Assembly (NCBI RefSeq): GCF_016862515.1
Contig: NZ_BONC01000060.1
Span: forward strand, 1-49,882
Length of the DNA: 49,882 nucleotides
Direction of reading: 5' to 3'
From: Asanoa iriomotensis
GTDB taxonomy: Bacteria > Actinomycetota > Actinomycetes > Mycobacteriales > Micromonosporaceae
Shown here: positions 1-49,882 of the stretch, one piece after another
Layout: every line of letters begins with the position of its first letter
How positions within the stretch are numbered: the first letter of the stretch is position 1
Program-made: the position numbers and the translations under genes
Notes under the pieces: model-generated
Databases searched by the model: none
Seen by the model: only the letters and a program-made list of their open reading frames with translations
Told to the model about the DNA's origin: nothing

Positions 1-62
1 TCCGCCGCAGCCCGGCCAGGACTTCGACACAGATCCTAGGGTGGGGGTGAGGGGGTGTTTAC

Positions 63-890
63 ATGCCGAAGACCTGGCTTGTCACCGGGAGTTCGCGCGG
101 GATCGGGCGGGCGATCTGCCGAGCCGCGCTCGACAACGGCGACAACGTGGTGGCCACCGCCCGCCGACCGGCAGGTCTGCGCGATCTGGTCATGGAGGAT
201 CCCGATCGGGTACGCGCGGTCGCGCTGGACGTCACCGACCCGGTCGCGGCCGAGAATGCCGTAGGTGCGGCGGTCGAGGCGTTCGGCCGCATCGACGTAG
301 TGGTCAACAACGCCGGCAACGCGAACACCGCACCGATCGAGCACACCTCGCTCGACGAGTTCCGCAGCCAGATCGACGCCAACCTGTTCGGCGTCATCCA
401 CGTCTCCAAGGCCGCCCTGCCCTATTTCAAGGCCCAGCGTTCCGGCCATTACCTCCAGTTCTCGTCGATCGGCGGCCGGGTGGGCGGCACACCGGGCATC
501 GCGCCGTACCAGGCGGCGAAGTTCGGTGTCGAAGGTTTCTCCCTGGTGCTGGGCGCGGAACTGGGGCCGTTCGGCGTCAGGGTGACGATCGTCGAACCGG
601 GCAGCTTCCGCACCGACTGGGCGGGTTCGTCGATGCGGATGGACGACGGCGGGCCGGACTACGCGGAGACCGTGGGTTTCATGGTGCGGTACCGCGACGA
701 GAACGCGGGCCGCGCGGCCGGTGACCCGGCCAGGGCCGCACAGGTGCTCGTCGACGTCGTCGGCCTCGATGAGCCGCCTCAGCGGTTGCTGCTCGGCTCC
801 GACGCCCTCGGGATCGCTGAGCGACACAACACCGCGCTCGCCGAGGAGACCGCGACCTGGGCCGAGGTGTCCCGCTCCACCGACTTCTGA
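63..890 (+). CDS. SDR family NAD(P)-dependent oxidoreductase
   Basis: A 275-residue classical short-chain dehydrogenase/reductase. The nucleotide-binding motif TGSSRGIG lies near residue 8, the NNAG motif near residue 90, a Ser in FSSIGG near residue 136, and the catalytic pair is YQAAK (Tyr149, Lys153), so the active site looks complete. Family members reduce or oxidise carbonyls or alcohols in the cytoplasm; the substrate cannot be read from sequence. The ATG at 63 is preceded by the purine-rich stretch GAGGGGG. The gene is followed by a palindromic control region and then a regulator and exporter, so it may be a separate unit or part of the same response. Confidence 0.9.
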   Translation: MPKTWLVTGSSRGIGRAICRAALDNGDNVVATARRPAGLRDLVMEDPDRVRAVALDVTDPVAAENAVGAAVEAFGRIDVVVNNAGNANTAPIEHTSLDEFRSQIDANLFGVIHVSKAALPYFKAQRSGHYLQFSSIGGRVGGTPGIAPYQAAKFGVEGFSLVLGAELGPFGVRVTIVEPGSFRTDWAGSSMRMDDGGPDYAETVGFMVRYRDENAGRAAGDPARAAQVLVDVVGLDEPPQRLLLGSDALGIAERHNTALAEETATWAEVSRSTDF

Positions 891-930
891 AACAGTCGTT
901 TCGCAAGAGCTGTTGCGCAACATCTCTTGC
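889..930. promoter_or_regulatory. Nested palindromic operator upstream of the ArsR-type regulator
   Basis: Positions 903-930 form a 28-bp inverted repeat with one mismatched pair (910/923). The outer arms are GCAAGAG (903-909) and CTCTTGC (924-930), and the core is the perfect 12-bp palindrome TGTTGCGCAACA (911-922). Directly upstream is a second dyad, GAAAC-agtc-GTTTC (889-902), which overlaps the SDR stop codon. The palindrome ends 17 bp before the ATG of the regulator. This is the expected place and form for an autoregulatory operator of a dimeric winged-helix repressor. That role is inferred from position. Confidence 0.6.
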
Positions 931-947
931 CGTGCCACGCTGTCCGC

Positions 948-1520
948 ATGACAGAACGTCAGGTCCGCCAGGTCACGGACTCCCGCGTGCTCGCCGCGAT
1001 GTCGCACCCGCTGCGCCGGCGGCTGCTCGACGTCCTCGCCGTCTACGGCCCGCAGCCGGTCGGCGCGCTCGCCGAGCGGACCGGCCAGGCGCCGGCCAAC
1101 ATCAGCCACCACATGAAGGTCCTCCGCGACTGCGGCCTGGTCGAGGAGGCACCCGAGCGGGCCCGCGACAAGCGCGAGCGGTGGTGGCGGCCGGTCTCGG
1201 CCGGGTTGCGCTGGTCCGGCCGGGACTTCGCCGACGACCCCGCCGAGTCCGCCGTCCTGCAGGCCGCCGAGTCGCTCAACCTCGACCGCCAGGTCGCGCT
1301 GGTCCGGGAGTGGTACGCCGCCGGCGACGACGAACAGGCCGTCTGGGGTGAGTCCGCGTTCGCCGCCGACCGCTGGCTGCACCTGACCCCGGAGGAACTG
1401 GCGGAGCTCAACCGCGAGATCCTCGCCGTCTTCGACCGCTGGTCGGCACGGGACGCACCGGACGGGCCCGAGCGCCGCCCGGTCTTCGTGTTCGCACACG
1501 GCGTGCCGGCCCAGCCATGA
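948..1520 (+). CDS. ArsR-type winged helix-turn-helix transcriptional regulator
   Basis: A 190-residue DNA-binding protein. The N-terminal part reads like an ArsR/HTH_20 winged helix: LAAMSHPLRRRLLDVL, then ALAERTGQAPANISHHMKVL as the recognition segment. The C-terminal half, about 100 residues, probably binds a ligand or dimerises. I chose the ATG at 948; an in-frame start at 927 would lie inside the palindromic operator. Its stop overlaps the ATG of the MFS gene by ATGA, so the two are co-translated. It most likely represses itself and the exporter. The effector is unknown. Confidence 0.88.
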   Translation: MTERQVRQVTDSRVLAAMSHPLRRRLLDVLAVYGPQPVGALAERTGQAPANISHHMKVLRDCGLVEEAPERARDKRERWWRPVSAGLRWSGRDFADDPAESAVLQAAESLNLDRQVALVREWYAAGDDEQAVWGESAFAADRWLHLTPEELAELNREILAVFDRWSARDAPDGPERRPVFVFAHGVPAQP

Positions 1521-2767
1521 CCGTCACGCGGGCGAGAAGCGCACCGGCCGCCACCGGCGGTCGCGACTTCCGCCTCTTCTGGCTCGGCCAGACCACTTCC
1601 AAGGTTGGCAGCAGCGTGACCGCGGTGGCCCTGCCGCTGGTCGCGGTGGCCACATTGGACGCCAGCACGTTCCAGGTAGCCGCGCTGGCCGCGTGCTCCT
1701 GGCTGCCCTGGCTGCTGATCGGCCTCCCGGCCGGCGCGTGGGTGGACCGGCTACCCCGCCGCCCGTTGATGATCGTCTGCGACCTGCTCTGCCTCGCGGT
1801 CTTCACCAGCGTCCCGCTGGCCTGGTGGCTCGGCACGCTGACGCTCACCCACCTGTTCGCCGCCGCCCTGCTGACCGGCACCGCGGGCGTCTTCCTGCAG
1901 ACCGCCTACCAGGTATACCTGCCGACGCTGCTGCCGCCGGCCGAGCTGCCCGCCGGCAACGCGCGGCTGCAGAGCACCGAGGCCGCGGCCAACGTGGCCG
2001 GGCCGGGCGTGGCCGGCCTGGTCACCCAGCTGGCCGGCGCGGTCATGGGCCTGCTGGTCGACGCGGCCAGCTTCCTGGTCTCGGCGCTCTGCCTGCTCCG
2101 CATCCGCACCCCGGAACGACTCCATCGTGGACCCCGCCGGCCGCTGGGCACCGAGGTGGCCGAGGGCCTGCGGTTCGTCGCCCGGGACCCGTACCTGCGG
2201 ATAATGACGGTTTGGGGCGCGACCAGCAATCTGGCCCTGACCGGCTACCAGGCGGTGCTCGTCGTCTTCCTGGTTCGCGAGGTGGGTGTGGTGCCCGGTG
2301 TCGTGGGTGGACTGCTCGCGGCGACCAGCCTCGGTGGCGTGCTCGGCGCCGCCACCGCTGGCGCGCTCGCGCGGTCGCTCGGCAGCGCCCGCGCCCTGCT
2401 CGTCTGCGCCGCCCTGACGCCGCCGTTCGGTCTGCTGCTGCCACTGGCCGAGCGCGGGCCGCGGCTCGCGCTCGGCGTCGCCGGGCTCGCCGTTGTGTCC
2501 GCCGGCGTCAGCGCCGGCAACGTGATCAAGGGCAGCTTCCGCCAGGCGTACGCGCCGCATCAGCTCCTCGGCCGCGTGACCGTGAGCATGCAACTGCTCA
2601 ACTACGGCACGATCCCGCTGGGCGCGCTCGTCGCGGGCGCGCTCGGTGCCGCCATCGGCGCGCGCCAGACGATCTGGCTGACCATGACGGCCGTGGTCGC
2701 CGCGGGTCTGATCCTCCTCGCGGGCCCGATCCGCCGCACCCGAGACCTGCCGACTCACCCCGGATAG
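1517..2767 (+). CDS. MFS transporter (drug-efflux type)
   Basis: A 416-residue integral membrane protein of the major facilitator superfamily with about 12 hydrophobic segments. The FRLFWLGQTTSKVGSSV entry and the loop DRLPRRPLMI after the second helix are typical of actinobacterial efflux MFS proteins that sit beside ArsR-type regulators. It overlaps the regulator gene by 4 bp. It likely exports a small toxic compound by proton antiport; the substrate is unknown. Its last codons and stop lie in a segment that is a near copy of the 3' end of the neighbouring modC gene (see the repeat at 2746-2872), so its C-terminus may have been reshaped by that duplication. Confidence 0.9.
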   Translation: MTVTRARSAPAATGGRDFRLFWLGQTTSKVGSSVTAVALPLVAVATLDASTFQVAALAACSWLPWLLIGLPAGAWVDRLPRRPLMIVCDLLCLAVFTSVPLAWWLGTLTLTHLFAAALLTGTAGVFLQTAYQVYLPTLLPPAELPAGNARLQSTEAAANVAGPGVAGLVTQLAGAVMGLLVDAASFLVSALCLLRIRTPERLHRGPRRPLGTEVAEGLRFVARDPYLRIMTVWGATSNLALTGYQAVLVVFLVREVGVVPGVVGGLLAATSLGGVLGAATAGALARSLGSARALLVCAALTPPFGLLLPLAERGPRLALGVAGLAVVSAGVSAGNVIKGSFRQAYAPHQLLGRVTVSMQLLNYGTIPLGALVAGALGAAIGARQTIWLTMTAVVAAGLILLAGPIRRTRDLPTHPG

Positions 2768-2872
2768 GCGCTCGACACCGTGGCCGTTGACCGCCGGGCC
2801 ACACCGACCCCGAGCGGACCCTGCCGACTCAGGCCGGATAGGCGTTCGTCTCGGTGGCCTTGACCGCTGCCC
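2746..2872. repeat. Imperfect direct repeat, period 74 bp, at convergent gene ends
   Basis: Two copies of about 53 bp begin at 2746 and 2820. Both open with CCTGCCGACTCA, share CCGGATAGGCG, and continue with GTGGCC and TTGACCGC at matching places. The second copy is the true 3' end of modC (minus strand). The first copy contains the stop codon of the MFS gene (plus strand). Read on the minus strand, the first copy resembles the modC tail with a one-base indel. This suggests a local tandem duplication. Confidence 0.65.
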
Positions 2873-3887
2873 AGACCCGTTGGCCGGCCGTCAGGCCGAG
2901 CTCCGCCGCCGCTGGCGGGGTGATGTCGGCGGCGGCTTCGATCGGGCCTTGCAAGCCCACCCGCAGGTTGTCGCCGTGCCGTTGGACCCCGGCCACCGTC
3001 GCCTGCCACACGTTGCGCGGGCTGCCCTCCGGCCGTTCGCTGAAGATCGCGACAGCGGACGGCCGGAACGCCACGAAGGCCTCGCCGCTGACCCGGTCCG
3101 TCACCGCCAGGGTGAGCCCGTCCGCGACCCGGACGCCGCCGTCGGCCGCGTGACCTCGGTAGAGGTTGAGCCCGACGAGGCGGGCCACGTAGTCGGTGCG
3201 CGGCCGGGCGGTCACCGCCGCCGCGTCGCCCTCCTGCACCACCGCGCCGTGCTCGATGACGACCAGCCGGTCCGCGAGCACCAGGGCGTCGAGCGGGTCG
3301 TGGGTCACGAGCAGGGTCGCACCGGGGTGCTCGGCCAGGTGGCGTTGCAGCTCGACGCGGGTGTCGAGGCGGGTACGCGCGTCCAGCGCCGCCAGCGGCT
3401 CGTCAAGCAACAGCAACTCCGGGTGGGTGGCCAGCGCCCGGGCCAGCGCCACCCGCTGGGCCTGGCCCCCGGAGAGCTGGCGCGGCTTGCGCTTGGCGAA
3501 CTCGGCGAGGCCCACCCGGGCCAGCCAGTCGGCCGCCTCGGCCCGGGCCTTGCGCTTGTCGACGCCGTGCCGGCGCGGCCCGAAGGCCACGTTGTCGAGG
3601 GCCGACAGGTGCGGGAAGAGCAGGTAGTCCTGGAACACCACGCCGATCGGGCGGCGTTCCGTCGGCGTCCACACCCGAGCGTCGGGGCGGTCCAGCTCGC
3701 GCTCGCCGAGCCGGACGTGCCCGGCGGTCAGCGGCTCCAGGCCGGCCAGCGCGCGCATCGCCGTGGTCTTGCCGGCGCCGTTGGGCCCGAGCAGCGCGAG
3801 CACCTCGCCGGCCGCGATGCGCAGGTGCACGTCGAGCCGGAAGGTGCCTCGGTCGACGACGAGCCGGGCGTCGAGCAGGTCGGTCAT
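2829..3887 (-). CDS. modC: Molybdate ABC transporter ATP-binding protein ModC
   Basis: A 352-residue ATPase that powers molybdate import. Walker A is GPNGAGKTT near residue 35, the signature is LSGGQAQRVALARAL, and Walker B is LLLLDEPLAALD. A C-terminal region of about 120 residues (from ARLVGLNLYRG on) has the make-up of the TOBE domain that binds oxyanion in ModC. I chose the ATG at 3887 because it overlaps the modB stop by ATGA; an in-frame ATG at 3902 exists. It is the last gene of a modA-modB-modC operon. The ATPase works at the inner face of the ModB dimer. Confidence 0.9.
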   Translation of the reverse strand: MTDLLDARLVVDRGTFRLDVHLRIAAGEVLALLGPNGAGKTTAMRALAGLEPLTAGHVRLGERELDRPDARVWTPTERRPIGVVFQDYLLFPHLSALDNVAFGPRRHGVDKRKARAEAADWLARVGLAEFAKRKPRQLSGGQAQRVALARALATHPELLLLDEPLAALDARTRLDTRVELQRHLAEHPGATLLVTHDPLDALVLADRLVVIEHGAVVQEGDAAAVTARPRTDYVARLVGLNLYRGHAADGGVRVADGLTLAVTDRVSGEAFVAFRPSAVAIFSERPEGSPRNVWQATVAGVQRHGDNLRVGLQGPIEAAADITPPAAAELGLTAGQRVWAAVKATETNAYPA

Positions 3888-4669
3888 GCGCTCGAGATCC
3901 ATTTGTCGCGCAGGCTGGCCAGGATCACGACGGAGACGAAGAGCAGCAGCAGGCTCAGCACGATCGCCGCCTGGAGATCGGTCTCGAGCGCCAGGTAGAC
4001 GGCGAGCGGCATCGTCTGCGTCTTGCCCGGGAAGTTGCCGGCGAACGTGATCGTCGCGCCGAACTCACCGAGCGCCCGCGCCCAGCAGAGCACGGCTCCG
4101 GCCGCCACGCCCGGTGCCACCAGCGGCAGCGTCACGCGGGTGAACGTGGTCCACCGCCCCGCGCCCAGCGTCGCGGCCGCCTCCTCGTAGCGGGCGTCCG
4201 CGCCGCGCAGCGCGCCCTCGACCGCGATGATCAGGAACGGCATCGCGACGAACGCCTCGGCGACGATCACCCCGGCCGTGGTGAACGGCAGCGTGATGCC
4301 GAAGGTGCTGTCGAGCCACTCACCGATCAAACCGCGCCGCCCGAACACGAGCAGCAGCGCGACACCGCCGACCACCGGCGGCAGCACGAGCGGCACCGTC
4401 ACCAGCGCCCGCACCAGCCGCCGGCCCGGGAAGGAGACCCGGGCCAGCAGCCAGGCCAGCGGCACGCCCAGCACCAGGCAGCCCAGCGTCGCGACGGTCG
4501 CGGTGAGCAGCGACAGGCGCAGCGCGGTCAGGATGCCCGGCTCGGTGAGCCGGCTGGGCAGCGTGGTCCACGGTGTGCGGTAGAGCAGGCCCACCAGCGG
4601 AAGGATCAGGAAGAGCAGCCCCAGCAGGGCGGGCACGATCAGCGCCAGGGGAGCCCGGCGGCGTCTCAC
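3884..4669 (-). CDS. modB: Molybdate ABC transporter permease ModB
   Basis: A 261-residue inner-membrane permease with about six hydrophobic segments. The cytoplasmic coupling loop EEAAATLGAGRWTTFTRVTL matches the EAA motif of binding-protein-dependent permeases. The GTG start at 4669 overlaps the modA stop (CCGTGA), and the stop overlaps the modC start. The open frame runs far upstream, but that part is only another frame of modA. The neighbouring ModA-type binding protein and TOBE-bearing ATPase make molybdate (or tungstate) the likely substrate. Confidence 0.9.
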   Translation of the reverse strand: MRRRRAPLALIVPALLGLLFLILPLVGLLYRTPWTTLPSRLTEPGILTALRLSLLTATVATLGCLVLGVPLAWLLARVSFPGRRLVRALVTVPLVLPPVVGGVALLLVFGRRGLIGEWLDSTFGITLPFTTAGVIVAEAFVAMPFLIIAVEGALRGADARYEEAAATLGAGRWTTFTRVTLPLVAPGVAAGAVLCWARALGEFGATITFAGNFPGKTQTMPLAVYLALETDLQAAIVLSLLLLFVSVVILASLRDKWISSA

Positions 4670-5469
4670 GGTTTCTGGAAGCCGGCGTTCGTCAGCACCT
4701 GCTCTGCCGCGGGAGACAGCACGTAGTTGACGAACGCCTGCGCGCCCGCCTGGTTGGGTGCGTTCTTGAGGACCACGATCGGGTACTCGTTGACGGCGCT
4801 GGCCGACTCGGGGAACTCCACCGCGTCGACGTCGTTGGCCGCGGCCTTCGCGTCGGTGCGGTAGACCAGCGCCGCGTCGACCTCGCCGAGGGTCACCTTG
4901 GACAGGGCGGCCTTCACGTCCTGCTCCTGGGTGACCGGAGTGACCTGGACGTTGGCGGCCTGCAGCGCCTTCTGCGCGGCGGCGCCGCAGGGCACCTGCG
5001 GCGCGCAGAGCGCGACCTTCACGCCGGGCTGGGCGAGCCCGGAGAGCGAGGTGATGTTCTTCGGGTTGCCCTTCGGCACCGCGATCACGAGCTGGTTCTT
5101 GGCGAAGTTCTGGGGGGTGCCGTCGGCGTTGCCGGCGTCGGTGACCGTCTTCATGTTGGCCGGCGCCGCCGAGGCGAACACGTCGGCCGGCGCGCCCTGG
5201 TTGATCTGCGTCGCCAGGGCCGAGCTGCCGGCGAAGCTGAACGTCACGGTCGTGCCGGGGTTGGCCGCTTCGAAGTCCTTGCCGATCTGGGTGAAGGACT
5301 CGGTGAGCGACGCGGCGGCGAACACCGTGATCGGGCCGCTGACCCCGCTGCCGCTGGTGCTGCCCGCGGTCGGGGCGGTGTTGGCGGTGTTGGCGCTGTC
5401 GCTGCCGCAGGCGGTGAGACTCGCGGCCGTGACGGCGGCCAGGACGATGCTGATCCAACGTGCTCTCAC
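4666..5469 (-). CDS. modA: Molybdate ABC transporter substrate-binding lipoprotein ModA
   Basis: A 267-residue exported lipoprotein. The GTG start at 5469 gives a short signal peptide ending in the lipobox LTAC, with the lipidated Cys at residue 21; an AAAGGG stretch sits upstream as a ribosome site. A longer reading from 5544 would put about 25 residues before the signal and is less likely. The mature protein has the ModA pattern: ITVFAAASLTESF, then GSSALATQINQGAPADVFASA, then PQNFAKNQLVI. It captures molybdate outside the membrane and hands it to ModBC. It is the first gene of its operon and is divergent from a methyltransferase gene. Confidence 0.93.
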   Translation of the reverse strand: MRARWISIVLAAVTAASLTACGSDSANTANTAPTAGSTSGSGVSGPITVFAAASLTESFTQIGKDFEAANPGTTVTFSFAGSSALATQINQGAPADVFASAAPANMKTVTDAGNADGTPQNFAKNQLVIAVPKGNPKNITSLSGLAQPGVKVALCAPQVPCGAAAQKALQAANVQVTPVTQEQDVKAALSKVTLGEVDAALVYRTDAKAAANDVDAVEFPESASAVNEYPIVVLKNAPNQAGAQAFVNYVLSPAAEQVLTNAGFQKP

Positions 5470-5579
5470 GGGCGCACCCTTTATCTCAGGCCCTCGCAGC
5501 TGCGATGGCGATCCAGGCATCAGGATGGCATTTTCCCCAGCCACTGGTCAGGATAGGCCAGCAATTGCAGGATAGAGTA
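5470..5579. promoter_or_regulatory. Divergent control region with three CAGGAT repeats
   Basis: The 110-bp region between modA (minus) and the methyltransferase (plus) holds CAGGAT at 5521, 5549 and 5568 in the same orientation. It also has the dyad CTGG-N10-CCAG at 5544-5561, which encloses the middle copy, and the palindrome GCAATTGC. These could be operator elements for one or both genes. No ModE-type TATATA dyad is visible. Confidence 0.35.
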
Positions 5580-6473
5580 GTGACCAGGTGGGACGAGATG
5601 ATCGACAACCTCGTCGATCTGCTCCCGGCGGCGGCGACCGTGGTCGTCGATGGGGCCGGCGAGCGCAACGGGCTGGTGGCCGACCGACTGGCGGCGCAGC
5701 GGGTCTCGGTGACCTCAGGCCCCTGCTGGCGCGAGTCCCGCCCCGACGTGCTGGTCTGGTTGCGCGTCCCGCCCGCCTCCGTCGACAGCCCCGAGCACCA
5801 GGCCGACGTCGTGATCGACCTGCACGATCCGCAGTGGCCGGTCATCCGGCACGTGGACCCTCGGCTGGCCGACCGCACCCGGTGGTACCTGCCGGAGAGC
5901 CGCGCCTTCTTCGCGACAAGGGCGGCGACCTGGGACGCCAAGTTCGGCGACGACCTGCCCGCCTACGCGGCGGCGGTCGCCGAGGCCGCACTGGCGGCCG
6001 GCGGCGTCGCGGTCGACGTCGGCTGCGGCACCGGCCGGGCGCTGCCCGCGCTGCGCGCCGCGGTCGGGCCGACCGGTCGGGTGCTGGGCATCGACATCAC
6101 GCCCGAGATGCTGGCGGTGGCCGCCGAGCGCGCCGGCTCGCTGCGGGCGTTGCTGCTGCTGGCGGACGCCCGCCGGCTGCCGCTGCCCGACGGCGCGGTC
6201 GACGGGATCTTCGCCGCCGGTCTGGTCGCCCACCTGCCTGACCCGACCGCCGGCCTGCGCGAACTGGCCCGCGTCACCCGGCCCGGCGGTCGGCTGGTGA
6301 TCTTCCACCCGTCCGGTCGCGCGGCCCTCGCTGCCCGGCACGGCCGCCCGTTGCGCGCTGACGAGCCACTTTCACCAGGCCCGCTGGCGGCGTCGACCCA
6401 CGCCAGCGGCTGGCGCCTCGACACCTACTGCGACGACGAGCACCGGTTCCTGGCGCTGGCCACCCGGGACTGA
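5580..6473 (+). CDS. Class I SAM-dependent methyltransferase with a degenerate kinase-like N-terminal domain
   Basis: About 297 residues from a GTG at 5580; an ATG at 5598 is an alternative. The C-terminal half is a clear Rossmann methyltransferase: VDVGCGTGRALPAL near residue 145 is motif I, followed by GIDITPEMLAVAAER and LPLPDGAVDGIFAAGLVAHL. The first 100 residues look like a shrunken P-loop nucleoside (uridine-type) kinase. VVVDGAGERNG stands where a Walker A would be but lacks the GKS/T, and ADVVIDLHDPQWPVI resembles the tail of actinobacterial uridine-kinase-like proteins. It should transfer a methyl group from SAM to a small molecule that cannot be predicted. The gene ends 1 bp before the stop of the convergent GGDEF-EAL gene. 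Confidence 0.75.
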   Translation: MTRWDEMIDNLVDLLPAAATVVVDGAGERNGLVADRLAAQRVSVTSGPCWRESRPDVLVWLRVPPASVDSPEHQADVVIDLHDPQWPVIRHVDPRLADRTRWYLPESRAFFATRAATWDAKFGDDLPAYAAAVAEAALAAGGVAVDVGCGTGRALPALRAAVGPTGRVLGIDITPEMLAVAAERAGSLRALLLLADARRLPLPDGAVDGIFAAGLVAHLPDPTAGLRELARVTRPGGRLVIFHPSGRAALAARHGRPLRADEPLSPGPLAASTHASGWRLDTYCDDEHRFLALATRD

Positions 6474-6474
6474 C

Positions 6475-8229
6475 TCAGCGGCCGGGGGTGCCCGCCAGGG
6501 TGGTCAGCAACGCGTCGAGCGGCTGCGGCCGGCCGACGTAGAACCCTTGTGCATAGTGGACACCGAGGTCGAGCAGGGCGGCGACCTGGGTCGCGGACTC
6601 GACCCCCTCGGCCGTCACGCTGATGCCCAGGCCCGCCGCGAGGTCGGCGAGCAGCTTGACCACCGTGTGGTCACCGGCGTTGTGCGGCAGACCGACGACG
6701 AACGCCCGGTCGATCTTGAGCCCCTGCAGCGGGAGCTGGGACAGGTAGCGCAGGCTCGTCGAGCCGGTGCCCATGTCGTCGAGGACCAGACCGACGCCGG
6801 CCCGCCGCAGCGCGTCCAGCCGGGGCATCGCCTGCGACAACGTGCCCAGGTCGGCGTCCTCGGAGATCTCCACCGCCAGCCGCTCGCCGGGCAGGCCCGC
6901 CGCGGCCAGCGCGGCGGTCACGGAGTCGTCGACCGACAGCGCGAGCGTCGCGGCGGAGACGTTGACGTAGACGCGCCGCGGCGCGGTGTCACCGTGCCTG
7001 CCCAGCAGCGTGGCCATGTCGGCACAGGCATGATCGAGGACCCAACGATCGAGATCGGGTACGTGGCCCGCACGGTTGGCGTCCGCGAGGAACCGCCCGG
7101 GCTGCAGCAGGCCGAACCGCGGATGCAGCCAGCGCACCAACGCCTCGACGCCGACCACGCGGCGGTCCCGCAGGTCGACGATCGGCTGGTAGAACAGCCG
7201 CAGCTCGTCGTCGCGGATGGCGTCGAGCACCGAACGATCGCTCTTGGCGGGGCGCATGGCCAGCTCGGCGCCGACCCCGGTGACCACGGCCGTGCGCCCG
7301 CCACCGGTCTGCTTCGCCTGGTACATCGCCATGTCGGCCTCGCTGAGCAGGCTGTGCGAGTCGGCCGTCGGGCCCGACGCCGCCACGCCCACGCTCGCCG
7401 ACACGGTGGTGCCCCGGGGCAGGTGACCGTCGCGGGCCGTCACCGCGAGCACGAAGCGGTGGCCGAGGGCGTACGCGGCGGACTCCGCGGGTTCGTTGCC
7501 CGACAGCCGCGACAGCACGGCGAACTCGTCGCCACCGAGCCGGGCGACCAGCTCGCCGGGCAGCGCGGCCCGGGCCATCCGCTGCGCGGTCACCACCAGC
7601 ACGGCGTCGCCGAGCTCGTGGCCGTGCGTGTCGTTGATGCGCTTCAGGCCGTCGAGATCGACGTACGCGAGCAGCACACGCTCACCGCCCCGACCGGCCT
7701 CGGTGCACGCCGCGGCCAGCCGGTCGAGCAGGTGGGAACGGTTCGCCAGGCCGGTGAGCTCGTCGTGGGTGGCCCGGTGCGAATACAGGCGGGCGAGGCC
7801 GTCGAAGATCTCGGCGGCCGACACGCGCCCGGCGACCTCGCCGTCCTCGTCGACCAGCACGTCGTCGTAGGTCTGGTGCGCGGACCGGGCGCGGGCCATG
7901 AAAGCGGCCGTCTCCACCGGAGTGTCAGCCGGAAGCCGGAGCGGTCGCCAGTCGGCGGCCTCGACGATCGGCTGGCGGGACCGCAGTGCCCGGCCGAACC
8001 CGAACGGGCCGGCCATCATCGTGCCGAACGGCTCCCGCATGATCAGACCGCGGTGCGGGCCGTCGACCACCACCACGCAACGCAGAAGCGGGTCGGCCCG
8101 GAACAGGTCGTCGACCTGGCCGCAGGTGTGGTCAGCCGACACTGTCGAGACCGCTCGCGCGAGGCCCCGCAGCGTAGCCGATGGTGGGGGAGCGCCCCCG
8201 AAGCCGTCCACCGAGGCAATTTGTAACAC
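6475..8229 (-). CDS. Bifunctional GGDEF-EAL cyclic-di-GMP protein with N-terminal CBS-like region
   Basis: 584 residues. Residues about 25-155 look like a pair of CBS modules (VVVVDGPHRGLIMRE, DDVLVDEDGEVAGRVS), probably a nucleotide sensor. The GGDEF domain has an intact RLGGDEFAV at 232-236. No RxxD inhibitory site sits just upstream of it. The EAL domain has EALVRW at 362, NVSAATL, VEISEDADLG, LDDMGTGS, LKIDRAF and AEGVES, so both synthesis and hydrolysis of cyclic-di-GMP look possible. No membrane segment is seen, so it should be cytoplasmic. The longest start is a GTG at 8229. It stands alone between convergent and tandem neighbours. Confidence 0.92.
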   Translation of the reverse strand: MLQIASVDGFGGAPPPSATLRGLARAVSTVSADHTCGQVDDLFRADPLLRCVVVVDGPHRGLIMREPFGTMMAGPFGFGRALRSRQPIVEAADWRPLRLPADTPVETAAFMARARSAHQTYDDVLVDEDGEVAGRVSAAEIFDGLARLYSHRATHDELTGLANRSHLLDRLAAACTEAGRGGERVLLAYVDLDGLKRINDTHGHELGDAVLVVTAQRMARAALPGELVARLGGDEFAVLSRLSGNEPAESAAYALGHRFVLAVTARDGHLPRGTTVSASVGVAASGPTADSHSLLSEADMAMYQAKQTGGGRTAVVTGVGAELAMRPAKSDRSVLDAIRDDELRLFYQPIVDLRDRRVVGVEALVRWLHPRFGLLQPGRFLADANRAGHVPDLDRWVLDHACADMATLLGRHGDTAPRRVYVNVSAATLALSVDDSVTAALAAAGLPGERLAVEISEDADLGTLSQAMPRLDALRRAGVGLVLDDMGTGSTSLRYLSQLPLQGLKIDRAFVVGLPHNAGDHTVVKLLADLAAGLGISVTAEGVESATQVAALLDLGVHYAQGFYVGRPQPLDALLTTLAGTPGR

Positions 8230-8256
8230 CTCGCGGGTGCGACACGCTAGCGACTC

Positions 8257-9744
8257 TCACCTCAACCAGCGGCGCGATTTGCGGCGGCGGGCCTTGGCCT
8301 GCGCGGCGGGCAGCTTGGCGACCAAAGAACGGCCATGCGCGGCCTGCTCGGCATAGAGGACCCCGTAGGTGAACGCGTTCGCCCGACGCGCATAGGCCCG
8401 CTCGCCCAGGTCCCGCAGCACCTGCCGGGTGATCACCGAGTCCTGGTGGTCGCCGAGCAGATCCTGCAGGCCTTTGAGACCGCGGACCAGCCGCTTCGCG
8501 CCCTTGTCGCCTGAGCGCTGGCGCACCTCGACCGCGTACCGGCCACGCTTGTAGGCCTTGCGCGCTTCGTGCAATGCCGGGTCGTCGTCACCGACGCCCC
8601 CGTCCGACTGGCGCTCGAGCGCGGTGTCGAGCAGACCGTCGGCACGCCGCACGGCCCGGTGGATGCGCTTGTTGACCCAGCGCGGGCCGACCTCGGTCGC
8701 CGGCGGCGCCTCGACCACATCGTCCAATGTCGACAGCAGCTCGACGTAACGCGGTGAGCTCAGCGCCCGGCGCAGGCGGGTCAACGCGGCGGACTCGTCG
8801 GCGGCGAAGTGCTCGGCGAGGTCCGCGGCGACCGGCCCGAGCACCAGGTCGTCCGGTTCCAGGCGCACCGCCCTGGCCAGTCGCGGCCCCATCACCTGTG
8901 CGTCCCGCACGCCGCCGAGCTGCTCGCCGAGCCACTTGAGCTCCGCCCGTACACCCTCGATCCGGTCCTGGTCCCAGAGAGCGCGGAACGAGCGGAACGT
9001 GCTGCGCAGCCGGCGCACCGCGACGCGCATGTCGTGCACGCCGTCGACGTCGCCCGCCCGCGCGGCCGGCTCGTGCGCGACCAGGCTGTCCCGGGTCGCG
9101 GCGGCGTAGGCGAACACCGGTGTCGCCGCCCCCGCGTCGATCGCCGTGAGGTCGCGGAGCCGGTCGTCCAGCACCCGGCGAATCTTCGCCGGTGAGCCGG
9201 GCACGGCGCCGGCCGCGCGCAACCGCCGCTCGACCTCGTCCAGCACCTCCTCGTCACCGTCGACCAGCTCGACCTCGATCTCGTGCCAGGCCGTCCGGCC
9301 GCCGTCGACCAGGTCGTGCCCGACCACCGCGTCGTCGGCGAGCGAGGCCAGCACCACACCGTCGGCGTCGCGCAGTTGCCACTCGCGGCGGCGGGTCTCG
9401 ACCCGGGCCACCGGCTCGACCGGCTCGCCGCGGGACGCGCCGCGGACCAACCGCATCAGGTCGGCCGGCGGCTGGCGGCCCCGGGTCAGCGCGCGCTGGT
9501 GCTCGGTGCGGGCACCACCGGCGGCGCCCACCTTGAGGTGCCAACCCTGGTCGGCTCCGCCGGTGCGCCGGCGCAGCGCCAGGGCACCGCGGGTCAGCCG
9601 CAACCGCGGGGTGTCGTAGTAGGTGGCGTCGAGCTTGATCACGACCGGGTCGCCGAGTGCGGCGATGCCGTCTCCCAGCAGGTCCGGCACCTGGAAGTCC
9701 GCGGGGCACTCGAACTTGCGCTCACGCTCCACCACCGTCCGCAT
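8257..9744 (-). CDS. CYTH and CHAD domain-containing protein
   Basis: About 495 residues. The N-terminal CYTH (triphosphate tunnel) domain starts with the ExExK signature ERERK (Glu6, Glu8, Lys10) and continues with ATYYDTPRLRLTRGALALRRR. The C-terminal CHAD domain has the conserved HDMRVAVRRLRSTFRSF helix and several basic helices that bind polyphosphate in characterised relatives. The protein likely binds or processes polyphosphate or another triphosphate. I chose the ATG at 9744; an ATG at 9762 is also in frame. The chosen start lies in the arm of a nested palindrome (9739-9780). It follows a STAS gene and is the last gene of the phosphate/surface block. Confidence 0.9.
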   Translation of the reverse strand: MRTVVERERKFECPADFQVPDLLGDGIAALGDPVVIKLDATYYDTPRLRLTRGALALRRRTGGADQGWHLKVGAAGGARTEHQRALTRGRQPPADLMRLVRGASRGEPVEPVARVETRRREWQLRDADGVVLASLADDAVVGHDLVDGGRTAWHEIEVELVDGDEEVLDEVERRLRAAGAVPGSPAKIRRVLDDRLRDLTAIDAGAATPVFAYAAATRDSLVAHEPAARAGDVDGVHDMRVAVRRLRSTFRSFRALWDQDRIEGVRAELKWLGEQLGGVRDAQVMGPRLARAVRLEPDDLVLGPVAADLAEHFAADESAALTRLRRALSSPRYVELLSTLDDVVEAPPATEVGPRWVNKRIHRAVRRADGLLDTALERQSDGGVGDDDPALHEARKAYKRGRYAVEVRQRSGDKGAKRLVRGLKGLQDLLGDHQDSVITRQVLRDLGERAYARRANAFTYGVLYAEQAAHGRSLVAKLPAAQAKARRRKSRRWLR

Positions 9745-9780
9745 ACCCCACTCGTACCCCATCGTGGGGCCGGTATGCGG
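9739..9780. repeat. Nested inverted repeat at the CYTH-CHAD start
   Basis: The outer arms are CCGCATACC (9739-9747) and GGTATGCGG (9772-9780). Inside lies CCCCA-tcg-TGGGG (9757-9769). In minus-strand RNA the outer helix would include the CYTH-CHAD start codon at 9744. The structure begins 1 bp after the stop of the upstream STAS gene. It could be a partial terminator or a translation-gating hairpin; there is no U-tract. Confidence 0.6.
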
Positions 9781-9781
9781 G

Positions 9782-10108
9782 TCAGACGCGGGCGGCGGTG
9801 CTGACCTGGGCGCGGGGCAGTCCGGCCACCAGGAGCTCCTCGGCCACCAGCGGTGCCGCGTCACGCACCGTCATCGATACGCCGCTGTCGCTGGCCACGT
9901 CGGCGCCGGCGACCACGGCGCCGATGCCTTCGGACTCGATGTGGCCCGCGCCGCGCAGGTCGACGACGACCCGGGTGGGGTCGAGGTGACGGATCGCACG
10001 GACCAAGGCCGATCGCAGCGCGGCTGCGTCGGTGGGATCGACGTCGCCGCGCACCTCGATGACGACGACGCCTAGCTTGTCGCGCTCCGTGACGAGCACG
10101 GTACCCAC
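9782..10108 (-). CDS. STAS domain protein (anti-sigma factor antagonist-like)
   Basis: A 108-residue single STAS domain. The GTG at 10108 is chosen because GGAGG (complement of 10116-10120) lies 7 nt upstream. The pattern VIEVRGDVDPTDAAALRSAL followed by RVVVDLRGAGHIESEGIG fits the anti-anti-sigma family, which binds anti-sigma kinases in partner switching. At the position of the phosphorylated Ser (second Ser of DSSG in SpoIIAA) this protein has Glu60 (IESEG), so it may mimic the phosphorylated state. It is followed by CYTH-CHAD with only 37 bp between, mostly filled by a palindrome. No partner kinase is nearby. Confidence 0.75.
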   Translation of the reverse strand: MGTVLVTERDKLGVVVIEVRGDVDPTDAAALRSALVRAIRHLDPTRVVVDLRGAGHIESEGIGAVVAGADVASDSGVSMTVRDAAPLVAEELLVAGLPRAQVSTAARV

Positions 10109-10216
10109 GGGGATACCTCCGGGTCGGCCCGCTGTTTCGGCGCCTTTACGGTATCCGTGCCGGCAAGCTCGCACCACCCACCGGTTCGCCGTCCGTTCAG
10201 CTACGAAAGCATGGCT

Positions 10217-10579
10217 CTAGCGTCCACCGCTTCGGGCAAGCCAACGTTCGGCCTCGGCGCGCCGGCGGGCCATGATCCGCAGCGCCACGCCGCCCCCGGT
10301 GACCGCCGCGCCGATCAGCGCGATCGTGCCCACCGCGGCGCCCGTCCGGGGCAGGTCTCCCCCGCCGCCCGGATCGTCGTCGTCGGGGGTCGGCCGCGTC
10401 GTGGTGGGGCTGGGGGTGGGTGTCGGACTCGACGGCCCGCCCGGTCCCGGCTCGATCCGCACGGTGAGGTCGACCGACACGGGTCCCGGTGACGGGTCCG
10501 CCGCGGCCGCGACCGCCGGCAGGATGACCGCGGCGGCGACCCCGATGCCGAGCGCGGCTGCCAGCGCCCGCCGGTTCAC
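10217..10579 (-). CDS. Small LPXTG-type cell-wall anchor protein
   Basis: A 120-residue protein with a signal peptide (residues 1-27), a short extracellular part, a Pro/Thr/Ser-rich and then DDDD/GGGG linker, the sorting signal LPRTG at 76-80, a hydrophobic helix (about 82-103) and the basic tail ARRR. A sortase would cleave after Thr and attach it to the wall. The GTG start overlaps the stop of the WxL-interacting protein gene (GTGA). Classical firmicute WxL loci also carry a small LPXTG protein next to a DUF916 protein, so this gene fits a WxL-type trio. Confidence 0.8.
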   Translation of the reverse strand: MNRRALAAALGIGVAAAVILPAVAAAADPSPGPVSVDLTVRIEPGPGGPSSPTPTPSPTTTRPTPDDDDPGGGGDLPRTGAAVGTIALIGAAVTGGGVALRIMARRRAEAERWLARSGGR

Positions 10580-11616
10580 GGCGCCGGGACCGGTGTGGGA
10601 CCGGCCTCGTCGAGGAACGTCGGCGCGGGCCGGCGACGCGCGCGGAGCAGGAGGATCCGGTACACGACCAGACCGAGGATCACGACCAGCAGAGCGAGGA
10701 TCAGCCAGGGTACGGCGGTCGTCCCGGCCGCACCCGACACCGACGGCAGCGTCTCCCGGTTGGTCGCGGGGTTGAAGTCGACGCGGGTGTTCAGCCGCCC
10801 GGCCGGGAAGACGGAGGAGAACTCCTGCTTCAGCCGCAACTCCGAGCCGGGCAGCAACTCGTCGACGGTGATCGCGTCACCACCGGCGAGGCGCATGCCC
10901 AGCGGGCCGTCGACGCCCACCCGCACGGTGCCGGAGAGCCGCACGTTGCCCTGGTTGGCGACGCGGTAGGTGACCGCCATCCTGCCGCCGGGCACCGGGA
11001 TGATCGGGTTCTCGTAGTCGACCTCGACCGCGGTGATCGCCGCGACCGGATGCAGCGGCCCGGCGACCCGCAGGTAGATCCGCGCGGCCACCCGGCGCTC
11101 GACGTCGACGCGCTGGCCCTTCTCGTTGACCTGCTGCTCGGTGATCGAGGCGATGATGCCGCCGATGTGGTCGCCCGGCGCCGCGTCGGCCGGCACCGTC
11201 ACCGTGAACGGCATGTCGGAACGCTTGCCCACGGGCAGTGTGGTCCGCGCCTTGGGCAGCTTGACCCACGCGCCGACACCGTCGGGCTTGGCGCTGCGCG
11301 GCAGCAGGGCGAAACCGCCGTCGGCGGCCGTGAACGCGTCGGTCGCGTACAGGTCGACGGAGATGGGCTTGTCGCCGAGGTTGCTCACCGAGATCCAGTC
11401 GGTGATGGCCTCTTTGGTGTTCAGCTCGTAGTCGAACTGCTTGCGCCCCTTGGGTCCGGTCGGGCTCGACGGCACGATCGTCCACGTAGGACTCTCGTCG
11501 GCGCGCGCCACGGCGGCCGCCGGTGCGACGCCGGTCGAGAGCAGCATCGCCGCCACAGCGACGAACGCCCCGGCACGCCAGGCGCGACGGGGAAGTCTGA
11601 CAGTTATGGGTTTCAT
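10576..11616 (-). CDS. WxL-interacting protein (DUF916-like), membrane anchored
   Basis: 346 residues: signal peptide (PRRAWRAGAFVAVAAMLLS), two extracellular beta-rich domains and a C-terminal membrane helix near 300-325 ending in RARRRP. The first domain (PSSPTGPKGRKQFDYEL, DWISVSNLGDKPISVDLYA, PADAAPGDHIGGIIASI) matches the peptidoglycan-binding domain of WxLIP/DUF916 proteins as I know the family. The second (AVTYRVANQGNVRLSGTVRV) matches its host-binding Ig-like part. GGAG lies 8 nt before the ATG. It is expected to hold a WxL protein at the cell surface, probably the one encoded just upstream. Confidence 0.8.
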   Translation of the reverse strand: MKPITVRLPRRAWRAGAFVAVAAMLLSTGVAPAAAVARADESPTWTIVPSSPTGPKGRKQFDYELNTKEAITDWISVSNLGDKPISVDLYATDAFTAADGGFALLPRSAKPDGVGAWVKLPKARTTLPVGKRSDMPFTVTVPADAAPGDHIGGIIASITEQQVNEKGQRVDVERRVAARIYLRVAGPLHPVAAITAVEVDYENPIIPVPGGRMAVTYRVANQGNVRLSGTVRVGVDGPLGMRLAGGDAITVDELLPGSELRLKQEFSSVFPAGRLNTRVDFNPATNRETLPSVSGAAGTTAVPWLILALLVVILGLVVYRILLLRARRRPAPTFLDEAGPTPVPAP

Positions 11617-11650
11617 GTGGCGGCTCCGGGTTCGACGTGGAACGTGGGGC

Positions 11651-11682
11651 GGCGGAGGTGCCGCGATCGCGGCACCTCCGCC
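11651..11682. terminator. Perfect 32-bp palindrome between the WxL and WxLIP genes
   Basis: Positions 11651-11682 are fully self-complementary around an ATCGAT-like centre; the left arm starts GGCGGAGGTGCC and the right arm ends GGCACCTCCGCC. It begins 17 bp past the stop of the WxL gene and lies 34 bp before the start of the WxLIP gene, in the same transcription direction. No U-tract follows. It probably acts as a partial terminator or an mRNA-end stabiliser, giving more of the first product. Confidence 0.6.
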
Positions 11683-11699
11683 AGACGACTCCAGCCGGA

Positions 11700-12896
11700 T
11701 CAGGCCAGCGTCAGGGTCAGGGTCGCCGCGTACTCACCCGGGGCGACGTTGTCAGGGATGGTGAGCTCCAGGCCGGCGTCGCAGGTGAACGTGCCGGCGC
11801 TGGCGCCCGAGGCGGCCGAGCAGAGGGTGCGGGCGTCGCCGAGGTCGGCACCGGCGCCAGCGGTCACCGCACCGGAACCCGAGACCTTGGCGGCCGACGG
11901 GGTCCAGGAGAGGTTGCTGTTGGCGATGGTGTTGGTGCCCTGGGCGAAGTCCTCCAGCTGGCCGGTCAGGGCCCAGCCGGTGTTGGTGCCGCGGAGGTCG
12001 ACCACGGTCGCCTTCGGCAGCGCGCCGTTGGCCTTGCCACCGACGACACCGCCGGTCAGCGAGGCGGTCGGCGCCGCGACGGCCAGGCTGAACGCGCCCG
12101 GGTCGATCGGAGCCAGGATCTCGACGTCCGCCGTCGGGCCGGCAGCCGTGCCCGGCGTGATGGTGAACGACGACGCGGTCGACACGGACGGCTTGAACGC
12201 GGTGGCGTCCGTCGGCGTGAAGGCCGCGGTGAACTGGTAGGTGCCCACCGGCAGCGCGGTGGTGGCGAAGGTGGCGACGCCGCCGGTCACCGGCGCCGAG
12301 CCGATCACCGTCGAGCCGCGCTTGAACTCCACCGTGCCGGCGGCGGTGTTGGGGGTCACGTTCGCGGTGAAGGTGGCCTCCTGGCCGCGCTCGATGCCGC
12401 CAGCCGGGGCGACGGTCAGCGCGGTGGTGGTGTCCTCCGCGACCGGGACCCGCCACTGGTCGCCGGTGACGACGATCGCGGTCTGGAACTCGTCGACGTG
12501 GCGACCCTCGGTCAGCGAGTAGCACTCGACGATGACCCACCACTCACCGGCGGCCGGCGCGGTGCCGCCCAGCGCGGTGGTGAAGGACCGGTTGGGTGCG
12601 ATCGTGACCGGCGCCTCGTCGTACCCACCGCCACCCAGCGGGACAGCCAGGTTGCTGTAGGGGCCGCCGGGACGACCGACCCGCAGACCCGCGTTCTCGC
12701 CGAAGCCGGCGGGGCACGCGGCGCTGGAGCCGCTCGCGAACATCGGGGTGTCGTTCACGCTGCCGCTCTGCTGCGACAACGTGACGCCGCCCAGCGAGGC
12801 CGCCTGCGCGGGGCTGGCGATACCCGCCAGCACGCCGGCCGACAGCGTCACCGCGCCCAGCAGCGCGGCCGCGCGAGCGAACACACGCTTGCTCAT
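11700..12896 (-). CDS. Secreted WxL-domain surface protein with shared N-terminal domain and Ig-like repeat
   Basis: 398 residues: signal peptide cut near ASPAQA-A; an N-terminal domain of about 115 residues (VTLSQQSGSVNDTPMF to ECYSLTEG) that recurs in two other genes here; one bacterial Ig-like domain (VAPAGGIERGQEATFTANV); and a C-terminal WxL-type domain. The last has VDLRGTNTGWALTGQLEDF, with Trp308-x-Leu310 as the first WxL motif, and ends EYAATLTLTLA, so the distal motif has lost its Trp. Such domains attach non-covalently to peptidoglycan. AGGAAG precedes the ATG at 12896. The 146-bp gap upstream separates it from pstB and should hold a promoter, which I could not place with confidence. 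Confidence 0.8.
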   Translation of the reverse strand: MSKRVFARAAALLGAVTLSAGVLAGIASPAQAASLGGVTLSQQSGSVNDTPMFASGSSAACPAGFGENAGLRVGRPGGPYSNLAVPLGGGGYDEAPVTIAPNRSFTTALGGTAPAAGEWWVIVECYSLTEGRHVDEFQTAIVVTGDQWRVPVAEDTTTALTVAPAGGIERGQEATFTANVTPNTAAGTVEFKRGSTVIGSAPVTGGVATFATTALPVGTYQFTAAFTPTDATAFKPSVSTASSFTITPGTAAGPTADVEILAPIDPGAFSLAVAAPTASLTGGVVGGKANGALPKATVVDLRGTNTGWALTGQLEDFAQGTNTIANSNLSWTPSAAKVSGSGAVTAGAGADLGDARTLCSAASGASAGTFTCDAGLELTIPDNVAPGEYAATLTLTLA

Positions 12897-13042
12897 GGAT
12901 CACTTCCTCTCAGAAGTTCAAGCCGGGTCCGGTGATCCGGCCCGATCAGGCTTTACAGCGGCTATGACCCGGTAATCAGGCCGATCTCTCCGCCGGACGT
13001 GCGATAGGGAAACAATTGGTGTTACGGCCTCGTCCGTTTCGC

Positions 13043-13852
13043 TCATCCGAACCGACCATTGACGTAGTCGTTGGTCCGTTCGTCGCGCGGCGCGTCGAAC
13101 ATGACGTCGGTCGGCCCGTGTTCGACAATCACGCCCGGCGTGCCGTGCGCGGCGAGGAAAAACGCGCACAGATCCGAGACGCGCGCCGCTTGTTGCATGT
13201 TGTGCGTGACGATGACGATGGTCACTTCGCCCGCCAACTCCGCGATGGTCTCCTCGATCCGCCGCGTCGACGTGGGGTCGAGCGCCGAGCAGGGTTCGTC
13301 CATCAGCAAAACCCGCGGGCGCACGGCCAACGAACGCGCGATGCAGAGCCGTTGCTGCTGGCCGCCGGAGAGCGCGCCGCCCGGCGAACGGAGCCGGTCG
13401 CGCACCTCTTTCCAGAGACCCGCACGGGTCAGCGTCTCCTCGACGATGCCGTCCCTGGCCGAACGGGAGGCGCGGGTGCCGGTCAGTTTGAGGCCCGCCA
13501 GAACGTTGTCGTAAATGGACATCGCCGGAAACGGGTTGGGCTTCTGGAAAACCATGCCGACCTGGCGCCGCACGTCGGTGACCCGGCGCTCGGCCGAGTA
13601 GAGGTCGCGGTCGTCGAGGAGCACCTCGCCGGCCAGCGACGCGGTCGGCACCAACTCGTGCATCCGGTTGAGAATGCGCAGGAACGTCGACTTGCCACAG
13701 CCCGACGGTCCGATGAGGGCGGTCACCTTGCCCGCGGGCATGGCCAGCGACACGCGGTCGAGCACCTTGTGGTCGCCGAACCAGGCCGAGATCGCCCGGG
13801 CGTCGAGGGTTCCGCCCAAGGGTGGGGCGATCTGCGTTTCGGTGAGCGTCAT
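13043..13852 (-). CDS. pstB: Phosphate ABC transporter ATP-binding protein PstB
   Basis: A 269-residue ATPase. Walker A is GPSGCGKSTFLRILNRM, followed by the PstB hallmark VGMVFQKPNPFP, the signature LSGGQQQRLCIARSLAV, Walker B VLLMDEPCSALDP and the switch His in IVIVTHNMQQAARVSD. It drives phosphate import with PstC and PstA. It is unusual in place: it lies about 9 kb downstream of pstCA, separated by genes for surface proteins and a dead sortase, though all are on the same strand. The ATG at 13852 follows the pseudosortase stop by 11 bp. Confidence 0.93.
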   Translation of the reverse strand: MTLTETQIAPPLGGTLDARAISAWFGDHKVLDRVSLAMPAGKVTALIGPSGCGKSTFLRILNRMHELVPTASLAGEVLLDDRDLYSAERRVTDVRRQVGMVFQKPNPFPAMSIYDNVLAGLKLTGTRASRSARDGIVEETLTRAGLWKEVRDRLRSPGGALSGGQQQRLCIARSLAVRPRVLLMDEPCSALDPTSTRRIEETIAELAGEVTIVIVTHNMQQAARVSDLCAFFLAAHGTPGVIVEHGPTDVMFDAPRDERTNDYVNGRFG

Positions 13853-13863
13853 GGTTCTTTCCT

Positions 13864-14811
13864 TCAGAGCAGGTTGGGCAACAGGCGCGCGGCCTGGTCG
13901 GCGGTCGCGAGACCGAGGAACGCGAGGACGGGCACGCCGATGATCCAGGCGTGCCAACCGCTCAACCGGGTACGCAGCCAGGTGACGGCGACCGCGCCGA
14001 TCAGCAACGCCTGGCCCCACAACATCGTCCAGACCCAGCCGATCGGGTCGGTGCCACCCAGCCGCTCCTCCGCGGGCAGGGCGGACTCGCCAAACCGGCG
14101 GGCCGGCGTCGCCTTGGCCGGCGAGGTCAGGTCCGCGTCGACGTAGAGCACGCCGGTGGGGTCGAACTGCCGCCCCTGCGCGGTGATCAGCGTCAGCCGG
14201 CCGGAGCCGCTCGCGGGAGGCGCGGGCTCCGGGTCGCCCGGGCGGCGCAGGCCTGTGACGCGGTACTCGGACTCGCCCTGGCCCGTCGTCGCCAGCACCT
14301 TGTCGCCGGGGATCAGCGTCTCGAGGTCGCGGAACGGGGCGCCGTACGCCGCCTGCCGTCCCATCAGGACACTGGTCCCCTGCTGTCCAGGCAGGACGGT
14401 GTCCCGCCGGTGACCGGGCCCGGCGCGCAGGACGTCGCCGCTGGTGCCCTCGACCACGACGGAGTCGAGCCCGATCGCCGGGATCCGCAGGATGGCGACC
14501 GCGCTGCCGGGCGCGACCAGTTGCTCCGGAAGCGGGTTGCCCTGGGAGTCGAACGACACCCGGTACTGCCCGACCGGCGCTACGCCGAGGACGAGCTCCG
14601 CCCGGAAGTCCGCGAACAGGGTCTGCTGGTCACGCTGGTACTGCAGCCAGGAGACCGCGGTCAGGTGCGCGACGAGGCCGATGGCCAGCACCGCCACGAG
14701 CGTCAGCGCGGTGCCGGTGATCTGCAGCGATCCGTTGGGCCGGCGCGGCGGCGCCGCCGGCCCGTCCGGGGCCGACGGCGCCGGAGGCGCCGGTAGCTCA
14801 GTCGTCGTCAT
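13864..14811 (-). CDS. Sortase-fold membrane protein lacking the catalytic triad (pseudosortase)
   Basis: 315 residues: Pro-rich cytoplasmic start, membrane helix (about 32-55), an extracellular sortase fold and two C-terminal membrane helices (about 255-310). The fold is recognisable from AILRIPAIGLDSVVVEG, LRAGPGHRRDT, AYGAPFRDLETLIPGDKV and RLTLITAQG. The catalytic residues are missing: the His of GHR is Arg152 (MGRQ), the Cys of TLxTC is Ala211 (TLITA) and the Arg position near the end is Leu222 (GVLYV). I checked these codons as CGG, GCG and CTC. It cannot be a normal transpeptidase. It overlaps the LALTG protein gene by 14 bp, so it may bind sorting-signal proteins without cutting them. 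Confidence 0.8.
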   Translation of the reverse strand: MTTTELPAPPAPSAPDGPAAPPRRPNGSLQITGTALTLVAVLAIGLVAHLTAVSWLQYQRDQQTLFADFRAELVLGVAPVGQYRVSFDSQGNPLPEQLVAPGSAVAILRIPAIGLDSVVVEGTSGDVLRAGPGHRRDTVLPGQQGTSVLMGRQAAYGAPFRDLETLIPGDKVLATTGQGESEYRVTGLRRPGDPEPAPPASGSGRLTLITAQGRQFDPTGVLYVDADLTSPAKATPARRFGESALPAEERLGGTDPIGWVWTMLWGQALLIGAVAVTWLRTRLSGWHAWIIGVPVLAFLGLATADQAARLLPNLL

Positions 14812-16429
14812 CGGAACGGTCCAGCCAGGGCACGGCCGGGAACAGCCGGCGCCGCCGGCCCGCGGTCATCGCCAGCACGCCGATCCCGATCAGGCCGGCA
14901 CCGACCATGGACACACCGACGATCGGCGCGCCCGTGAGCGCGAGGCCGCCACCGCCGGAGCCGTCGTCGTCCCCGCCCGGATCGTCGCCGCCCGAGTCGT
15001 CCGCCACCTCGACGACCCGGACCGTCTTGACGGGCGAGGTCGACCCCTCGAACTGTGCCGTGTCGGTCGGGACGAACTCCGCCGTGAGCTGGTGGCTGCC
15101 CAGCGCCAGGTTGTTGACCGAGATGGCCGCCTGGGCCTGGGCGACCTCCGTCGGCACGCCGAGCACCGTGCTGCCGTCGCGGAAGGTGACCCTGCCGCCG
15201 GCACCGGTCGGCGTGATCTTGCCGGTCAGGATCAGCGTCGTGCCGACCGCCACGTCGCCCTGAGTGCTCAGCGTCAGCTCGACCGAGGTCTTCGTCTTGT
15301 TCGGATCTTCCCCGCCACCGCCGGTGACCTCGTAGTCGGTGACCGTGACAGTGGACAGCCCGAACCCGGTATCCGACGCGAATGCGGCCTGGATGTCCAG
15401 CTTCCCGCCCGGCAGCGTCGTGGTCTTGGTGCTCGCCGCGTGGTCGGCCACCGGCACCGCGGCGCCGATCGGGGTGGGCGCGTCGGCCGACCCGCGCCGG
15501 TAGGAGAACGTGACCGTGCCCGCCGCGTCCGCGGGTTCGAGCGTCGCCGTGAGGGTGACCTCGGTGCCGTGCGCGACCGGGCTCGCCGGTGTGATCGAGA
15601 GCTTGATCTCGGTCGGCACCGGATCGGTTGCCTGGCGCACGTTGAGCTTGACCGGCGTCGCGCTCGACGGGAAGAACTTCCCCGGTGGGCCGTACAGGGC
15701 GGTAAGCAGGTGCGACTGGCCGCTGAGGTTGGGTGGGATCTCGCTGGTCCGCAGCTCGGCCCGGCCGTCCGCCACGGTCGCCGTGCCCAGCGACCTGTCC
15801 TCTGTTTCGCCGGGCGCCGTGTAGACGAACTCGACGACGCCGCCCGCGGTGGCCGGCGTGACCGTCGCGGTCAGCGTCACCTCTTCACCTGCCACTGCCG
15901 ACCAGGCAGGCGAGGTGGTCAGCGCCACCGAGCTGGCGGTGAACCCGTCCGGGCAGTCGGGGCCCACGGCCCACTTGTCGCCGCAGACGGTGATCCGCGT
16001 CTGGAACTCGTCGTTGTTGCGTCCCTCGGTGAGGCTGTAGCACTCCATGATCACCAACCAGTCGCCGTCGCCAGGAGGCGTACCGCCGAGGGCGGTGGTG
16101 AATGACCGGTTGGGCCGGACGGTGATCGGCGCTTCGTCGAAGCCACCGCCGCCCAGGGGAACCGCGATGTTGCTGTAGGGGCCGCCCGGCTTGCCGACCC
16201 GCAACCCGGCGTTCTCGCCGTAGCCGGCCGGACACTTCGGCGTCGTCGCCCGGCGGAACATCGGTGTGTCGTTGACGGTGCCGGTGCTCTGCGACAGCGT
16301 GACGTCGCCGAGGGAGGCGGCGCTGGCGGCGCTGGAGGCGATCACCACGGTGCCGCCCGCGATGCTCGTGATCGCGGCCGCGAGCACGCAGGCACGCGCG
16401 ATCAGTCGGGACGTACGACGCCTGGACAT
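14798..16429 (-). CDS. Surface protein with shared N-terminal domain, Ig-like repeats and LALTG sorting signal
   Basis: 543 residues from an ATG at 16429, with AAGGAG 9 nt upstream; a TTG at 16438 is less likely. Order: signal peptide; the same domain of about 115 residues as in the WxL protein at 11700 (VTLSQSTGTVNDTPMF, GRPGGPY-like KPGGPY, ECYSLTEG); three Ig-like domains of the bacterial Big_5 type with ATVTP and VTFS/VTFRDGSTVLG patterns; an acidic Gly/Asp linker; LALTG near 496-500; a helix; GRRRR. LAxTG is the motif known for class E sortases. The tail continues 13 residues past the Arg cluster to an acidic end, which is odd for a sortase substrate. It overlaps the pseudosortase gene. 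Confidence 0.8.
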   Translation of the reverse strand: MSRRRTSRLIARACVLAAAITSIAGGTVVIASSAASAASLGDVTLSQSTGTVNDTPMFRRATTPKCPAGYGENAGLRVGKPGGPYSNIAVPLGGGGFDEAPITVRPNRSFTTALGGTPPGDGDWLVIMECYSLTEGRNNDEFQTRITVCGDKWAVGPDCPDGFTASSVALTTSPAWSAVAGEEVTLTATVTPATAGGVVEFVYTAPGETEDRSLGTATVADGRAELRTSEIPPNLSGQSHLLTALYGPPGKFFPSSATPVKLNVRQATDPVPTEIKLSITPASPVAHGTEVTLTATLEPADAAGTVTFSYRRGSADAPTPIGAAVPVADHAASTKTTTLPGGKLDIQAAFASDTGFGLSTVTVTDYEVTGGGGEDPNKTKTSVELTLSTQGDVAVGTTLILTGKITPTGAGGRVTFRDGSTVLGVPTEVAQAQAAISVNNLALGSHQLTAEFVPTDTAQFEGSTSPVKTVRVVEVADDSGGDDPGGDDDGSGGGGLALTGAPIVGVSMVGAGLIGIGVLAMTAGRRRRLFPAVPWLDRSDDDD

Positions 16430-16454
16430 CGCTGGCAACTCCTTGACATTCGAG

Positions 16455-16485
16455 GGTCCGGGCGGCCTTGTGGGCCGCCCGGACC
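16455..16485. terminator. Strong hairpin between the secreted binding protein and the LALTG gene
   Basis: The arms GGTCCGGGCGGCC (16455-16467) and GGCCGCCCGGACC (16473-16485) pair perfectly over 13 bp with the loop TTGTG. It starts 13 bp after the stop of the upstream gene and ends 11 bp before the AAGGAG ribosome site of the next. With no U-tract it resembles an attenuating or mRNA-stabilising hairpin, as at 11651-11682. Confidence 0.6.
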
Positions 16486-16498
16486 GGGTTGTGCTCGG

Positions 16499-17674
16499 TT
16501 ACGCGTTGGCCTTCAGGTCGGTCGCGCCGCAGGCGGCGTTGAGCAGGTCGATCCCGACGGTGCGCTTGCCGAAGCCGAACAGCTCGATGACGCTGCGGGG
16601 GGTGCCGCCGACGTTGACGCTGGCGGTGCAGACCGCCGAGTTGGGGCCGACGAACGTGTTGGCAACCGCCTGGACAGCCAGGTCGGCGGTCGGCACCACG
16701 TTGTAGACGTCCCGCCGGAGCGGGAAGTTGTTGTTCAGCACGCCGCCCACGACGGGCTGCTGGATGGCGCCGGTGCCCTGCCGCATGCCGGTCAGCACGG
16801 CCTGGCCGCGCCGGTCGGTCACGGTCACACCGGTCGCGGCCTGGATCGCGGCGACGTTGCTCTGGGCGATGTACTGGCCGGCCGAGAACGGCACGATCTG
16901 GTTCAGGTTGCCGTTCAGGACGGTGCCGTCGTGCTCCTGGACGCGCTCGAAGTTCGGCGCGGCCGGGGTGGCCGGGTTGCTGTCGGTGTCCCGGGCCAGG
17001 CAGGGGTAGTCACCGAGGTTGATCTCGGCCTCGGTGATCTGCATCTTGCCGGTCCAGAACTGCCAGGTGCCGGAAGCGGCCTGGATCAACCGCGGGGTGA
17101 CCGGCGAGCCGGCGACCGCGGTGTCGAAGCACTTGTAGACCCGCTGCACCTGCGCGAACGACAGGTTCGCGGGCACGTCGCCGCCGACGTTACGAGCCAG
17201 CGCCACGGCGTCCACACCGAACGGGATGTAGGTGTAGTTGCCCGCGGTCGTCGGCGGCGTCGGGCCGCCGTAGGACGACGAACGGGCGAAGTCGACGCAG
17301 TTGCGCACGTCGACGCCGTTGAAGAAGCCCGGCCCGCCGTGGGTGCCACCGAGGTTCTCACCCTCGGAGGCGCGCAGCGCCTGCCGGCCCGCACCCGAAC
17401 CGTCGGGACGGCTGAACGTGCAGTTGGTGGCCTTCGTCTTGATCGGCGAGGTGCCACGGGCGTCCCACGATGCGATGACCTCGTTGCCGCCCGACACGAT
17501 CACGGTGCCGAAGCCGTTCATCACGTCCTGGGTGGTGTCCGAGCCGACACCGGCCAGGGTCCGGAAGTCGGTCGCCGGGTTCGGGTCCGCCATGGCCGGC
17601 GCGGCCACGACGGTTGCTCCAAGCGCGGCGGCCAGGAGGACGGCGCCCACCCGGCCGACGTTCTTGACCTTCAT
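16499..17674 (-). CDS. Secreted periplasmic-binding-protein-like protein (PstS superfamily)
   Basis: 391 residues from the ATG at 17674, with GGGAG 7 nt upstream. The signal peptide ends VAAPAMA-D. The mature protein reads like a type 2 binding protein: GVGSDTTQDVMNGFG, RPDGSGAGRQAL, VDFARSSS, YIPFGVDAVALAR and LSFAQVQRVYKC. No lipobox or membrane anchor is present, so it may be released or held by partners. It is related to a family of secreted Streptomyces proteins of unknown role that I recall from similar context. It lies in the pst block after a 188-bp gap with GTTCA boxes, and a strong hairpin follows its stop. The ligand could be phosphate or a phosphate ester; that is inference. Confidence 0.75.
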   Translation of the reverse strand: MKVKNVGRVGAVLLAAALGATVVAAPAMADPNPATDFRTLAGVGSDTTQDVMNGFGTVIVSGGNEVIASWDARGTSPIKTKATNCTFSRPDGSGAGRQALRASEGENLGGTHGGPGFFNGVDVRNCVDFARSSSYGGPTPPTTAGNYTYIPFGVDAVALARNVGGDVPANLSFAQVQRVYKCFDTAVAGSPVTPRLIQAASGTWQFWTGKMQITEAEINLGDYPCLARDTDSNPATPAAPNFERVQEHDGTVLNGNLNQIVPFSAGQYIAQSNVAAIQAATGVTVTDRRGQAVLTGMRQGTGAIQQPVVGGVLNNNFPLRRDVYNVVPTADLAVQAVANTFVGPNSAVCTASVNVGGTPRSVIELFGFGKRTVGIDLLNAACGATDLKANA

Positions 17675-17815
17675 GTGTGCTCCCTTTCTGCGGGGCATGT
17701 GACTCGTAGCCGCCCTGCTGACGGACGAGGCACGGTCATCGTCGCCAGCACCGGACCTGCCTCGATACCGCGTGCGGGCGAACGTTTCGCGCGGGTGCGT
17801 TCCGCCAACACGTAG

Positions 17816-17853
17816 GCCGGATGAACGCCGACCTACGGCCGCGTTCACTCCAC
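17816..17853. promoter_or_regulatory. Candidate PhoP-box-like elements
   Basis: On the minus strand GTTCATCCGGC (17816-17826) is one base from the Streptomyces PHO-box unit GTTCACCCGGC as I recall it. On the plus strand GTTCACTCCAC lies at 17843-17853. The two form the dyad TGAACGC-N12-GCGTTCA (17822-17847). They sit about 140 bp upstream of the secreted binding-protein gene. The clean 11-bp direct repeat of classical PHO boxes is not seen. Confidence 0.35.
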
Positions 17854-17862
17854 TGTGGTGGC

Positions 17863-20421
17863 TCATGAACGCCCCGCTCCGATCCGCTTGAGGATGGGGC
17901 CGACGATGCCGCCGGCCAGGCCGACGATCAGGATGATCAGCATCAGGTTGCCGAACATCCCGAGTGGACCGCCCGGGGTGATGTCGGCGGCCCGCACGAC
18001 CGGTGCGGTGGGCGAGGGTGCCACCGGCGCGATCGACGGCAGCGCGCCGGCGGTCGGCACGGCGGCCGGCGGCGGGGGTGGCGTCGCCGGAGGCGAGGTG
18101 GGCGGCGCGCCGCGCTCGAGGAGGTCCGCCGCCCGCATGGTCTGCGCGCGCATCGCCTGCGGCAGGGGCACGTAGCCCTCCGGCAGCTGGCCCCTCGCGA
18201 GGCCCGGCTGCTGGCCGTCGCCGGCGATCTGCCGGAGCAGGGTGGCGTAGTCCTTGCGCGCGTCCGGCGCCTCCAGGAGGTTGCCGACCGCGTAGTTGAT
18301 CATTGCCAGCGGGTACGCCGTCTTGCTCTTCGTCCAGGCGGTCGCCGCGTCGATCACCTTCACGCCGGACACGTCGGAGTTCTTCGCGAGAGCGGCGGCG
18401 GCGAGTAGGCCGTCGTCGTCCGGCGTCCGGCACTCCACGGTGCCGACGAGCACCTTGTTCTCCCGCTTCGGCTTGCACAGCTGCGCCGAGTAGAGCCCGT
18501 AGCGCGCCGCCGACGCCGAGTCCGTGATGGACATCGCCATCCTGGCGCCCGGCGGCTTCCGCGGGATCGGATCGTAGTTCGGCGGCAGCAGGTTGAAGTT
18601 GAACGTCGGCTGGCGGCCCTTGGGGTCGGCCCGCAGCGTCTGCAGCGCGGCCTCGGAAAGGCTGCCCATGTAGGGCCGCATGTTCTGCGTGCAGTGCGGG
18701 TAGATCACGTTGTCCCAGATCGCCTCGGTGCACTTGCCGTCGGCCTTGGGGAACGTGTCCAGCGCGGCGTTCGCCACGTTGCGGTAGTTCGGGTTGACCG
18801 TCATGCCGTGCTCGTCGGGCGTGCCCGCGAGAAACGCCTTGGCCTCGGCGTCGGACAGCAGCCACTGCCAGACCTGCCGCGAACCGGCGGAGTTGCCGAG
18901 CGAGACCACTAGGCCGTCGAGGGTGGCCGACCGCGTGCGGTCCCACCATTCGAAGATCGGGTTGATGGTCAGGAACTCCGGGTCCTCGCGGATGTTGTCG
19001 AAGTTCGCCGTCGCGAGCTTCTCCGTGTCCTTCGCGTCCCGGCGGTAGCTCTGGGTCAGCAGCTTGGCGATCAACCGCGGCGTGAGCTTGATGTCGTTCA
19101 ACGCGGTGCCCGTGCGCGCCAGCACGTCGGGCGGCACCTGGCCGGAAGCCTGGCTGGGATCGACGATGTTGGCGTCGATGTTGATCGCGATCTCCATGCC
19201 GCTCAACGTCGCCGGCGCGTGGACGACCGGTGGTTGCCCGGGACCCGGGCGCACCGGGTCGGCGGTGAACACCATCCCGGGCGCGCCCACGCCGGTCAGG
19301 AGCACCTGCCGGGACGCCTCGGCGTCGCCGATCGCGGAGTAGCCGATCACCGGGCCCTGGTTGGCGCAGACGCCGGGCTGCCAGGCGGTGACCGCCTCGG
19401 CCACCATCTCGGTGCCCGCGGTGCGCCGCTCGGCCTGGTTGAGCGGGCAGAGACCGGTCACCGGGCGGAACTCCAGCGGTACGACGATGCGGTTGACCCA
19501 GTTGGCCGGCAGGAACGGGCTGCCGTGCACCGCCTCCAGCGCCGGATCCACGGGCGTTCCGTCGTACGGGTTCAGGTGCCCGCGCGGCACGATCACGAGC
19601 GAGCACTTCGGGCCGTCCACCAACTGGCCCGCCCGCTCGACCTTCGGCGCGCCGCAACCGAGGTCCGGCGCCCGGCCCGCGTCCTGCAGCTCGAAGATCG
19701 CCCGCCCGGTGCCGTCGGCGGAGGTGAGCGCCCAGGGGATCTCGTTGGTCGAGGCTTCCGCGAACGACTCGCGAAGCACGTCGACGTCGGTCTCCTGGAT
19801 GAACTGGCCCTCGACCGCGGGGTTCTCGATCATCCTGAACGGCCTGACCGCGCTGCCGTCCCGGAACCGGACGCCCTGGACGGTGCGGAACGGGATCATC
19901 TTGGCGTCCGGCTGCAGGGTGCCCGGCTTGTCGGGCTCGTTTGCCGGCGGCAGCACCTCGGCCCCGTCGCGCAGCGGGTAGTCCGCGAGCCCGGCGGTGA
20001 GCGAGCGCGAATTCGCCGCCTGCGACGTCGTTCCGGAGCGGCCGGTGAACGGCGAACCGATGTTCATGCCGAACTGGCAGGTCTCCCGGAAAGCCAGCGC
20101 GTCGGCAGGATCGCCCCAGCACTGCATGATCTGCAGGTAGTCGATGCCCAGCGCGCGGGTGCGCGGGCTGGGTACGCCGCCGGTCCAGGTGACCTCGATC
20201 GCCTGGTTGGTCAGGTCGCGGGTCTGCGAGACGGTGACCGCGAGGCTGGTGAAGTCTTCTTCGCCGTCGAAGCGACCGTGCACGGTCACGGCGGAGCCGC
20301 CGCTGCCTCCGGCCGAGATGGTGTCCTGCGCGGCCAGGGTCGGCGCCGGCCCGGGCAGCACCACCAGCGCGATCCCGGCGGCCAGGAGCAGTGCCAGGCC
20401 GCCCGCGCGCAGCCGCCTCAC
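17863..20421 (-). CDS. Large membrane-anchored PstS-like extracellular protein
   Basis: 852 residues. A signal peptide (GLALLLAAGIALVVLPG) is followed by a beta-rich N-terminal part (VTVHGRFDGEEDFTSLAVTV). A long central region has binding-protein features: IVPRGHLNPYDGT, IGYSAIGDAEASRQ, TPRLIAKLLTQSY, TINPIFEWWD and VTGLCPLNQ. A Pro/Ala/Thr-rich linker leads to one C-terminal helix (about 822-842) and KRIGAGRS. It is much longer than a normal PstS and carries several Cys residues. The GTG start overlaps the pstS stop (GTGA), so it is co-translated with the transporter. It may be an outward extension or accessory receptor of the Pst system. Exact function unknown. Confidence 0.7.
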   Translation of the reverse strand: MRRLRAGGLALLLAAGIALVVLPGPAPTLAAQDTISAGGSGGSAVTVHGRFDGEEDFTSLAVTVSQTRDLTNQAIEVTWTGGVPSPRTRALGIDYLQIMQCWGDPADALAFRETCQFGMNIGSPFTGRSGTTSQAANSRSLTAGLADYPLRDGAEVLPPANEPDKPGTLQPDAKMIPFRTVQGVRFRDGSAVRPFRMIENPAVEGQFIQETDVDVLRESFAEASTNEIPWALTSADGTGRAIFELQDAGRAPDLGCGAPKVERAGQLVDGPKCSLVIVPRGHLNPYDGTPVDPALEAVHGSPFLPANWVNRIVVPLEFRPVTGLCPLNQAERRTAGTEMVAEAVTAWQPGVCANQGPVIGYSAIGDAEASRQVLLTGVGAPGMVFTADPVRPGPGQPPVVHAPATLSGMEIAINIDANIVDPSQASGQVPPDVLARTGTALNDIKLTPRLIAKLLTQSYRRDAKDTEKLATANFDNIREDPEFLTINPIFEWWDRTRSATLDGLVVSLGNSAGSRQVWQWLLSDAEAKAFLAGTPDEHGMTVNPNYRNVANAALDTFPKADGKCTEAIWDNVIYPHCTQNMRPYMGSLSEAALQTLRADPKGRQPTFNFNLLPPNYDPIPRKPPGARMAMSITDSASAARYGLYSAQLCKPKRENKVLVGTVECRTPDDDGLLAAAALAKNSDVSGVKVIDAATAWTKSKTAYPLAMINYAVGNLLEAPDARKDYATLLRQIAGDGQQPGLARGQLPEGYVPLPQAMRAQTMRAADLLERGAPPTSPPATPPPPPAAVPTAGALPSIAPVAPSPTAPVVRAADITPGGPLGMFGNLMLIILIVGLAGGIVGPILKRIGAGRS

Positions 20422-22013
20422 GGCCGGTGCTCCCGGTCCGAGCGGGACCGCCAGCGCTGCGCGAGCAGCGGCGGGATCAGCACCAGACCGAGCGCCAACA
20501 GGCCGGCCAGCAGCATCGTGGTCTGCTGCAGGCCCCAGCCCGGCCGCCCGGCCAGGTTGACCGGCTCGGCACCGACTAGCTCGGAGTCACCGCCGGCCAA
20601 CCCTTCCTGTGGACCCGCGCTGGCCGAGGCTGACGGCCCGGCCGTGGGCCCGCCCGCACCCGCGTTGTTGGTGTTGCCGCCGGCGGCCTGTCCCGAGGAG
20701 GTGCACTGTGCGGCGGCGAGCACCGGCGTCTTGGCCTGCGCGCCGGCCGTACCGTCGCCGCTCTGCTTGGATCCGCGCTTGTCGCACGGCGACGGCTGTT
20801 TCGCTGTCCTGGCCAGCGTGTTGGACCCGTCCCGCGAGAACGTGGGGTTGTTGCACTGTGCCAGCGGCGCGGCGTGCTTGACCGCGCCGGGGATGCGCGC
20901 GACCTGTGCGAACCCGGCCTGCACCAGGTTCACCGGCAGCGGCGAGTAGCCGAGCACGTCGGCCTGCTGCTGCCCTTCGCAGAGGAAGTAGTTGGCGAAC
21001 TCGCCGAGCGTGAAGCCCTTGTCCTCGTTGATGCCGCGACCGGTCTCGGTCGGAATGATCATGTAGGAGTACGACGACAGCGGGTACACCCGCGGGTCGG
21101 TGAAGCGGTAGACGTCGTCGAGGATCTGCGTCAGGTAGTCCTGCGAGCGCGTGTTGGTGTTGATCCGCGCCTTCGTCAACGCCACGGCCACGTTCGACGC
21201 GGTCGGCTCGACGTAGTAGTCGGCGGCGTTGCGCAGCTTCACCACCGGGAACCGGGCGCCGATCGCGTACGAGTACTCGACGTAGGTGATCGCGCCTTCC
21301 GCGTTGGCCTGCGCGACGTAGCCCGTGACACCGGTCGAGCCCTGCTGACCGACGAAGCCGTCTGACGAGCGGTACGGGTACGCCGAGGTGATCCCGCACG
21401 GCGCCGGCTTGCCGAACCTGCGGCAGTAGGCGTTCCAGATGCTCGGGTACTGCTTGCTCATCCAGAGCGTGAACTGCGCGCTCGTGCCCGAGCCGTCCTG
21501 CCGCACCACCGGCACGATCCGCCGGTTCGGCAGTGCCAGCCCCGGGTTGTCGGCCTTGATCCGCGGGTCGTTCCACTGCTTGATGACTCCGGTGAAGATG
21601 CCCGCCACCACGTCGCCGGAGAGCCGCAGGTTGGTCACCTGCCGGCCGCCGATCTTCAGGTTGTACATGAACGCGGTGCCGCCGGCCACGATCGGCATGT
21701 ACGCGAACTTCCGCGGTGGCAGGGTGTCCACACCGCCGAACGCGTCCCGCAGGCCGTACGGGATCTCGGAGACGCCGAAGTCCACAGTGGCGTTCCGGAA
21801 CTGGTTGCGGCCGTCGGTGGAGCCGGTCGGGTTGTAGTTGACGTAGAGCTGGCGCTGCAGGACGTTCCGCCGCCAGTTGTCGATGGCGTTGGAGCTCCAC
21901 GTCGAACCCGCCCCGTTGATCGGTACGCGCCGGGGTGCGGCGGCAGCGGGTGCGGGCACCAGGGCCGCGATGGCGACCGCGGTGGCGGCGGCGATCAGGG
22001 CTCGGACTTTCAT
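20418..22013 (-). CDS. pstS: Phosphate ABC transporter substrate-binding protein PstS, C-terminally membrane anchored
   Basis: 531 residues. The signal peptide has no lipobox (PAPAAAAP). The binding-protein core is typical of PstS: INGAGSTWSSNAIDNW, DFGVSEIPYG, NLRLSGDVVAGIFTGVIKQW, VVRQDGSGTSAQFTLWM, GAITYVEYSYA and PLSSYSYMIIP. After the core comes a linker of about 110 residues rich in Ala, Gly and Ser, then a membrane helix (about 495-515) and a basic tail. So the usual lipid anchor is replaced by a C-terminal helix. It overlaps pstA (ATGA) and the 852-residue protein gene (GTGA). It captures phosphate for PstCAB. Confidence 0.88.
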   Translation of the reverse strand: MKVRALIAAATAVAIAALVPAPAAAAPRRVPINGAGSTWSSNAIDNWRRNVLQRQLYVNYNPTGSTDGRNQFRNATVDFGVSEIPYGLRDAFGGVDTLPPRKFAYMPIVAGGTAFMYNLKIGGRQVTNLRLSGDVVAGIFTGVIKQWNDPRIKADNPGLALPNRRIVPVVRQDGSGTSAQFTLWMSKQYPSIWNAYCRRFGKPAPCGITSAYPYRSSDGFVGQQGSTGVTGYVAQANAEGAITYVEYSYAIGARFPVVKLRNAADYYVEPTASNVAVALTKARINTNTRSQDYLTQILDDVYRFTDPRVYPLSSYSYMIIPTETGRGINEDKGFTLGEFANYFLCEGQQQADVLGYSPLPVNLVQAGFAQVARIPGAVKHAAPLAQCNNPTFSRDGSNTLARTAKQPSPCDKRGSKQSGDGTAGAQAKTPVLAAAQCTSSGQAAGGNTNNAGAGGPTAGPSASASAGPQEGLAGGDSELVGAEPVNLAGRPGWGLQQTTMLLAGLLALGLVLIPPLLAQRWRSRSDREHRP

Positions 22014-23305
22014 GTGCTGACCTCGGTGTCGTCGCTGGTGTCACGGATCGGCTCCGGCGGCGCCGAAGCCAGTCGGGCTCGTTCGCGGCGGGAGAAGCGC
22101 ACCGCGTCGCGGTAGGACCGGCCGGCCCGGCGGCGGCGCTGGCCCCGGCCGAGCTGCCCGGCCGGCTTGCCGCCGATCACCCGGGCGATCGCGAACAGGA
22201 TCAGCACGAGGAACATCAGCACGGCGGCCGCGCCGAAGCCGCGCGCGATCATCCCCGCGTCGGGCCGGGTGACGGAGGTGAAGACGTACAGCGGAAGGGA
22301 GATCTGCGGTTCGTGCAGCGGGTTGGCGTTCGTGTACGCGGTGACGCCCGAGGTGAGCAGCACGGGCGAGGTCTCGCCGATGCCGCGCGCCGTACCCAGG
22401 ATGATCGCGGTCATCAGGCCGGACCGCGCGGTCGGCAGCACCACGTGCCAGACCGTCCGCCACTGCGAACCGCCCAGCGCCAGCGACGCCTCCCGCAACG
22501 TGCCCGGCACCAGTCGGATGACCACGTCCGCGGCCCGGATCACGATCGGCAGCATCATCACGCTGATCGCCAGCGACGCGGCGAAGCCGGACTTGCCGAC
22601 CGCGAGCCAGTGCAGGCTCTCCGGCAGCCGCCCGCTCTCCCGCCACTGGTTCAGCAGCAGGATCACGGAGGAGTAGATGAACAGGCCGGCCACCACCGAC
22701 GGCAGCGCGGTCATCGCCTCGACGATCGTGCGGACGAACCGGCTGAACCGGCCCGGCAGCTCGGCGAGGAAGACCGCGGCGACGACACCCATCGGCACGG
22801 TGAAGGCGAGCGCGATCCCGATCTGCTCGAGCGTGCCGATCACCGCGTGCCGGATGCCGCCCACCGACAGGGGTTGCAGCGGACCGGCGTCGCGCATGTC
22901 CTGCGTGTAGAAGTTGCGGTGGCCCAGCGCGTCCAGGCCGCGGTAGAAGGTGAACACCACCACGACCACGAGCGCGATCAGCATGAGTACGGCCAGCCCG
23001 TGCACGAGGACGGCGGCGATCCGGTCGCGCACGGTCGGTCCGCGCTCGTCCAGGCCGGTCAGCAGTCCGTAGATCGCGACGAACAGCACGAACGTCACCA
23101 CGACGAAGCCCAGAGCACCGTCGAACGGGGTGAGCCGGGTGAACAGCAGCGCGGTCAGCGACAGGGCGGCCCAGGCGGCGCCGAGCGCGACGAACACGTC
23201 GGTGCGGCGCATGGACCCGGTCGTCCGGCGCACCTCGACGCCCGGGTCCGCGGCGCGCTCGGGCAGCGTCGTCGTCGTGGTCGGTGCTTCCATGGTTGTC
23301 GTCAT
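22010..23305 (-). CDS. pstA: Phosphate ABC transporter permease PstA
   Basis: About 431 residues from the ATG at 23305, longer than the usual 280-300 because of an N-terminal extension with extra hydrophobic segments (residues 35-140) and a basic C-terminal tail. The transport core shows NFYTQDMRDAGPLQPLSVGG, AVIGTLEQIGIAL, AMTALPSVVAGLFIY and the coupling loop EASLALGGSQWRTVWHVVLP, which fits PstA. It starts 2 bp after the pstC stop and overlaps pstS, in an operon. It forms the membrane channel with PstC. Confidence 0.9.
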   Translation of the reverse strand: MTTTMEAPTTTTTLPERAADPGVEVRRTTGSMRRTDVFVALGAAWAALSLTALLFTRLTPFDGALGFVVVTFVLFVAIYGLLTGLDERGPTVRDRIAAVLVHGLAVLMLIALVVVVVFTFYRGLDALGHRNFYTQDMRDAGPLQPLSVGGIRHAVIGTLEQIGIALAFTVPMGVVAAVFLAELPGRFSRFVRTIVEAMTALPSVVAGLFIYSSVILLLNQWRESGRLPESLHWLAVGKSGFAASLAISVMMLPIVIRAADVVIRLVPGTLREASLALGGSQWRTVWHVVLPTARSGLMTAIILGTARGIGETSPVLLTSGVTAYTNANPLHEPQISLPLYVFTSVTRPDAGMIARGFGAAAVLMFLVLILFAIARVIGGKPAGQLGRGQRRRRAGRSYRDAVRFSRRERARLASAPPEPIRDTSDDTEVST

Positions 23306-23307
23306 CG

Positions 23308-24363
23308 CTATGCCTCGCTCGACGCGCCCGACCGGCTGCGGCTGATGATCACGCCGGCGAGCATGTTGACCACCAACGTCATGCCGAACAGCACGAGGCC
23401 GGCACCCATCAGCGCGGCCACGCCGAGCTCGGTGGACTCCTGGTAGCGCGATGCGATCAACGACGAGATCGACCCGCCGCCGTTCTGCAGGATGTGCGGC
23501 TGTATGACGAAGCCGATCGAGATGATCAGGACGACGCCGATCGTCTCGCCGAGTGCCCGGCCCAGGCCGAGCATGGTGGCGCCGATCATGCCACCCCGGC
23601 CGAACGGGAAGACGACCGAGCGGATCATGCCCCACTTCGTGGCGCCCAGCGCGTACGCGCCCTCCCGCTCGCCGGGCGGCGCCTGCGCGAACACCTCGCG
23701 CATCACCGACGCGATGATCGGGGTGACCATCATCGCCACGACGATCCCGGCGATGAACGTCGAGGACGTCAGCCGGCTGGCGCTGGCCTCCGGGTCGCGC
23801 GGCTGGTACTCGTCGACCGCGAACAGCGGGATCCAGCCGAAGTACGTGGTGAGCCAGCGCGGCAGGCCCTCACCCTGGTTGCCGACGACCAGCAGGTGCG
23901 GCTGCAGGAGGAAGAAGCCCCAGATGCCGTAGACCACGCTCGGCACGGCGGCCATGAGGTCGACCAGGTTCACCAGGACCGGTGCGATCCGGCGCGGCGC
24001 GTACTCGGAGATGTAGAGCGCGGCCCCGATCGCCAGCGGCAGCGCGATCGTGATCGCCACGAGCGCGATCAGGATCGTGCCGACCAGCACGCCGGCCACG
24101 CCGAAGTGGTTGCCCTCGGTGTCCCAGTCCTGTGTGGTCAGAAAGCCCCAGCCGGCGCGGCGCACCGCGGGCCAGGCCTGGACGCTCAGGAAGATGCCGA
24201 CCAGCAGCATGATGACCAGCACCATCGAGCCGGCCACCCGAGCCACGGTGCGGAACACGTGGTCGCTGGCCAGCAGCCTGGTGCGCACCGCGCGCGGTCG
24301 GTCCGCCGGCCCGTCCGGAGTGGACGGTGTGACGGTCGCGCGCGGTTCGTCGACGAGCACCAT
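23308..24363 (-). CDS. pstC: Phosphate ABC transporter permease PstC
   Basis: About 351 residues from the ATG at 24363, which overlaps the upstream stop (TGATG). Six or more hydrophobic segments are present. The core includes GFLTTQDWDTEGNHFGVAGV, IALPLAIGAALYISEYAP, DLMAAVPSVVYGIWG, the EAA loop REGAYALGATKWGMIRSVV and GRALGETIGV, all typical of PstC. It pairs with PstA to pass phosphate across the membrane, powered by PstB, whose gene lies about 9 kb downstream on the same strand. Confidence 0.92.
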   Translation of the reverse strand: MVLVDEPRATVTPSTPDGPADRPRAVRTRLLASDHVFRTVARVAGSMVLVIMLLVGIFLSVQAWPAVRRAGWGFLTTQDWDTEGNHFGVAGVLVGTILIALVAITIALPLAIGAALYISEYAPRRIAPVLVNLVDLMAAVPSVVYGIWGFFLLQPHLLVVGNQGEGLPRWLTTYFGWIPLFAVDEYQPRDPEASASRLTSSTFIAGIVVAMMVTPIIASVMREVFAQAPPGEREGAYALGATKWGMIRSVVFPFGRGGMIGATMLGLGRALGETIGVVLIISIGFVIQPHILQNGGGSISSLIASRYQESTELGVAALMGAGLVLFGMTLVVNMLAGVIISRSRSGASSEA

Positions 24364-24824
24364 CAGCCGGCCAGCCCGCCACGTAGTCGCTCGCCCCGGC
24401 GCCAGCCGACCGACGGCTCGACCCGCGCGCGCCCGCGCCGAGCACTGCGCGTGCCGGCCACGATGTCGGCCGTCGGCAGCGCCTCCAGGAACTTGGTCAG
24501 GTTGTAGGCGCATTCCCGGGTACGCAGGTACGAGCGGCTGGAGGCCGCCACGGGCGCGCCGTCGAGCTCGATCCGCCAGGTCCACTGCCCGGTGCGCTCG
24601 ACGGTGGTCTCGACCGGCACGACCCGGTGCGCGTTCGCCTTGATGTGCTCCACCGAACTCCGGCATTCGGCATAGGCCTCGTGATACGTCGTGCCGCGGC
24701 CCAACGGTCGGTTGTTCGGCGAAACAAGCATCCACAGGATCCCTTCGACCGGCGCCCGATCGGCGTCGGTCGCATTGCCCTCCGGCATAGGCAGGGCCAG
24801 AAAGACGAATCGGGAACGCTGCAC
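24363..24824 (-). CDS. Small protein with two DUF1508/YegP-like repeats
   Basis: 153 residues from a GTG at 24824 with GGAGG 8 nt upstream. Two similar segments can be seen: WMLVSPNNRPLGRGTTYHEA followed by YAECRSSVEHIKANA, and WTWRIELDGAPVAASSRSYL followed by RTRECAYNLTKFLEA. Each has the pattern W-x-hydrophobic, small turn, aromatic, Cys, helix that I associate with the DUF1508 (YegP) fold. The C-terminus is Arg-rich. No signal peptide or membrane segment is seen. It is the first gene of the pst operon and is translationally coupled to pstC by TGATG, so it may regulate or assist the transporter. Function unknown. Confidence 0.6.
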   Translation of the reverse strand: MQRSRFVFLALPMPEGNATDADRAPVEGILWMLVSPNNRPLGRGTTYHEAYAECRSSVEHIKANAHRVVPVETTVERTGQWTWRIELDGAPVAASSRSYLRTRECAYNLTKFLEALPTADIVAGTRSARRGRARVEPSVGWRRGERLRGGLAG

Positions 24825-24970
24825 TGTCGGTCCCTCCTGTGTTCCGCGTGCGTCGTCGCACGCCAGCCGCGTCTCCCCGCTCGGCGAGCTGGTGGCTCGC
24901 GACGCGACCGGCATCAGATTCCGCAGGGACCATGACTCCGCGCGACGACTCGTGCGCACGCCAGACATGC

Positions 24971-25036
24971 GGGAGATGAACAGCACGTATTGACGTATCC
25001 ACCGTTCAGCTATCGACCTGCGCCAGTGGGATGAAC
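24971..25036. promoter_or_regulatory. Candidate control region of the pst operon with GTTCA cores
   Basis: This lies in the 222-bp gap upstream of the pst operon. GTTCATCTCCC (24971-24981, minus), GTTCAGCTATC (25004-25014, plus) and GTTCATCCCAC (25026-25036, minus) share the GTTCA core of actinobacterial PHO-box units. A direct repeat ACGTAT-tg-ACGTAT lies between the first two. Control by phosphate limitation is expected from the genes, but the boxes are irregular. Confidence 0.3.
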
Positions 25037-25046
25037 GTGCCCGGAT

Positions 25047-25766
25047 TCAGCGGGATTTGCCGGGGCTACGGCGGGTCAACAGGAAAACCAGTCCGAATAC
25101 GCAAAGAACACCGACGAGTCCGGCGATCCACCACGCGTTGCCGAAGGAGGCTTTGCCGGTGCGGTTGTTCGCGGCGAGCCGGGCGTCGAGCTCGGCCTGG
25201 TCGGCGCCGCTGACGTCGGGCGGGCCGGAGCTCGCGCCGGCCGACGGCGGCTGCCCGGAGGCGCTCGGCGAGGCCCCGCCGGCGGACGGGTCCGCGGGGG
25301 CGCCGGCGGGGCGGCCGGTGCGCCAGCGGGCGCCGGAGACCGTGATCGGGGTGACGAACCGCTCCGGGTGCATCCCCTGGGCCACGCTGTAGCACTCGAC
25401 CACGACCTGCCACTCGCCGTCGGTCGGCCGCACGTTGCCCAGCGCCATGGCGAACGACCGGTTCGGCTTGGCGGTCACGGCCTTCGTGTCGTAGCCGCCG
25501 TCCCGCAGCGGCGTGGCCACGTTGGCGTACGGGCCGCCGACCGGGCCGATCCGGACCGCCGCGTCGGAGCCGTACCCGGCCGGGCAGGGCGCGCTCGCGG
25601 CGGCGGAGGCGAAGATCGGGTTCGTGTCGACCGAGCCGGAGGTCTGCGACAGCCGCACCTGGCCGAGCGGCGCCGCCAAGGCCGGCGCGGGCAGGGCGAG
25701 GGCGGTGACGGCAAGTGTGCCGGCGGCCGCCACGGCGGCCGCGATGCGGCGAAGGTGTCGGTTCAC
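25047..25766 (-). CDS. Secreted protein with the shared N-terminal domain and C-terminal membrane anchor
   Basis: 239 residues from a GTG at 25766. A signal peptide (AAAGTLAVTALALPAPALA) is followed by the same domain of about 115 residues found in the genes at 11700 and 14798: VRLSQTSGSVDTNPIF, PCPAGYG, GGPYANVATPL, KPNRSFAMALG and VVVECYSV. Both conserved Cys residues are kept. A Pro/Ser/Gly linker leads to one membrane helix (about 208-230) and a basic end. It has no Ig repeats, WxL or sorting motif. It lies just upstream of the pst operon on the same strand. The domain is not one I can name. Confidence 0.7.
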   Translation of the reverse strand: MNRHLRRIAAAVAAAGTLAVTALALPAPALAAPLGQVRLSQTSGSVDTNPIFASAAASAPCPAGYGSDAAVRIGPVGGPYANVATPLRDGGYDTKAVTAKPNRSFAMALGNVRPTDGEWQVVVECYSVAQGMHPERFVTPITVSGARWRTGRPAGAPADPSAGGASPSASGQPPSAGASSGPPDVSGADQAELDARLAANNRTGKASFGNAWWIAGLVGVLCVFGLVFLLTRRSPGKSR

Positions 25767-25843
25767 ACCGCCGGTCTAGTCAGCGCCGACGACCGCCGGC
25801 GATCGGGCCGGCGCGCGCCAGACGGCGCGGAGGTGAACAGGAC

Positions 25844-25874
25844 GGAGCGCCTGCCAGCAAGAGGCGGGCGCTCC
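25844..25874 (-). terminator. Hairpin downstream of the PHP gene
   Basis: GGAGCGCC (25844-25851) pairs with GGCGCTCC (25867-25874). The helix extends inward through TGCC (25852-25855) and GGCG (25863-25866) with one wobble pair, leaving a 7-nt loop. It starts 9 bp past the PHP stop. There is no U-run, which is common for GC-rich actinobacterial terminators. Confidence 0.55.
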
Positions 25875-25883
25875 AGGTGACGG

Positions 25884-27113
25884 TCAGGGCTGGAGCCACC
25901 ACGGGCTCGAGTAGGCCACGCCGAAGTCGTTGCACGGGTGGCCGGCCGGGCCGGGCGACGGGTTGGGCCGGCTCGGGTCGGAGACCCGCAGCACGACCCA
26001 GTTGCCGTCGGCCACGTTCAGCGGCACGGTGAACGTGGCGACGGAGCCGGCGGTCGTCTCGATCACGTCGACCACCCGCGGCGCCCGGGTGTCGGGGCGC
26101 AGCACCTGGATGTGCAGCGGCTTGCCGACCCACTCCGGGCCACGGTCGAGGTCGACCTGGAACTGCACGGCGCCCGAGGTGATGCCGAGGACTCCGCCCA
26201 TCCGGATACCGCCGGCGGTGGCGTCGAGGCGGAAGCCGCTCTCCCGGGTGGCGAAGAAGCGCCGGGCCCGCATGGCGGCCAGCACCTCGTTGCGGGTGTT
26301 GCCGGTGACCCACAGGCCGGCCCGGCCCAGGCCCTCCTGGAAGCCCCAGTTGGTGCCGTGCTCGTCGGTGACGCCGATCAGCCCGGTGCGCCAACCCGCG
26401 TTGAGACAGGCGACCAGCGGCGAGGAGCCGGTGCTGGACCAGCCGTCGAACAGGTAGTCGTCGCCGCGGTTGAAGATCTCCATGCTGACCATCTGCTCGC
26501 GGGCGCCGCTGTTGAAGCTGAAGTTGTCGAAGCGCAGGATCTCGCGGCCCGGGTGGTTGAAGCCGGCGACGCCGCCGCGCCCGGCCAGCCAACCGAAGAA
26601 CCGGCTCATGCTGCTCGCGCCGGCCAGGTCGACGAAGTCGTTGGTGAACCAGACGTTGGCGTGGCCGAGCAGCGGGTGGGTCCACTCGAAGCCGCGCAGC
26701 GCGGTGTAGCTGCCCGGCACGTTGGCGGCGTCGGCCAGCGCGCCGGCCCGGTTCCACTCGGACCGACTCAGCCCCTCGATCGCGAAGAGCGTGGCGTGGT
26801 CGGTGAGGGCGGCGACGTCGAGGCCGGCGTCGCGCATCGAGCCGAAGACGAGGTCGGGGTTGCCGTCGCCGTCGGACATCAGGCTGTGGTTGTGCAGGTC
26901 GCCGTGCACCAGCGTGGTGCCCTGGGTGATCCGGGAGGCCCGGTCCGCGCCGGCGGCGAGGCCGGGCGCGACCTGGACCCGTGCGGCCTGTGCGGCGCCG
27001 GGCGCGGCACCGAGCAGGATCAGGCCGCCCGCGCCGGCCAGCAGGCCGCGCCGGCTCAGGTTGCCGTGGTCGTCGTGTCCGTGGGTGTGGTGGTGTCCGT
27101 GGTGTCCGCTCAC
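25884..27113 (-). CDS. Tat-exported PHP-family (CehA/McbA-type) metallohydrolase
   Basis: 409 residues from a GTG at 27113. Residues 1-18 are extremely His-rich (nine His), followed by a Tat signal, LSRRGLLAGAGGLILLG, cut near AAQA-A. The mature protein has the PHP metal site: HGDLHNHSLMSDG, DVAALTDHATLF, GFEWTHPLLGHANV, AGFNHPGRE and GVTDEHGTNWG. Family members hydrolyse phosphoesters or related bonds using a metal cluster; Tat export suits a cofactor loaded in the cytoplasm. The C-terminal 100 residues look like a beta-sandwich. Its neighbours give no substrate. The His-rich leader could bind metal before export. Confidence 0.8.
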   Translation of the reverse strand: MSGHHGHHHTHGHDDHGNLSRRGLLAGAGGLILLGAAPGAAQAARVQVAPGLAAGADRASRITQGTTLVHGDLHNHSLMSDGDGNPDLVFGSMRDAGLDVAALTDHATLFAIEGLSRSEWNRAGALADAANVPGSYTALRGFEWTHPLLGHANVWFTNDFVDLAGASSMSRFFGWLAGRGGVAGFNHPGREILRFDNFSFNSGAREQMVSMEIFNRGDDYLFDGWSSTGSSPLVACLNAGWRTGLIGVTDEHGTNWGFQEGLGRAGLWVTGNTRNEVLAAMRARRFFATRESGFRLDATAGGIRMGGVLGITSGAVQFQVDLDRGPEWVGKPLHIQVLRPDTRAPRVVDVIETTAGSVATFTVPLNVADGNWVVLRVSDPSRPNPSPGPAGHPCNDFGVAYSSPWWLQP

Positions 27114-27180
27114 GGATCCCAGTCGACCCGACCATCCACAACGCGTCGATACATGTAGATGTCTTGGTGGCGAACTCCGG

Positions 27181-28410
27181 CTACATCGCAGCGCGGGCGA
27201 GGAGCACGTCGCGCTCCTTGGCGTTGCGGGCCAGCGTGGCGGCGCGGGCGAACTCGGCCCGGGCCTCCGCGTCGCGGCCGAGGCGCCGCAGCAGGTCACC
27301 GCGGACGGCCGGGAGCAGGTGGTAGTCGCGCAGCTCGCCGTCGAGCCCGTCGACGATCGCCAGCCCGCGCTCGGGGCCGAACGCCATCGCCACGGCGACC
27401 GCGCGGTTGAGCTCGACCACGGGCGTCGGGGTCTGGCGGACCAGGAGCTCGTAGAGGCCGGCGATCTGCACCCAGTCGGTGTCGTCGGGGTCGCCCGCCC
27501 GCGCGTGGGTGGCGGCGATCGCGGCCTGCAGCACGTAGGGCCCGGGCGCTTCGGTGGAGCGCTGTGCGTTGAGCAGGGCGGCGAAACCGCTGCGGATCAG
27601 CTCCCGGTCCCACCGGTCGCGGTCCTGCTCGAGCAGCGGCACCGGCTCGCCGCCGGGACCGAGCCGCGCGGCCATCCGCGAGGCGTGCAGCTCCATCAGG
27701 GCGACCAGACCGTGCACCTCGGGCTCGTCGGGGGCCAGCCCGGCCAGCATCCGGCCGAGCCGGACGGCCTCCATGGCCAGGGCAGGCCGCATCCAGTCGT
27801 CGCCCGCCGTCGCGGCGTACCCCTCATTGAAGATCAGATAAATGGTTTCGAGGACGGCGGCCAGCCGCGCCGTGCGTTCCTCGGGCGGCGGCACCTCGAA
27901 CGGGATCTTGCGGTCGCCGAGGGTGCGCTTGGCGCGGGAGATCCGCTGCCCGATCGTCGGCTCGGGCACGAGGAACGCGCGGGCGATCTCGGCGGTGGTC
28001 AGGCCACCGATCATCCGGAGTGTGAGCGCGACGCTGGCCTCGCGGGACAGCGCGGGATGACAGGCGATGAAGATCAGCCGGAGTACGTCGTCGCCGATGT
28101 CGGTCTCGTCGGGGATGTCGTCGACGTGGTGCTGCTGCTGCTCGGCGGCGCGGCCCAGCTCGGCCAGGTTGGCACGCAGCCGGTCGTCGCGGCGCAGCCG
28201 GTCGATCGCCCGGTGCTTGGCGGTGAGCATCAGCCAACCGCCGGGGTTGGCCGGCACGCCTTTGCCGGGCCACTCCTCGAGCGCGGCGAGCAGGGCATCC
28301 TGGGCCAGGTCTTCGGCGAGCCCGACGTCGCGGACGAGCCGGGTCAGGGCGGCGACGATCCGCGCGGACTCGTCCTTCCAGACCGCCGCGACGGTGGCCC
28401 GCGGGTCCAT
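27181..28410 (-). CDS. ECF42-type RNA polymerase sigma factor with C-terminal DUF6596 region
   Basis: 409 residues. Region 2 (VWKDESARIVAALTRLV, DLAQDALLAALEEW, GWLMLTAKHRAIDRLRR) and region 4 (LTLRMIGGLTTAEIARAF, ISRAKRTL) are clear. A C-terminal helical extension of about 220 residues (IYLIFNEGYAATAG, ELNRAVAVAMAFGPE) is the tetratricopeptide-like DUF6596 part of ECF42 factors. These have no anti-sigma factor and are usually paired with a DGPF/YciI protein, here encoded 4 bp upstream. The ATG at 28410 is chosen. It likely directs transcription of stress or detoxification genes, perhaps including its own operon. Confidence 0.92.
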   Translation of the reverse strand: MDPRATVAAVWKDESARIVAALTRLVRDVGLAEDLAQDALLAALEEWPGKGVPANPGGWLMLTAKHRAIDRLRRDDRLRANLAELGRAAEQQQHHVDDIPDETDIGDDVLRLIFIACHPALSREASVALTLRMIGGLTTAEIARAFLVPEPTIGQRISRAKRTLGDRKIPFEVPPPEERTARLAAVLETIYLIFNEGYAATAGDDWMRPALAMEAVRLGRMLAGLAPDEPEVHGLVALMELHASRMAARLGPGGEPVPLLEQDRDRWDRELIRSGFAALLNAQRSTEAPGPYVLQAAIAATHARAGDPDDTDWVQIAGLYELLVRQTPTPVVELNRAVAVAMAFGPERGLAIVDGLDGELRDYHLLPAVRGDLLRRLGRDAEARAEFARAATLARNAKERDVLLARAAM

Positions 28411-28414
28411 CGGG

Positions 28415-28741
28415 CTACTCCGGGCCGTAGACCTGGCGCAGGTCGCCCTCGCCGTCGCCCTGGATGGCGAAGAACCGCCGGCTGAGCGCGATGGCCTCGT
28501 CCTTGGACCCGACGTCGACCAGCGCGAAGCTGATGATCGTCTCCTTGGTCTCGGGAAAGGGCCCGTCGACCACGGTCACCTTGCCGTTCCGGGCGCTGAC
28601 ATGGGTGCCGTCCATGGCGAGCCCGCCGGTGGCGATCAGGATGCCGGCCTTGGACATCTCTTCGACGAACTTGCCCATCTCGGCGTAAAGCTCCTGGTCG
28701 GGCGGCCGGACGGGAGCGTTGAGCGTCATCAGGTAGCGCAC
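28415..28741 (-). CDS. YciI/DGPF-domain protein, partner of the ECF42 sigma factor
   Basis: 108 residues with the hallmark VVDGPFPETKE and the family start MRYLMTLNAP. The GTG at 28741 is chosen over an ATG at 28729 because it gives the full first strand. DGPF proteins are dimeric ferredoxin-like small proteins that nearly always accompany ECF42 sigma factors and are usually their targets. It is co-transcribed with the sigma factor gene 4 bp downstream. Biochemical role unknown. Confidence 0.88.
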   Translation of the reverse strand: MRYLMTLNAPVRPPDQELYAEMGKFVEEMSKAGILIATGGLAMDGTHVSARNGKVTVVDGPFPETKETIISFALVDVGSKDEAIALSRRFFAIQGDGEGDLRQVYGPE

Positions 28742-28764
28742 CTGAGAAATCTAGCCGAGGGGTG

Positions 28765-28834
28765 TGTCGAAATCCGCCCGGCCCGTTCGCGGCACAGGTG
28801 TGGAGGCGGACAGGCCGCCGCCCGGTGGTGTCGA
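28765..28834 (+). promoter_or_regulatory. Two TGTCGA elements in the divergent YciI/DHFR-like region
   Basis: TGTCGA occurs at 28765-28770 and 28829-28834 on the plus strand, upstream of the DHFR-like gene. I recall TGTCGA as the -35-type element of ECF42-dependent promoters. The first copy is followed 13 bp later by CGTTC. This would make the DHFR-like gene a possible ECF42 target. The evidence is weak. Confidence 0.25.
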
Positions 28835-28846
28835 GGAGGCACGGAA

Positions 28847-29386
28847 ATGCGCACGATCACGGTGGGTCAGTTCATCTCCCTGGACGGCGTGGTGGAGTCG
28901 CCGGAGAAGTGGCACATGCCGTACGTGGACCAGGAGATGATGTCCGCCATCTTTTCCGACCCGGCGGACACGCTCCTGCTGGGCCGGGTGACCTACGAGA
29001 GCTTCGCGGGCGCGTTCGCCAACCTGGCGGACGACGACCCGATCGGCGGCCCGATGAACCGGCCGGAGAAGGTCGTGGTCTCCCGCAGCCTGTCGTCGTT
29101 GGCCTGGCGCAACTCCCGCCTGCTGCCGGACGGCGACGTGGCGACGCGGGTGGCGGACCTCAAGGCGGGCCCGGGCGGCCCGATCTCGGTGACCGGCAGC
29201 ACCACCCTGGTCCGCACGCTGTTGCGCGCGGGCCTGATCGACCGCCTGAGCCTCCTGATCCACCCGATCGTCGTGGGCGCGGGCACCCGCCTCTTCGAGG
29301 ACGACGGTCCCCAGGTCCGCCTGACGCTCGAGAAGTGCGACGTGTTCGCCTCGGGGGTGACGCACCAGACCTACAAAGTGGGCTGA
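28847..29386 (+). CDS. Dihydrofolate reductase family protein (RibD C-terminal type)
   Basis: 179 residues with GAGGAGG just upstream of the ATG. The opening ITVGQFISLDGVVESPE, the TLLLGRVTYESFAG segment, KVVVSRSLSS and the nucleotide-binding GPISVTGSTTLVRTLL fit the NADPH-dependent RibD_C/DHFR-like reductases common in actinobacteria. The ending IHPIVVGAGTRLFED is also typical. Substrates of this subgroup are unknown. It is divergent from the YciI-ECF42 pair and may be controlled by it. Confidence 0.88.
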   Translation: MRTITVGQFISLDGVVESPEKWHMPYVDQEMMSAIFSDPADTLLLGRVTYESFAGAFANLADDDPIGGPMNRPEKVVVSRSLSSLAWRNSRLLPDGDVATRVADLKAGPGGPISVTGSTTLVRTLLRAGLIDRLSLLIHPIVVGAGTRLFEDDGPQVRLTLEKCDVFASGVTHQTYKVG

Positions 29387-29420
29387 GGCCGGCAGCGGTG
29401 TCCGCTAAGGTCCGTGGCCG

Positions 29421-30674
29421 ATGCGTGCATTGCTTGCTGATCGACCGTTCGCACTGTTGTTCACCGCCCGCACGATCTCCGTGCTGGGCACCGGCTTCGG
29501 CCGGGTCGCCCTCGCCTTCGCGGTGTTGGCGCTGCCCGGCGCGTCGCCGACGAAGCTCTCCGTCGTACTCGCCTGCCAGGCCCTCCCCCAGCTCGTGCTG
29601 ATCCTGGCCGGCGGCGTGATCGGCGACCGGTTCCCGCGCCGCCGCGTGCTGCTGGCCGCCGAACTCTTCGCCGGCGTCGCCTGGACGGGCCTGGCCCTGA
29701 TGTTCCTCACCGGCCAGGCGCCGCTCACGGCGGTCTGCGTGTTCGCGGCACTGGCCGGGGTCGCCAGTGCCGCGTTCCTGCCGGCGTACGACGGCGTCGT
29801 GCCCGACCTGGTGCCGCCCGAGCGCCGCCAGGACGCCAACGGGCTGCTCCGGATCGGCTTCAACCTCGGGCTGATCCTCGGCCTGTCGCTGGCCGGCACG
29901 ACGGTGGCGCTGTTCGGCGCGGGCTGGGCGGTCACGCTCAACGCCGCGTCGTTCTTCGTGTCCGCGGCGTTGATCGCCGGCATCCGCCGCACCGGGTCCG
30001 CCGCGCCGCGCCCGCCGGCCTCCGTCTGGTCGGAACTGCGCCGCGGCTGGCGCGAGTTCTCCTCGCGCCAATGGCTGTGGGCGGTCGTGGCGCAGTACGC
30101 GTTCGTGGTGGCGGCGATCAACGCCTACGTCGGTGTGTTCGGCCCGCTGCTCACGGTCGAGGGCCTCGGCGGCGCCCAGGCCTGGTCGGCGATCACGGCG
30201 GCCCAGGCGGCGGGCACGTTCCTGGGCGTCGGCATCGCGGTCCGCATCCACCCGCGCCGCCCGGTGCTGGTCGCGGCCCTGGTGACGGCGGTGGCCGCGC
30301 TGCCGATGGCCCTGCTGGCGGCCGCGACCCCGCTCCCGGTGGTGGTGGCCGCCGCGTTCCTAGCCGGCGTCGCCGGCGACATCTTCGGCGTCCTGTGGTC
30401 GACCACCATGCAGCGCGAGGTGCCGGCCGAGGCCCTGTCCCGGGTCAGCTCCTGGGACCTGTTGGGTTCGCTCTCCTTCGCGCCGCTCGGCCTGCTGGTC
30501 GCCGGGCCGATCGCGGGCCTGACCGGCACACCGGCGGCCCTGTGGGGCTGCGCCGCCCTGGTCGTGCTGGCAACCGCGGGCGCGGCACTCGCCCCGGGCG
30601 TCCGCGGCCTGCGCGCTCCAGCCCACCAACCGGTGCAACGCGAAACGGCCCGAGAACAGGCCGAAATCTCCTGA
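29421..30674 (+). CDS. MFS transporter (efflux type)
   Basis: 417 residues with about 12 membrane segments. The start LLADRPFALLFTARTISVLG and the loop GDRFPRRRVLLAAEL are typical of actinobacterial drug-efflux MFS proteins. It follows the DHFR-like gene by 34 bp and may share its transcript. A GC-rich hairpin lies about 26 bp after its stop. Substrate unknown; no dedicated regulator adjoins it. Confidence 0.88.
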   Translation: MRALLADRPFALLFTARTISVLGTGFGRVALAFAVLALPGASPTKLSVVLACQALPQLVLILAGGVIGDRFPRRRVLLAAELFAGVAWTGLALMFLTGQAPLTAVCVFAALAGVASAAFLPAYDGVVPDLVPPERRQDANGLLRIGFNLGLILGLSLAGTTVALFGAGWAVTLNAASFFVSAALIAGIRRTGSAAPRPPASVWSELRRGWREFSSRQWLWAVVAQYAFVVAAINAYVGVFGPLLTVEGLGGAQAWSAITAAQAAGTFLGVGIAVRIHPRRPVLVAALVTAVAALPMALLAAATPLPVVVAAAFLAGVAGDIFGVLWSTTMQREVPAEALSRVSSWDLLGSLSFAPLGLLVAGPIAGLTGTPAALWGCAALVVLATAGAALAPGVRGLRAPAHQPVQRETAREQAEIS

Positions 30675-30700
30675 CGACCCTCAGCGATCCCGGATGTTGG

Positions 30701-30720
30701 CGCGCCGCGTTACCGGCGCG
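30701..30720 (+). terminator. Hairpin after the MFS gene
   Basis: CGCGCCG (30701-30707) pairs with CGGCGCG (30714-30720) around the loop CGTTAC. It lies 27 bp downstream of the MFS stop and about 105 bp before the GNAT start. No U-tract is present. Confidence 0.4.
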
Positions 30721-30824
30721 AACCATCCGCGGCGGCCGGCGTCAGCCCCGTGGGCGTGCCGGCGCAGTCCGCGGGTTGGCAATCCGAGTGGCGGCCGGCG
30801 GTGAGGTGGGGCATTCTGCTCGCC

Positions 30825-31286
30825 ATGGTGGATCTTCGCGTGTTGGCCGAGGACGATTGGAAGCTCTGGCGCGAGTTGCGGCTGGCCGCGCTCGCGGAGG
30901 CGCCCTACGCGTTCGGGTCCACGCTCGCCGGCTGGCAGGACGCCGTGGAGGAGCAGTGGCGTCAGCGGTTGCGCATCCCGGGGGCGCGCGACCTGGTCGC
31001 CTTTCTCGGCGACCAACCCGTCGGCATGGCCAGCGGCGTGCCCACCGGCGACGGTGCGGTCGAGGTCATCTCCGTCTGGGTGAGCCCGGCCGGGCGCGGT
31101 CGCGGTGTCGGTGACGCCCTGCTCGACGGCATCGTGCGCTGGGCCGCCGAGTCCGGGGCGTCCGCGGTGCGGCTCTCGGTCAAGGCCGACAACGCCGCCG
31201 CGACGAAGCTCTACGAGCGCGCCGGGTTCGTCCATGTCGGACCGAACCCGGCGGATCCCGACGAGGTGCTGATGGAGCGCGCCTGA
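30825..31286 (+). CDS. GNAT family N-acetyltransferase
   Basis: 153 residues from the ATG at 30825; a longer in-frame start at 30750 lacks a plausible domain. The acetyl-CoA motif is VSPAGRGRGVGDALLDGI, followed by VRLSVKADNAAATKLYERAG, the usual motif B of this fold. It should transfer an acetyl group to an amine; the substrate is unknown. It stands alone and its stop directly abuts the stop of the convergent WxLIP gene with no spacer. Confidence 0.9.
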   Translation: MVDLRVLAEDDWKLWRELRLAALAEAPYAFGSTLAGWQDAVEEQWRQRLRIPGARDLVAFLGDQPVGMASGVPTGDGAVEVISVWVSPAGRGRGVGDALLDGIVRWAAESGASAVRLSVKADNAAATKLYERAGFVHVGPNPADPDEVLMERA

Positions 31287-32291
31287 TCAGCGGTGCCGCG
31301 GTCGGTAGCGGGTGCCGTCGACGTCCCGCGCCGACATCCGGCGGCGGCGCACCAGCACCAGGAGAGCCAGAGCCGCGACCAGCACCGCCCCGATGATCGG
31401 GCCGACCCAGGTCCACCAGTTCTCGACCACCTTGGCGACCATGCTCAGGCCCGGCGCCGCGATGACCACCGCGAAGTCGCGCTGGTGCTTGACCGTGCCG
31501 CTGGCCAGCGACAGGTCCAGCCGCCACTCGCCGTCCGGCAGCTTCGCGTCCAGGGCCGCCACCACGATCCCGCTCGCGCCCGGTGCGAGGGTCGCCGCGG
31601 TGGCCAACCGGTAGGGGCCCGCCCGCATGTTGCCCGGCCCGGACGAGAGGTTGAGCGTGCCGCTGATGTCCAGGGCCCGCTCGCCCGTGTTGCGCACCAG
31701 CGCCGAGATCCGCGGCACCCCGTCCGCCCCCCGGGCAGCGGTGACCTCGCCGATGTCGAAGCTGGAGACCGGCTCGCCACCGGGACCGACGCTGAGATAG
31801 ACCCGGATCCCGGCCCGCCGGACCGCACCGATGTTGCCGTGCTTGTCGGGCGCGGCCCGCGTCTCGGCCCAGAGCACCGCGTACCGCTCGCCCCGCGACG
31901 CCTGCTTCGGCACCGTGATCGTCGCCTCGACCTCCAGGCTCTCGCCCGGGCCCAGGGTGCCCTTGGACGTGGACAGCGTCGTCCACGACGTCAGTTCGTT
32001 GCCCTCGCGTTCGCTGCCGAACGCGAACTCGTTGTCCCGGATGTCGGCCGCACCGGGATAGATCTCGAACTCCCGGGTCTCGTCCGTGCGGTTGACCACC
32101 TCGAAGTGCCGGCTGATCCGCGTGCCGGGCGACAGGTGGTCCACGATGTACATGTGCGCCCGCGGGTCGTCGCGGCGTGCCACGGGCGCTTCGAGCAGCC
32201 GGATGCCCACCTGGTTGTCGTCCGCGGCGGCCGAGGACGACGGAACGACGACCGCGGCCACGAGGGCCGCGATCGCCACTGCCAGGTGCAA
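31287..32291 (-). CDS. Second WxL-interacting protein (DUF916-like), membrane anchored
   Basis: About 334 residues. The extracellular part has GTRISRHFEVVNRTDETREF, DNEFAFGSEREGNE, VPKQASRGERYAVLWAET and VRNTGERALDISGTLNL, the two-domain pattern of WxLIP/DUF916 proteins. A membrane helix (about 283-305) and RRRRMSARD tail follow. The start is doubtful. TTG at 32291 gives a signal peptide with no basic residue, while an in-frame ATT at 32309 would add the basic segment IRWRDR and make a normal one. It follows the small WxL-domain gene by 4 bp, or overlaps it if ATT is used. It should anchor that protein to the surface. Confidence 0.75.
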   Translation of the reverse strand: MHLAVAIAALVAAVVVPSSSAAADDNQVGIRLLEAPVARRDDPRAHMYIVDHLSPGTRISRHFEVVNRTDETREFEIYPGAADIRDNEFAFGSEREGNELTSWTTLSTSKGTLGPGESLEVEATITVPKQASRGERYAVLWAETRAAPDKHGNIGAVRRAGIRVYLSVGPGGEPVSSFDIGEVTAARGADGVPRISALVRNTGERALDISGTLNLSSGPGNMRAGPYRLATAATLAPGASGIVVAALDAKLPDGEWRLDLSLASGTVKHQRDFAVVIAAPGLSMVAKVVENWWTWVGPIIGAVLVAALALLVLVRRRRMSARDVDGTRYRPRHR

Positions 32292-32295
32292 CCGG

Positions 32296-32835
32296 TCACG
32301 CCACCGAATGGGTCACCGTTCCCGAGTACGTGCCGGCCACCGCGGCCGCGGGCACGGCAATCGAGAGGGTCGGGTTCCAGGTGGCCGAGTTGGAGCCGAC
32401 CGCCGTGGCGGTGTAGGCGGTGCGCGGTGCGCCGAGGGTGCCGGGAACGCCCGTCACCGGCACCGGCACGCCCGTGGTCGCGGTCGGCGTGCCAGCGGTG
32501 TACGTCGCGTCGACAGCCGGGATCGTCTCGGCCGCGGTCCCACCGCCGGTCGTGTAGGCGGTCGACGAGACGGTGGCGGTCCACGTGGCCGCGAGCAGAC
32601 CGCGCTGGTCGGTGACCGTCACGGGGCCGATCGACCCGCTGACCGTGCCGCCGGAGACGCCGGTGCCGAGGTTGACGGTGACCGGCGCGGTGATGCCCAG
32701 GCCGGCGGCGGTGATCTGGAAGGTGATGCCGGTCGTGGCGGTCGGGCTCGGTGCGACCGCCACAGCGGGCGCGGCGCCGATCGCCATCACGGCAGCGACC
32801 GCCGCGATGGATGCCATGGTGACGCGTTTGCGCAT
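32296..32835 (-). CDS. Small secreted WxL-type domain protein
   Basis: 179 residues from the ATG at 32835 with GAGGAG 8 nt upstream. A signal peptide (MRKRVTMASIAAVAAVM) is cut near PAVAVA. The whole mature part resembles one WxL domain: VTVTDQRGLLAATWTATVSS has the DxRG and Trp85, and the end GTYSGTVTHSV stands where the distal WxL strand lies. The Leu of the first WxL is Ala (WTA), so the motif is degenerate. Its neighbour is a WxL-interacting protein, which strengthens the call. It likely forms a non-covalently held surface protein. The N-terminal region (ITFQITAAGLGITAPV) is the first strand pair. Confidence 0.65.
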   Translation of the reverse strand: MRKRVTMASIAAVAAVMAIGAAPAVAVAPSPTATTGITFQITAAGLGITAPVTVNLGTGVSGGTVSGSIGPVTVTDQRGLLAATWTATVSSTAYTTGGGTAAETIPAVDATYTAGTPTATTGVPVPVTGVPGTLGAPRTAYTATAVGSNSATWNPTLSIAVPAAAVAGTYSGTVTHSVA

Positions 32836-32855
32836 GGAGCTACTCCTCACGAATC

Positions 32856-32872
32856 ACGCCCGGCACGGGCGT
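32856..32872 (-). repeat. Leader hairpin before the small WxL gene
   Basis: ACGCCCG (32856-32862) pairs with CGGGCGT (32866-32872) around a 3-nt loop. It lies in the likely 5' leader, 7 bp upstream of the GAGGAG ribosome site. It may influence translation or mRNA stability. Confidence 0.4.
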
Positions 32873-32906
32873 CACGATGGAAGCTGCTCAATCACCATAA
32901 GAAACG

Positions 32907-32935
32907 CGCATATCACTAAACCGATGATTCACCAA
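32907..32935 (-). promoter_or_regulatory. Candidate promoter of the second WxL operon
   Basis: On the minus strand TTGGTG (complement of 32930-32935) and TATGCG (complement of 32907-32912) are 17 bp apart in an unusually AT-rich stretch (about 32890-32945). Transcription would start about 65 bp before the WxL ATG and include the hairpin at 32856-32872. Confidence 0.4.
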
Positions 32936-32975
32936 AAAACCCCAGGTCACAGGCCACCGACCAGCAAGATCAAGA

Positions 32976-34319
32976 TCACGCGGGCTTGGCGAACACACCG
33001 TCGGGGTCGTAGCGCCAACGGACCTCGCCCAGCCGGGTGTTGGCGCCCTCGCTCCACATGGTCGCCAACCGCTCGGCCGTCACCGGCAGCCCCATCAGGT
33101 TGGGGTTGCAGTCGGTGCGCACCCAGCGGGCCACCGCCTCGCGCGCGTCCCACGCCGTGTCGGGCAGGACCTTGTCGAACAGGTCGGGCCGCAAGCCGAT
33201 CATCCCGAACGAGAAGCTGCCCGCCCGGCCCGCGACCGCCGAGCCACCCTCGACGTCGCGCGCCACCGCGCCGCCCAGGTGTCGCAGCTCCGCCACGACG
33301 AACGGCGACTCGACAGCGGGACCGAAGAAAGACAGGAACGTGGTGGCGAAGTCCTGGTCGATCGGGTCGAGCAACATGCCGTAGAGCTGGCTCGCGGCCG
33401 GCTCGGTCGGGTCGTTGTGGATCTTCGCGATCTGGCCCGCCGGCAGCTCGCCGAGCAGGTCGAGGTAGACCGGCGCGGCCGCGCGCAACGGTGCGGCCAG
33501 CCGCGCACCCTCGTCGACCGGGCCCGGGTAGGCGAACCGCACCGTCAGCAGCGTGCGCCCGCGCAGCGCCTCGGGAATCGCTTCGAACGGCGGCATCCGG
33601 ATGATCGCAGCGCTGGTGGTGACCTGGTCGTCGGCGCCGGCCGTGTAGTCGACCCACGCCCGCAGCGCCGGCTCGATGTCGGCCCCGTCGAAGAACAGCG
33701 CACCGCCGTAGAGCTGCCGCAGCGGGACCAGGCGGATCACCATCTCGGTGACGATGCCGAGGCCCCACTTGCCGCCGCGCAGCGCCCAGAACAGGTCAGG
33801 GTGGTCGGTGCGGCTGGCCGAGACGATCTCGCCGGCCCCGGTGACCACCGTGAAGCTCTCGACGTAGTCGGACGCGGCGCCGTGGCTGCGCGCCAGCGGG
33901 CCCACGCCGCCGCCGGTCACCAGGCCGACGACGCCCACGGTGGACGCGGCGCCGGCGATCGGCAGCAGCCCGTGCTCGGCCGCGGCGGCCACCACGGCAC
34001 CCCAGCGCTGGCCGGCGCCGACGGTGGCGGTGCGGGTCGCCGGATCGACGGTCAGCCGGTCGAGCCGCTTGGTGCTGATCATGAGCCCCGAGGTGATCGA
34101 GGACTCGGCACCGTGGCCGGTGCTCTGGACGGTGACGTGCAGGCCGTGGTCGCCGGCGTAGCGGACGGCGGCGGCGACGTCGGCCGCGGACGTCGCGCCG
34201 ACCACGAGCTGTGGCGTGTGCGTGGCGGCCAGGTTGAAGGCGGAGACCTCGTCGGCGTAGCCCTCGTCGTAAGGGGCCAGCACCGGGCCCGATACCTGAG
34301 CCGACAGGGTGGAAGTCAT
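32976..34319 (-). CDS. FAD-binding oxidoreductase (berberine-bridge-enzyme-like)
   Basis: 447 residues from the ATG at 34319 with GGAGG 6 nt upstream. The PCMH-type FAD domain has LVVGATSAADVAAAVRYAG, VQSTGHGAE (the usual GGH region), GVVGLVTGGGVGPLARSHG and DYVESFTVVTGAGEIV. The C-terminal BBE segment ends RWRYDPDGVFAKPA. The His of TGHG could link to FAD covalently; the expected second link (Cys in GxCPxV) is not seen. Members oxidise sugars, alkaloids or aromatic alcohols. It is divergent from the crcB pair and stands alone. Confidence 0.88.
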   Translation of the reverse strand: MTSTLSAQVSGPVLAPYDEGYADEVSAFNLAATHTPQLVVGATSAADVAAAVRYAGDHGLHVTVQSTGHGAESSITSGLMISTKRLDRLTVDPATRTATVGAGQRWGAVVAAAAEHGLLPIAGAASTVGVVGLVTGGGVGPLARSHGAASDYVESFTVVTGAGEIVSASRTDHPDLFWALRGGKWGLGIVTEMVIRLVPLRQLYGGALFFDGADIEPALRAWVDYTAGADDQVTTSAAIIRMPPFEAIPEALRGRTLLTVRFAYPGPVDEGARLAAPLRAAAPVYLDLLGELPAGQIAKIHNDPTEPAASQLYGMLLDPIDQDFATTFLSFFGPAVESPFVVAELRHLGGAVARDVEGGSAVAGRAGSFSFGMIGLRPDLFDKVLPDTAWDAREAVARWVRTDCNPNLMGLPVTAERLATMWSEGANTRLGEVRWRYDPDGVFAKPA

Positions 34320-34413
34320 GGCGCTCCTCCGTTGGCGGGTGTGTGTCCTGTCCGTTCTATCCGCCGGGTGCGACATTCCCACTACCATCGTGACCGGCGG
34401 CGGGGGGAGAGTC

Positions 34414-34887
34414 ATGAGGTTTACAGAGCCCGAGCCGGGGCTGCCCACCGACTCCGACATCGACCTCGAAATCCCCAGCCAGCGCACCGAAACACACTGG
34501 CCGGTGATAGGAGCGATCTCCGCGGGCGGAGTGCTCGGCGCCCTGGCGCGCTACGGCATCAGCCAGGCCTGGCCCACGCCGACCGGCGGTTTCCCCTGGG
34601 CCACGTTCGTGATCAACGTCACCGGCAGCCTGCTGATCGGCGCGCTGATGGTGGTCGTCACCGACATCTTCACCCGGCAGCGCCTGCTCCGCCCGTTCCT
34701 CGGCGTCGGCGTCCTCGGCGGTTACACCACCTTCAGCACGTACGCGGTGGAGATCCGGAACCTGATCGCGGCCGGCGCGCCCGGCATGGCCGCGTTCTAC
34801 CTGGTGACCACGTTGGCCGCCGCGTGCGTGGCGGTGTTCGTCGGCATGACCGCCGCCCGCGCCGTGACCTGGCTGGTCACCGCGTGA
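34414..34887 (+). CDS. crcB: CrcB/Fluc fluoride exporter, subunit 1
   Basis: 157 residues from the ATG at 34414 behind GGGGGGAGAG. A hydrophilic N-terminus of about 35 residues precedes four membrane helices. The family marks are GALARYGISQ, WATFVINVTGSLLIG and GVLGGYTTFSTYAVE, which carry the pore Asn and the phenylalanine box. Fluc channels let fluoride leave the cell as dual-topology dimers; split pairs form heterodimers. It overlaps the second crcB by GTGA. I see no fluoride riboswitch in the 94-bp leader. Confidence 0.9.
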   Translation: MRFTEPEPGLPTDSDIDLEIPSQRTETHWPVIGAISAGGVLGALARYGISQAWPTPTGGFPWATFVINVTGSLLIGALMVVVTDIFTRQRLLRPFLGVGVLGGYTTFSTYAVEIRNLIAAGAPGMAAFYLVTTLAAACVAVFVGMTAARAVTWLVTA

Positions 34888-35249
34888 CCCTGCTGTTCGT
34901 CGCCATCGGCGCCGCGCTCGGCGCGCCGGCCCGCTACCTCACCGACCGCGCGATCCAGCGCCTGCACAGCGGCCACTTCCCGTTCGGCACGCTCACCGTC
35001 AACGTCGCGGGCAGCCTCGTCCTGGGCCTCGTGGCCGGGGGCACGACCACCACCACGGGGGTGTACGCCCTGGTCGGCACCGGTTTCTGCGGCGCGCTGA
35101 CCACCTACTCGACGTTCGGCTACGAGACCGTGCGCCTGCTCGAACAGGATGCGCCGCGGCGCGCCCTAGCCAACGCGGTCGTGAGCATCGCCGCTGGTCT
35201 CGGCGCGGCCGCGGCCGGTGTCGCCATCGGCGCCGCGCTCTGGCAGTGA
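34884..35249 (+). CDS. crcB: CrcB/Fluc fluoride exporter, subunit 2
   Basis: 121 residues from a GTG at 34884 that overlaps the stop of the first crcB. Four membrane helices are present with GAPARYLTDRAIQ, FGTLTVNVAGSLVLG and GFCGALTTYSTFGYE. It lacks the hydrophilic N-terminus of its partner, as expected for an antiparallel heterodimer pair. The last 84 bp overlap, on the other strand, the 3' end of the convergent MFS gene. Confidence 0.9.
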   Translation: MTLLFVAIGAALGAPARYLTDRAIQRLHSGHFPFGTLTVNVAGSLVLGLVAGGTTTTTGVYALVGTGFCGALTTYSTFGYETVRLLEQDAPRRALANAVVSIAAGLGAAAAGVAIGAALWQ

Positions 35250-36392
35250 CCGGGCGGCCGCCACCCCGAACACGAGCGTCACGAGACCGAGCAGGACCAG
35301 CGCGAGGTACGGCAACCGGAAGCCGCCGGTCACGTCGTGCAGGAATCCCACGCCGACCGGGCCGGCCGAGGCCAGCAGGTACCCGACGAAGAACGCCATC
35401 CCGGACGCCTTCGGCGTGTCCGCCGGTGTCGGCGCGATCTGGCCCACGACGGTCAACGCGAGCGAGAAGTTCGCGCCGACCCCGATGCCGAGCAGCCCCA
35501 CCCACAGCTCCGGCGCGCTGCGCGGCGCGACCGCGATCAGCCCGAGACATCCGACGGCGATCACCAGGGCGGCCACGATCGCGGGCAGCGGATCCCGGCG
35601 GGCCAGTGCCGGCGCGACGAGCGCGGACACTACCTGCGTGGCGCTGAACAGCGCGAGCAGGCCGCCGGCCCGCGCGGGCGACCAGCCCAACTCGGTGTAG
35701 CGCGCGGCCAACCAGGCCAGCGGCGCGTAGTACAGCAGCGACTGCCCGCCCATGTAGAGCGTGACCAGCCACGCGGTCCGGTCCCGCCACGGCGACCACC
35801 CGCTCGGGGCGGTCATGGCCGCACCCGGAGCGCGACCCGCCGGCCGCGCGGACAACCACACCACCAGCGCCAAAGCGGCCGGCACGGCCCAGACCGCCAA
35901 CGCCGCCTGCCAGGAGCCGAGCAGCGCGCGCAGCGGCTCCGTGCCGCCGGCGCTGATCAGCGCGCCCGAGATCAGCGCCGTCGTGTAGAGCCCGGTGACC
36001 GGACCGACCCGCTCGGGAAACCGGGCCCGGACCAGCGCCGGCATCAGCGCCCCACCGACCGCGATCGCCACACCGGCCAGCACGGTCGCGCCGTAGAGCA
36101 GGCTCACCCCACCGAACGGCCGCACCGCCGTCGCGACGGTCAGCAGGGCCAGCGCGAGCGCCATCGTCCGCCCGGTGCCCCACCGCGCCGCCGCCCATGC
36201 CGCGGCCGGCGCGAAGAGCCCCATGCAGACCACGGGCACCGACGTGAGCACCCCGGCGGCCGAGGCGGACAGCCCGAGCGACCCGCGCACCGCGTCGACG
36301 ATCGGCGGCACGGACGCGATGGCCGGGCGGAGGTTGACGGCGGCGAGCAGCACGGCCACGAGCCAGGCGGCCGTGGACCAGCGGAACCTCAC
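35166..36392 (-). CDS. MFS transporter, CynX/NimT-like
   Basis: 408 residues with about 12 membrane segments. The opening AVNLRPAIASVPPIVDAV and LSASAAGVLTSVPVVCMGLF are typical of the CynX/NimT (cyanate, nitroimidazole) MFS subgroup. The GTG start overlaps the pobA stop by GTGA, so it is the last gene of the aromatic operon and may move an aromatic acid or a toxic by-product. Its C-terminal 28 residues (from about PERGADGD) are hydrophilic and encoded antisense to the end of crcB, suggesting read-through into the neighbour created this tail. Confidence 0.85.
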   Translation of the reverse strand: MRFRWSTAAWLVAVLLAAVNLRPAIASVPPIVDAVRGSLGLSASAAGVLTSVPVVCMGLFAPAAAWAAARWGTGRTMALALALLTVATAVRPFGGVSLLYGATVLAGVAIAVGGALMPALVRARFPERVGPVTGLYTTALISGALISAGGTEPLRALLGSWQAALAVWAVPAALALVVWLSARPAGRAPGAAMTAPSGWSPWRDRTAWLVTLYMGGQSLLYYAPLAWLAARYTELGWSPARAGGLLALFSATQVVSALVAPALARRDPLPAIVAALVIAVGCLGLIAVAPRSAPELWVGLLGIGVGANFSLALTVVGQIAPTPADTPKASGMAFFVGYLLASAGPVGVGFLHDVTGGFRLPYLALVLLGLVTLVFGVAAARSLPERGADGDTGRGRAETSGDAHDRVG

Positions 36393-37558
36393 GGGAACGG
36401 GAAGCCGACGTAGTTCTCGGCCAGCGACGTCGCCGCCGCCCGCGACGAGGTGACGTAGCGCAGTTGCGCGAGCTGCAGCGCCAGGTCGAACGGGTCGTCC
36501 CCGGTCGGGTGCAGCATCGACGTCATCCACCAGGAGAAGTGCTGAACCCGCCAGACCCGTTGCAAACACGTCGACGAGTACGCGTCGAGCCCGGCCGAAT
36601 CCCCTGTCGCGTAGAAGGACGACAGCGCGTCGGCGAGCACCTTCACGTCGGCCACGGCCAGGTTGAGCCCCTTGGCACCGGTCGGCGGCACGATGTGCGC
36701 CGCGTCCCCGGCCAGGAACAGCCGCCCGTACCGCATCGGCGACACGACGAAGCTACGCATCGCCGCGACCGAGCGTTCCAGGATGGGGCCGTCGGCCAAC
36801 GACCACGTTGATTCGGACCGGTCGAGACGTGCCCGCAGCTCGCTCCAGATGCGCTCGTCGGGCCAGAGCGACAGGTCCTCGTCGGGCCGCACCTGGAGAT
36901 ACATCCGGGTCACGGTCGGGGAGCGCATGCTGTGCAGCGCGAAACCCCGGGAGCTGTGCGCGTAGATCAGCTCCTCGGACGACGGCGGCGCCTGCGCGAG
37001 GATCCCCAGCCAGGCGTGCGGGTAGTCACGCTGGTAGACGCGAAGCACCGACGGCGGGATCGACGCCCGCGAAACGCCGTGGAACCCGTCGCATCCCGCG
37101 ATCACGTCGCACCGCAGCACCTGAGGCACACCCGAGGAATCCACATAGGATACGACCGGCGCGGAGTCGAGAGACGAGAGCGCGACCGACGACACCGAGA
37201 AGTGCAACGGCCCGTCCCAGGCCGCGATCAGGTCCTTCACCACCTCGTGCTGCCCGTAGATGGAGATCTCGTGCCCGGCCAGCTCGGTCAGCGGGATCCG
37301 ATGCGCTGACCGCTCGAACAGCAGCTCGATGCCGTGGTGCACCATCCGCTCGCGGTGCAGCCGGTCGGCCAGCCCCAGCGAGGTCAGCAGGTCGACCGTG
37401 CCGTGCTCAAGGACACCGGCCCGGATCCGTGCTTCCACATAGGACCGGGACTGCCGCTCCAGCACCACACAGTCGATCCCGCGTTGCCGGAGCAGGTGGG
37501 CGAGCACCAGGCCGGCCGGCCCGGCCCCGATGATGCCCACCTGCGTCCGCGTCTCCAC
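36389..37558 (-). CDS. pobA: 4-Hydroxybenzoate 3-monooxygenase PobA
   Basis: 389 residues, close to the usual 394. The flavin fold shows GIIGAGPAGLVLAHLLRQ, then GCDGFHGVSR and GRLFLAGDAAHIVPPTGAKG. The substrate region YAHSSRGFALHS matches the Ser-Arg pair that binds the 4-hydroxybenzoate carboxylate in Pseudomonas PobA. It adds oxygen at C3 using FAD and NAD(P)H to give protocatechuate, which PcaHG then cleave. The GTG at 37558 is chosen; a GTG at 37570 is possible. It starts just after the MetE-like gene and overlaps the MFS gene. Confidence 0.92.
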   Translation of the reverse strand: METRTQVGIIGAGPAGLVLAHLLRQRGIDCVVLERQSRSYVEARIRAGVLEHGTVDLLTSLGLADRLHRERMVHHGIELLFERSAHRIPLTELAGHEISIYGQHEVVKDLIAAWDGPLHFSVSSVALSSLDSAPVVSYVDSSGVPQVLRCDVIAGCDGFHGVSRASIPPSVLRVYQRDYPHAWLGILAQAPPSSEELIYAHSSRGFALHSMRSPTVTRMYLQVRPDEDLSLWPDERIWSELRARLDRSESTWSLADGPILERSVAAMRSFVVSPMRYGRLFLAGDAAHIVPPTGAKGLNLAVADVKVLADALSSFYATGDSAGLDAYSSTCLQRVWRVQHFSWWMTSMLHPTGDDPFDLALQLAQLRYVTSSRAAATSLAENYVGFPFP

Positions 37559-37560
37559 GG

Positions 37561-38682
37561 TCAGCCCCACACCTCGTCGGCGGTCTCGACGATCAGGCGC
37601 AGCTTGGCCACCTCGTCGTCGTAGCTGAGTACGTTGCCCTCGACCGTCGACGAGAAACCGCACTGCGGCGAGAGGCAGAGCTGCTCGAGCGGCACATATT
37701 TCGCCGCCTCGTCGATGCGCCGCTTCAGCGCGTCCTTGGACTCCAGCTCGCCCCGCTTGGTGGTGACCAGACCAAGAACGACCATCTTCCCCGGGGGTAC
37801 GAACCGCAGGGGCGCGAAGCCGCCGGAGCGCTCGTCGTCGAACTCCAGGAAGAACCCGTCGACCGCGAGCTCGGAGAAGAGCGCCTCGGCGACGAAGTCG
37901 TAGCCGCCCTCGGCCGCCCACGACGACCGGAAGTTGCCCCGGCACATGTGTGTCGTCACCGAAAGCCCCGCCGGCCGGTCCTGGATCGCCGCGTTGATCT
38001 GCTTGATGTAGCGCAGGTGCTGGTGCTCGGCGTCGTCACCCCGCTCGTCGAGCTGCCGCCGCTGTTCGGGGTCGTTCAGGTAGGCCAGACTGGTGTCGTC
38101 GAGCTGGAGATAACGACAGCCGAGCGACGCGACCGCCGCGACCTGTGCCGCGTACGCCGCCGACAGGTCGGCCCAGAACTGCTCCTCGTCGGGATAGACG
38201 GCCGGATCGATGGACGCCTTGCCACCCCGGTAATGCACCATGCTCGGCGACGGGATCGTCAGCTTCGCGGTCACATCAGAGTCCACGGTGGACGAGAGGA
38301 AGGCGAAGTCCGGGCCGAAGATGGTCTTCTCCAGCCGGACCGGCCCGTCCACGGCCAGCGCCGCCGACGTGAAGTCGAGGTCGCCCTCCTTGTTGTGGAA
38401 GTGCACCCGGATCTTCTCGTCGGTGCTGTGTATGCCGCCGAGCTGGTAGATGAAGTCCATGTGCCACGACGTGCGCCGGAACTCGCCGTCGGTGGCCGAC
38501 CGCAGCCCGACGTCGCGCTGCATCCGCACCACCTCGCGGATCGCGTCGTCCTCCACGGCTCGCAGCTCGTCGGCCGAGATCGTGCCCGCGGCCCGGTCGG
38601 CACGCGCCTTCAGCAGCCGTTCCGGGCGCAGCAGGCTGCCCACATGGTCGGCCCGGAACGGCGGCGTGTCGCGCAACGTCAT
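37561..38682 (-). CDS. MetE C-terminal-domain-like methyltransferase (YxjG/H type)
   Basis: 373 residues forming only the catalytic barrel of cobalamin-independent methionine synthase. FRADHVGSLLRPERLL opens the barrel. Zinc ligands are visible in THMCRGNF and LSPQCGFSS. DGEFRRTSWHMDF and LQLDDTSLAYL are typical of YxjG-like proteins. The ATG at 38682, 9 nt after GAGG, is chosen over a GTG at 38691. Known roles include methyl transfer to homocysteine. Inside an aromatic operon, between an aldehyde dehydrogenase and PobA, it could accept a methyl group released from a methoxylated aromatic; that is inference. It lies 26 bp after the dehydrogenase gene. Confidence 0.85.
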   Translation of the reverse strand: MTLRDTPPFRADHVGSLLRPERLLKARADRAAGTISADELRAVEDDAIREVVRMQRDVGLRSATDGEFRRTSWHMDFIYQLGGIHSTDEKIRVHFHNKEGDLDFTSAALAVDGPVRLEKTIFGPDFAFLSSTVDSDVTAKLTIPSPSMVHYRGGKASIDPAVYPDEEQFWADLSAAYAAQVAAVASLGCRYLQLDDTSLAYLNDPEQRRQLDERGDDAEHQHLRYIKQINAAIQDRPAGLSVTTHMCRGNFRSSWAAEGGYDFVAEALFSELAVDGFFLEFDDERSGGFAPLRFVPPGKMVVLGLVTTKRGELESKDALKRRIDEAAKYVPLEQLCLSPQCGFSSTVEGNVLSYDDEVAKLRLIVETADEVWG

Positions 38683-38708
38683 CTCTCGCACCTCACTCGG
38701 AGAAAGGA

Positions 38709-40166
38709 TCAGAACGGGTAAGCCGGGATGTCACCGCGCAGCGTGATCCATCGCTGCTCGGTGAACGCGTCGAGGTTGCCGGCGCCGCCGAACCGCGCGC
38801 CGGTGCCGGAGTCGAGGACCCCGCCGAACGGGGCCACCGCCTCGTCGTTGACGGTCTGGTCGTTGATGTGCACGATGCCGCTCGGGATCCGCTCGGCGAG
38901 GGCGAGGCCGCGCATGGCGTCGCCGGTCAGGATGCTCAGCGACAGGCCATAGCTGGAGTCGGCGGCCAACGCCACGGCCTCGTCGTCCGAGGAGAACCGC
39001 ACCACGGGAGCGACCGGGCCGAACACCTCCTCCGCGTACGCCGGCATGTCCGTGCGCACCTCGTCGAGCACCGTCGGCCGGTAGAACAGCCCCTCGTGCT
39101 TGCCGCCCGCCGCGAGCCGCGCGCCCGCGTCGACGGTCGCGGTGACGAGCGCGTGCACCTTGTCGCGCTGCCCCTCGTCGACCAGCGGCCCGAGCGCCAC
39201 CTGACCGGTGAACGGGTCGCCGACCGGCAGGTGGTCGGCGTGCTCGGCGAGCGCCGCGACGTAGTCGTCGGCGATCCGCTCGTGCACCAGGTGCCGCCCG
39301 GCGGTCATGCAGATCTGCCCCTGGTGCAGGAACGAACCCCAGGCGCCGGCGGAGACCGCCCGCTCCAGGTCGGCGTCGTCGAGCACGACCAGCGCCGAGT
39401 TGCCGCCCAGCTCCAGGTGCACCCGCTTGAGGTGGCGGGCGGCCAGCTCGGCGACCCGCCGGCCGGTCGCGCTGGAGCCGGTGAACGAGACCGCCCGGAT
39501 CGCGGGTTCGGTGACCAGCGCGGAGCCGGCTTCGGCACCGCCGGGCAGCACGTGCAGCAGCCCCGCTGGCAGGCCGGCCTCGGCGAACACCCGGGCGATC
39601 GCGAAACCACCGCTGACCGGGGTACGCAGGTCGGGCTTGAGCACGACGGCGTTGCCCAGCGCCAGCGCGGGTGCCACCGAGCGGATCGACAGGATCAGCG
39701 GCACGTTGAACGGCGAGATCACCCCGACCACGCCGACCGGGACCCGCTTGAGCAGGCTCAGCCGCGGCTGGTTGCTCTGCAGGATCTCGCCGGCCGGCCG
39801 GTGTGCCAGCCCCGCCGCCTCGTAACACTCCTGTGTGGCCACACCGACCGCGAAGTCGCCGAGCCCCGGCACCGCGCCGGTCTCGCGGACGACCCAGTCC
39901 CGCAGCTCCGCCGCGTTGGCCTCGATCAGCGCGCCGGCCCGCCGCAGCACCGCCGCGCGCTCCTCGAACGAGGTCGCCGCCCAGGCCCGCTGTGCCGCGC
40001 CGGCGGCAGCCGCCGAAGCCGCCACGTCGCCGGGGGAAGCCACGCCGGTGCGGCCCAGCGCCGCGCCGGTCGCCTTCTCGACGATCTCCGTGGCCCCGCC
40101 TGCCGGCGTGACCCAGTCCCCCGTGAACACCTTGCCGTCCCACACCTGTGGGTCGAAGAACGTCAT
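38709..40166 (-). CDS. Aldehyde dehydrogenase (aromatic aldehyde type)
   Basis: 485 residues, full length for the family. NAD-binding and catalytic parts are clear: VVGVISPFNVPLILSIRS, AVVLKPDLRTPVSGG, FTGSSATGRRVAE, the general base Glu in LELGGNSALVVLDDADLER and the nucleophile Cys in HQGQICMTAGRH. The Asn of PFNVP is present. Sequence style and position favour a benzaldehyde or vanillin dehydrogenase that makes the acid used by PobA. The ATG overlaps the stop of the ABC ATPase gene (ATGA), so it belongs to the importer operon. Confidence 0.9.
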   Translation of the reverse strand: MTFFDPQVWDGKVFTGDWVTPAGGATEIVEKATGAALGRTGVASPGDVAASAAAAGAAQRAWAATSFEERAAVLRRAGALIEANAAELRDWVVRETGAVPGLGDFAVGVATQECYEAAGLAHRPAGEILQSNQPRLSLLKRVPVGVVGVISPFNVPLILSIRSVAPALALGNAVVLKPDLRTPVSGGFAIARVFAEAGLPAGLLHVLPGGAEAGSALVTEPAIRAVSFTGSSATGRRVAELAARHLKRVHLELGGNSALVVLDDADLERAVSAGAWGSFLHQGQICMTAGRHLVHERIADDYVAALAEHADHLPVGDPFTGQVALGPLVDEGQRDKVHALVTATVDAGARLAAGGKHEGLFYRPTVLDEVRTDMPAYAEEVFGPVAPVVRFSSDDEAVALAADSSYGLSLSILTGDAMRGLALAERIPSGIVHINDQTVNDEAVAPFGGVLDSGTGARFGGAGNLDAFTEQRWITLRGDIPAYPF

Positions 40167-40954
40167 GCCGATGCTCCTTCCGCAGCCGGTGCGCGCTTTA
40201 CCTGCTGAATGCGGGCGTAGACCTGACCGCGCAGCTCCGTGAACCGCGGGTCGGACCGGGTGGCGAGCTGGTCCCGCTCGGCGGGCAGGTCGATGGCCAG
40301 GTCCTCGGCCACCGTCGTGGGCGACGCGGACAGCACGATCACCCGCTGGCCGAGGTAGACGGCCTCGTCGATGTCGTGCGTGACGAACAGCAGCGTCACG
40401 CCCAGCCGCTGCCAGACCGACCGCACCAGGTCTTCGAGGTCCGCGCGGGTCTGCGCGTCGACGGCCGCGAACGGCTCGTCCATCAGCAGCACCTTGGGTT
40501 GGTAGGCGATGGCCCGCGCGATCGCGACCCGCTGCTGCATGCCGCCGGAGAGCTGCCAGGGGTACGCGTTGTCGACATCGGACAGTCCGACCGCCTCGAG
40601 CGCCTCGGAGGCGAGCTCGCGGCGTTGCGCCCGGCCCATCCCCTGCGCCTTCAACGGCAGCTCGACGTTGGCGCGCACCCGCAGCCACGGGAACAGGCTC
40701 CGGCCGTACTCCTGGAACACCACCGCGAGGTCCGGCGGCGGCGCCGTGACCGGCGTGCCGCGCACCGTGACCTCCCCGGAGGTGGCCGGCAGCAGGCCGG
40801 CGAGCACCCGCAGGAGGGTGGTCTTGCCACAGCCGGACGGTCCGACCACGCAGGCGAACTGTCCTTCAGGGACGGTGAACGTGAGGTCCCCGACCGCGGT
40901 CACCCGCCGCCCGTGCCCGTCGTACACCTTGTGCAGGTTCTTGACCTCAAGCAT
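40163..40954 (-). CDS. ABC transporter ATP-binding protein (SsuB/TauB type)
   Basis: 263 residues. Walker A is GPSGCGKTTLLRVLAGL, followed by VFQEYGRSLFPWL, the signature LSGGMQQRVAIARAI, Walker B VLLMDEPFAAVD and LLFVTHDIDEAVYL. This is the taurine/nitrate/sulfonate-type ATPase family. Its start overlaps the permease stop by TGATG. It energises the two permeases encoded directly upstream. The aromatic context suggests import of an aromatic acid or aldehyde. Confidence 0.92.
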   Translation of the reverse strand: MLEVKNLHKVYDGHGRRVTAVGDLTFTVPEGQFACVVGPSGCGKTTLLRVLAGLLPATSGEVTVRGTPVTAPPPDLAVVFQEYGRSLFPWLRVRANVELPLKAQGMGRAQRRELASEALEAVGLSDVDNAYPWQLSGGMQQRVAIARAIAYQPKVLLMDEPFAAVDAQTRADLEDLVRSVWQRLGVTLLFVTHDIDEAVYLGQRVIVLSASPTTVAEDLAIDLPAERDQLATRSDPRFTELRGQVYARIQQVKRAPAAEGASA

Positions 40955-41727
40955 CAGAACTCCCGTTGTCCCGCGCGCTGGCCGTGGTACCAGCCGAGCA
41001 GCGAGCGCTCGGCGACTCTGAACAGCAGGGAGAGCACGATGCCGATCAGCCCGAGCAGGAGCACGCCGCTCCACATCTCGGGGATCTGGAATCCCCGCTG
41101 GAACTGGAGGACCGTGAAACCGAGGCCCTCGTTGGCGGCCATGATCTCGCTGATCACCATCAGGATGATGGCCAGCGGCAGGGCCTGCCGGGCGCCGGTG
41201 ACGATCTGCGGGCTGGCGGCGCGCAGCACCAGGTGGCGCAGGCGGAGCAGCCCCGTGACGCGGTAGGTGCGGCAGGTGTCGCTGAGCACCTCGTCGCGGC
41301 CGCGGACACCTTCGATGGTGTTGAGCAGCACCGGCCAGACGCAGCCGAAGACGATCACGAGGATCTTGGTGCGGTCGCCGATGCCGGAGAGCAGGATCGC
41401 CGCCGGCACCAGCACGGGCGGCGGGAACGCGCGCAGGAACTCGAGCACGGGCTCCAGGAGCGCGCGCACCGAGCCGTAGGTGCCGATCAGCACGCCCAGC
41501 GCGACACCGACCACGACCGCGATGAGGTAGCCGGCGAGCAGGCGCCAGAGCGACGGGAACACCTGCTCCTGGAACATCTCCCAGGTCCAGGTGCGGCCGA
41601 AGGCGTCCACGATGGTCGACAGCGACGGCCAGTAGAAGTCCTGGCTGCCGGCCGACCCGAACCACCAGGCCGCGACCAGCACGACCGGCAGGCCGAGCGC
41701 GAGCAGCACGCGCCGGAGGAACCTCAT
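40954..41727 (-). CDS. ABC transporter permease (SsuC/TauC type), first of two
   Basis: 257 residues with about six membrane segments. The coupling loop DTCRTYRVTGLLRLRHLVL and the ending SGVLLLGLIGIVLSLLFRVAE are typical of this permease family. Two different permeases are encoded in tandem, so the channel is probably a heterodimer. Overlaps of 1-4 bp on both sides (ATGA and TGATG) show strict co-translation with its partners. Confidence 0.9.
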   Translation of the reverse strand: MRFLRRVLLALGLPVVLVAAWWFGSAGSQDFYWPSLSTIVDAFGRTWTWEMFQEQVFPSLWRLLAGYLIAVVVGVALGVLIGTYGSVRALLEPVLEFLRAFPPPVLVPAAILLSGIGDRTKILVIVFGCVWPVLLNTIEGVRGRDEVLSDTCRTYRVTGLLRLRHLVLRAASPQIVTGARQALPLAIILMVISEIMAANEGLGFTVLQFQRGFQIPEMWSGVLLLGLIGIVLSLLFRVAERSLLGWYHGQRAGQREF

Positions 41728-42551
41728 CGCACGCCCACCCCCTCGACCGTCTCGGCCCGCGTGGCCGGGTGCCAGGCCAGCACCCGGCGCTCGACCTGCC
41801 GGATGAGGACGTTGATCAGGACGCCGAGGATGCCGGTGACGACGATCAGCGCGTACACGATGCGCACCGCGTTGCTCTGCTGTGCGTTGTCGATCTCCTT
41901 GCCCAGGCCGGGCGAGCCGATCACCAGCTCGCCGGTGATGGTCAGGATCAGCGCGACGGCGGCAGCCAGGCGCAGACCGGTCATCACGTACGGCAGCGCG
42001 CTCGGCCAGATCACGTAGCGCACGGTCCCCCAGGGCCCGAGCCGGAACGAGCGGGCCGTGTCGCGGGCGACCGGGTCGACGTCGACGACGCCGTGCACGA
42101 CCTGGATCAGCATCTGCCAGAAGGCCGCGTAGACGACCAGCACCAGGGTCGACCGGACGGTCGGCCCGTAGAGCACGATCACGAGCGGGATCAGCGCGAC
42201 CGACGGGATCGGCCGCAGGAACTCGACGGTCGTCGCGGTCGCGGCGCGCAGGACGGGCAACGATCCCAGCAGCACGCCGACGACGGTGCCGGCGACCACG
42301 GCGATCAACAGCCCGTTGGCCCAGGTGAGCAGGGTCCGCAGCAGCGCCGTCCAGAACGACGGCTGGCCGAGCTGCTCGCCGAGGGTGACCAGGATCTGGC
42401 TGGTGGGCGGCGCGAAGTCGATCGGCACGATGCCGACCCGCGGCGCCACCTCGAGCACCAGCGCGAATCCGAGAAGGCCGAGCACGCCCAGGGTGACCGA
42501 CCGGAACCGCCGGCCGGTCACCCGGGACGTGCGCGCCGCGACGGCGACCAT
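41724..42551 (-). CDS. ABC transporter permease (SsuC/TauC type), second
   Basis: 275 residues with about six membrane segments. FLRPIPSVALIPLVIVLYG and the coupling loop DTARSFRLGPWGTVRYVIWP mark the BPD_transp_1 family, and TGELVIGSPGLGKEIDNAQQ is typical of nitrate/sulfonate-type permeases. It differs clearly from the neighbouring permease. Its ATG overlaps the stop of the binding-protein gene (TGATG). Confidence 0.9.
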   Translation of the reverse strand: MVAVAARTSRVTGRRFRSVTLGVLGLLGFALVLEVAPRVGIVPIDFAPPTSQILVTLGEQLGQPSFWTALLRTLLTWANGLLIAVVAGTVVGVLLGSLPVLRAATATTVEFLRPIPSVALIPLVIVLYGPTVRSTLVLVVYAAFWQMLIQVVHGVVDVDPVARDTARSFRLGPWGTVRYVIWPSALPYVMTGLRLAAAVALILTITGELVIGSPGLGKEIDNAQQSNAVRIVYALIVVTGILGVLINVLIRQVERRVLAWHPATRAETVEGVGVR

Positions 42552-43519
42552 CAGGGAAGCAACCCCGCGACGTCCGGCTTCTCCTTGAGCAGGCCGTCGG
42601 CGACGGCGGCGTCGGCCAGGGCGTTCACCGCGTCAGTGTTGATCTCGGTCGGCCACTTGGGCAGCACCATCTTTTCCCGCACCGGCTCCTCGATCTTGGT
42701 GTAGGTGCCGATGATGTCGCGCACCTCGGCGCTGTTCGCGTCCGCGTACGCCAGCGACTCCTTCATCGCCTCGGTGAAGCGGGCGACCAGGTCGGGGTTC
42801 TCGCCGGCCAGCTTGGTCGAGGTGAAGTACATCGCGACGGTCAGGTTCGGCGCCGCGTCGACGTAGCTGGAAGCGATCTTGCGCATGCCGGCGGCCACCG
42901 CGGCCTGCTGGAACGGCTCGACCACGAAGATCGCGTCGACCCGGCCCGCCTGCAGCGCGCCCACCTGCTCCGGGAACGGCAACTCGGTGAACTTGACCTG
43001 GCTCGGGTCGCCGCCGTCCTTCTTCACCGAGGCGCGCACGCTGGTGTCCACGATGTTCTTCAGCGTGTTGGCCGCGACCGTCTTGCCCACGAGGTCCTTG
43101 GGCGACTGGATCGGGCTGTCCGGCTTGACGTAGAGGCCCGCGAAGTCGTCGGCGACACCGGTCGAGTTGTTGCCGTTGCACACCACCTTGAGCGGCGCGT
43201 TCTGCGACTTGGCCAGCAGCAGCGAGACCGCGTTGCTGAAACCGAACTGGTATTGACCCGAGAGCACGGCCGGCACGATCGCGGCGCCGCCCTGCGCGGT
43301 GGTCAGGGTCAGGTCGATGTTGCGCTTGCTGAAGAAGCCCTTTTCCTTGCCGAGGTAGATCGGCGCGACGTCGAGGATCGCGATGACCCCGGCGTTCACC
43401 TTGTCGGGCTGGGTGGCACCGCCGGACTGGCCGGCGCTGGGTTGTTCGGACGAGTCACCGCAGGCGGCCGTGGCCAACAGCGCCACCGCGGTGAAGAGGG
43501 CGAGCAGGGGGCGTCGCAT
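42551..43519 (-). CDS. ABC transporter substrate-binding lipoprotein (NMT1/SsuA type)
   Basis: 322 residues. Signal peptide with lipobox ATAAC and the lipidated Cys at residue 20. The mature protein has the NMT1/THI5-like pattern: AILDVAPIYLGKEKGFFSKR, AIVPAVLSGQYQFGFSN, KDLVGKTVAANTLKN and AGRVDAIFVVEPFQQAAV. GGAG lies 5 nt before the ATG at 43519. It is the first gene of the eight-gene minus-strand operon and has the divergent control region in front, with a probable IclR operator. It probably captures an aromatic compound. Exact ligand unknown. Confidence 0.9.
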   Translation of the reverse strand: MRRPLLALFTAVALLATAACGDSSEQPSAGQSGGATQPDKVNAGVIAILDVAPIYLGKEKGFFSKRNIDLTLTTAQGGAAIVPAVLSGQYQFGFSNAVSLLLAKSQNAPLKVVCNGNNSTGVADDFAGLYVKPDSPIQSPKDLVGKTVAANTLKNIVDTSVRASVKKDGGDPSQVKFTELPFPEQVGALQAGRVDAIFVVEPFQQAAVAAGMRKIASSYVDAAPNLTVAMYFTSTKLAGENPDLVARFTEAMKESLAYADANSAEVRDIIGTYTKIEEPVREKMVLPKWPTEINTDAVNALADAAVADGLLKEKPDVAGLLP

Positions 43520-43560
43520 CGGAACTCCATCCGCTGAGGGGTGACGGAGAAGAGACGGGT

Positions 43561-43578
43561 GTTCGGATAGCGCACAGA
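43561..43578. promoter_or_regulatory. IclR-type operator for the importer operon
   Basis: GTTCGGATAGCGCACAGA, matching the element at 43701-43718 in 17 of 18 bases. The half sites GTTCG and CGCAC are 5 bp apart, like the PcaR-type site GTTCG-N5-CGCAC that I recall from Pseudomonas. It lies about 40 bp upstream of the binding-protein ATG and just downstream of the predicted transcription start. Confidence 0.65.
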
Positions 43579-43590
43579 TGTACACCGGGA

Positions 43591-43620
43591 AACCTAGAAC
43601 CGGGCAACACCGGAAGTCAA
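43591..43620 (-). promoter_or_regulatory. Candidate promoter of the importer operon
   Basis: On the minus strand TTGACT (complement of 43615-43620) is followed after 18 bp by TAGGTT (complement of 43591-43596). The arrangement mirrors the plus-strand promoter at 43656-43685. The operator at 43561-43578 would fall just after the start of transcription. Confidence 0.5.
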
Positions 43621-43630
43621 TGCTTGTCAT

Positions 43631-43674
43631 TGTTGACGCGCAAAGCGCGCCAGTGTTGACGCGCGAAGCGTGCG
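43631..43674. repeat. Two tandem repeats of about 21 bp, period 23, in the divergent control region
   Basis: TGTTGACGCGC begins at 43631 and again at 43654, followed by AAAGCGCGC and GAAGCGTGC. Each unit contains a small dyad (GCGC-AAA-GCGC in the first). The second unit supplies the -35 element of the pca promoter. They may be extra regulator sites. Confidence 0.55.
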
Positions 43675-43685
43675 GTTCCTAGGCT
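43656..43685 (+). promoter_or_regulatory. Candidate promoter of the pca operon
   Basis: TTGACG (43656-43661) and TAGGCT (43680-43685) are 18 bp apart, the same geometry as the opposing promoter. Transcription would start near 43692, just before the operator at 43701-43718. Confidence 0.5.
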
Positions 43686-43700
43686 GGCCGTTGAACGATT

Positions 43701-43718
43701 GTTCGTATAGCGCACAGA
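43701..43718. promoter_or_regulatory. IclR-type operator for the pca operon
   Basis: GTTCGTATAGCGCACAGA, one base different from the copy at 43561-43578, 140 bp away, in the same orientation. It ends 11 bp before the pcaI ATG. The IclR gene at the end of the pca operon is the likely ligand of both. Confidence 0.65.
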
Positions 43719-43729
43719 GCGGGAGCCGC

Positions 43730-44530
43730 ATGGCCGAACTCGTCAGCCTCGCCGAGGGTGTGGCGGAGCTGGTCCACGACGGGGACACGGTCGCGTTGGA
43801 GGGCTTCACCCACCTCATCCCGGTCGCCGCCGGGCAGGAGATCATCCGGCAGGGGCGGCGCGGGCTCACGCTCGTCCGGATGACGCCTGACATCGTCTAC
43901 GACCAGCTCATCGGTGCGGGTTGCGCGGCAAGGCTGGTGTTCTCGTGGGGCGGCAACCCGGGCGTCGGTTCGCTGCACCGGTTCCGTGACGCGGTCGAGA
44001 ACGCCTGGCCCGGGCCGATCGAGATCGAGGAGCACAGCCACGCCGGCATGGCCAACCGCTACGTGGCCGGCGCGTCGGGGCTGCCGTTCGCGGTGCTGCG
44101 CGGCTACGTCGGCACCGACATCGCCAAGCACACCACCACGGTCTCCACGGTCACCTGCCCGTTCACCGGCGAGGTGCTCACCGCGGTCGCCGCGCTCAAC
44201 CCGGACGTCGCCGTGATCCACGCACAGCGCGCCGACCGCCGTGGCAACGTGCAGATGTGGGGGATCACCGGCGTGCAGAAGGAGGCGGTGCTGGCCGCCC
44301 GCCGCTCGCTGGTCACCGTCGAGGAGATCGTCGACGAGCTCGACCCCCGGCCCGACGCCGTGGTGCTGCCCGGCTGGGTGGTCAGCGCGGTCGCGCACGT
44401 GCCGCGCGGTGCGCACCCGTCCTACGCGCAGGGCTACTACGACCGCGACAACGACTACTACCAGGCCTGGGACCCGATCAGCCGCGACCGCGAAGCGTTC
44501 GCGAAGTGGCTCGACGAGGTGACGGCATGA
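43730..44530 (+). CDS. pcaI: 3-Oxoadipate CoA-transferase subunit A (PcaI)
   Basis: 266 residues with GGGAG 5 nt before the ATG. The family I CoA-transferase alpha pattern is clear: LVHDGDTVALEGFTHLIPVA, LVRMTPDIVYDQLIGAG, LPFAVLRGYVGTDI and ALNPDVAVIHAQRADRRGNV. With PcaJ it moves CoA from succinyl-CoA to 3-oxoadipate, the penultimate step of the beta-ketoadipate pathway. It is the first pca gene, directly behind the promoter and operator. The stop overlaps the start of a 26-codon reading frame (ATGA). Confidence 0.88.
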   Translation: MAELVSLAEGVAELVHDGDTVALEGFTHLIPVAAGQEIIRQGRRGLTLVRMTPDIVYDQLIGAGCAARLVFSWGGNPGVGSLHRFRDAVENAWPGPIEIEEHSHAGMANRYVAGASGLPFAVLRGYVGTDIAKHTTTVSTVTCPFTGEVLTAVAALNPDVAVIHAQRADRRGNVQMWGITGVQKEAVLAARRSLVTVEEIVDELDPRPDAVVLPGWVVSAVAHVPRGAHPSYAQGYYDRDNDYYQAWDPISRDREAFAKWLDEVTA

Positions 44531-44607
44531 CCGAGCCTTGGCGAGGGCATCATCAGCTCAGACCGCCCGGGCAGGGCGGGTCACCACGGAGTGGGGACCC
44601 GTCATGA
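44527..44607 (+). CDS. 26-codon reading frame bridging pcaI and pcaJ
   Basis: The ATG at 44527 overlaps the pcaI stop (ATGA), and its own stop TGA at 44605 overlaps the pcaJ ATG at 44604 (again ATGA). It would encode MTEPWRGHHQ... ending SGDPS, a Gly/Pro-rich peptide with no known domain. It may serve only to carry ribosomes from pcaI to pcaJ, or be a remnant. Coding of a stable product is unproven. Confidence 0.4.
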   Translation: MTEPWRGHHQLRPPGQGGSPRSGDPS

Positions 44608-45359
44608 CCTGGGACGCCGACGAGATCATGACGGTCACCGCGGCCCGGTCGCTGGCCGGCCGCACCTCGTGCTTCGTGGGCATCGGCCTGCCGAGCACCG
44701 CGGCCAACCTCGCCCGCCGCACCAGCAACCCCGACCTGGCGCTGATCTACGAGTCGGGCGCCATCGGCGCGAAGCCGACCGTGCTGCCACTGTCCATCGG
44801 CGACGGTGAGCTCGGCGAGACCGCCGACGCGGTGGTCAGCGTGCCGGAGATCTTCAACTACTGGTTGCAGCCCGGCCGGGTCGACGTCGGGTTCCTGGGC
44901 GCGGCACAGGTCGACCGGCTCGGCAACATCAACACCACGGTGATCGGCGACTACGCCGCGCCGGCGGTGCGGCTGCCGGGCGCCGGTGGCGCACCGGAGA
45001 TCGCCGCCTCCTGCCGCGAGACGATCGTGATCGTCCGGCACCGGCCGCGGATCCTGGTCGACCGCCTCGCGTTCGTCACCTCGCTCGGCTTCGGCGACGG
45101 CCCCGGCCATCGGGCCGCGCTCGGCCTGCGCGGCCGCGGCCCGATCCGGCTGATCACCGACCTGGGCGTCCTCGAACCCGACCCCGAGACCTGCGAGCTG
45201 ACCCTCGCGAGCATCCACCCCGGCGTGACCGTCGACGAGGTGCGCGCGGCCACCGGCTGGCCGCTGGCCGTGCGCGCCGATCTGGCGGTCACCGCACCAC
45301 CCACCCCCGCGGAACTGACAGCGCTGCGGTCACTGACGAGAGGAGGCAGCGTTGCCTGA
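44604..45359 (+). CDS. pcaJ: 3-Oxoadipate CoA-transferase subunit B (PcaJ)
   Basis: 251 residues from the ATG at 44604. The beta-subunit motifs are CFVGIGLPSTAANLARR and ALIYESGAIGAKP, where the Glu of ESG is the catalytic nucleophile (usually S-ENG). VDVGFLGAAQVDRLGNINTT is also typical. A TTG at 44538 would extend it with non-conserved sequence and was rejected. It works with PcaI. The stop lies inside the first codons of pcaH (8-bp overlap), and the AGGAGG for pcaH lies in its 3' end. Confidence 0.88.
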   Translation: MTWDADEIMTVTAARSLAGRTSCFVGIGLPSTAANLARRTSNPDLALIYESGAIGAKPTVLPLSIGDGELGETADAVVSVPEIFNYWLQPGRVDVGFLGAAQVDRLGNINTTVIGDYAAPAVRLPGAGGAPEIAASCRETIVIVRHRPRILVDRLAFVTSLGFGDGPGHRAALGLRGRGPIRLITDLGVLEPDPETCELTLASIHPGVTVDEVRAATGWPLAVRADLAVTAPPTPAELTALRSLTRGGSVA

Positions 45360-46068
45360 CTGGAAGCCACCGGCGCCCTACCGGAGCCACGCGGAAGCCG
45401 ACCAACCCCCACTGGCCGCGCCGGGCTACGGCTCGACCCGGCTGCGCAGCCCGCACCACCCGCTGCTGGTGCTGCCGCAGGGGCTGACCGAGCTGACCGG
45501 TCCGGCGCTCGGCGAGCGCGACTTCGGCGCCCTCGACAACGACCTGACCCGCCAGCACGACGGCGAGCCGCAGGGCGAGCGGATCGAGGTGTTCGGTCGC
45601 GTGCTCGACGGCGACGGCCGGCCGGTCCGGGACACGCTGGTGGAGATCTGGCAGACCAACGCGGCCGGACGCTACAACCACGTCGGCGACCAGCACCCGG
45701 CGCCGCTGGACCCGAACTTCACCGGTGCGGGCCGGACGATGACCGACAGCGACGGTCGCTACCGGTTCATGACCATCAAGCCGGGCGCGTACCCGTGGCG
45801 AAACCACCCCAACGCCTGGCGGCCCGCGCACATCCACTTCTCGCTGTTCGGCCGGGCGTTCACCCAGCGCCTGGTCACGCAGATGTATTTCCCGAACGAC
45901 CCGCTCTTCGGCCAGGACCCGATCTTCAACTCGGTCCGCGACGACGCGGCCCGCCAGCGCATGGTCGCCGCGTTCGACCTCGACGCCACGACGCCCGAAT
46001 GGTCGCTCGCCTACCGGTGGGACATCGTGCTGCGCGGCCGCGACGCGACCCCGATGGAGGACTCATGA
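45352..46068 (+). CDS. pcaH: Protocatechuate 3,4-dioxygenase beta subunit (PcaH)
   Basis: 238 residues from a TTG at 45352 with AGGAGG 5 nt upstream. The non-haem iron site is visible: Tyr in GRYNHVGDQ, Tyr in PGAYPWRNHPNAWRP and the two His in AHIHFSLFG. With PcaG it opens protocatechuate between the two hydroxyls to 3-carboxy-cis,cis-muconate. The N-terminal PPYRSH-like and HHPLLVLP segments fit the PcaH family. It overlaps pcaJ by 8 bp and pcaG by 4 bp (ATGA), giving equal subunit output. Confidence 0.94.
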   Translation: MPDWKPPAPYRSHAEADQPPLAAPGYGSTRLRSPHHPLLVLPQGLTELTGPALGERDFGALDNDLTRQHDGEPQGERIEVFGRVLDGDGRPVRDTLVEIWQTNAAGRYNHVGDQHPAPLDPNFTGAGRTMTDSDGRYRFMTIKPGAYPWRNHPNAWRPAHIHFSLFGRAFTQRLVTQMYFPNDPLFGQDPIFNSVRDDAARQRMVAAFDLDATTPEWSLAYRWDIVLRGRDATPMEDS

Positions 46069-46613
46069 CTACTCCGTCGCAGACCGTCGGGCCGTTCTTC
46101 GCGCTCGGGTTGCCGTTCGCGGGTGGCCCGCTCGCCGTCGCCGACGGCACGCCCGGCGCGTTCTGGCTGCGCGGCGTCGTCCTCGACGGTGCCGGCGACC
46201 CGGTGCCGGACGCGCTGATCGAGACCTGGCAGGCCGACCCGGACGGTCGGTTCGACCACCCCGACGACCCGCGCGGCGCGGTCGCCACGCCCGGGTTCCG
46301 CGGCTTCGCCCGCTGCCCGACCGACCCGCAGGGCCGGTACGCGATCCGCACGGTGCGCCCCGGCCCGGTGCCCGGCCCCGACGGCGTGCTCCAGGCGCCG
46401 CACATCGACGTCTCGGTGCTCGCCCGCGGGCTGCTCGACCGGGTCGTCACCCGGATCTACTTCCCCGACGCGGCGGCCAACGCCGGCGACCCCGTGCTGG
46501 CCACGGTCGACCCGATCCGCCGGCAGACGCTGATCGCGAAGGAGACCGACGACGGGTACGCGTTCGACATCACCTTGCAGGGCGACCATGAGACCGTCTT
46601 CTTCACCTTCTGA
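46065..46613 (+). CDS. pcaG: Protocatechuate 3,4-dioxygenase alpha subunit (PcaG)
   Basis: 182 residues. The opening SQTVGPFFALGLPF is the PcaG signature. It keeps the dioxygenase beta fold (ALIETWQADPDGRFDHPDD, APHIDVSVLARGLLDR, RIYFP) but, as expected for the alpha subunit, lacks the full set of iron ligands. It pairs with PcaH. The start overlaps pcaH by ATGA, and the last 26 bp overlap pcaB. Confidence 0.94.
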   Translation: MTTPSQTVGPFFALGLPFAGGPLAVADGTPGAFWLRGVVLDGAGDPVPDALIETWQADPDGRFDHPDDPRGAVATPGFRGFARCPTDPQGRYAIRTVRPGPVPGPDGVLQAPHIDVSVLARGLLDRVVTRIYFPDAAANAGDPVLATVDPIRRQTLIAKETDDGYAFDITLQGDHETVFFTF

Positions 46614-47766
46614 CGGTCTGTTCGCGGGCATCCTCGCCCGCGGCCCGGTGCCGGCCGCGGTGGCCGACGACGCCTGGCTGCGGGCGATGCTCGACACCGA
46701 GGCGGCACTGGCCGCCGCCTCGGCCGAGGCCGGCGTGATCCCGGCCGACGCCGGCGCGGCGATCGTCGCCGCCTGCGCCGCACTGGCACCCGACCCGGCC
46801 GCGCTGGGCCGCGCGGCCGCCGCGCACGCCACCCCGGTCGTCCCCCTCGTGGCGGCGATCCGGGACGCCGTCCCCGAGGCCGCCCGGGCACACGTGCACA
46901 CCGGCGCCACCAGCCAGGACGTGCTCGACACGGCAACCATGCTGGTGACCCGGCGGGCACTGGCCGCCCTGCTGTCCGATGTGGAGGGAGCAGCCGCCGC
47001 CGCCGCCGATCTGGCCAAGGCACACCGGGACACCCCGATGGCCGGCCGGACCCTGCTGCAGCAGGCCGTGCCGACCACCTTCGGGCTGACGGCGGCGGGC
47101 TGGCTGGCAGGGCTCGACGCGGCGGCGACCGACCTGCACTCGTTTGCGCCCACCGCACAGCTCGGCGGCGCCGCCGGCACGCTGGCCGGGCTCGGGCCGG
47201 CCGGTCCCGCGGTGCTAGCCGGGTTCGCCGCCCGGCTCGGCCTGGCCGCGCCCGAGCTGCCGTGGCACACCGAACGCAGCCGGATCGGCCGGCTCGCGGG
47301 CGCGCTCGGCGTCACGGCCGGCGCGCTCGGCAAGCCGGCACGCGACGTGACGCTGCTTGCTCAGAGCGAGGTCGGCGAGGTCGAGGAGGGCGCGCCGGGC
47401 GGCTCCAGCGCGATGCCGCACAAGCACAACCCGGTGGCCGCCGTCAGCACGCTGGCCGCCACCGCACAGGCGCCCGGCCTGGTGGCCACCCTGCTGGCCA
47501 GCGCGGTGCAGGAGCACCAGCGGGGCGCGGGCAGTTGGCAGGCCGAGTGGCAGCCCCTGCGGTCGCTGCTGGTCGCGGTGGGCTCTGCGGCGGCCTGGTC
47601 GCGGGCCTGCCTGGGAGGCTTGGTCGTGCACGCCGATGTGATGCGCGCCAACCTCGATCGGGCCGGCTTGCGCTCCGAGCGCGGCGCCACCGACCCTGTG
47701 GGCAGCGCCGGCCACTTCGTCGACCGCGCCCTGGCCTACCATTCCGCCCGGAGGGACGATGGCTGA
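46588..47766 (+). CDS. pcaB: 3-Carboxy-cis,cis-muconate cycloisomerase (PcaB)
   Basis: 392 residues of the fumarase/aspartase fold. The signature GGSSAMPHKHNPVAAV holds the catalytic Ser loop, and HTGATSQDVLDTATML is the second conserved region. It closes carboxymuconate to 4-carboxymuconolactone. It is a little shorter than the Pseudomonas enzyme (about 450). The ATG at 46588 lies within the end of pcaG, and its stop overlaps the pcaC start by 8 bp. Confidence 0.92.
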   Translation: MRPSSSPSDGLFAGILARGPVPAAVADDAWLRAMLDTEAALAAASAEAGVIPADAGAAIVAACAALAPDPAALGRAAAAHATPVVPLVAAIRDAVPEAARAHVHTGATSQDVLDTATMLVTRRALAALLSDVEGAAAAAADLAKAHRDTPMAGRTLLQQAVPTTFGLTAAGWLAGLDAAATDLHSFAPTAQLGGAAGTLAGLGPAGPAVLAGFAARLGLAAPELPWHTERSRIGRLAGALGVTAGALGKPARDVTLLAQSEVGEVEEGAPGGSSAMPHKHNPVAAVSTLAATAQAPGLVATLLASAVQEHQRGAGSWQAEWQPLRSLLVAVGSAAAWSRACLGGLVVHADVMRANLDRAGLRSERGATDPVGSAGHFVDRALAYHSARRDDG

Positions 47767-48154
47767 CGACGGTGTCCACGCGCGCCGCGGTGCCGACGTG
47801 CGCCGCGCCGTGCTCGGTGACGCCCACGTCGACCGCGCCGCCGCGGCCGCGACCGCGTTCAGCGCGCCCTGGCAGGAGCACGTGACGGAGCACGCCTGGG
47901 GTGCGGTCTGGACCCGGCCGGAGCTCGACCGGCGCACCCGCTGCCTGGTCACGATCGCCCTGCTGGCCAGCCAGCACGCCGCGACCGAGCTGGCGATGCA
48001 CGTCCGGGCCGCGATCGGCCAGGGCGTCACGCCGACGGAGATCCGCGAGGTGCTGCTGCACACGGCGGTCTACGCCGGCGCACCGGCCGCGAACACCGCG
48101 TTCGCGACCGCACAGCGGGTGCTTTCCGAGCTCGGCATCGAGGAGGCGTCGTGA
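47759..48154 (+). CDS. pcaC: 4-Carboxymuconolactone decarboxylase (PcaC)
   Basis: 131 residues, the size of stand-alone PcaC. It has RRAVLGDAHVDRA, then EHAWGAVWTRPELDRRTRCL and VTIALLASQHAATELAMHVR, and EIREVLLHTAVYAGAPAANT, which match the CMD/AhpD-like fold. It removes CO2 to give the enol-lactone. In many actinobacteria this activity is fused to PcaD as PcaL; here it is separate and no PcaD is found in the window. It overlaps pcaB and the regulator gene. Confidence 0.92.
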   Translation: MADDGVHARRGADVRRAVLGDAHVDRAAAAATAFSAPWQEHVTEHAWGAVWTRPELDRRTRCLVTIALLASQHAATELAMHVRAAIGQGVTPTEIREVLLHTAVYAGAPAANTAFATAQRVLSELGIEEAS

Positions 48155-48936
48155 CGACCGTGCGCTCGGCGGACTTCGTCCAGTCGCTGGAACGCGGGCT
48201 CGCGGTGATTCGCGCGTTCGACCGCTCGCACCCCGAGCTGACGCTCAGCGAGGTCGCCGCGGCCACCGGCGTCACCCGGGCCGCCGCGCGCCGGTTCCTG
48301 CTGACCCTGATGGACCTCGGCTACGTGCGCAGCGACGGCCGGTTCTTCTCGCTGAGCCCGCGGGTGCTGGAGCTCGGCTACGCGTACCTGTCGAGCCTGT
48401 CCCTGCCCGAGGTCGCCGAGGTGCATCTCGAGGCGCTGGTCGCCGAGGTCAACGAGTCGTCGTCGGTGTCGGTCCTGGACGGCCCGGACGTCGTCTACGT
48501 GGCCCGCGTGCCCACCTCGCGGATCATGCGGGTGGCGATCAACGTCGGGACCCGCTTCCCCGCGTACGCGACGTCGATGGGCCGGGTCCTGCTGGCCGGC
48601 CTGCCCGACGACGAGCTGGCCGCCTACCTCGACAGCGTGTCCATCGACCGGCTGACCGGCCGCACGATCGGCGGCGTCGCCGCGCTGCGCACCGAGCTGC
48701 AACGGGTACGCGCACAGGGCTGGTCGCTGGTCGACCAGGAGCTGGAGGAGGGCCTGCGCGCGGTGGCGGCCCCGATCCGCGACCGCGCGGGCCGCACGGT
48801 GGCGGCGGTCAACGTCTCAACCGCCGCCAGCCGCACGACCCTGGAAGCGATCCGCCGCGACCTCGTGCCGCCACTGCTCGCCACCGCCGCCCGCATCTCG
48901 GCGGACCTGCCCGCCGCCGCCCGGCGCGTCTCCTAG
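48151..48936 (+). CDS. pcaR: IclR family regulator of the pca genes
   Basis: 261 residues from a GTG at 48151 that overlaps the pcaC stop (GTGA). The N-terminal winged helix has SLERGLAVIRAFDRSHPELT and LSEVAAATGVTRAAARRFLLT. The effector domain has RVPTSRIMRVAINVGTRFPA, YATSMGRVLLAGL and DQELEEGLRAVAAPI, all as in PcaR/PcaU/CatR-type proteins that sense pathway intermediates. Last in the pca operon, it probably binds the two operators at 43561 and 43701. Whether it activates or represses cannot be read. Its stop shares CTAG with the stop of the convergent SDR gene. Confidence 0.88.
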   Translation: MTTVRSADFVQSLERGLAVIRAFDRSHPELTLSEVAAATGVTRAAARRFLLTLMDLGYVRSDGRFFSLSPRVLELGYAYLSSLSLPEVAEVHLEALVAEVNESSSVSVLDGPDVVYVARVPTSRIMRVAINVGTRFPAYATSMGRVLLAGLPDDELAAYLDSVSIDRLTGRTIGGVAALRTELQRVRAQGWSLVDQELEEGLRAVAAPIRDRAGRTVAAVNVSTAASRTTLEAIRRDLVPPLLATAARISADLPAAARRVS

Positions 48937-49688
48937 TCGACCACGCCGCCGACCGTCAGGTTGAGCTTCGTGGCCGTCAGCGCCCGGGCCCAGTCGGACG
49001 CGGCGAACACCGCGGCGTTGGCGACGTCGTCCAACGTGGCCGCGCGGCCGAGCATGGTCGGCTCGACCAGCCCGCGCGCGATCTCTGCGCGCGTCTCCTC
49101 GGGCATGTCCTCGGGCAGCGACTCCGGCACCCCGCCGGTCTGCAGCGTGAGCACCCGGATGCCGTGCCCGCCCAGCTCGCGGGCCAGCACCCGGCGCAGC
49201 ACCTCGACCGCGCCGAGGGAGACCTGCAGGCCGCCGAGCGCGGCCTGCGGCGGCCCGTCGCCGCCGAAGGTCAGCACCACGCCGGAGCCCTGCCGGACCA
49301 TGTGCGGCGCGGCAGCCTTCGTGGACAGCCAGAACGCCCGCAGCCGGCTGGTCACGTCGCGCTCCAGGTCGGCGTAGTCCATCTCGACCACGGGCGTGCC
49401 GAACGCGTGCGGGTGGCCGATCGCGTTGAACGAGACGTCGAGGCTGCCGAACCGCTCGGCGACCGCGGCCGCGTGCGCGTCGACCGCCGCCTCGTCGAAC
49501 GCGTCGAACGCGGCGACCTCGGCCGCACCGCCGGCCGACCGGATGTCCCCGGCGACCTTGTCCAAGGCCGCCGGCGTGCGGCCGACCAGGTGCACGGTTG
49601 CTCCCGCGCGACCGAAGCCGCGGGCCACCGCGCCGCCGATGGCGCCGGCGGCGCCGTACACGATGGTGTTCTTCCCTTGCAGCATCAT
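48933..49688 (-). CDS. SDR family protein with degenerate catalytic site
   Basis: 251 residues. The dinucleotide motif GAAGAIGGAVARGF is intact near residue 12. NNAG is changed to FNAIG. In place of YxxxK there is GLQVSLGAVEVL, so the catalytic Tyr and Lys are missing. The rest (ELGGHGIRVLTLQTGGVPES, NLTVGGVVD) follows the SDR fold. It may bind NAD(P)H without normal SDR catalysis, or use other residues. Two ATG codons (49688, 49685) are possible starts; the first directly follows the ArsR stop, so the two genes form an operon. Confidence 0.82.
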   Translation of the reverse strand: MMLQGKNTIVYGAAGAIGGAVARGFGRAGATVHLVGRTPAALDKVAGDIRSAGGAAEVAAFDAFDEAAVDAHAAAVAERFGSLDVSFNAIGHPHAFGTPVVEMDYADLERDVTSRLRAFWLSTKAAAPHMVRQGSGVVLTFGGDGPPQAALGGLQVSLGAVEVLRRVLARELGGHGIRVLTLQTGGVPESLPEDMPEETRAEIARGLVEPTMLGRAATLDDVANAAVFAASDWARALTATKLNLTVGGVVD

Positions 49689-49882
49689 TCAGGTCTCCTC
49701 CGTGTCCGACAGTTCGGCCAGCACCTCGCCCAGCCGGTCGTAGCGCTGCTCCCAGTGCTCCCGGTAGAACTCCAGCCAGCTCGTCGCGGCCCGCAGCGGC
49801 GCGGCTTCGAGGTGGCTCAGGCGCATCGTCGCTTTGCGGCTCCGCGAGATCAGGCCGGCCTGTTCCAGCACCTTGAGGTGCC
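49689..49882 (-). CDS. ArsR family transcriptional regulator (5' part outside window)
   Basis: Only the last 63 codons are present; the start lies beyond the window edge. HLKVLEQAGLISRSRKATM is the end of an ArsR winged helix. It is followed by LEAAPLRAATSWLEFYREHW and a short helix, the usual tail of ArsR proteins linked to SRPBCC (AHSA1) genes. The stop TGA directly abuts the ATG of the SDR gene. It probably regulates that operon. Confidence 0.8.
   Translation of the reverse strand, partial: HLKVLEQAGLISRSRKATMRLSHLEAAPLRAATSWLEFYREHWEQRYDRLGEVLAELSDTEET

Follow-up and report, generated by a model that had tools for sequence, protein, structure and literature searches.

Gene content of the block

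Why do the genes of a phosphate pump share one run with genes of cell-surface proteins in Asanoa iriomotensis, and is this more than a coincidence? The question is raised by the window, a stretch of 49,882 nt which we analysed as a whole. From position 25766 down to 8257 all genes are on the minus strand; a preliminary description counted sixteen of them, while our recount gives 15. Its gene assignments were borne out by domain, profile or motif: pstC, pstA, pstS, pstB, a WxL gene with its DUF916-type partner, the LALTG and LPRTG genes, and genes for a STAS (STAS_2) and a CYTH+CHAD protein, both also inside the run. The same is true of the two extra PstS-like extracellular proteins (852 and 391 aa), which are PstS-like by fold or profile. 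The features discussed below are:

25815..25838, minus: conserved upstream motif, a weak copy in front of A (score 9.3, the window's seventh)
25047..25766, minus: gene A, exported protein of 239 aa with an Ig-like N-terminal domain and a C-terminal TM (shared-domain search, AlphaFold2)
24958..24981, minus: conserved upstream motif before B-PstC, GTTCATCTCCCGCATGTCTGGCGT (score 30.5, the window's best)
24363..24824, minus: gene B, 153-aa cytoplasmic protein with two similar halves (no Pfam match)
23308..24363, minus: PstC permease (BPD_transp_1 5.1e-11; tree)
22010..23305, minus: PstA permease (BPD_transp_1 8.1e-13)
20418..22013, minus: S1, PstS-type receptor with C-terminal TM, without lipobox (PBP_like_2 1.9e-32; PDB PstS profile)
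17863..20421, minus: S2, 852-aa protein of predicted PstS fold, extra N-terminal domain and C-terminal TM (model, Foldseek)
16499..17674, minus: S3, 391-aa secreted PstS-like protein without membrane anchor (PDB profile)
14798..16429, minus: LALTG surface protein with N-terminal domain, Big_3_5 Ig repeats, LALTG and TM (Pfam, shared-domain search)
13864..14811, minus: pseudosortase, class E-like, C-terminal LLPN (Sortase 4.8e-17)
13043..13852, minus: PstB ATPase (ABC_tran 2.8e-33)
12990..13013, minus: conserved upstream motif before WxL (score 15.8, the window's second-best)
11700..12896, minus: WxL protein with N-terminal domain, Ig repeat and WxL domain (WxL 25.6 bits)
10576..11616, minus: WxLIP-type protein (DUF916/PGBD) with C-terminal TM (WxLIP_PGBD 5.7e-10, 39.7 bits)
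10217..10579, minus: small LPRTG protein, accessory (Gram_pos_anchor weak, below cut-off)

The many 4-bp overlaps described before are present, but only at 3 of 14 junctions (PstA/S1, S1/S2 and WxLIP/LPRTG), besides one overlap of 1 bp and one of 14 bp. Gaps of 222, 188, 146 and 108 bp within the block suggest several transcription units. A sigma-70 promoter scan returned no sites, terminators were at the level of shuffled sequence, and Rfam gave no match in 8000-26500.

Conservation across actinobacteria

Conservation was followed in 80 named S2-anchored loci. They were the 80 best among 299 confirmed relatives, and rarer layouts may thus be missed. Counts refer to the 59 loci with enough flank, 21 being left out for short flanks. 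PstC, PstB, S1, S2, S3 and a sortase homologue were present in all 59 testable loci of this best-80 sample, and so was PstA (56 as ORF, three more via tblastn). This co-occurrence exceeds chance. Thus, the proposed association of Pst with cell-surface genes is not an accident of one genome, and the scattering in orthologous genomes that would speak against it was not found. The block recurs in soil actinobacteria and its core is spread over many actinobacterial families; within Micromonosporaceae, the family of the window, the system is patchy, S2 being found in none of the 14 other genomes listed.

The remaining genes are less constant. WxL was recognised in 38, WxLIP in 35 and gene B in 37 of the 59 loci, and relatives of the LPRTG protein in eight, on either strand. 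No WxL, WxLIP, Ig or LALTG gene was recognised in 17 loci; in the two of these whose S3 was read (L078 and L081), S3 itself bears Ig-like repeats. The invariant part is the transporter with three PstS-like proteins and the pseudosortase, while WxL and WxLIP are frequent but dispensable. CYTH-CHAD, STAS and GGDEF-EAL were considered as parts of the unit and rejected, since they are seldom retained beside the core (CYTH-CHAD in 3/59, STAS in 2/59 loci); CYTH-CHAD and STAS are local neighbours outside the conserved unit. Thus, the earlier idea that CYTH-CHAD acts on stored polyphosphate together with the block is left without support.

The putative pump and its receptors

In 96% of 200 bootstrap trees (34 operon rows, picked from about 90), a single branch separates the operon PstC from all other rows, which places it in a lineage apart from canonical PstC. 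The A. iriomotensis genome has three PstC genes, and a further PstC was present in every one of 12 genomes tested. Pst duplicates are common, and the three copies in this genome could point to an ordinary duplicated pst operon next to unrelated surface genes. We consider this highly improbable, because it is contradicted by the core in all testable loci and by the separate PstC lineage.

S1 matches PstS of the PDB by profile with 8.4e-46 and scores 200.3 with the NCBIfam PstS model TIGR00975, just under the cut-off of 205. At positions which we take to contact the ligand (Ser38, Asp56, Arg135 and Asp137), 93 aligned rows, one locus (L027 and L066) being counted twice, have Ser in 90, Arg in 79 and Asp in 78 at positions 38, 135 and 137, respectively; Asp56 is kept in 34 rows and replaced by Glu in 57, which could mean a different affinity or specificity. 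The motif RxDGSG[TS] is retained in 70 of 75 S1 proteins. With its phosphate-binding residues mostly kept, S1 looks like a phosphate receptor. The S2 model (pLDDT 83.7) matches PstS 8ods in Foldseek with 1.9e-10 and TMt 0.74, and S2 is accordingly assigned a predicted PstS fold; S3 is related by profile to phosphate-binding proteins of the PDB (4.9e-06 to 0.002). The RxDGSGT motif is absent from 80/80 S2 and 80/80 S3, and S3 has invariant Arg residues of its own (R89, R131 and R321). No Pfam match above threshold was obtained for S2, S3, gene B or the Ig-like N-terminal domain.

In Gram-positive PstSCAB systems the receptor is normally a lipoprotein. Judged by their termini, S1, S2 and S3 would all depart from this norm: S1 has a C-terminal helix in 74/75 and a lipobox in 0/75 cases, unlike the canonical PstS of the same genome (L131), which has one, and a lipobox-like motif occurs in one of 80 S2 and one of 80 S3 proteins. 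The C-terminal helix of S2 was called in only 62/80.

The same architecture could serve another cargo, i.e. another oxyanion or a phosphorylated compound, with S2 and S3 holding a larger ligand; this may be a phosphate ester, wall-derived glycerol phosphate, a phosphonate or an arsenate-discriminating variant. The lack of the canonical motif in S2 and S3, the invariant Arg residues of S3, the replacement of Asp56 by Glu in most S1 rows and the further PstC in all 12 genomes would agree with this. Nevertheless, phosphate-binding PstS is by far the best match of S1, in which RxDGSG[TS] is largely retained, and we regard a different cargo as unlikely. Phosphate is the likely substrate, as far as it can be read from the receptor sequence.

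A pseudosortase and the surface proteins

The preliminary description had recognised a dead sortase. Not only the catalytic Cys is missing, but the catalytic His as well: in 86/86 aligned homologues (one locus counted twice, as above) His is replaced by Arg or Lys and Cys by Ala, Ser or Gly, with Arg at the His152 and Ala at the Cys211 position in the window. The sortase fold, which the protein has in common with class E sortases, is matched in Pfam, NCBIfam and PDB; however, it reaches only 68.9 bits with the NCBIfam class E model (cut-off 160) and differs from this class in both replacements, in two hydrophobic C-terminal helices and in its LLPN end. Two class E sortases above the cut-off are encoded in the genome; in the one readable (L133) both His and Cys are intact. 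When only the recognised genes are listed, pseudosortase and PstB are neighbours in 54/59 loci.

A feature missed by the preliminary description is an N-terminal domain common to gene A and the LALTG and WxL proteins. A search of the 8.57-Mb genome found it at three places, all in this locus, and gave four weaker matches outside the domain. The AlphaFold2 model of gene A (pLDDT 80.9) contains a beta-rich domain at 31-150; the Ig-like N-terminal domain had no confident PDB match (none below E 0.03, the best at E 0.037). The WxL domain scores 25.6 bits at a Pfam cut-off of 25, and the protein contains a single W-x-L, where two are expected for WxL proteins. The locus has one WxL and one WxLIP protein, and of the two WxLIP domains only PGBD was matched by Pfam in the latter.

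Firmicutes WxL/WxLIP clusters, according to excerpts of PMC10599100, form surface complexes and resemble this locus in the WxL domain and in the WxLIP peptidoglycan-binding domain with a C-terminal TM; here, a second WxL is missing, no host-binding domain was matched, and the genes are tied to Pst. Such complexes, the Ig-like repeats and the LPXTG-type signals could indicate a surface structure that serves in adhesion or in assembly of the wall, which the Pst genes supply with phosphate or with which they are merely co-transcribed. This is rather improbable, given that the surface module is variable and the transporter, S1-S3 and the pseudosortase are invariant. The earlier proposal of a surface structure gathering phosphate for Pst holds in part: the conserved Pst-surface link and the phosphate-receptor-like S1 agree with it, while the dispensability of WxL and WxLIP does not.

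A shared upstream motif

A 24-bp motif with PHO-box features, obtained by a de novo Gibbs search, is located before the transporter unit, before the WxL unit and, weakly, before gene A, where relatives have better copies at the same place. The B-PstC site is the sole full match of a stricter pattern in the genome; the WxL site has zero mismatches to a pattern drawn to admit it and written after both window sites were known. Because many loci contributed chance sites to the Gibbs search, a leave-one-out test was used, in which the motif was locus-best in 25 of 82 upstream stretches, i.e. in 25/48 with gene B and 0/34 without it. Gene B was considered as the regulator and rejected: the motif goes with B, but kinship explains this equally well, and B has no DNA-binding match.

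PHO boxes are 11-nt direct repeats of the GTTCACC type. Pairs of GTTCAYC spaced 11 bp scored at least 11 in 25 of 72 upstream stretches, whereas 60 shuffles gave 4.4 on average and 10 at most, and other spacings gave 5 to 15 (one of the control sets and the leave-one-out set include the doubled locus). These controls replaced a first test with random locus stretches as background, which was dropped because intergenic composition differs. In the window the PHO-box match is partial, since the second motif unit fits 7/11 positions and scores of 16-17 arise 55 times by chance, and one of the two canonical pstS promoters of the genome has no such PHO box. The position of the motif before both the transporter and the WxL unit would fit co-regulation.

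A dedicated motif could also belong to a sensing complex, in which the Pst-like set chiefly reports external phosphate or the state of the wall to a kinase (PhoR or a different one), with transport in second place. A pseudoenzyme and a receptor-fold protein without the binding motif would suit signalling or scaffolding, and canonical Pst has a signalling part in other bacteria (in part after passages of PMC7866108). However, PstB is present in every testable locus, and no kinase, PhoU or response regulator is among the recognised genes; we therefore think a sensing complex improbable.

A model and its relation to known systems

In our judgement there is an even chance that the block encodes an accessory phosphate importer of the Pst family, which is adapted to the thick actinobacterial wall and held together by a pseudosortase scaffold. 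PstC-PstA-PstB would be the pump, as family and tree suggest, and S1 the docking receptor, a PstS on a long linker and a C-terminal helix instead of an N-terminal lipid. S2, which is larger, tethered and lacks the usual anion-binding motif, and S3, free or Ig-fused, may carry the receptor set further outwards. Receptors could be positioned or stacked in the wall by the Ig-like, LALTG and WxL/WxLIP proteins, and the dead sortase may serve as a membrane scaffold which binds sorting-signal or Ig parts without cutting. The PHO-box-like motif would switch transporter and surface units on together, probably at phosphate shortage. It is tempting to go further, and we tentatively propose an undescribed importer class of Actinomycetota. 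It would be a phosphate relay that spans the wall: three PstS-fold receptors, each at its own distance from the membrane, would pass phosphate down to a dedicated PstCAB lineage, with a pseudosortase as the membrane hub for receptors and surface proteins and with one dedicated operator.

Like the PstSCAB importer, the block unites PstC, PstA, PstB and a PstS-type receptor, as expected for the Pst family. It differs by its three PstS-like proteins, tethered by C-terminal helices or secreted and not lipidated, by the added pseudosortase and surface proteins, by its PstC lineage and by the lack of phoU among the recognised genes. In the Isd haem relay of Staphylococcus, wall-placed receptors pass the nutrient to an ABC importer. 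The idea of wall receptors feeding an importer is similar, but ligand and folds are different and the Isd sortases are active; a relay at our locus is a proposal only. According to its abstract, PMC12445094 describes a znu zinc system of Corynebacterium diphtheriae, in which an ABC importer is likewise encoded together with ligand-binding proteins of the membrane and the cell wall, one of which has a sortase signal; it concerns zinc instead of phosphate and other families, and this abstract mentions no pseudosortase. Among the matches listed in our literature search there was no paper on a combination of Pst, pseudosortase and surface proteins, and the word "sortase" is absent from the main text of a phosphate-transport review (PMC7866108) and from PMC4415409.

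Taken together, the conserved block points to a so far undescribed machine that would catch phosphate across the thick cell wall. If the relay exists, it would show a route of a scarce anion through the envelope of thick-walled bacteria, give a widely conserved sortase pseudoenzyme a testable role, and provide names for gene families unknown in databases (S2, S3, B and the Ig-like N-terminal domain). This may matter in a bacterial group that makes many antibiotics and in which, according to passages of PMC6988585 and PMC6283541, phosphate supply governs antibiotic production.

Composition of the block

Fifteen genes form a run on the minus strand of the window, from 25766 to 8257, in the following order:

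A: 239 aa, minus strand, exported protein with an Ig-like N-terminal domain and a C-terminal transmembrane segment
B: 24363-24824, minus strand, 153 aa, cytoplasmic protein
PstC and PstA: minus strand, between B and S1
S1: 531 aa, minus strand, extracytoplasmic
S2: 852 aa, minus strand, extracytoplasmic
S3: 391 aa, minus strand, extracytoplasmic
LALTG protein: 543 aa, minus strand
Sortase homologue (pseudosortase): 315 aa, minus strand
PstB: minus strand, between the sortase homologue and the WxL protein
WxL protein: 398 aa, minus strand
WxLIP-type protein: 346 aa, minus strand
Small LPRTG protein: 120 aa, minus strand
STAS, then CYTH-CHAD: minus strand, the last two of the 15 genes

Overlaps of 4 bp were found at three of the 14 gene junctions. 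Gaps of 222 bp (A-B), 188 bp (S2-S3), 146 bp (PstB-WxL) and 108 bp (LPRTG-STAS) suggest that the block consists of several transcription units. The two halves of the gene B product are alike, both being of the W-x-L-NNR...SSRxY type, and are suggestive of YegP/DUF1508; the Pfam search returned no match for it.

A predicted Pst importer with three receptor-like proteins

In addition to the PstC of the block (operon PstC), two PstC genes exist in the same genome, which harbours two further pst operons (L131 and L132, on contigs C18 and C48), and each of the 12 genomes tested carries at least one PstC beyond the operon copy. A tree built from 34 operon PstC sequences and 16 others places the operon group on one side of a single branch, with support of 94/81 and recovery in 96% of 200 bootstrap trees; in a label-shuffle control none of 500 was as low. 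One outlier, attached beside this group by a long branch, is the PstC of a locus of the Amycolatopsis jejuensis genome (L153, G364:C6), which may represent another Pst type.

The profile of S1 (27 members) matches PstS structures with 8.4e-46, and judged by sequence S1 is a PstS. At the positions of the ligand residues of E. coli PstS (E. coli numbering; Asp56 and Asp137 are also named in PDB titles), the 93 rows showed T 76 and S 14 at Thr10, S 90 at Ser38, E 57 and D 34 at Asp56, R 79, H 10 and Y 2 at Arg135, D 78, E 11 and N 2 at Asp137, and T 50, S 38 and A 3 at Thr141. A C-terminal hydrophobic helix is present in 74 of 75 S1 proteins and a lipobox-like motif in none of the 75. For S2 the Pfam search gave no match. 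The top Foldseek matches of its AlphaFold2 model (32 sequences, pLDDT 83.7, pTM 0.82) are PstS structures (8ods, E 1.9e-10, TM 0.74 by target length), and a profile search concurs for the C-terminal part of S2 (6e-09). S3 matches phosphate-binding proteins weakly (4.9e-06), and the C-terminal helix is missing in all 80 S3 sequences. The motif RxDGSG[TS] occurs in 70/75 S1 and is absent from S2 (0/80) and S3 (0/80).

The pseudosortase matches Pfam Sortase (4.8e-17) and solved sortase structures, while its NCBIfam class E sortase score of 68.9 bits lies below the cut-off of 160. In an alignment of 86 rows (the window and 85 loci, one locus entered twice), the positions of the catalytic His and Cys of sortases are occupied by Arg (85) or Lys (1) and by Ala (77), Ser (7) or Gly (2), respectively; both substitutions were also seen in alignments to 5uus and 5go6. 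The own genome encodes two class E sortases above the cut-off; the one whose catalytic residues were read (L133) retains GHR and TTC. Nearly all rows retain the sortase domain and end in LLPN at the C-terminus, so the pseudosortase is maintained and not decaying.

Distribution and gene content

Within the order, 16 of 121 genomes (representing 11 of 50 genera) contain S2, as do 5 of 246 sampled genomes of the phylum, the own genome included in both counts. S2 is absent from all 14 other genomes of the family among those listed; the system is thus widespread yet patchy. A scan of named genomes confirmed 299 S2 relatives, of which the best 80 were retained. Among these 80 every record title is actinobacterial, including the genera Micromonospora, Phytohabitans, Actinoplanes, Streptomyces, Kitasatospora, Amycolatopsis, Jiangella, Planotetraspora and Homoserinibacter, and the closest named loci belong to Asanoa (S2 identity 73% in A. 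hainanensis and 70% in A. ishikariensis; PstC 94% identical to that of A. hainanensis), which fits the Micromonosporaceae named in the preliminary description. A locus titled as a Bifidobacterium breve MAG (L067) carries S2, S3, WxL and WxLIP-type genes and is probably a mis-binned contig.

Gene content was counted in those 59 of the best 80 loci having at least 5.2 kb before and at least 7.5 kb after S2. PstC, S1, S2, S3, the sortase homologue and PstB were each found in 59/59; PstA was assigned in 56, and the remaining three were recovered by tblastn. These genes form the core. The other genes are less frequent: WxL 38/59, B 37/59, WxLIP 35/59, LALTG-type 28/59, A-type 13/59, CYTH-CHAD 3/59 and STAS 2/59. 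Two layouts are the most frequent: the bare core, in 17 loci, and the core joined by B, LALTG, WxL and WxLIP, in 16. Two of the bare-core loci, L078 and L081, were read, and in both S3 ends in Ig- and fibronectin-like repeats; the surface part may thus be fused to S3 there. Loci beyond the named set showed the same gene set wherever the contig was long enough; several contigs are cut short.

Two neighbours of the block were also considered. A GGDEF-EAL gene (6475-8229, minus strand), 27 bp beyond CYTH-CHAD, is not conserved with the core. Directly upstream of the block lies a PHP/DUF3604 gene (25884-27299, minus strand), whose product, as judged by eye, is rich in His over one stretch and carries a twin-arginine-like signal, and could be an exported phosphoesterase; its relatives adjoin the core in only two of the 59 loci, both Asanoa.

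A shared surface domain

The N-terminal parts of A, of the LALTG protein and of the WxL protein contain a common domain, some 120 residues long, in which two cysteines are invariant. An iterated profile detected 142 copies in 55 of 99 stretches searched, and the domain occurs in 39 of the 59 full loci. Its model is beta-rich (pLDDT mostly >90); the matches that Foldseek gave are all weak and Ig/fibronectin/CopC-like, the best having E 0.037, and one of them, at rank 42, is a WxLIP-WxL structure. In several Streptomyces-type loci (e.g. L057, 14840-17320, and L094, 15469-18417) one open frame holds WxLIP-type and Ig-like N-terminal domains, and these may be fusions.

An upstream motif

The PHO box of Streptomyces is described as two or more 11-nt direct repeats with GTTCACC most conserved (PMC4415409, PMC7866108). 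Pairs of GTTCAYC 11 apart with at least 11/14 matches were found in 25 of 72 non-redundant upstream stretches, compared to 60 shuffles averaging 4.4 (at most 10) and to 5 to 15 for other spacings. A de novo search resulted in a longer motif of 24 bp with the consensus GTTCACCTGCTGCATGTCCGGCGT. For 25 of the 82 upstream stretches tested, no other site of the entire locus scores higher than the one there (16 training loci scored leave-self-out, and 9 outside training). All 25 are among the 48 stretches with gene B, and none among the 34 without it.

The two top sites in the window precede B-PstC (30.5) and WxL (15.8); the site before A ranks seventh (9.3), with chance sites reaching 14.5. The transporter site was present in 11/11 relatives scanned, and sites at matching places were found before the A/first-gene unit in 8 and before WxL in 10, several being too weak alone. 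A stricter pattern has a single match in the 8.57-Mb genome, at the block. With a looser pattern, designed so that both window sites would fit, the genome gave two matches free of mismatches, both at the block, and with 2 mismatches two more (reversed control, one). Upstream of the canonical pstS genes a clear PHO box (19/22) was found in L131 and none in L132. The scans thus establish the motif, and PhoP is only likely to be its reader.

A possible envelope relay

We think that the importer is real and that its odd parts answer a wall problem; the identities of pump and receptors are based on sequence and fold, and for the hand-over and scaffold roles we infer the following. S1, on its helix and a long linker, would deliver to PstCA, and S2 and S3 would extend further outward. 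The Ig, LALTG and WxL proteins could anchor S2 and S3 in the wall, while the dead sortase may keep the receptors at the membrane. Among the literature matches listed there was no paper on a combination of Pst, pseudosortase and surface proteins, and the main text of a 2021 review of Streptomyces phosphate transport does not mention sortase (PMC7866108). The nearest published case found concerns zinc: in C. diphtheriae an ABC importer is encoded with zinc-binding proteins of membrane and wall (PMC12445094). We regard the block as a variant of the Pst importer that is apparently not previously described, possibly with an envelope relay of a new kind.
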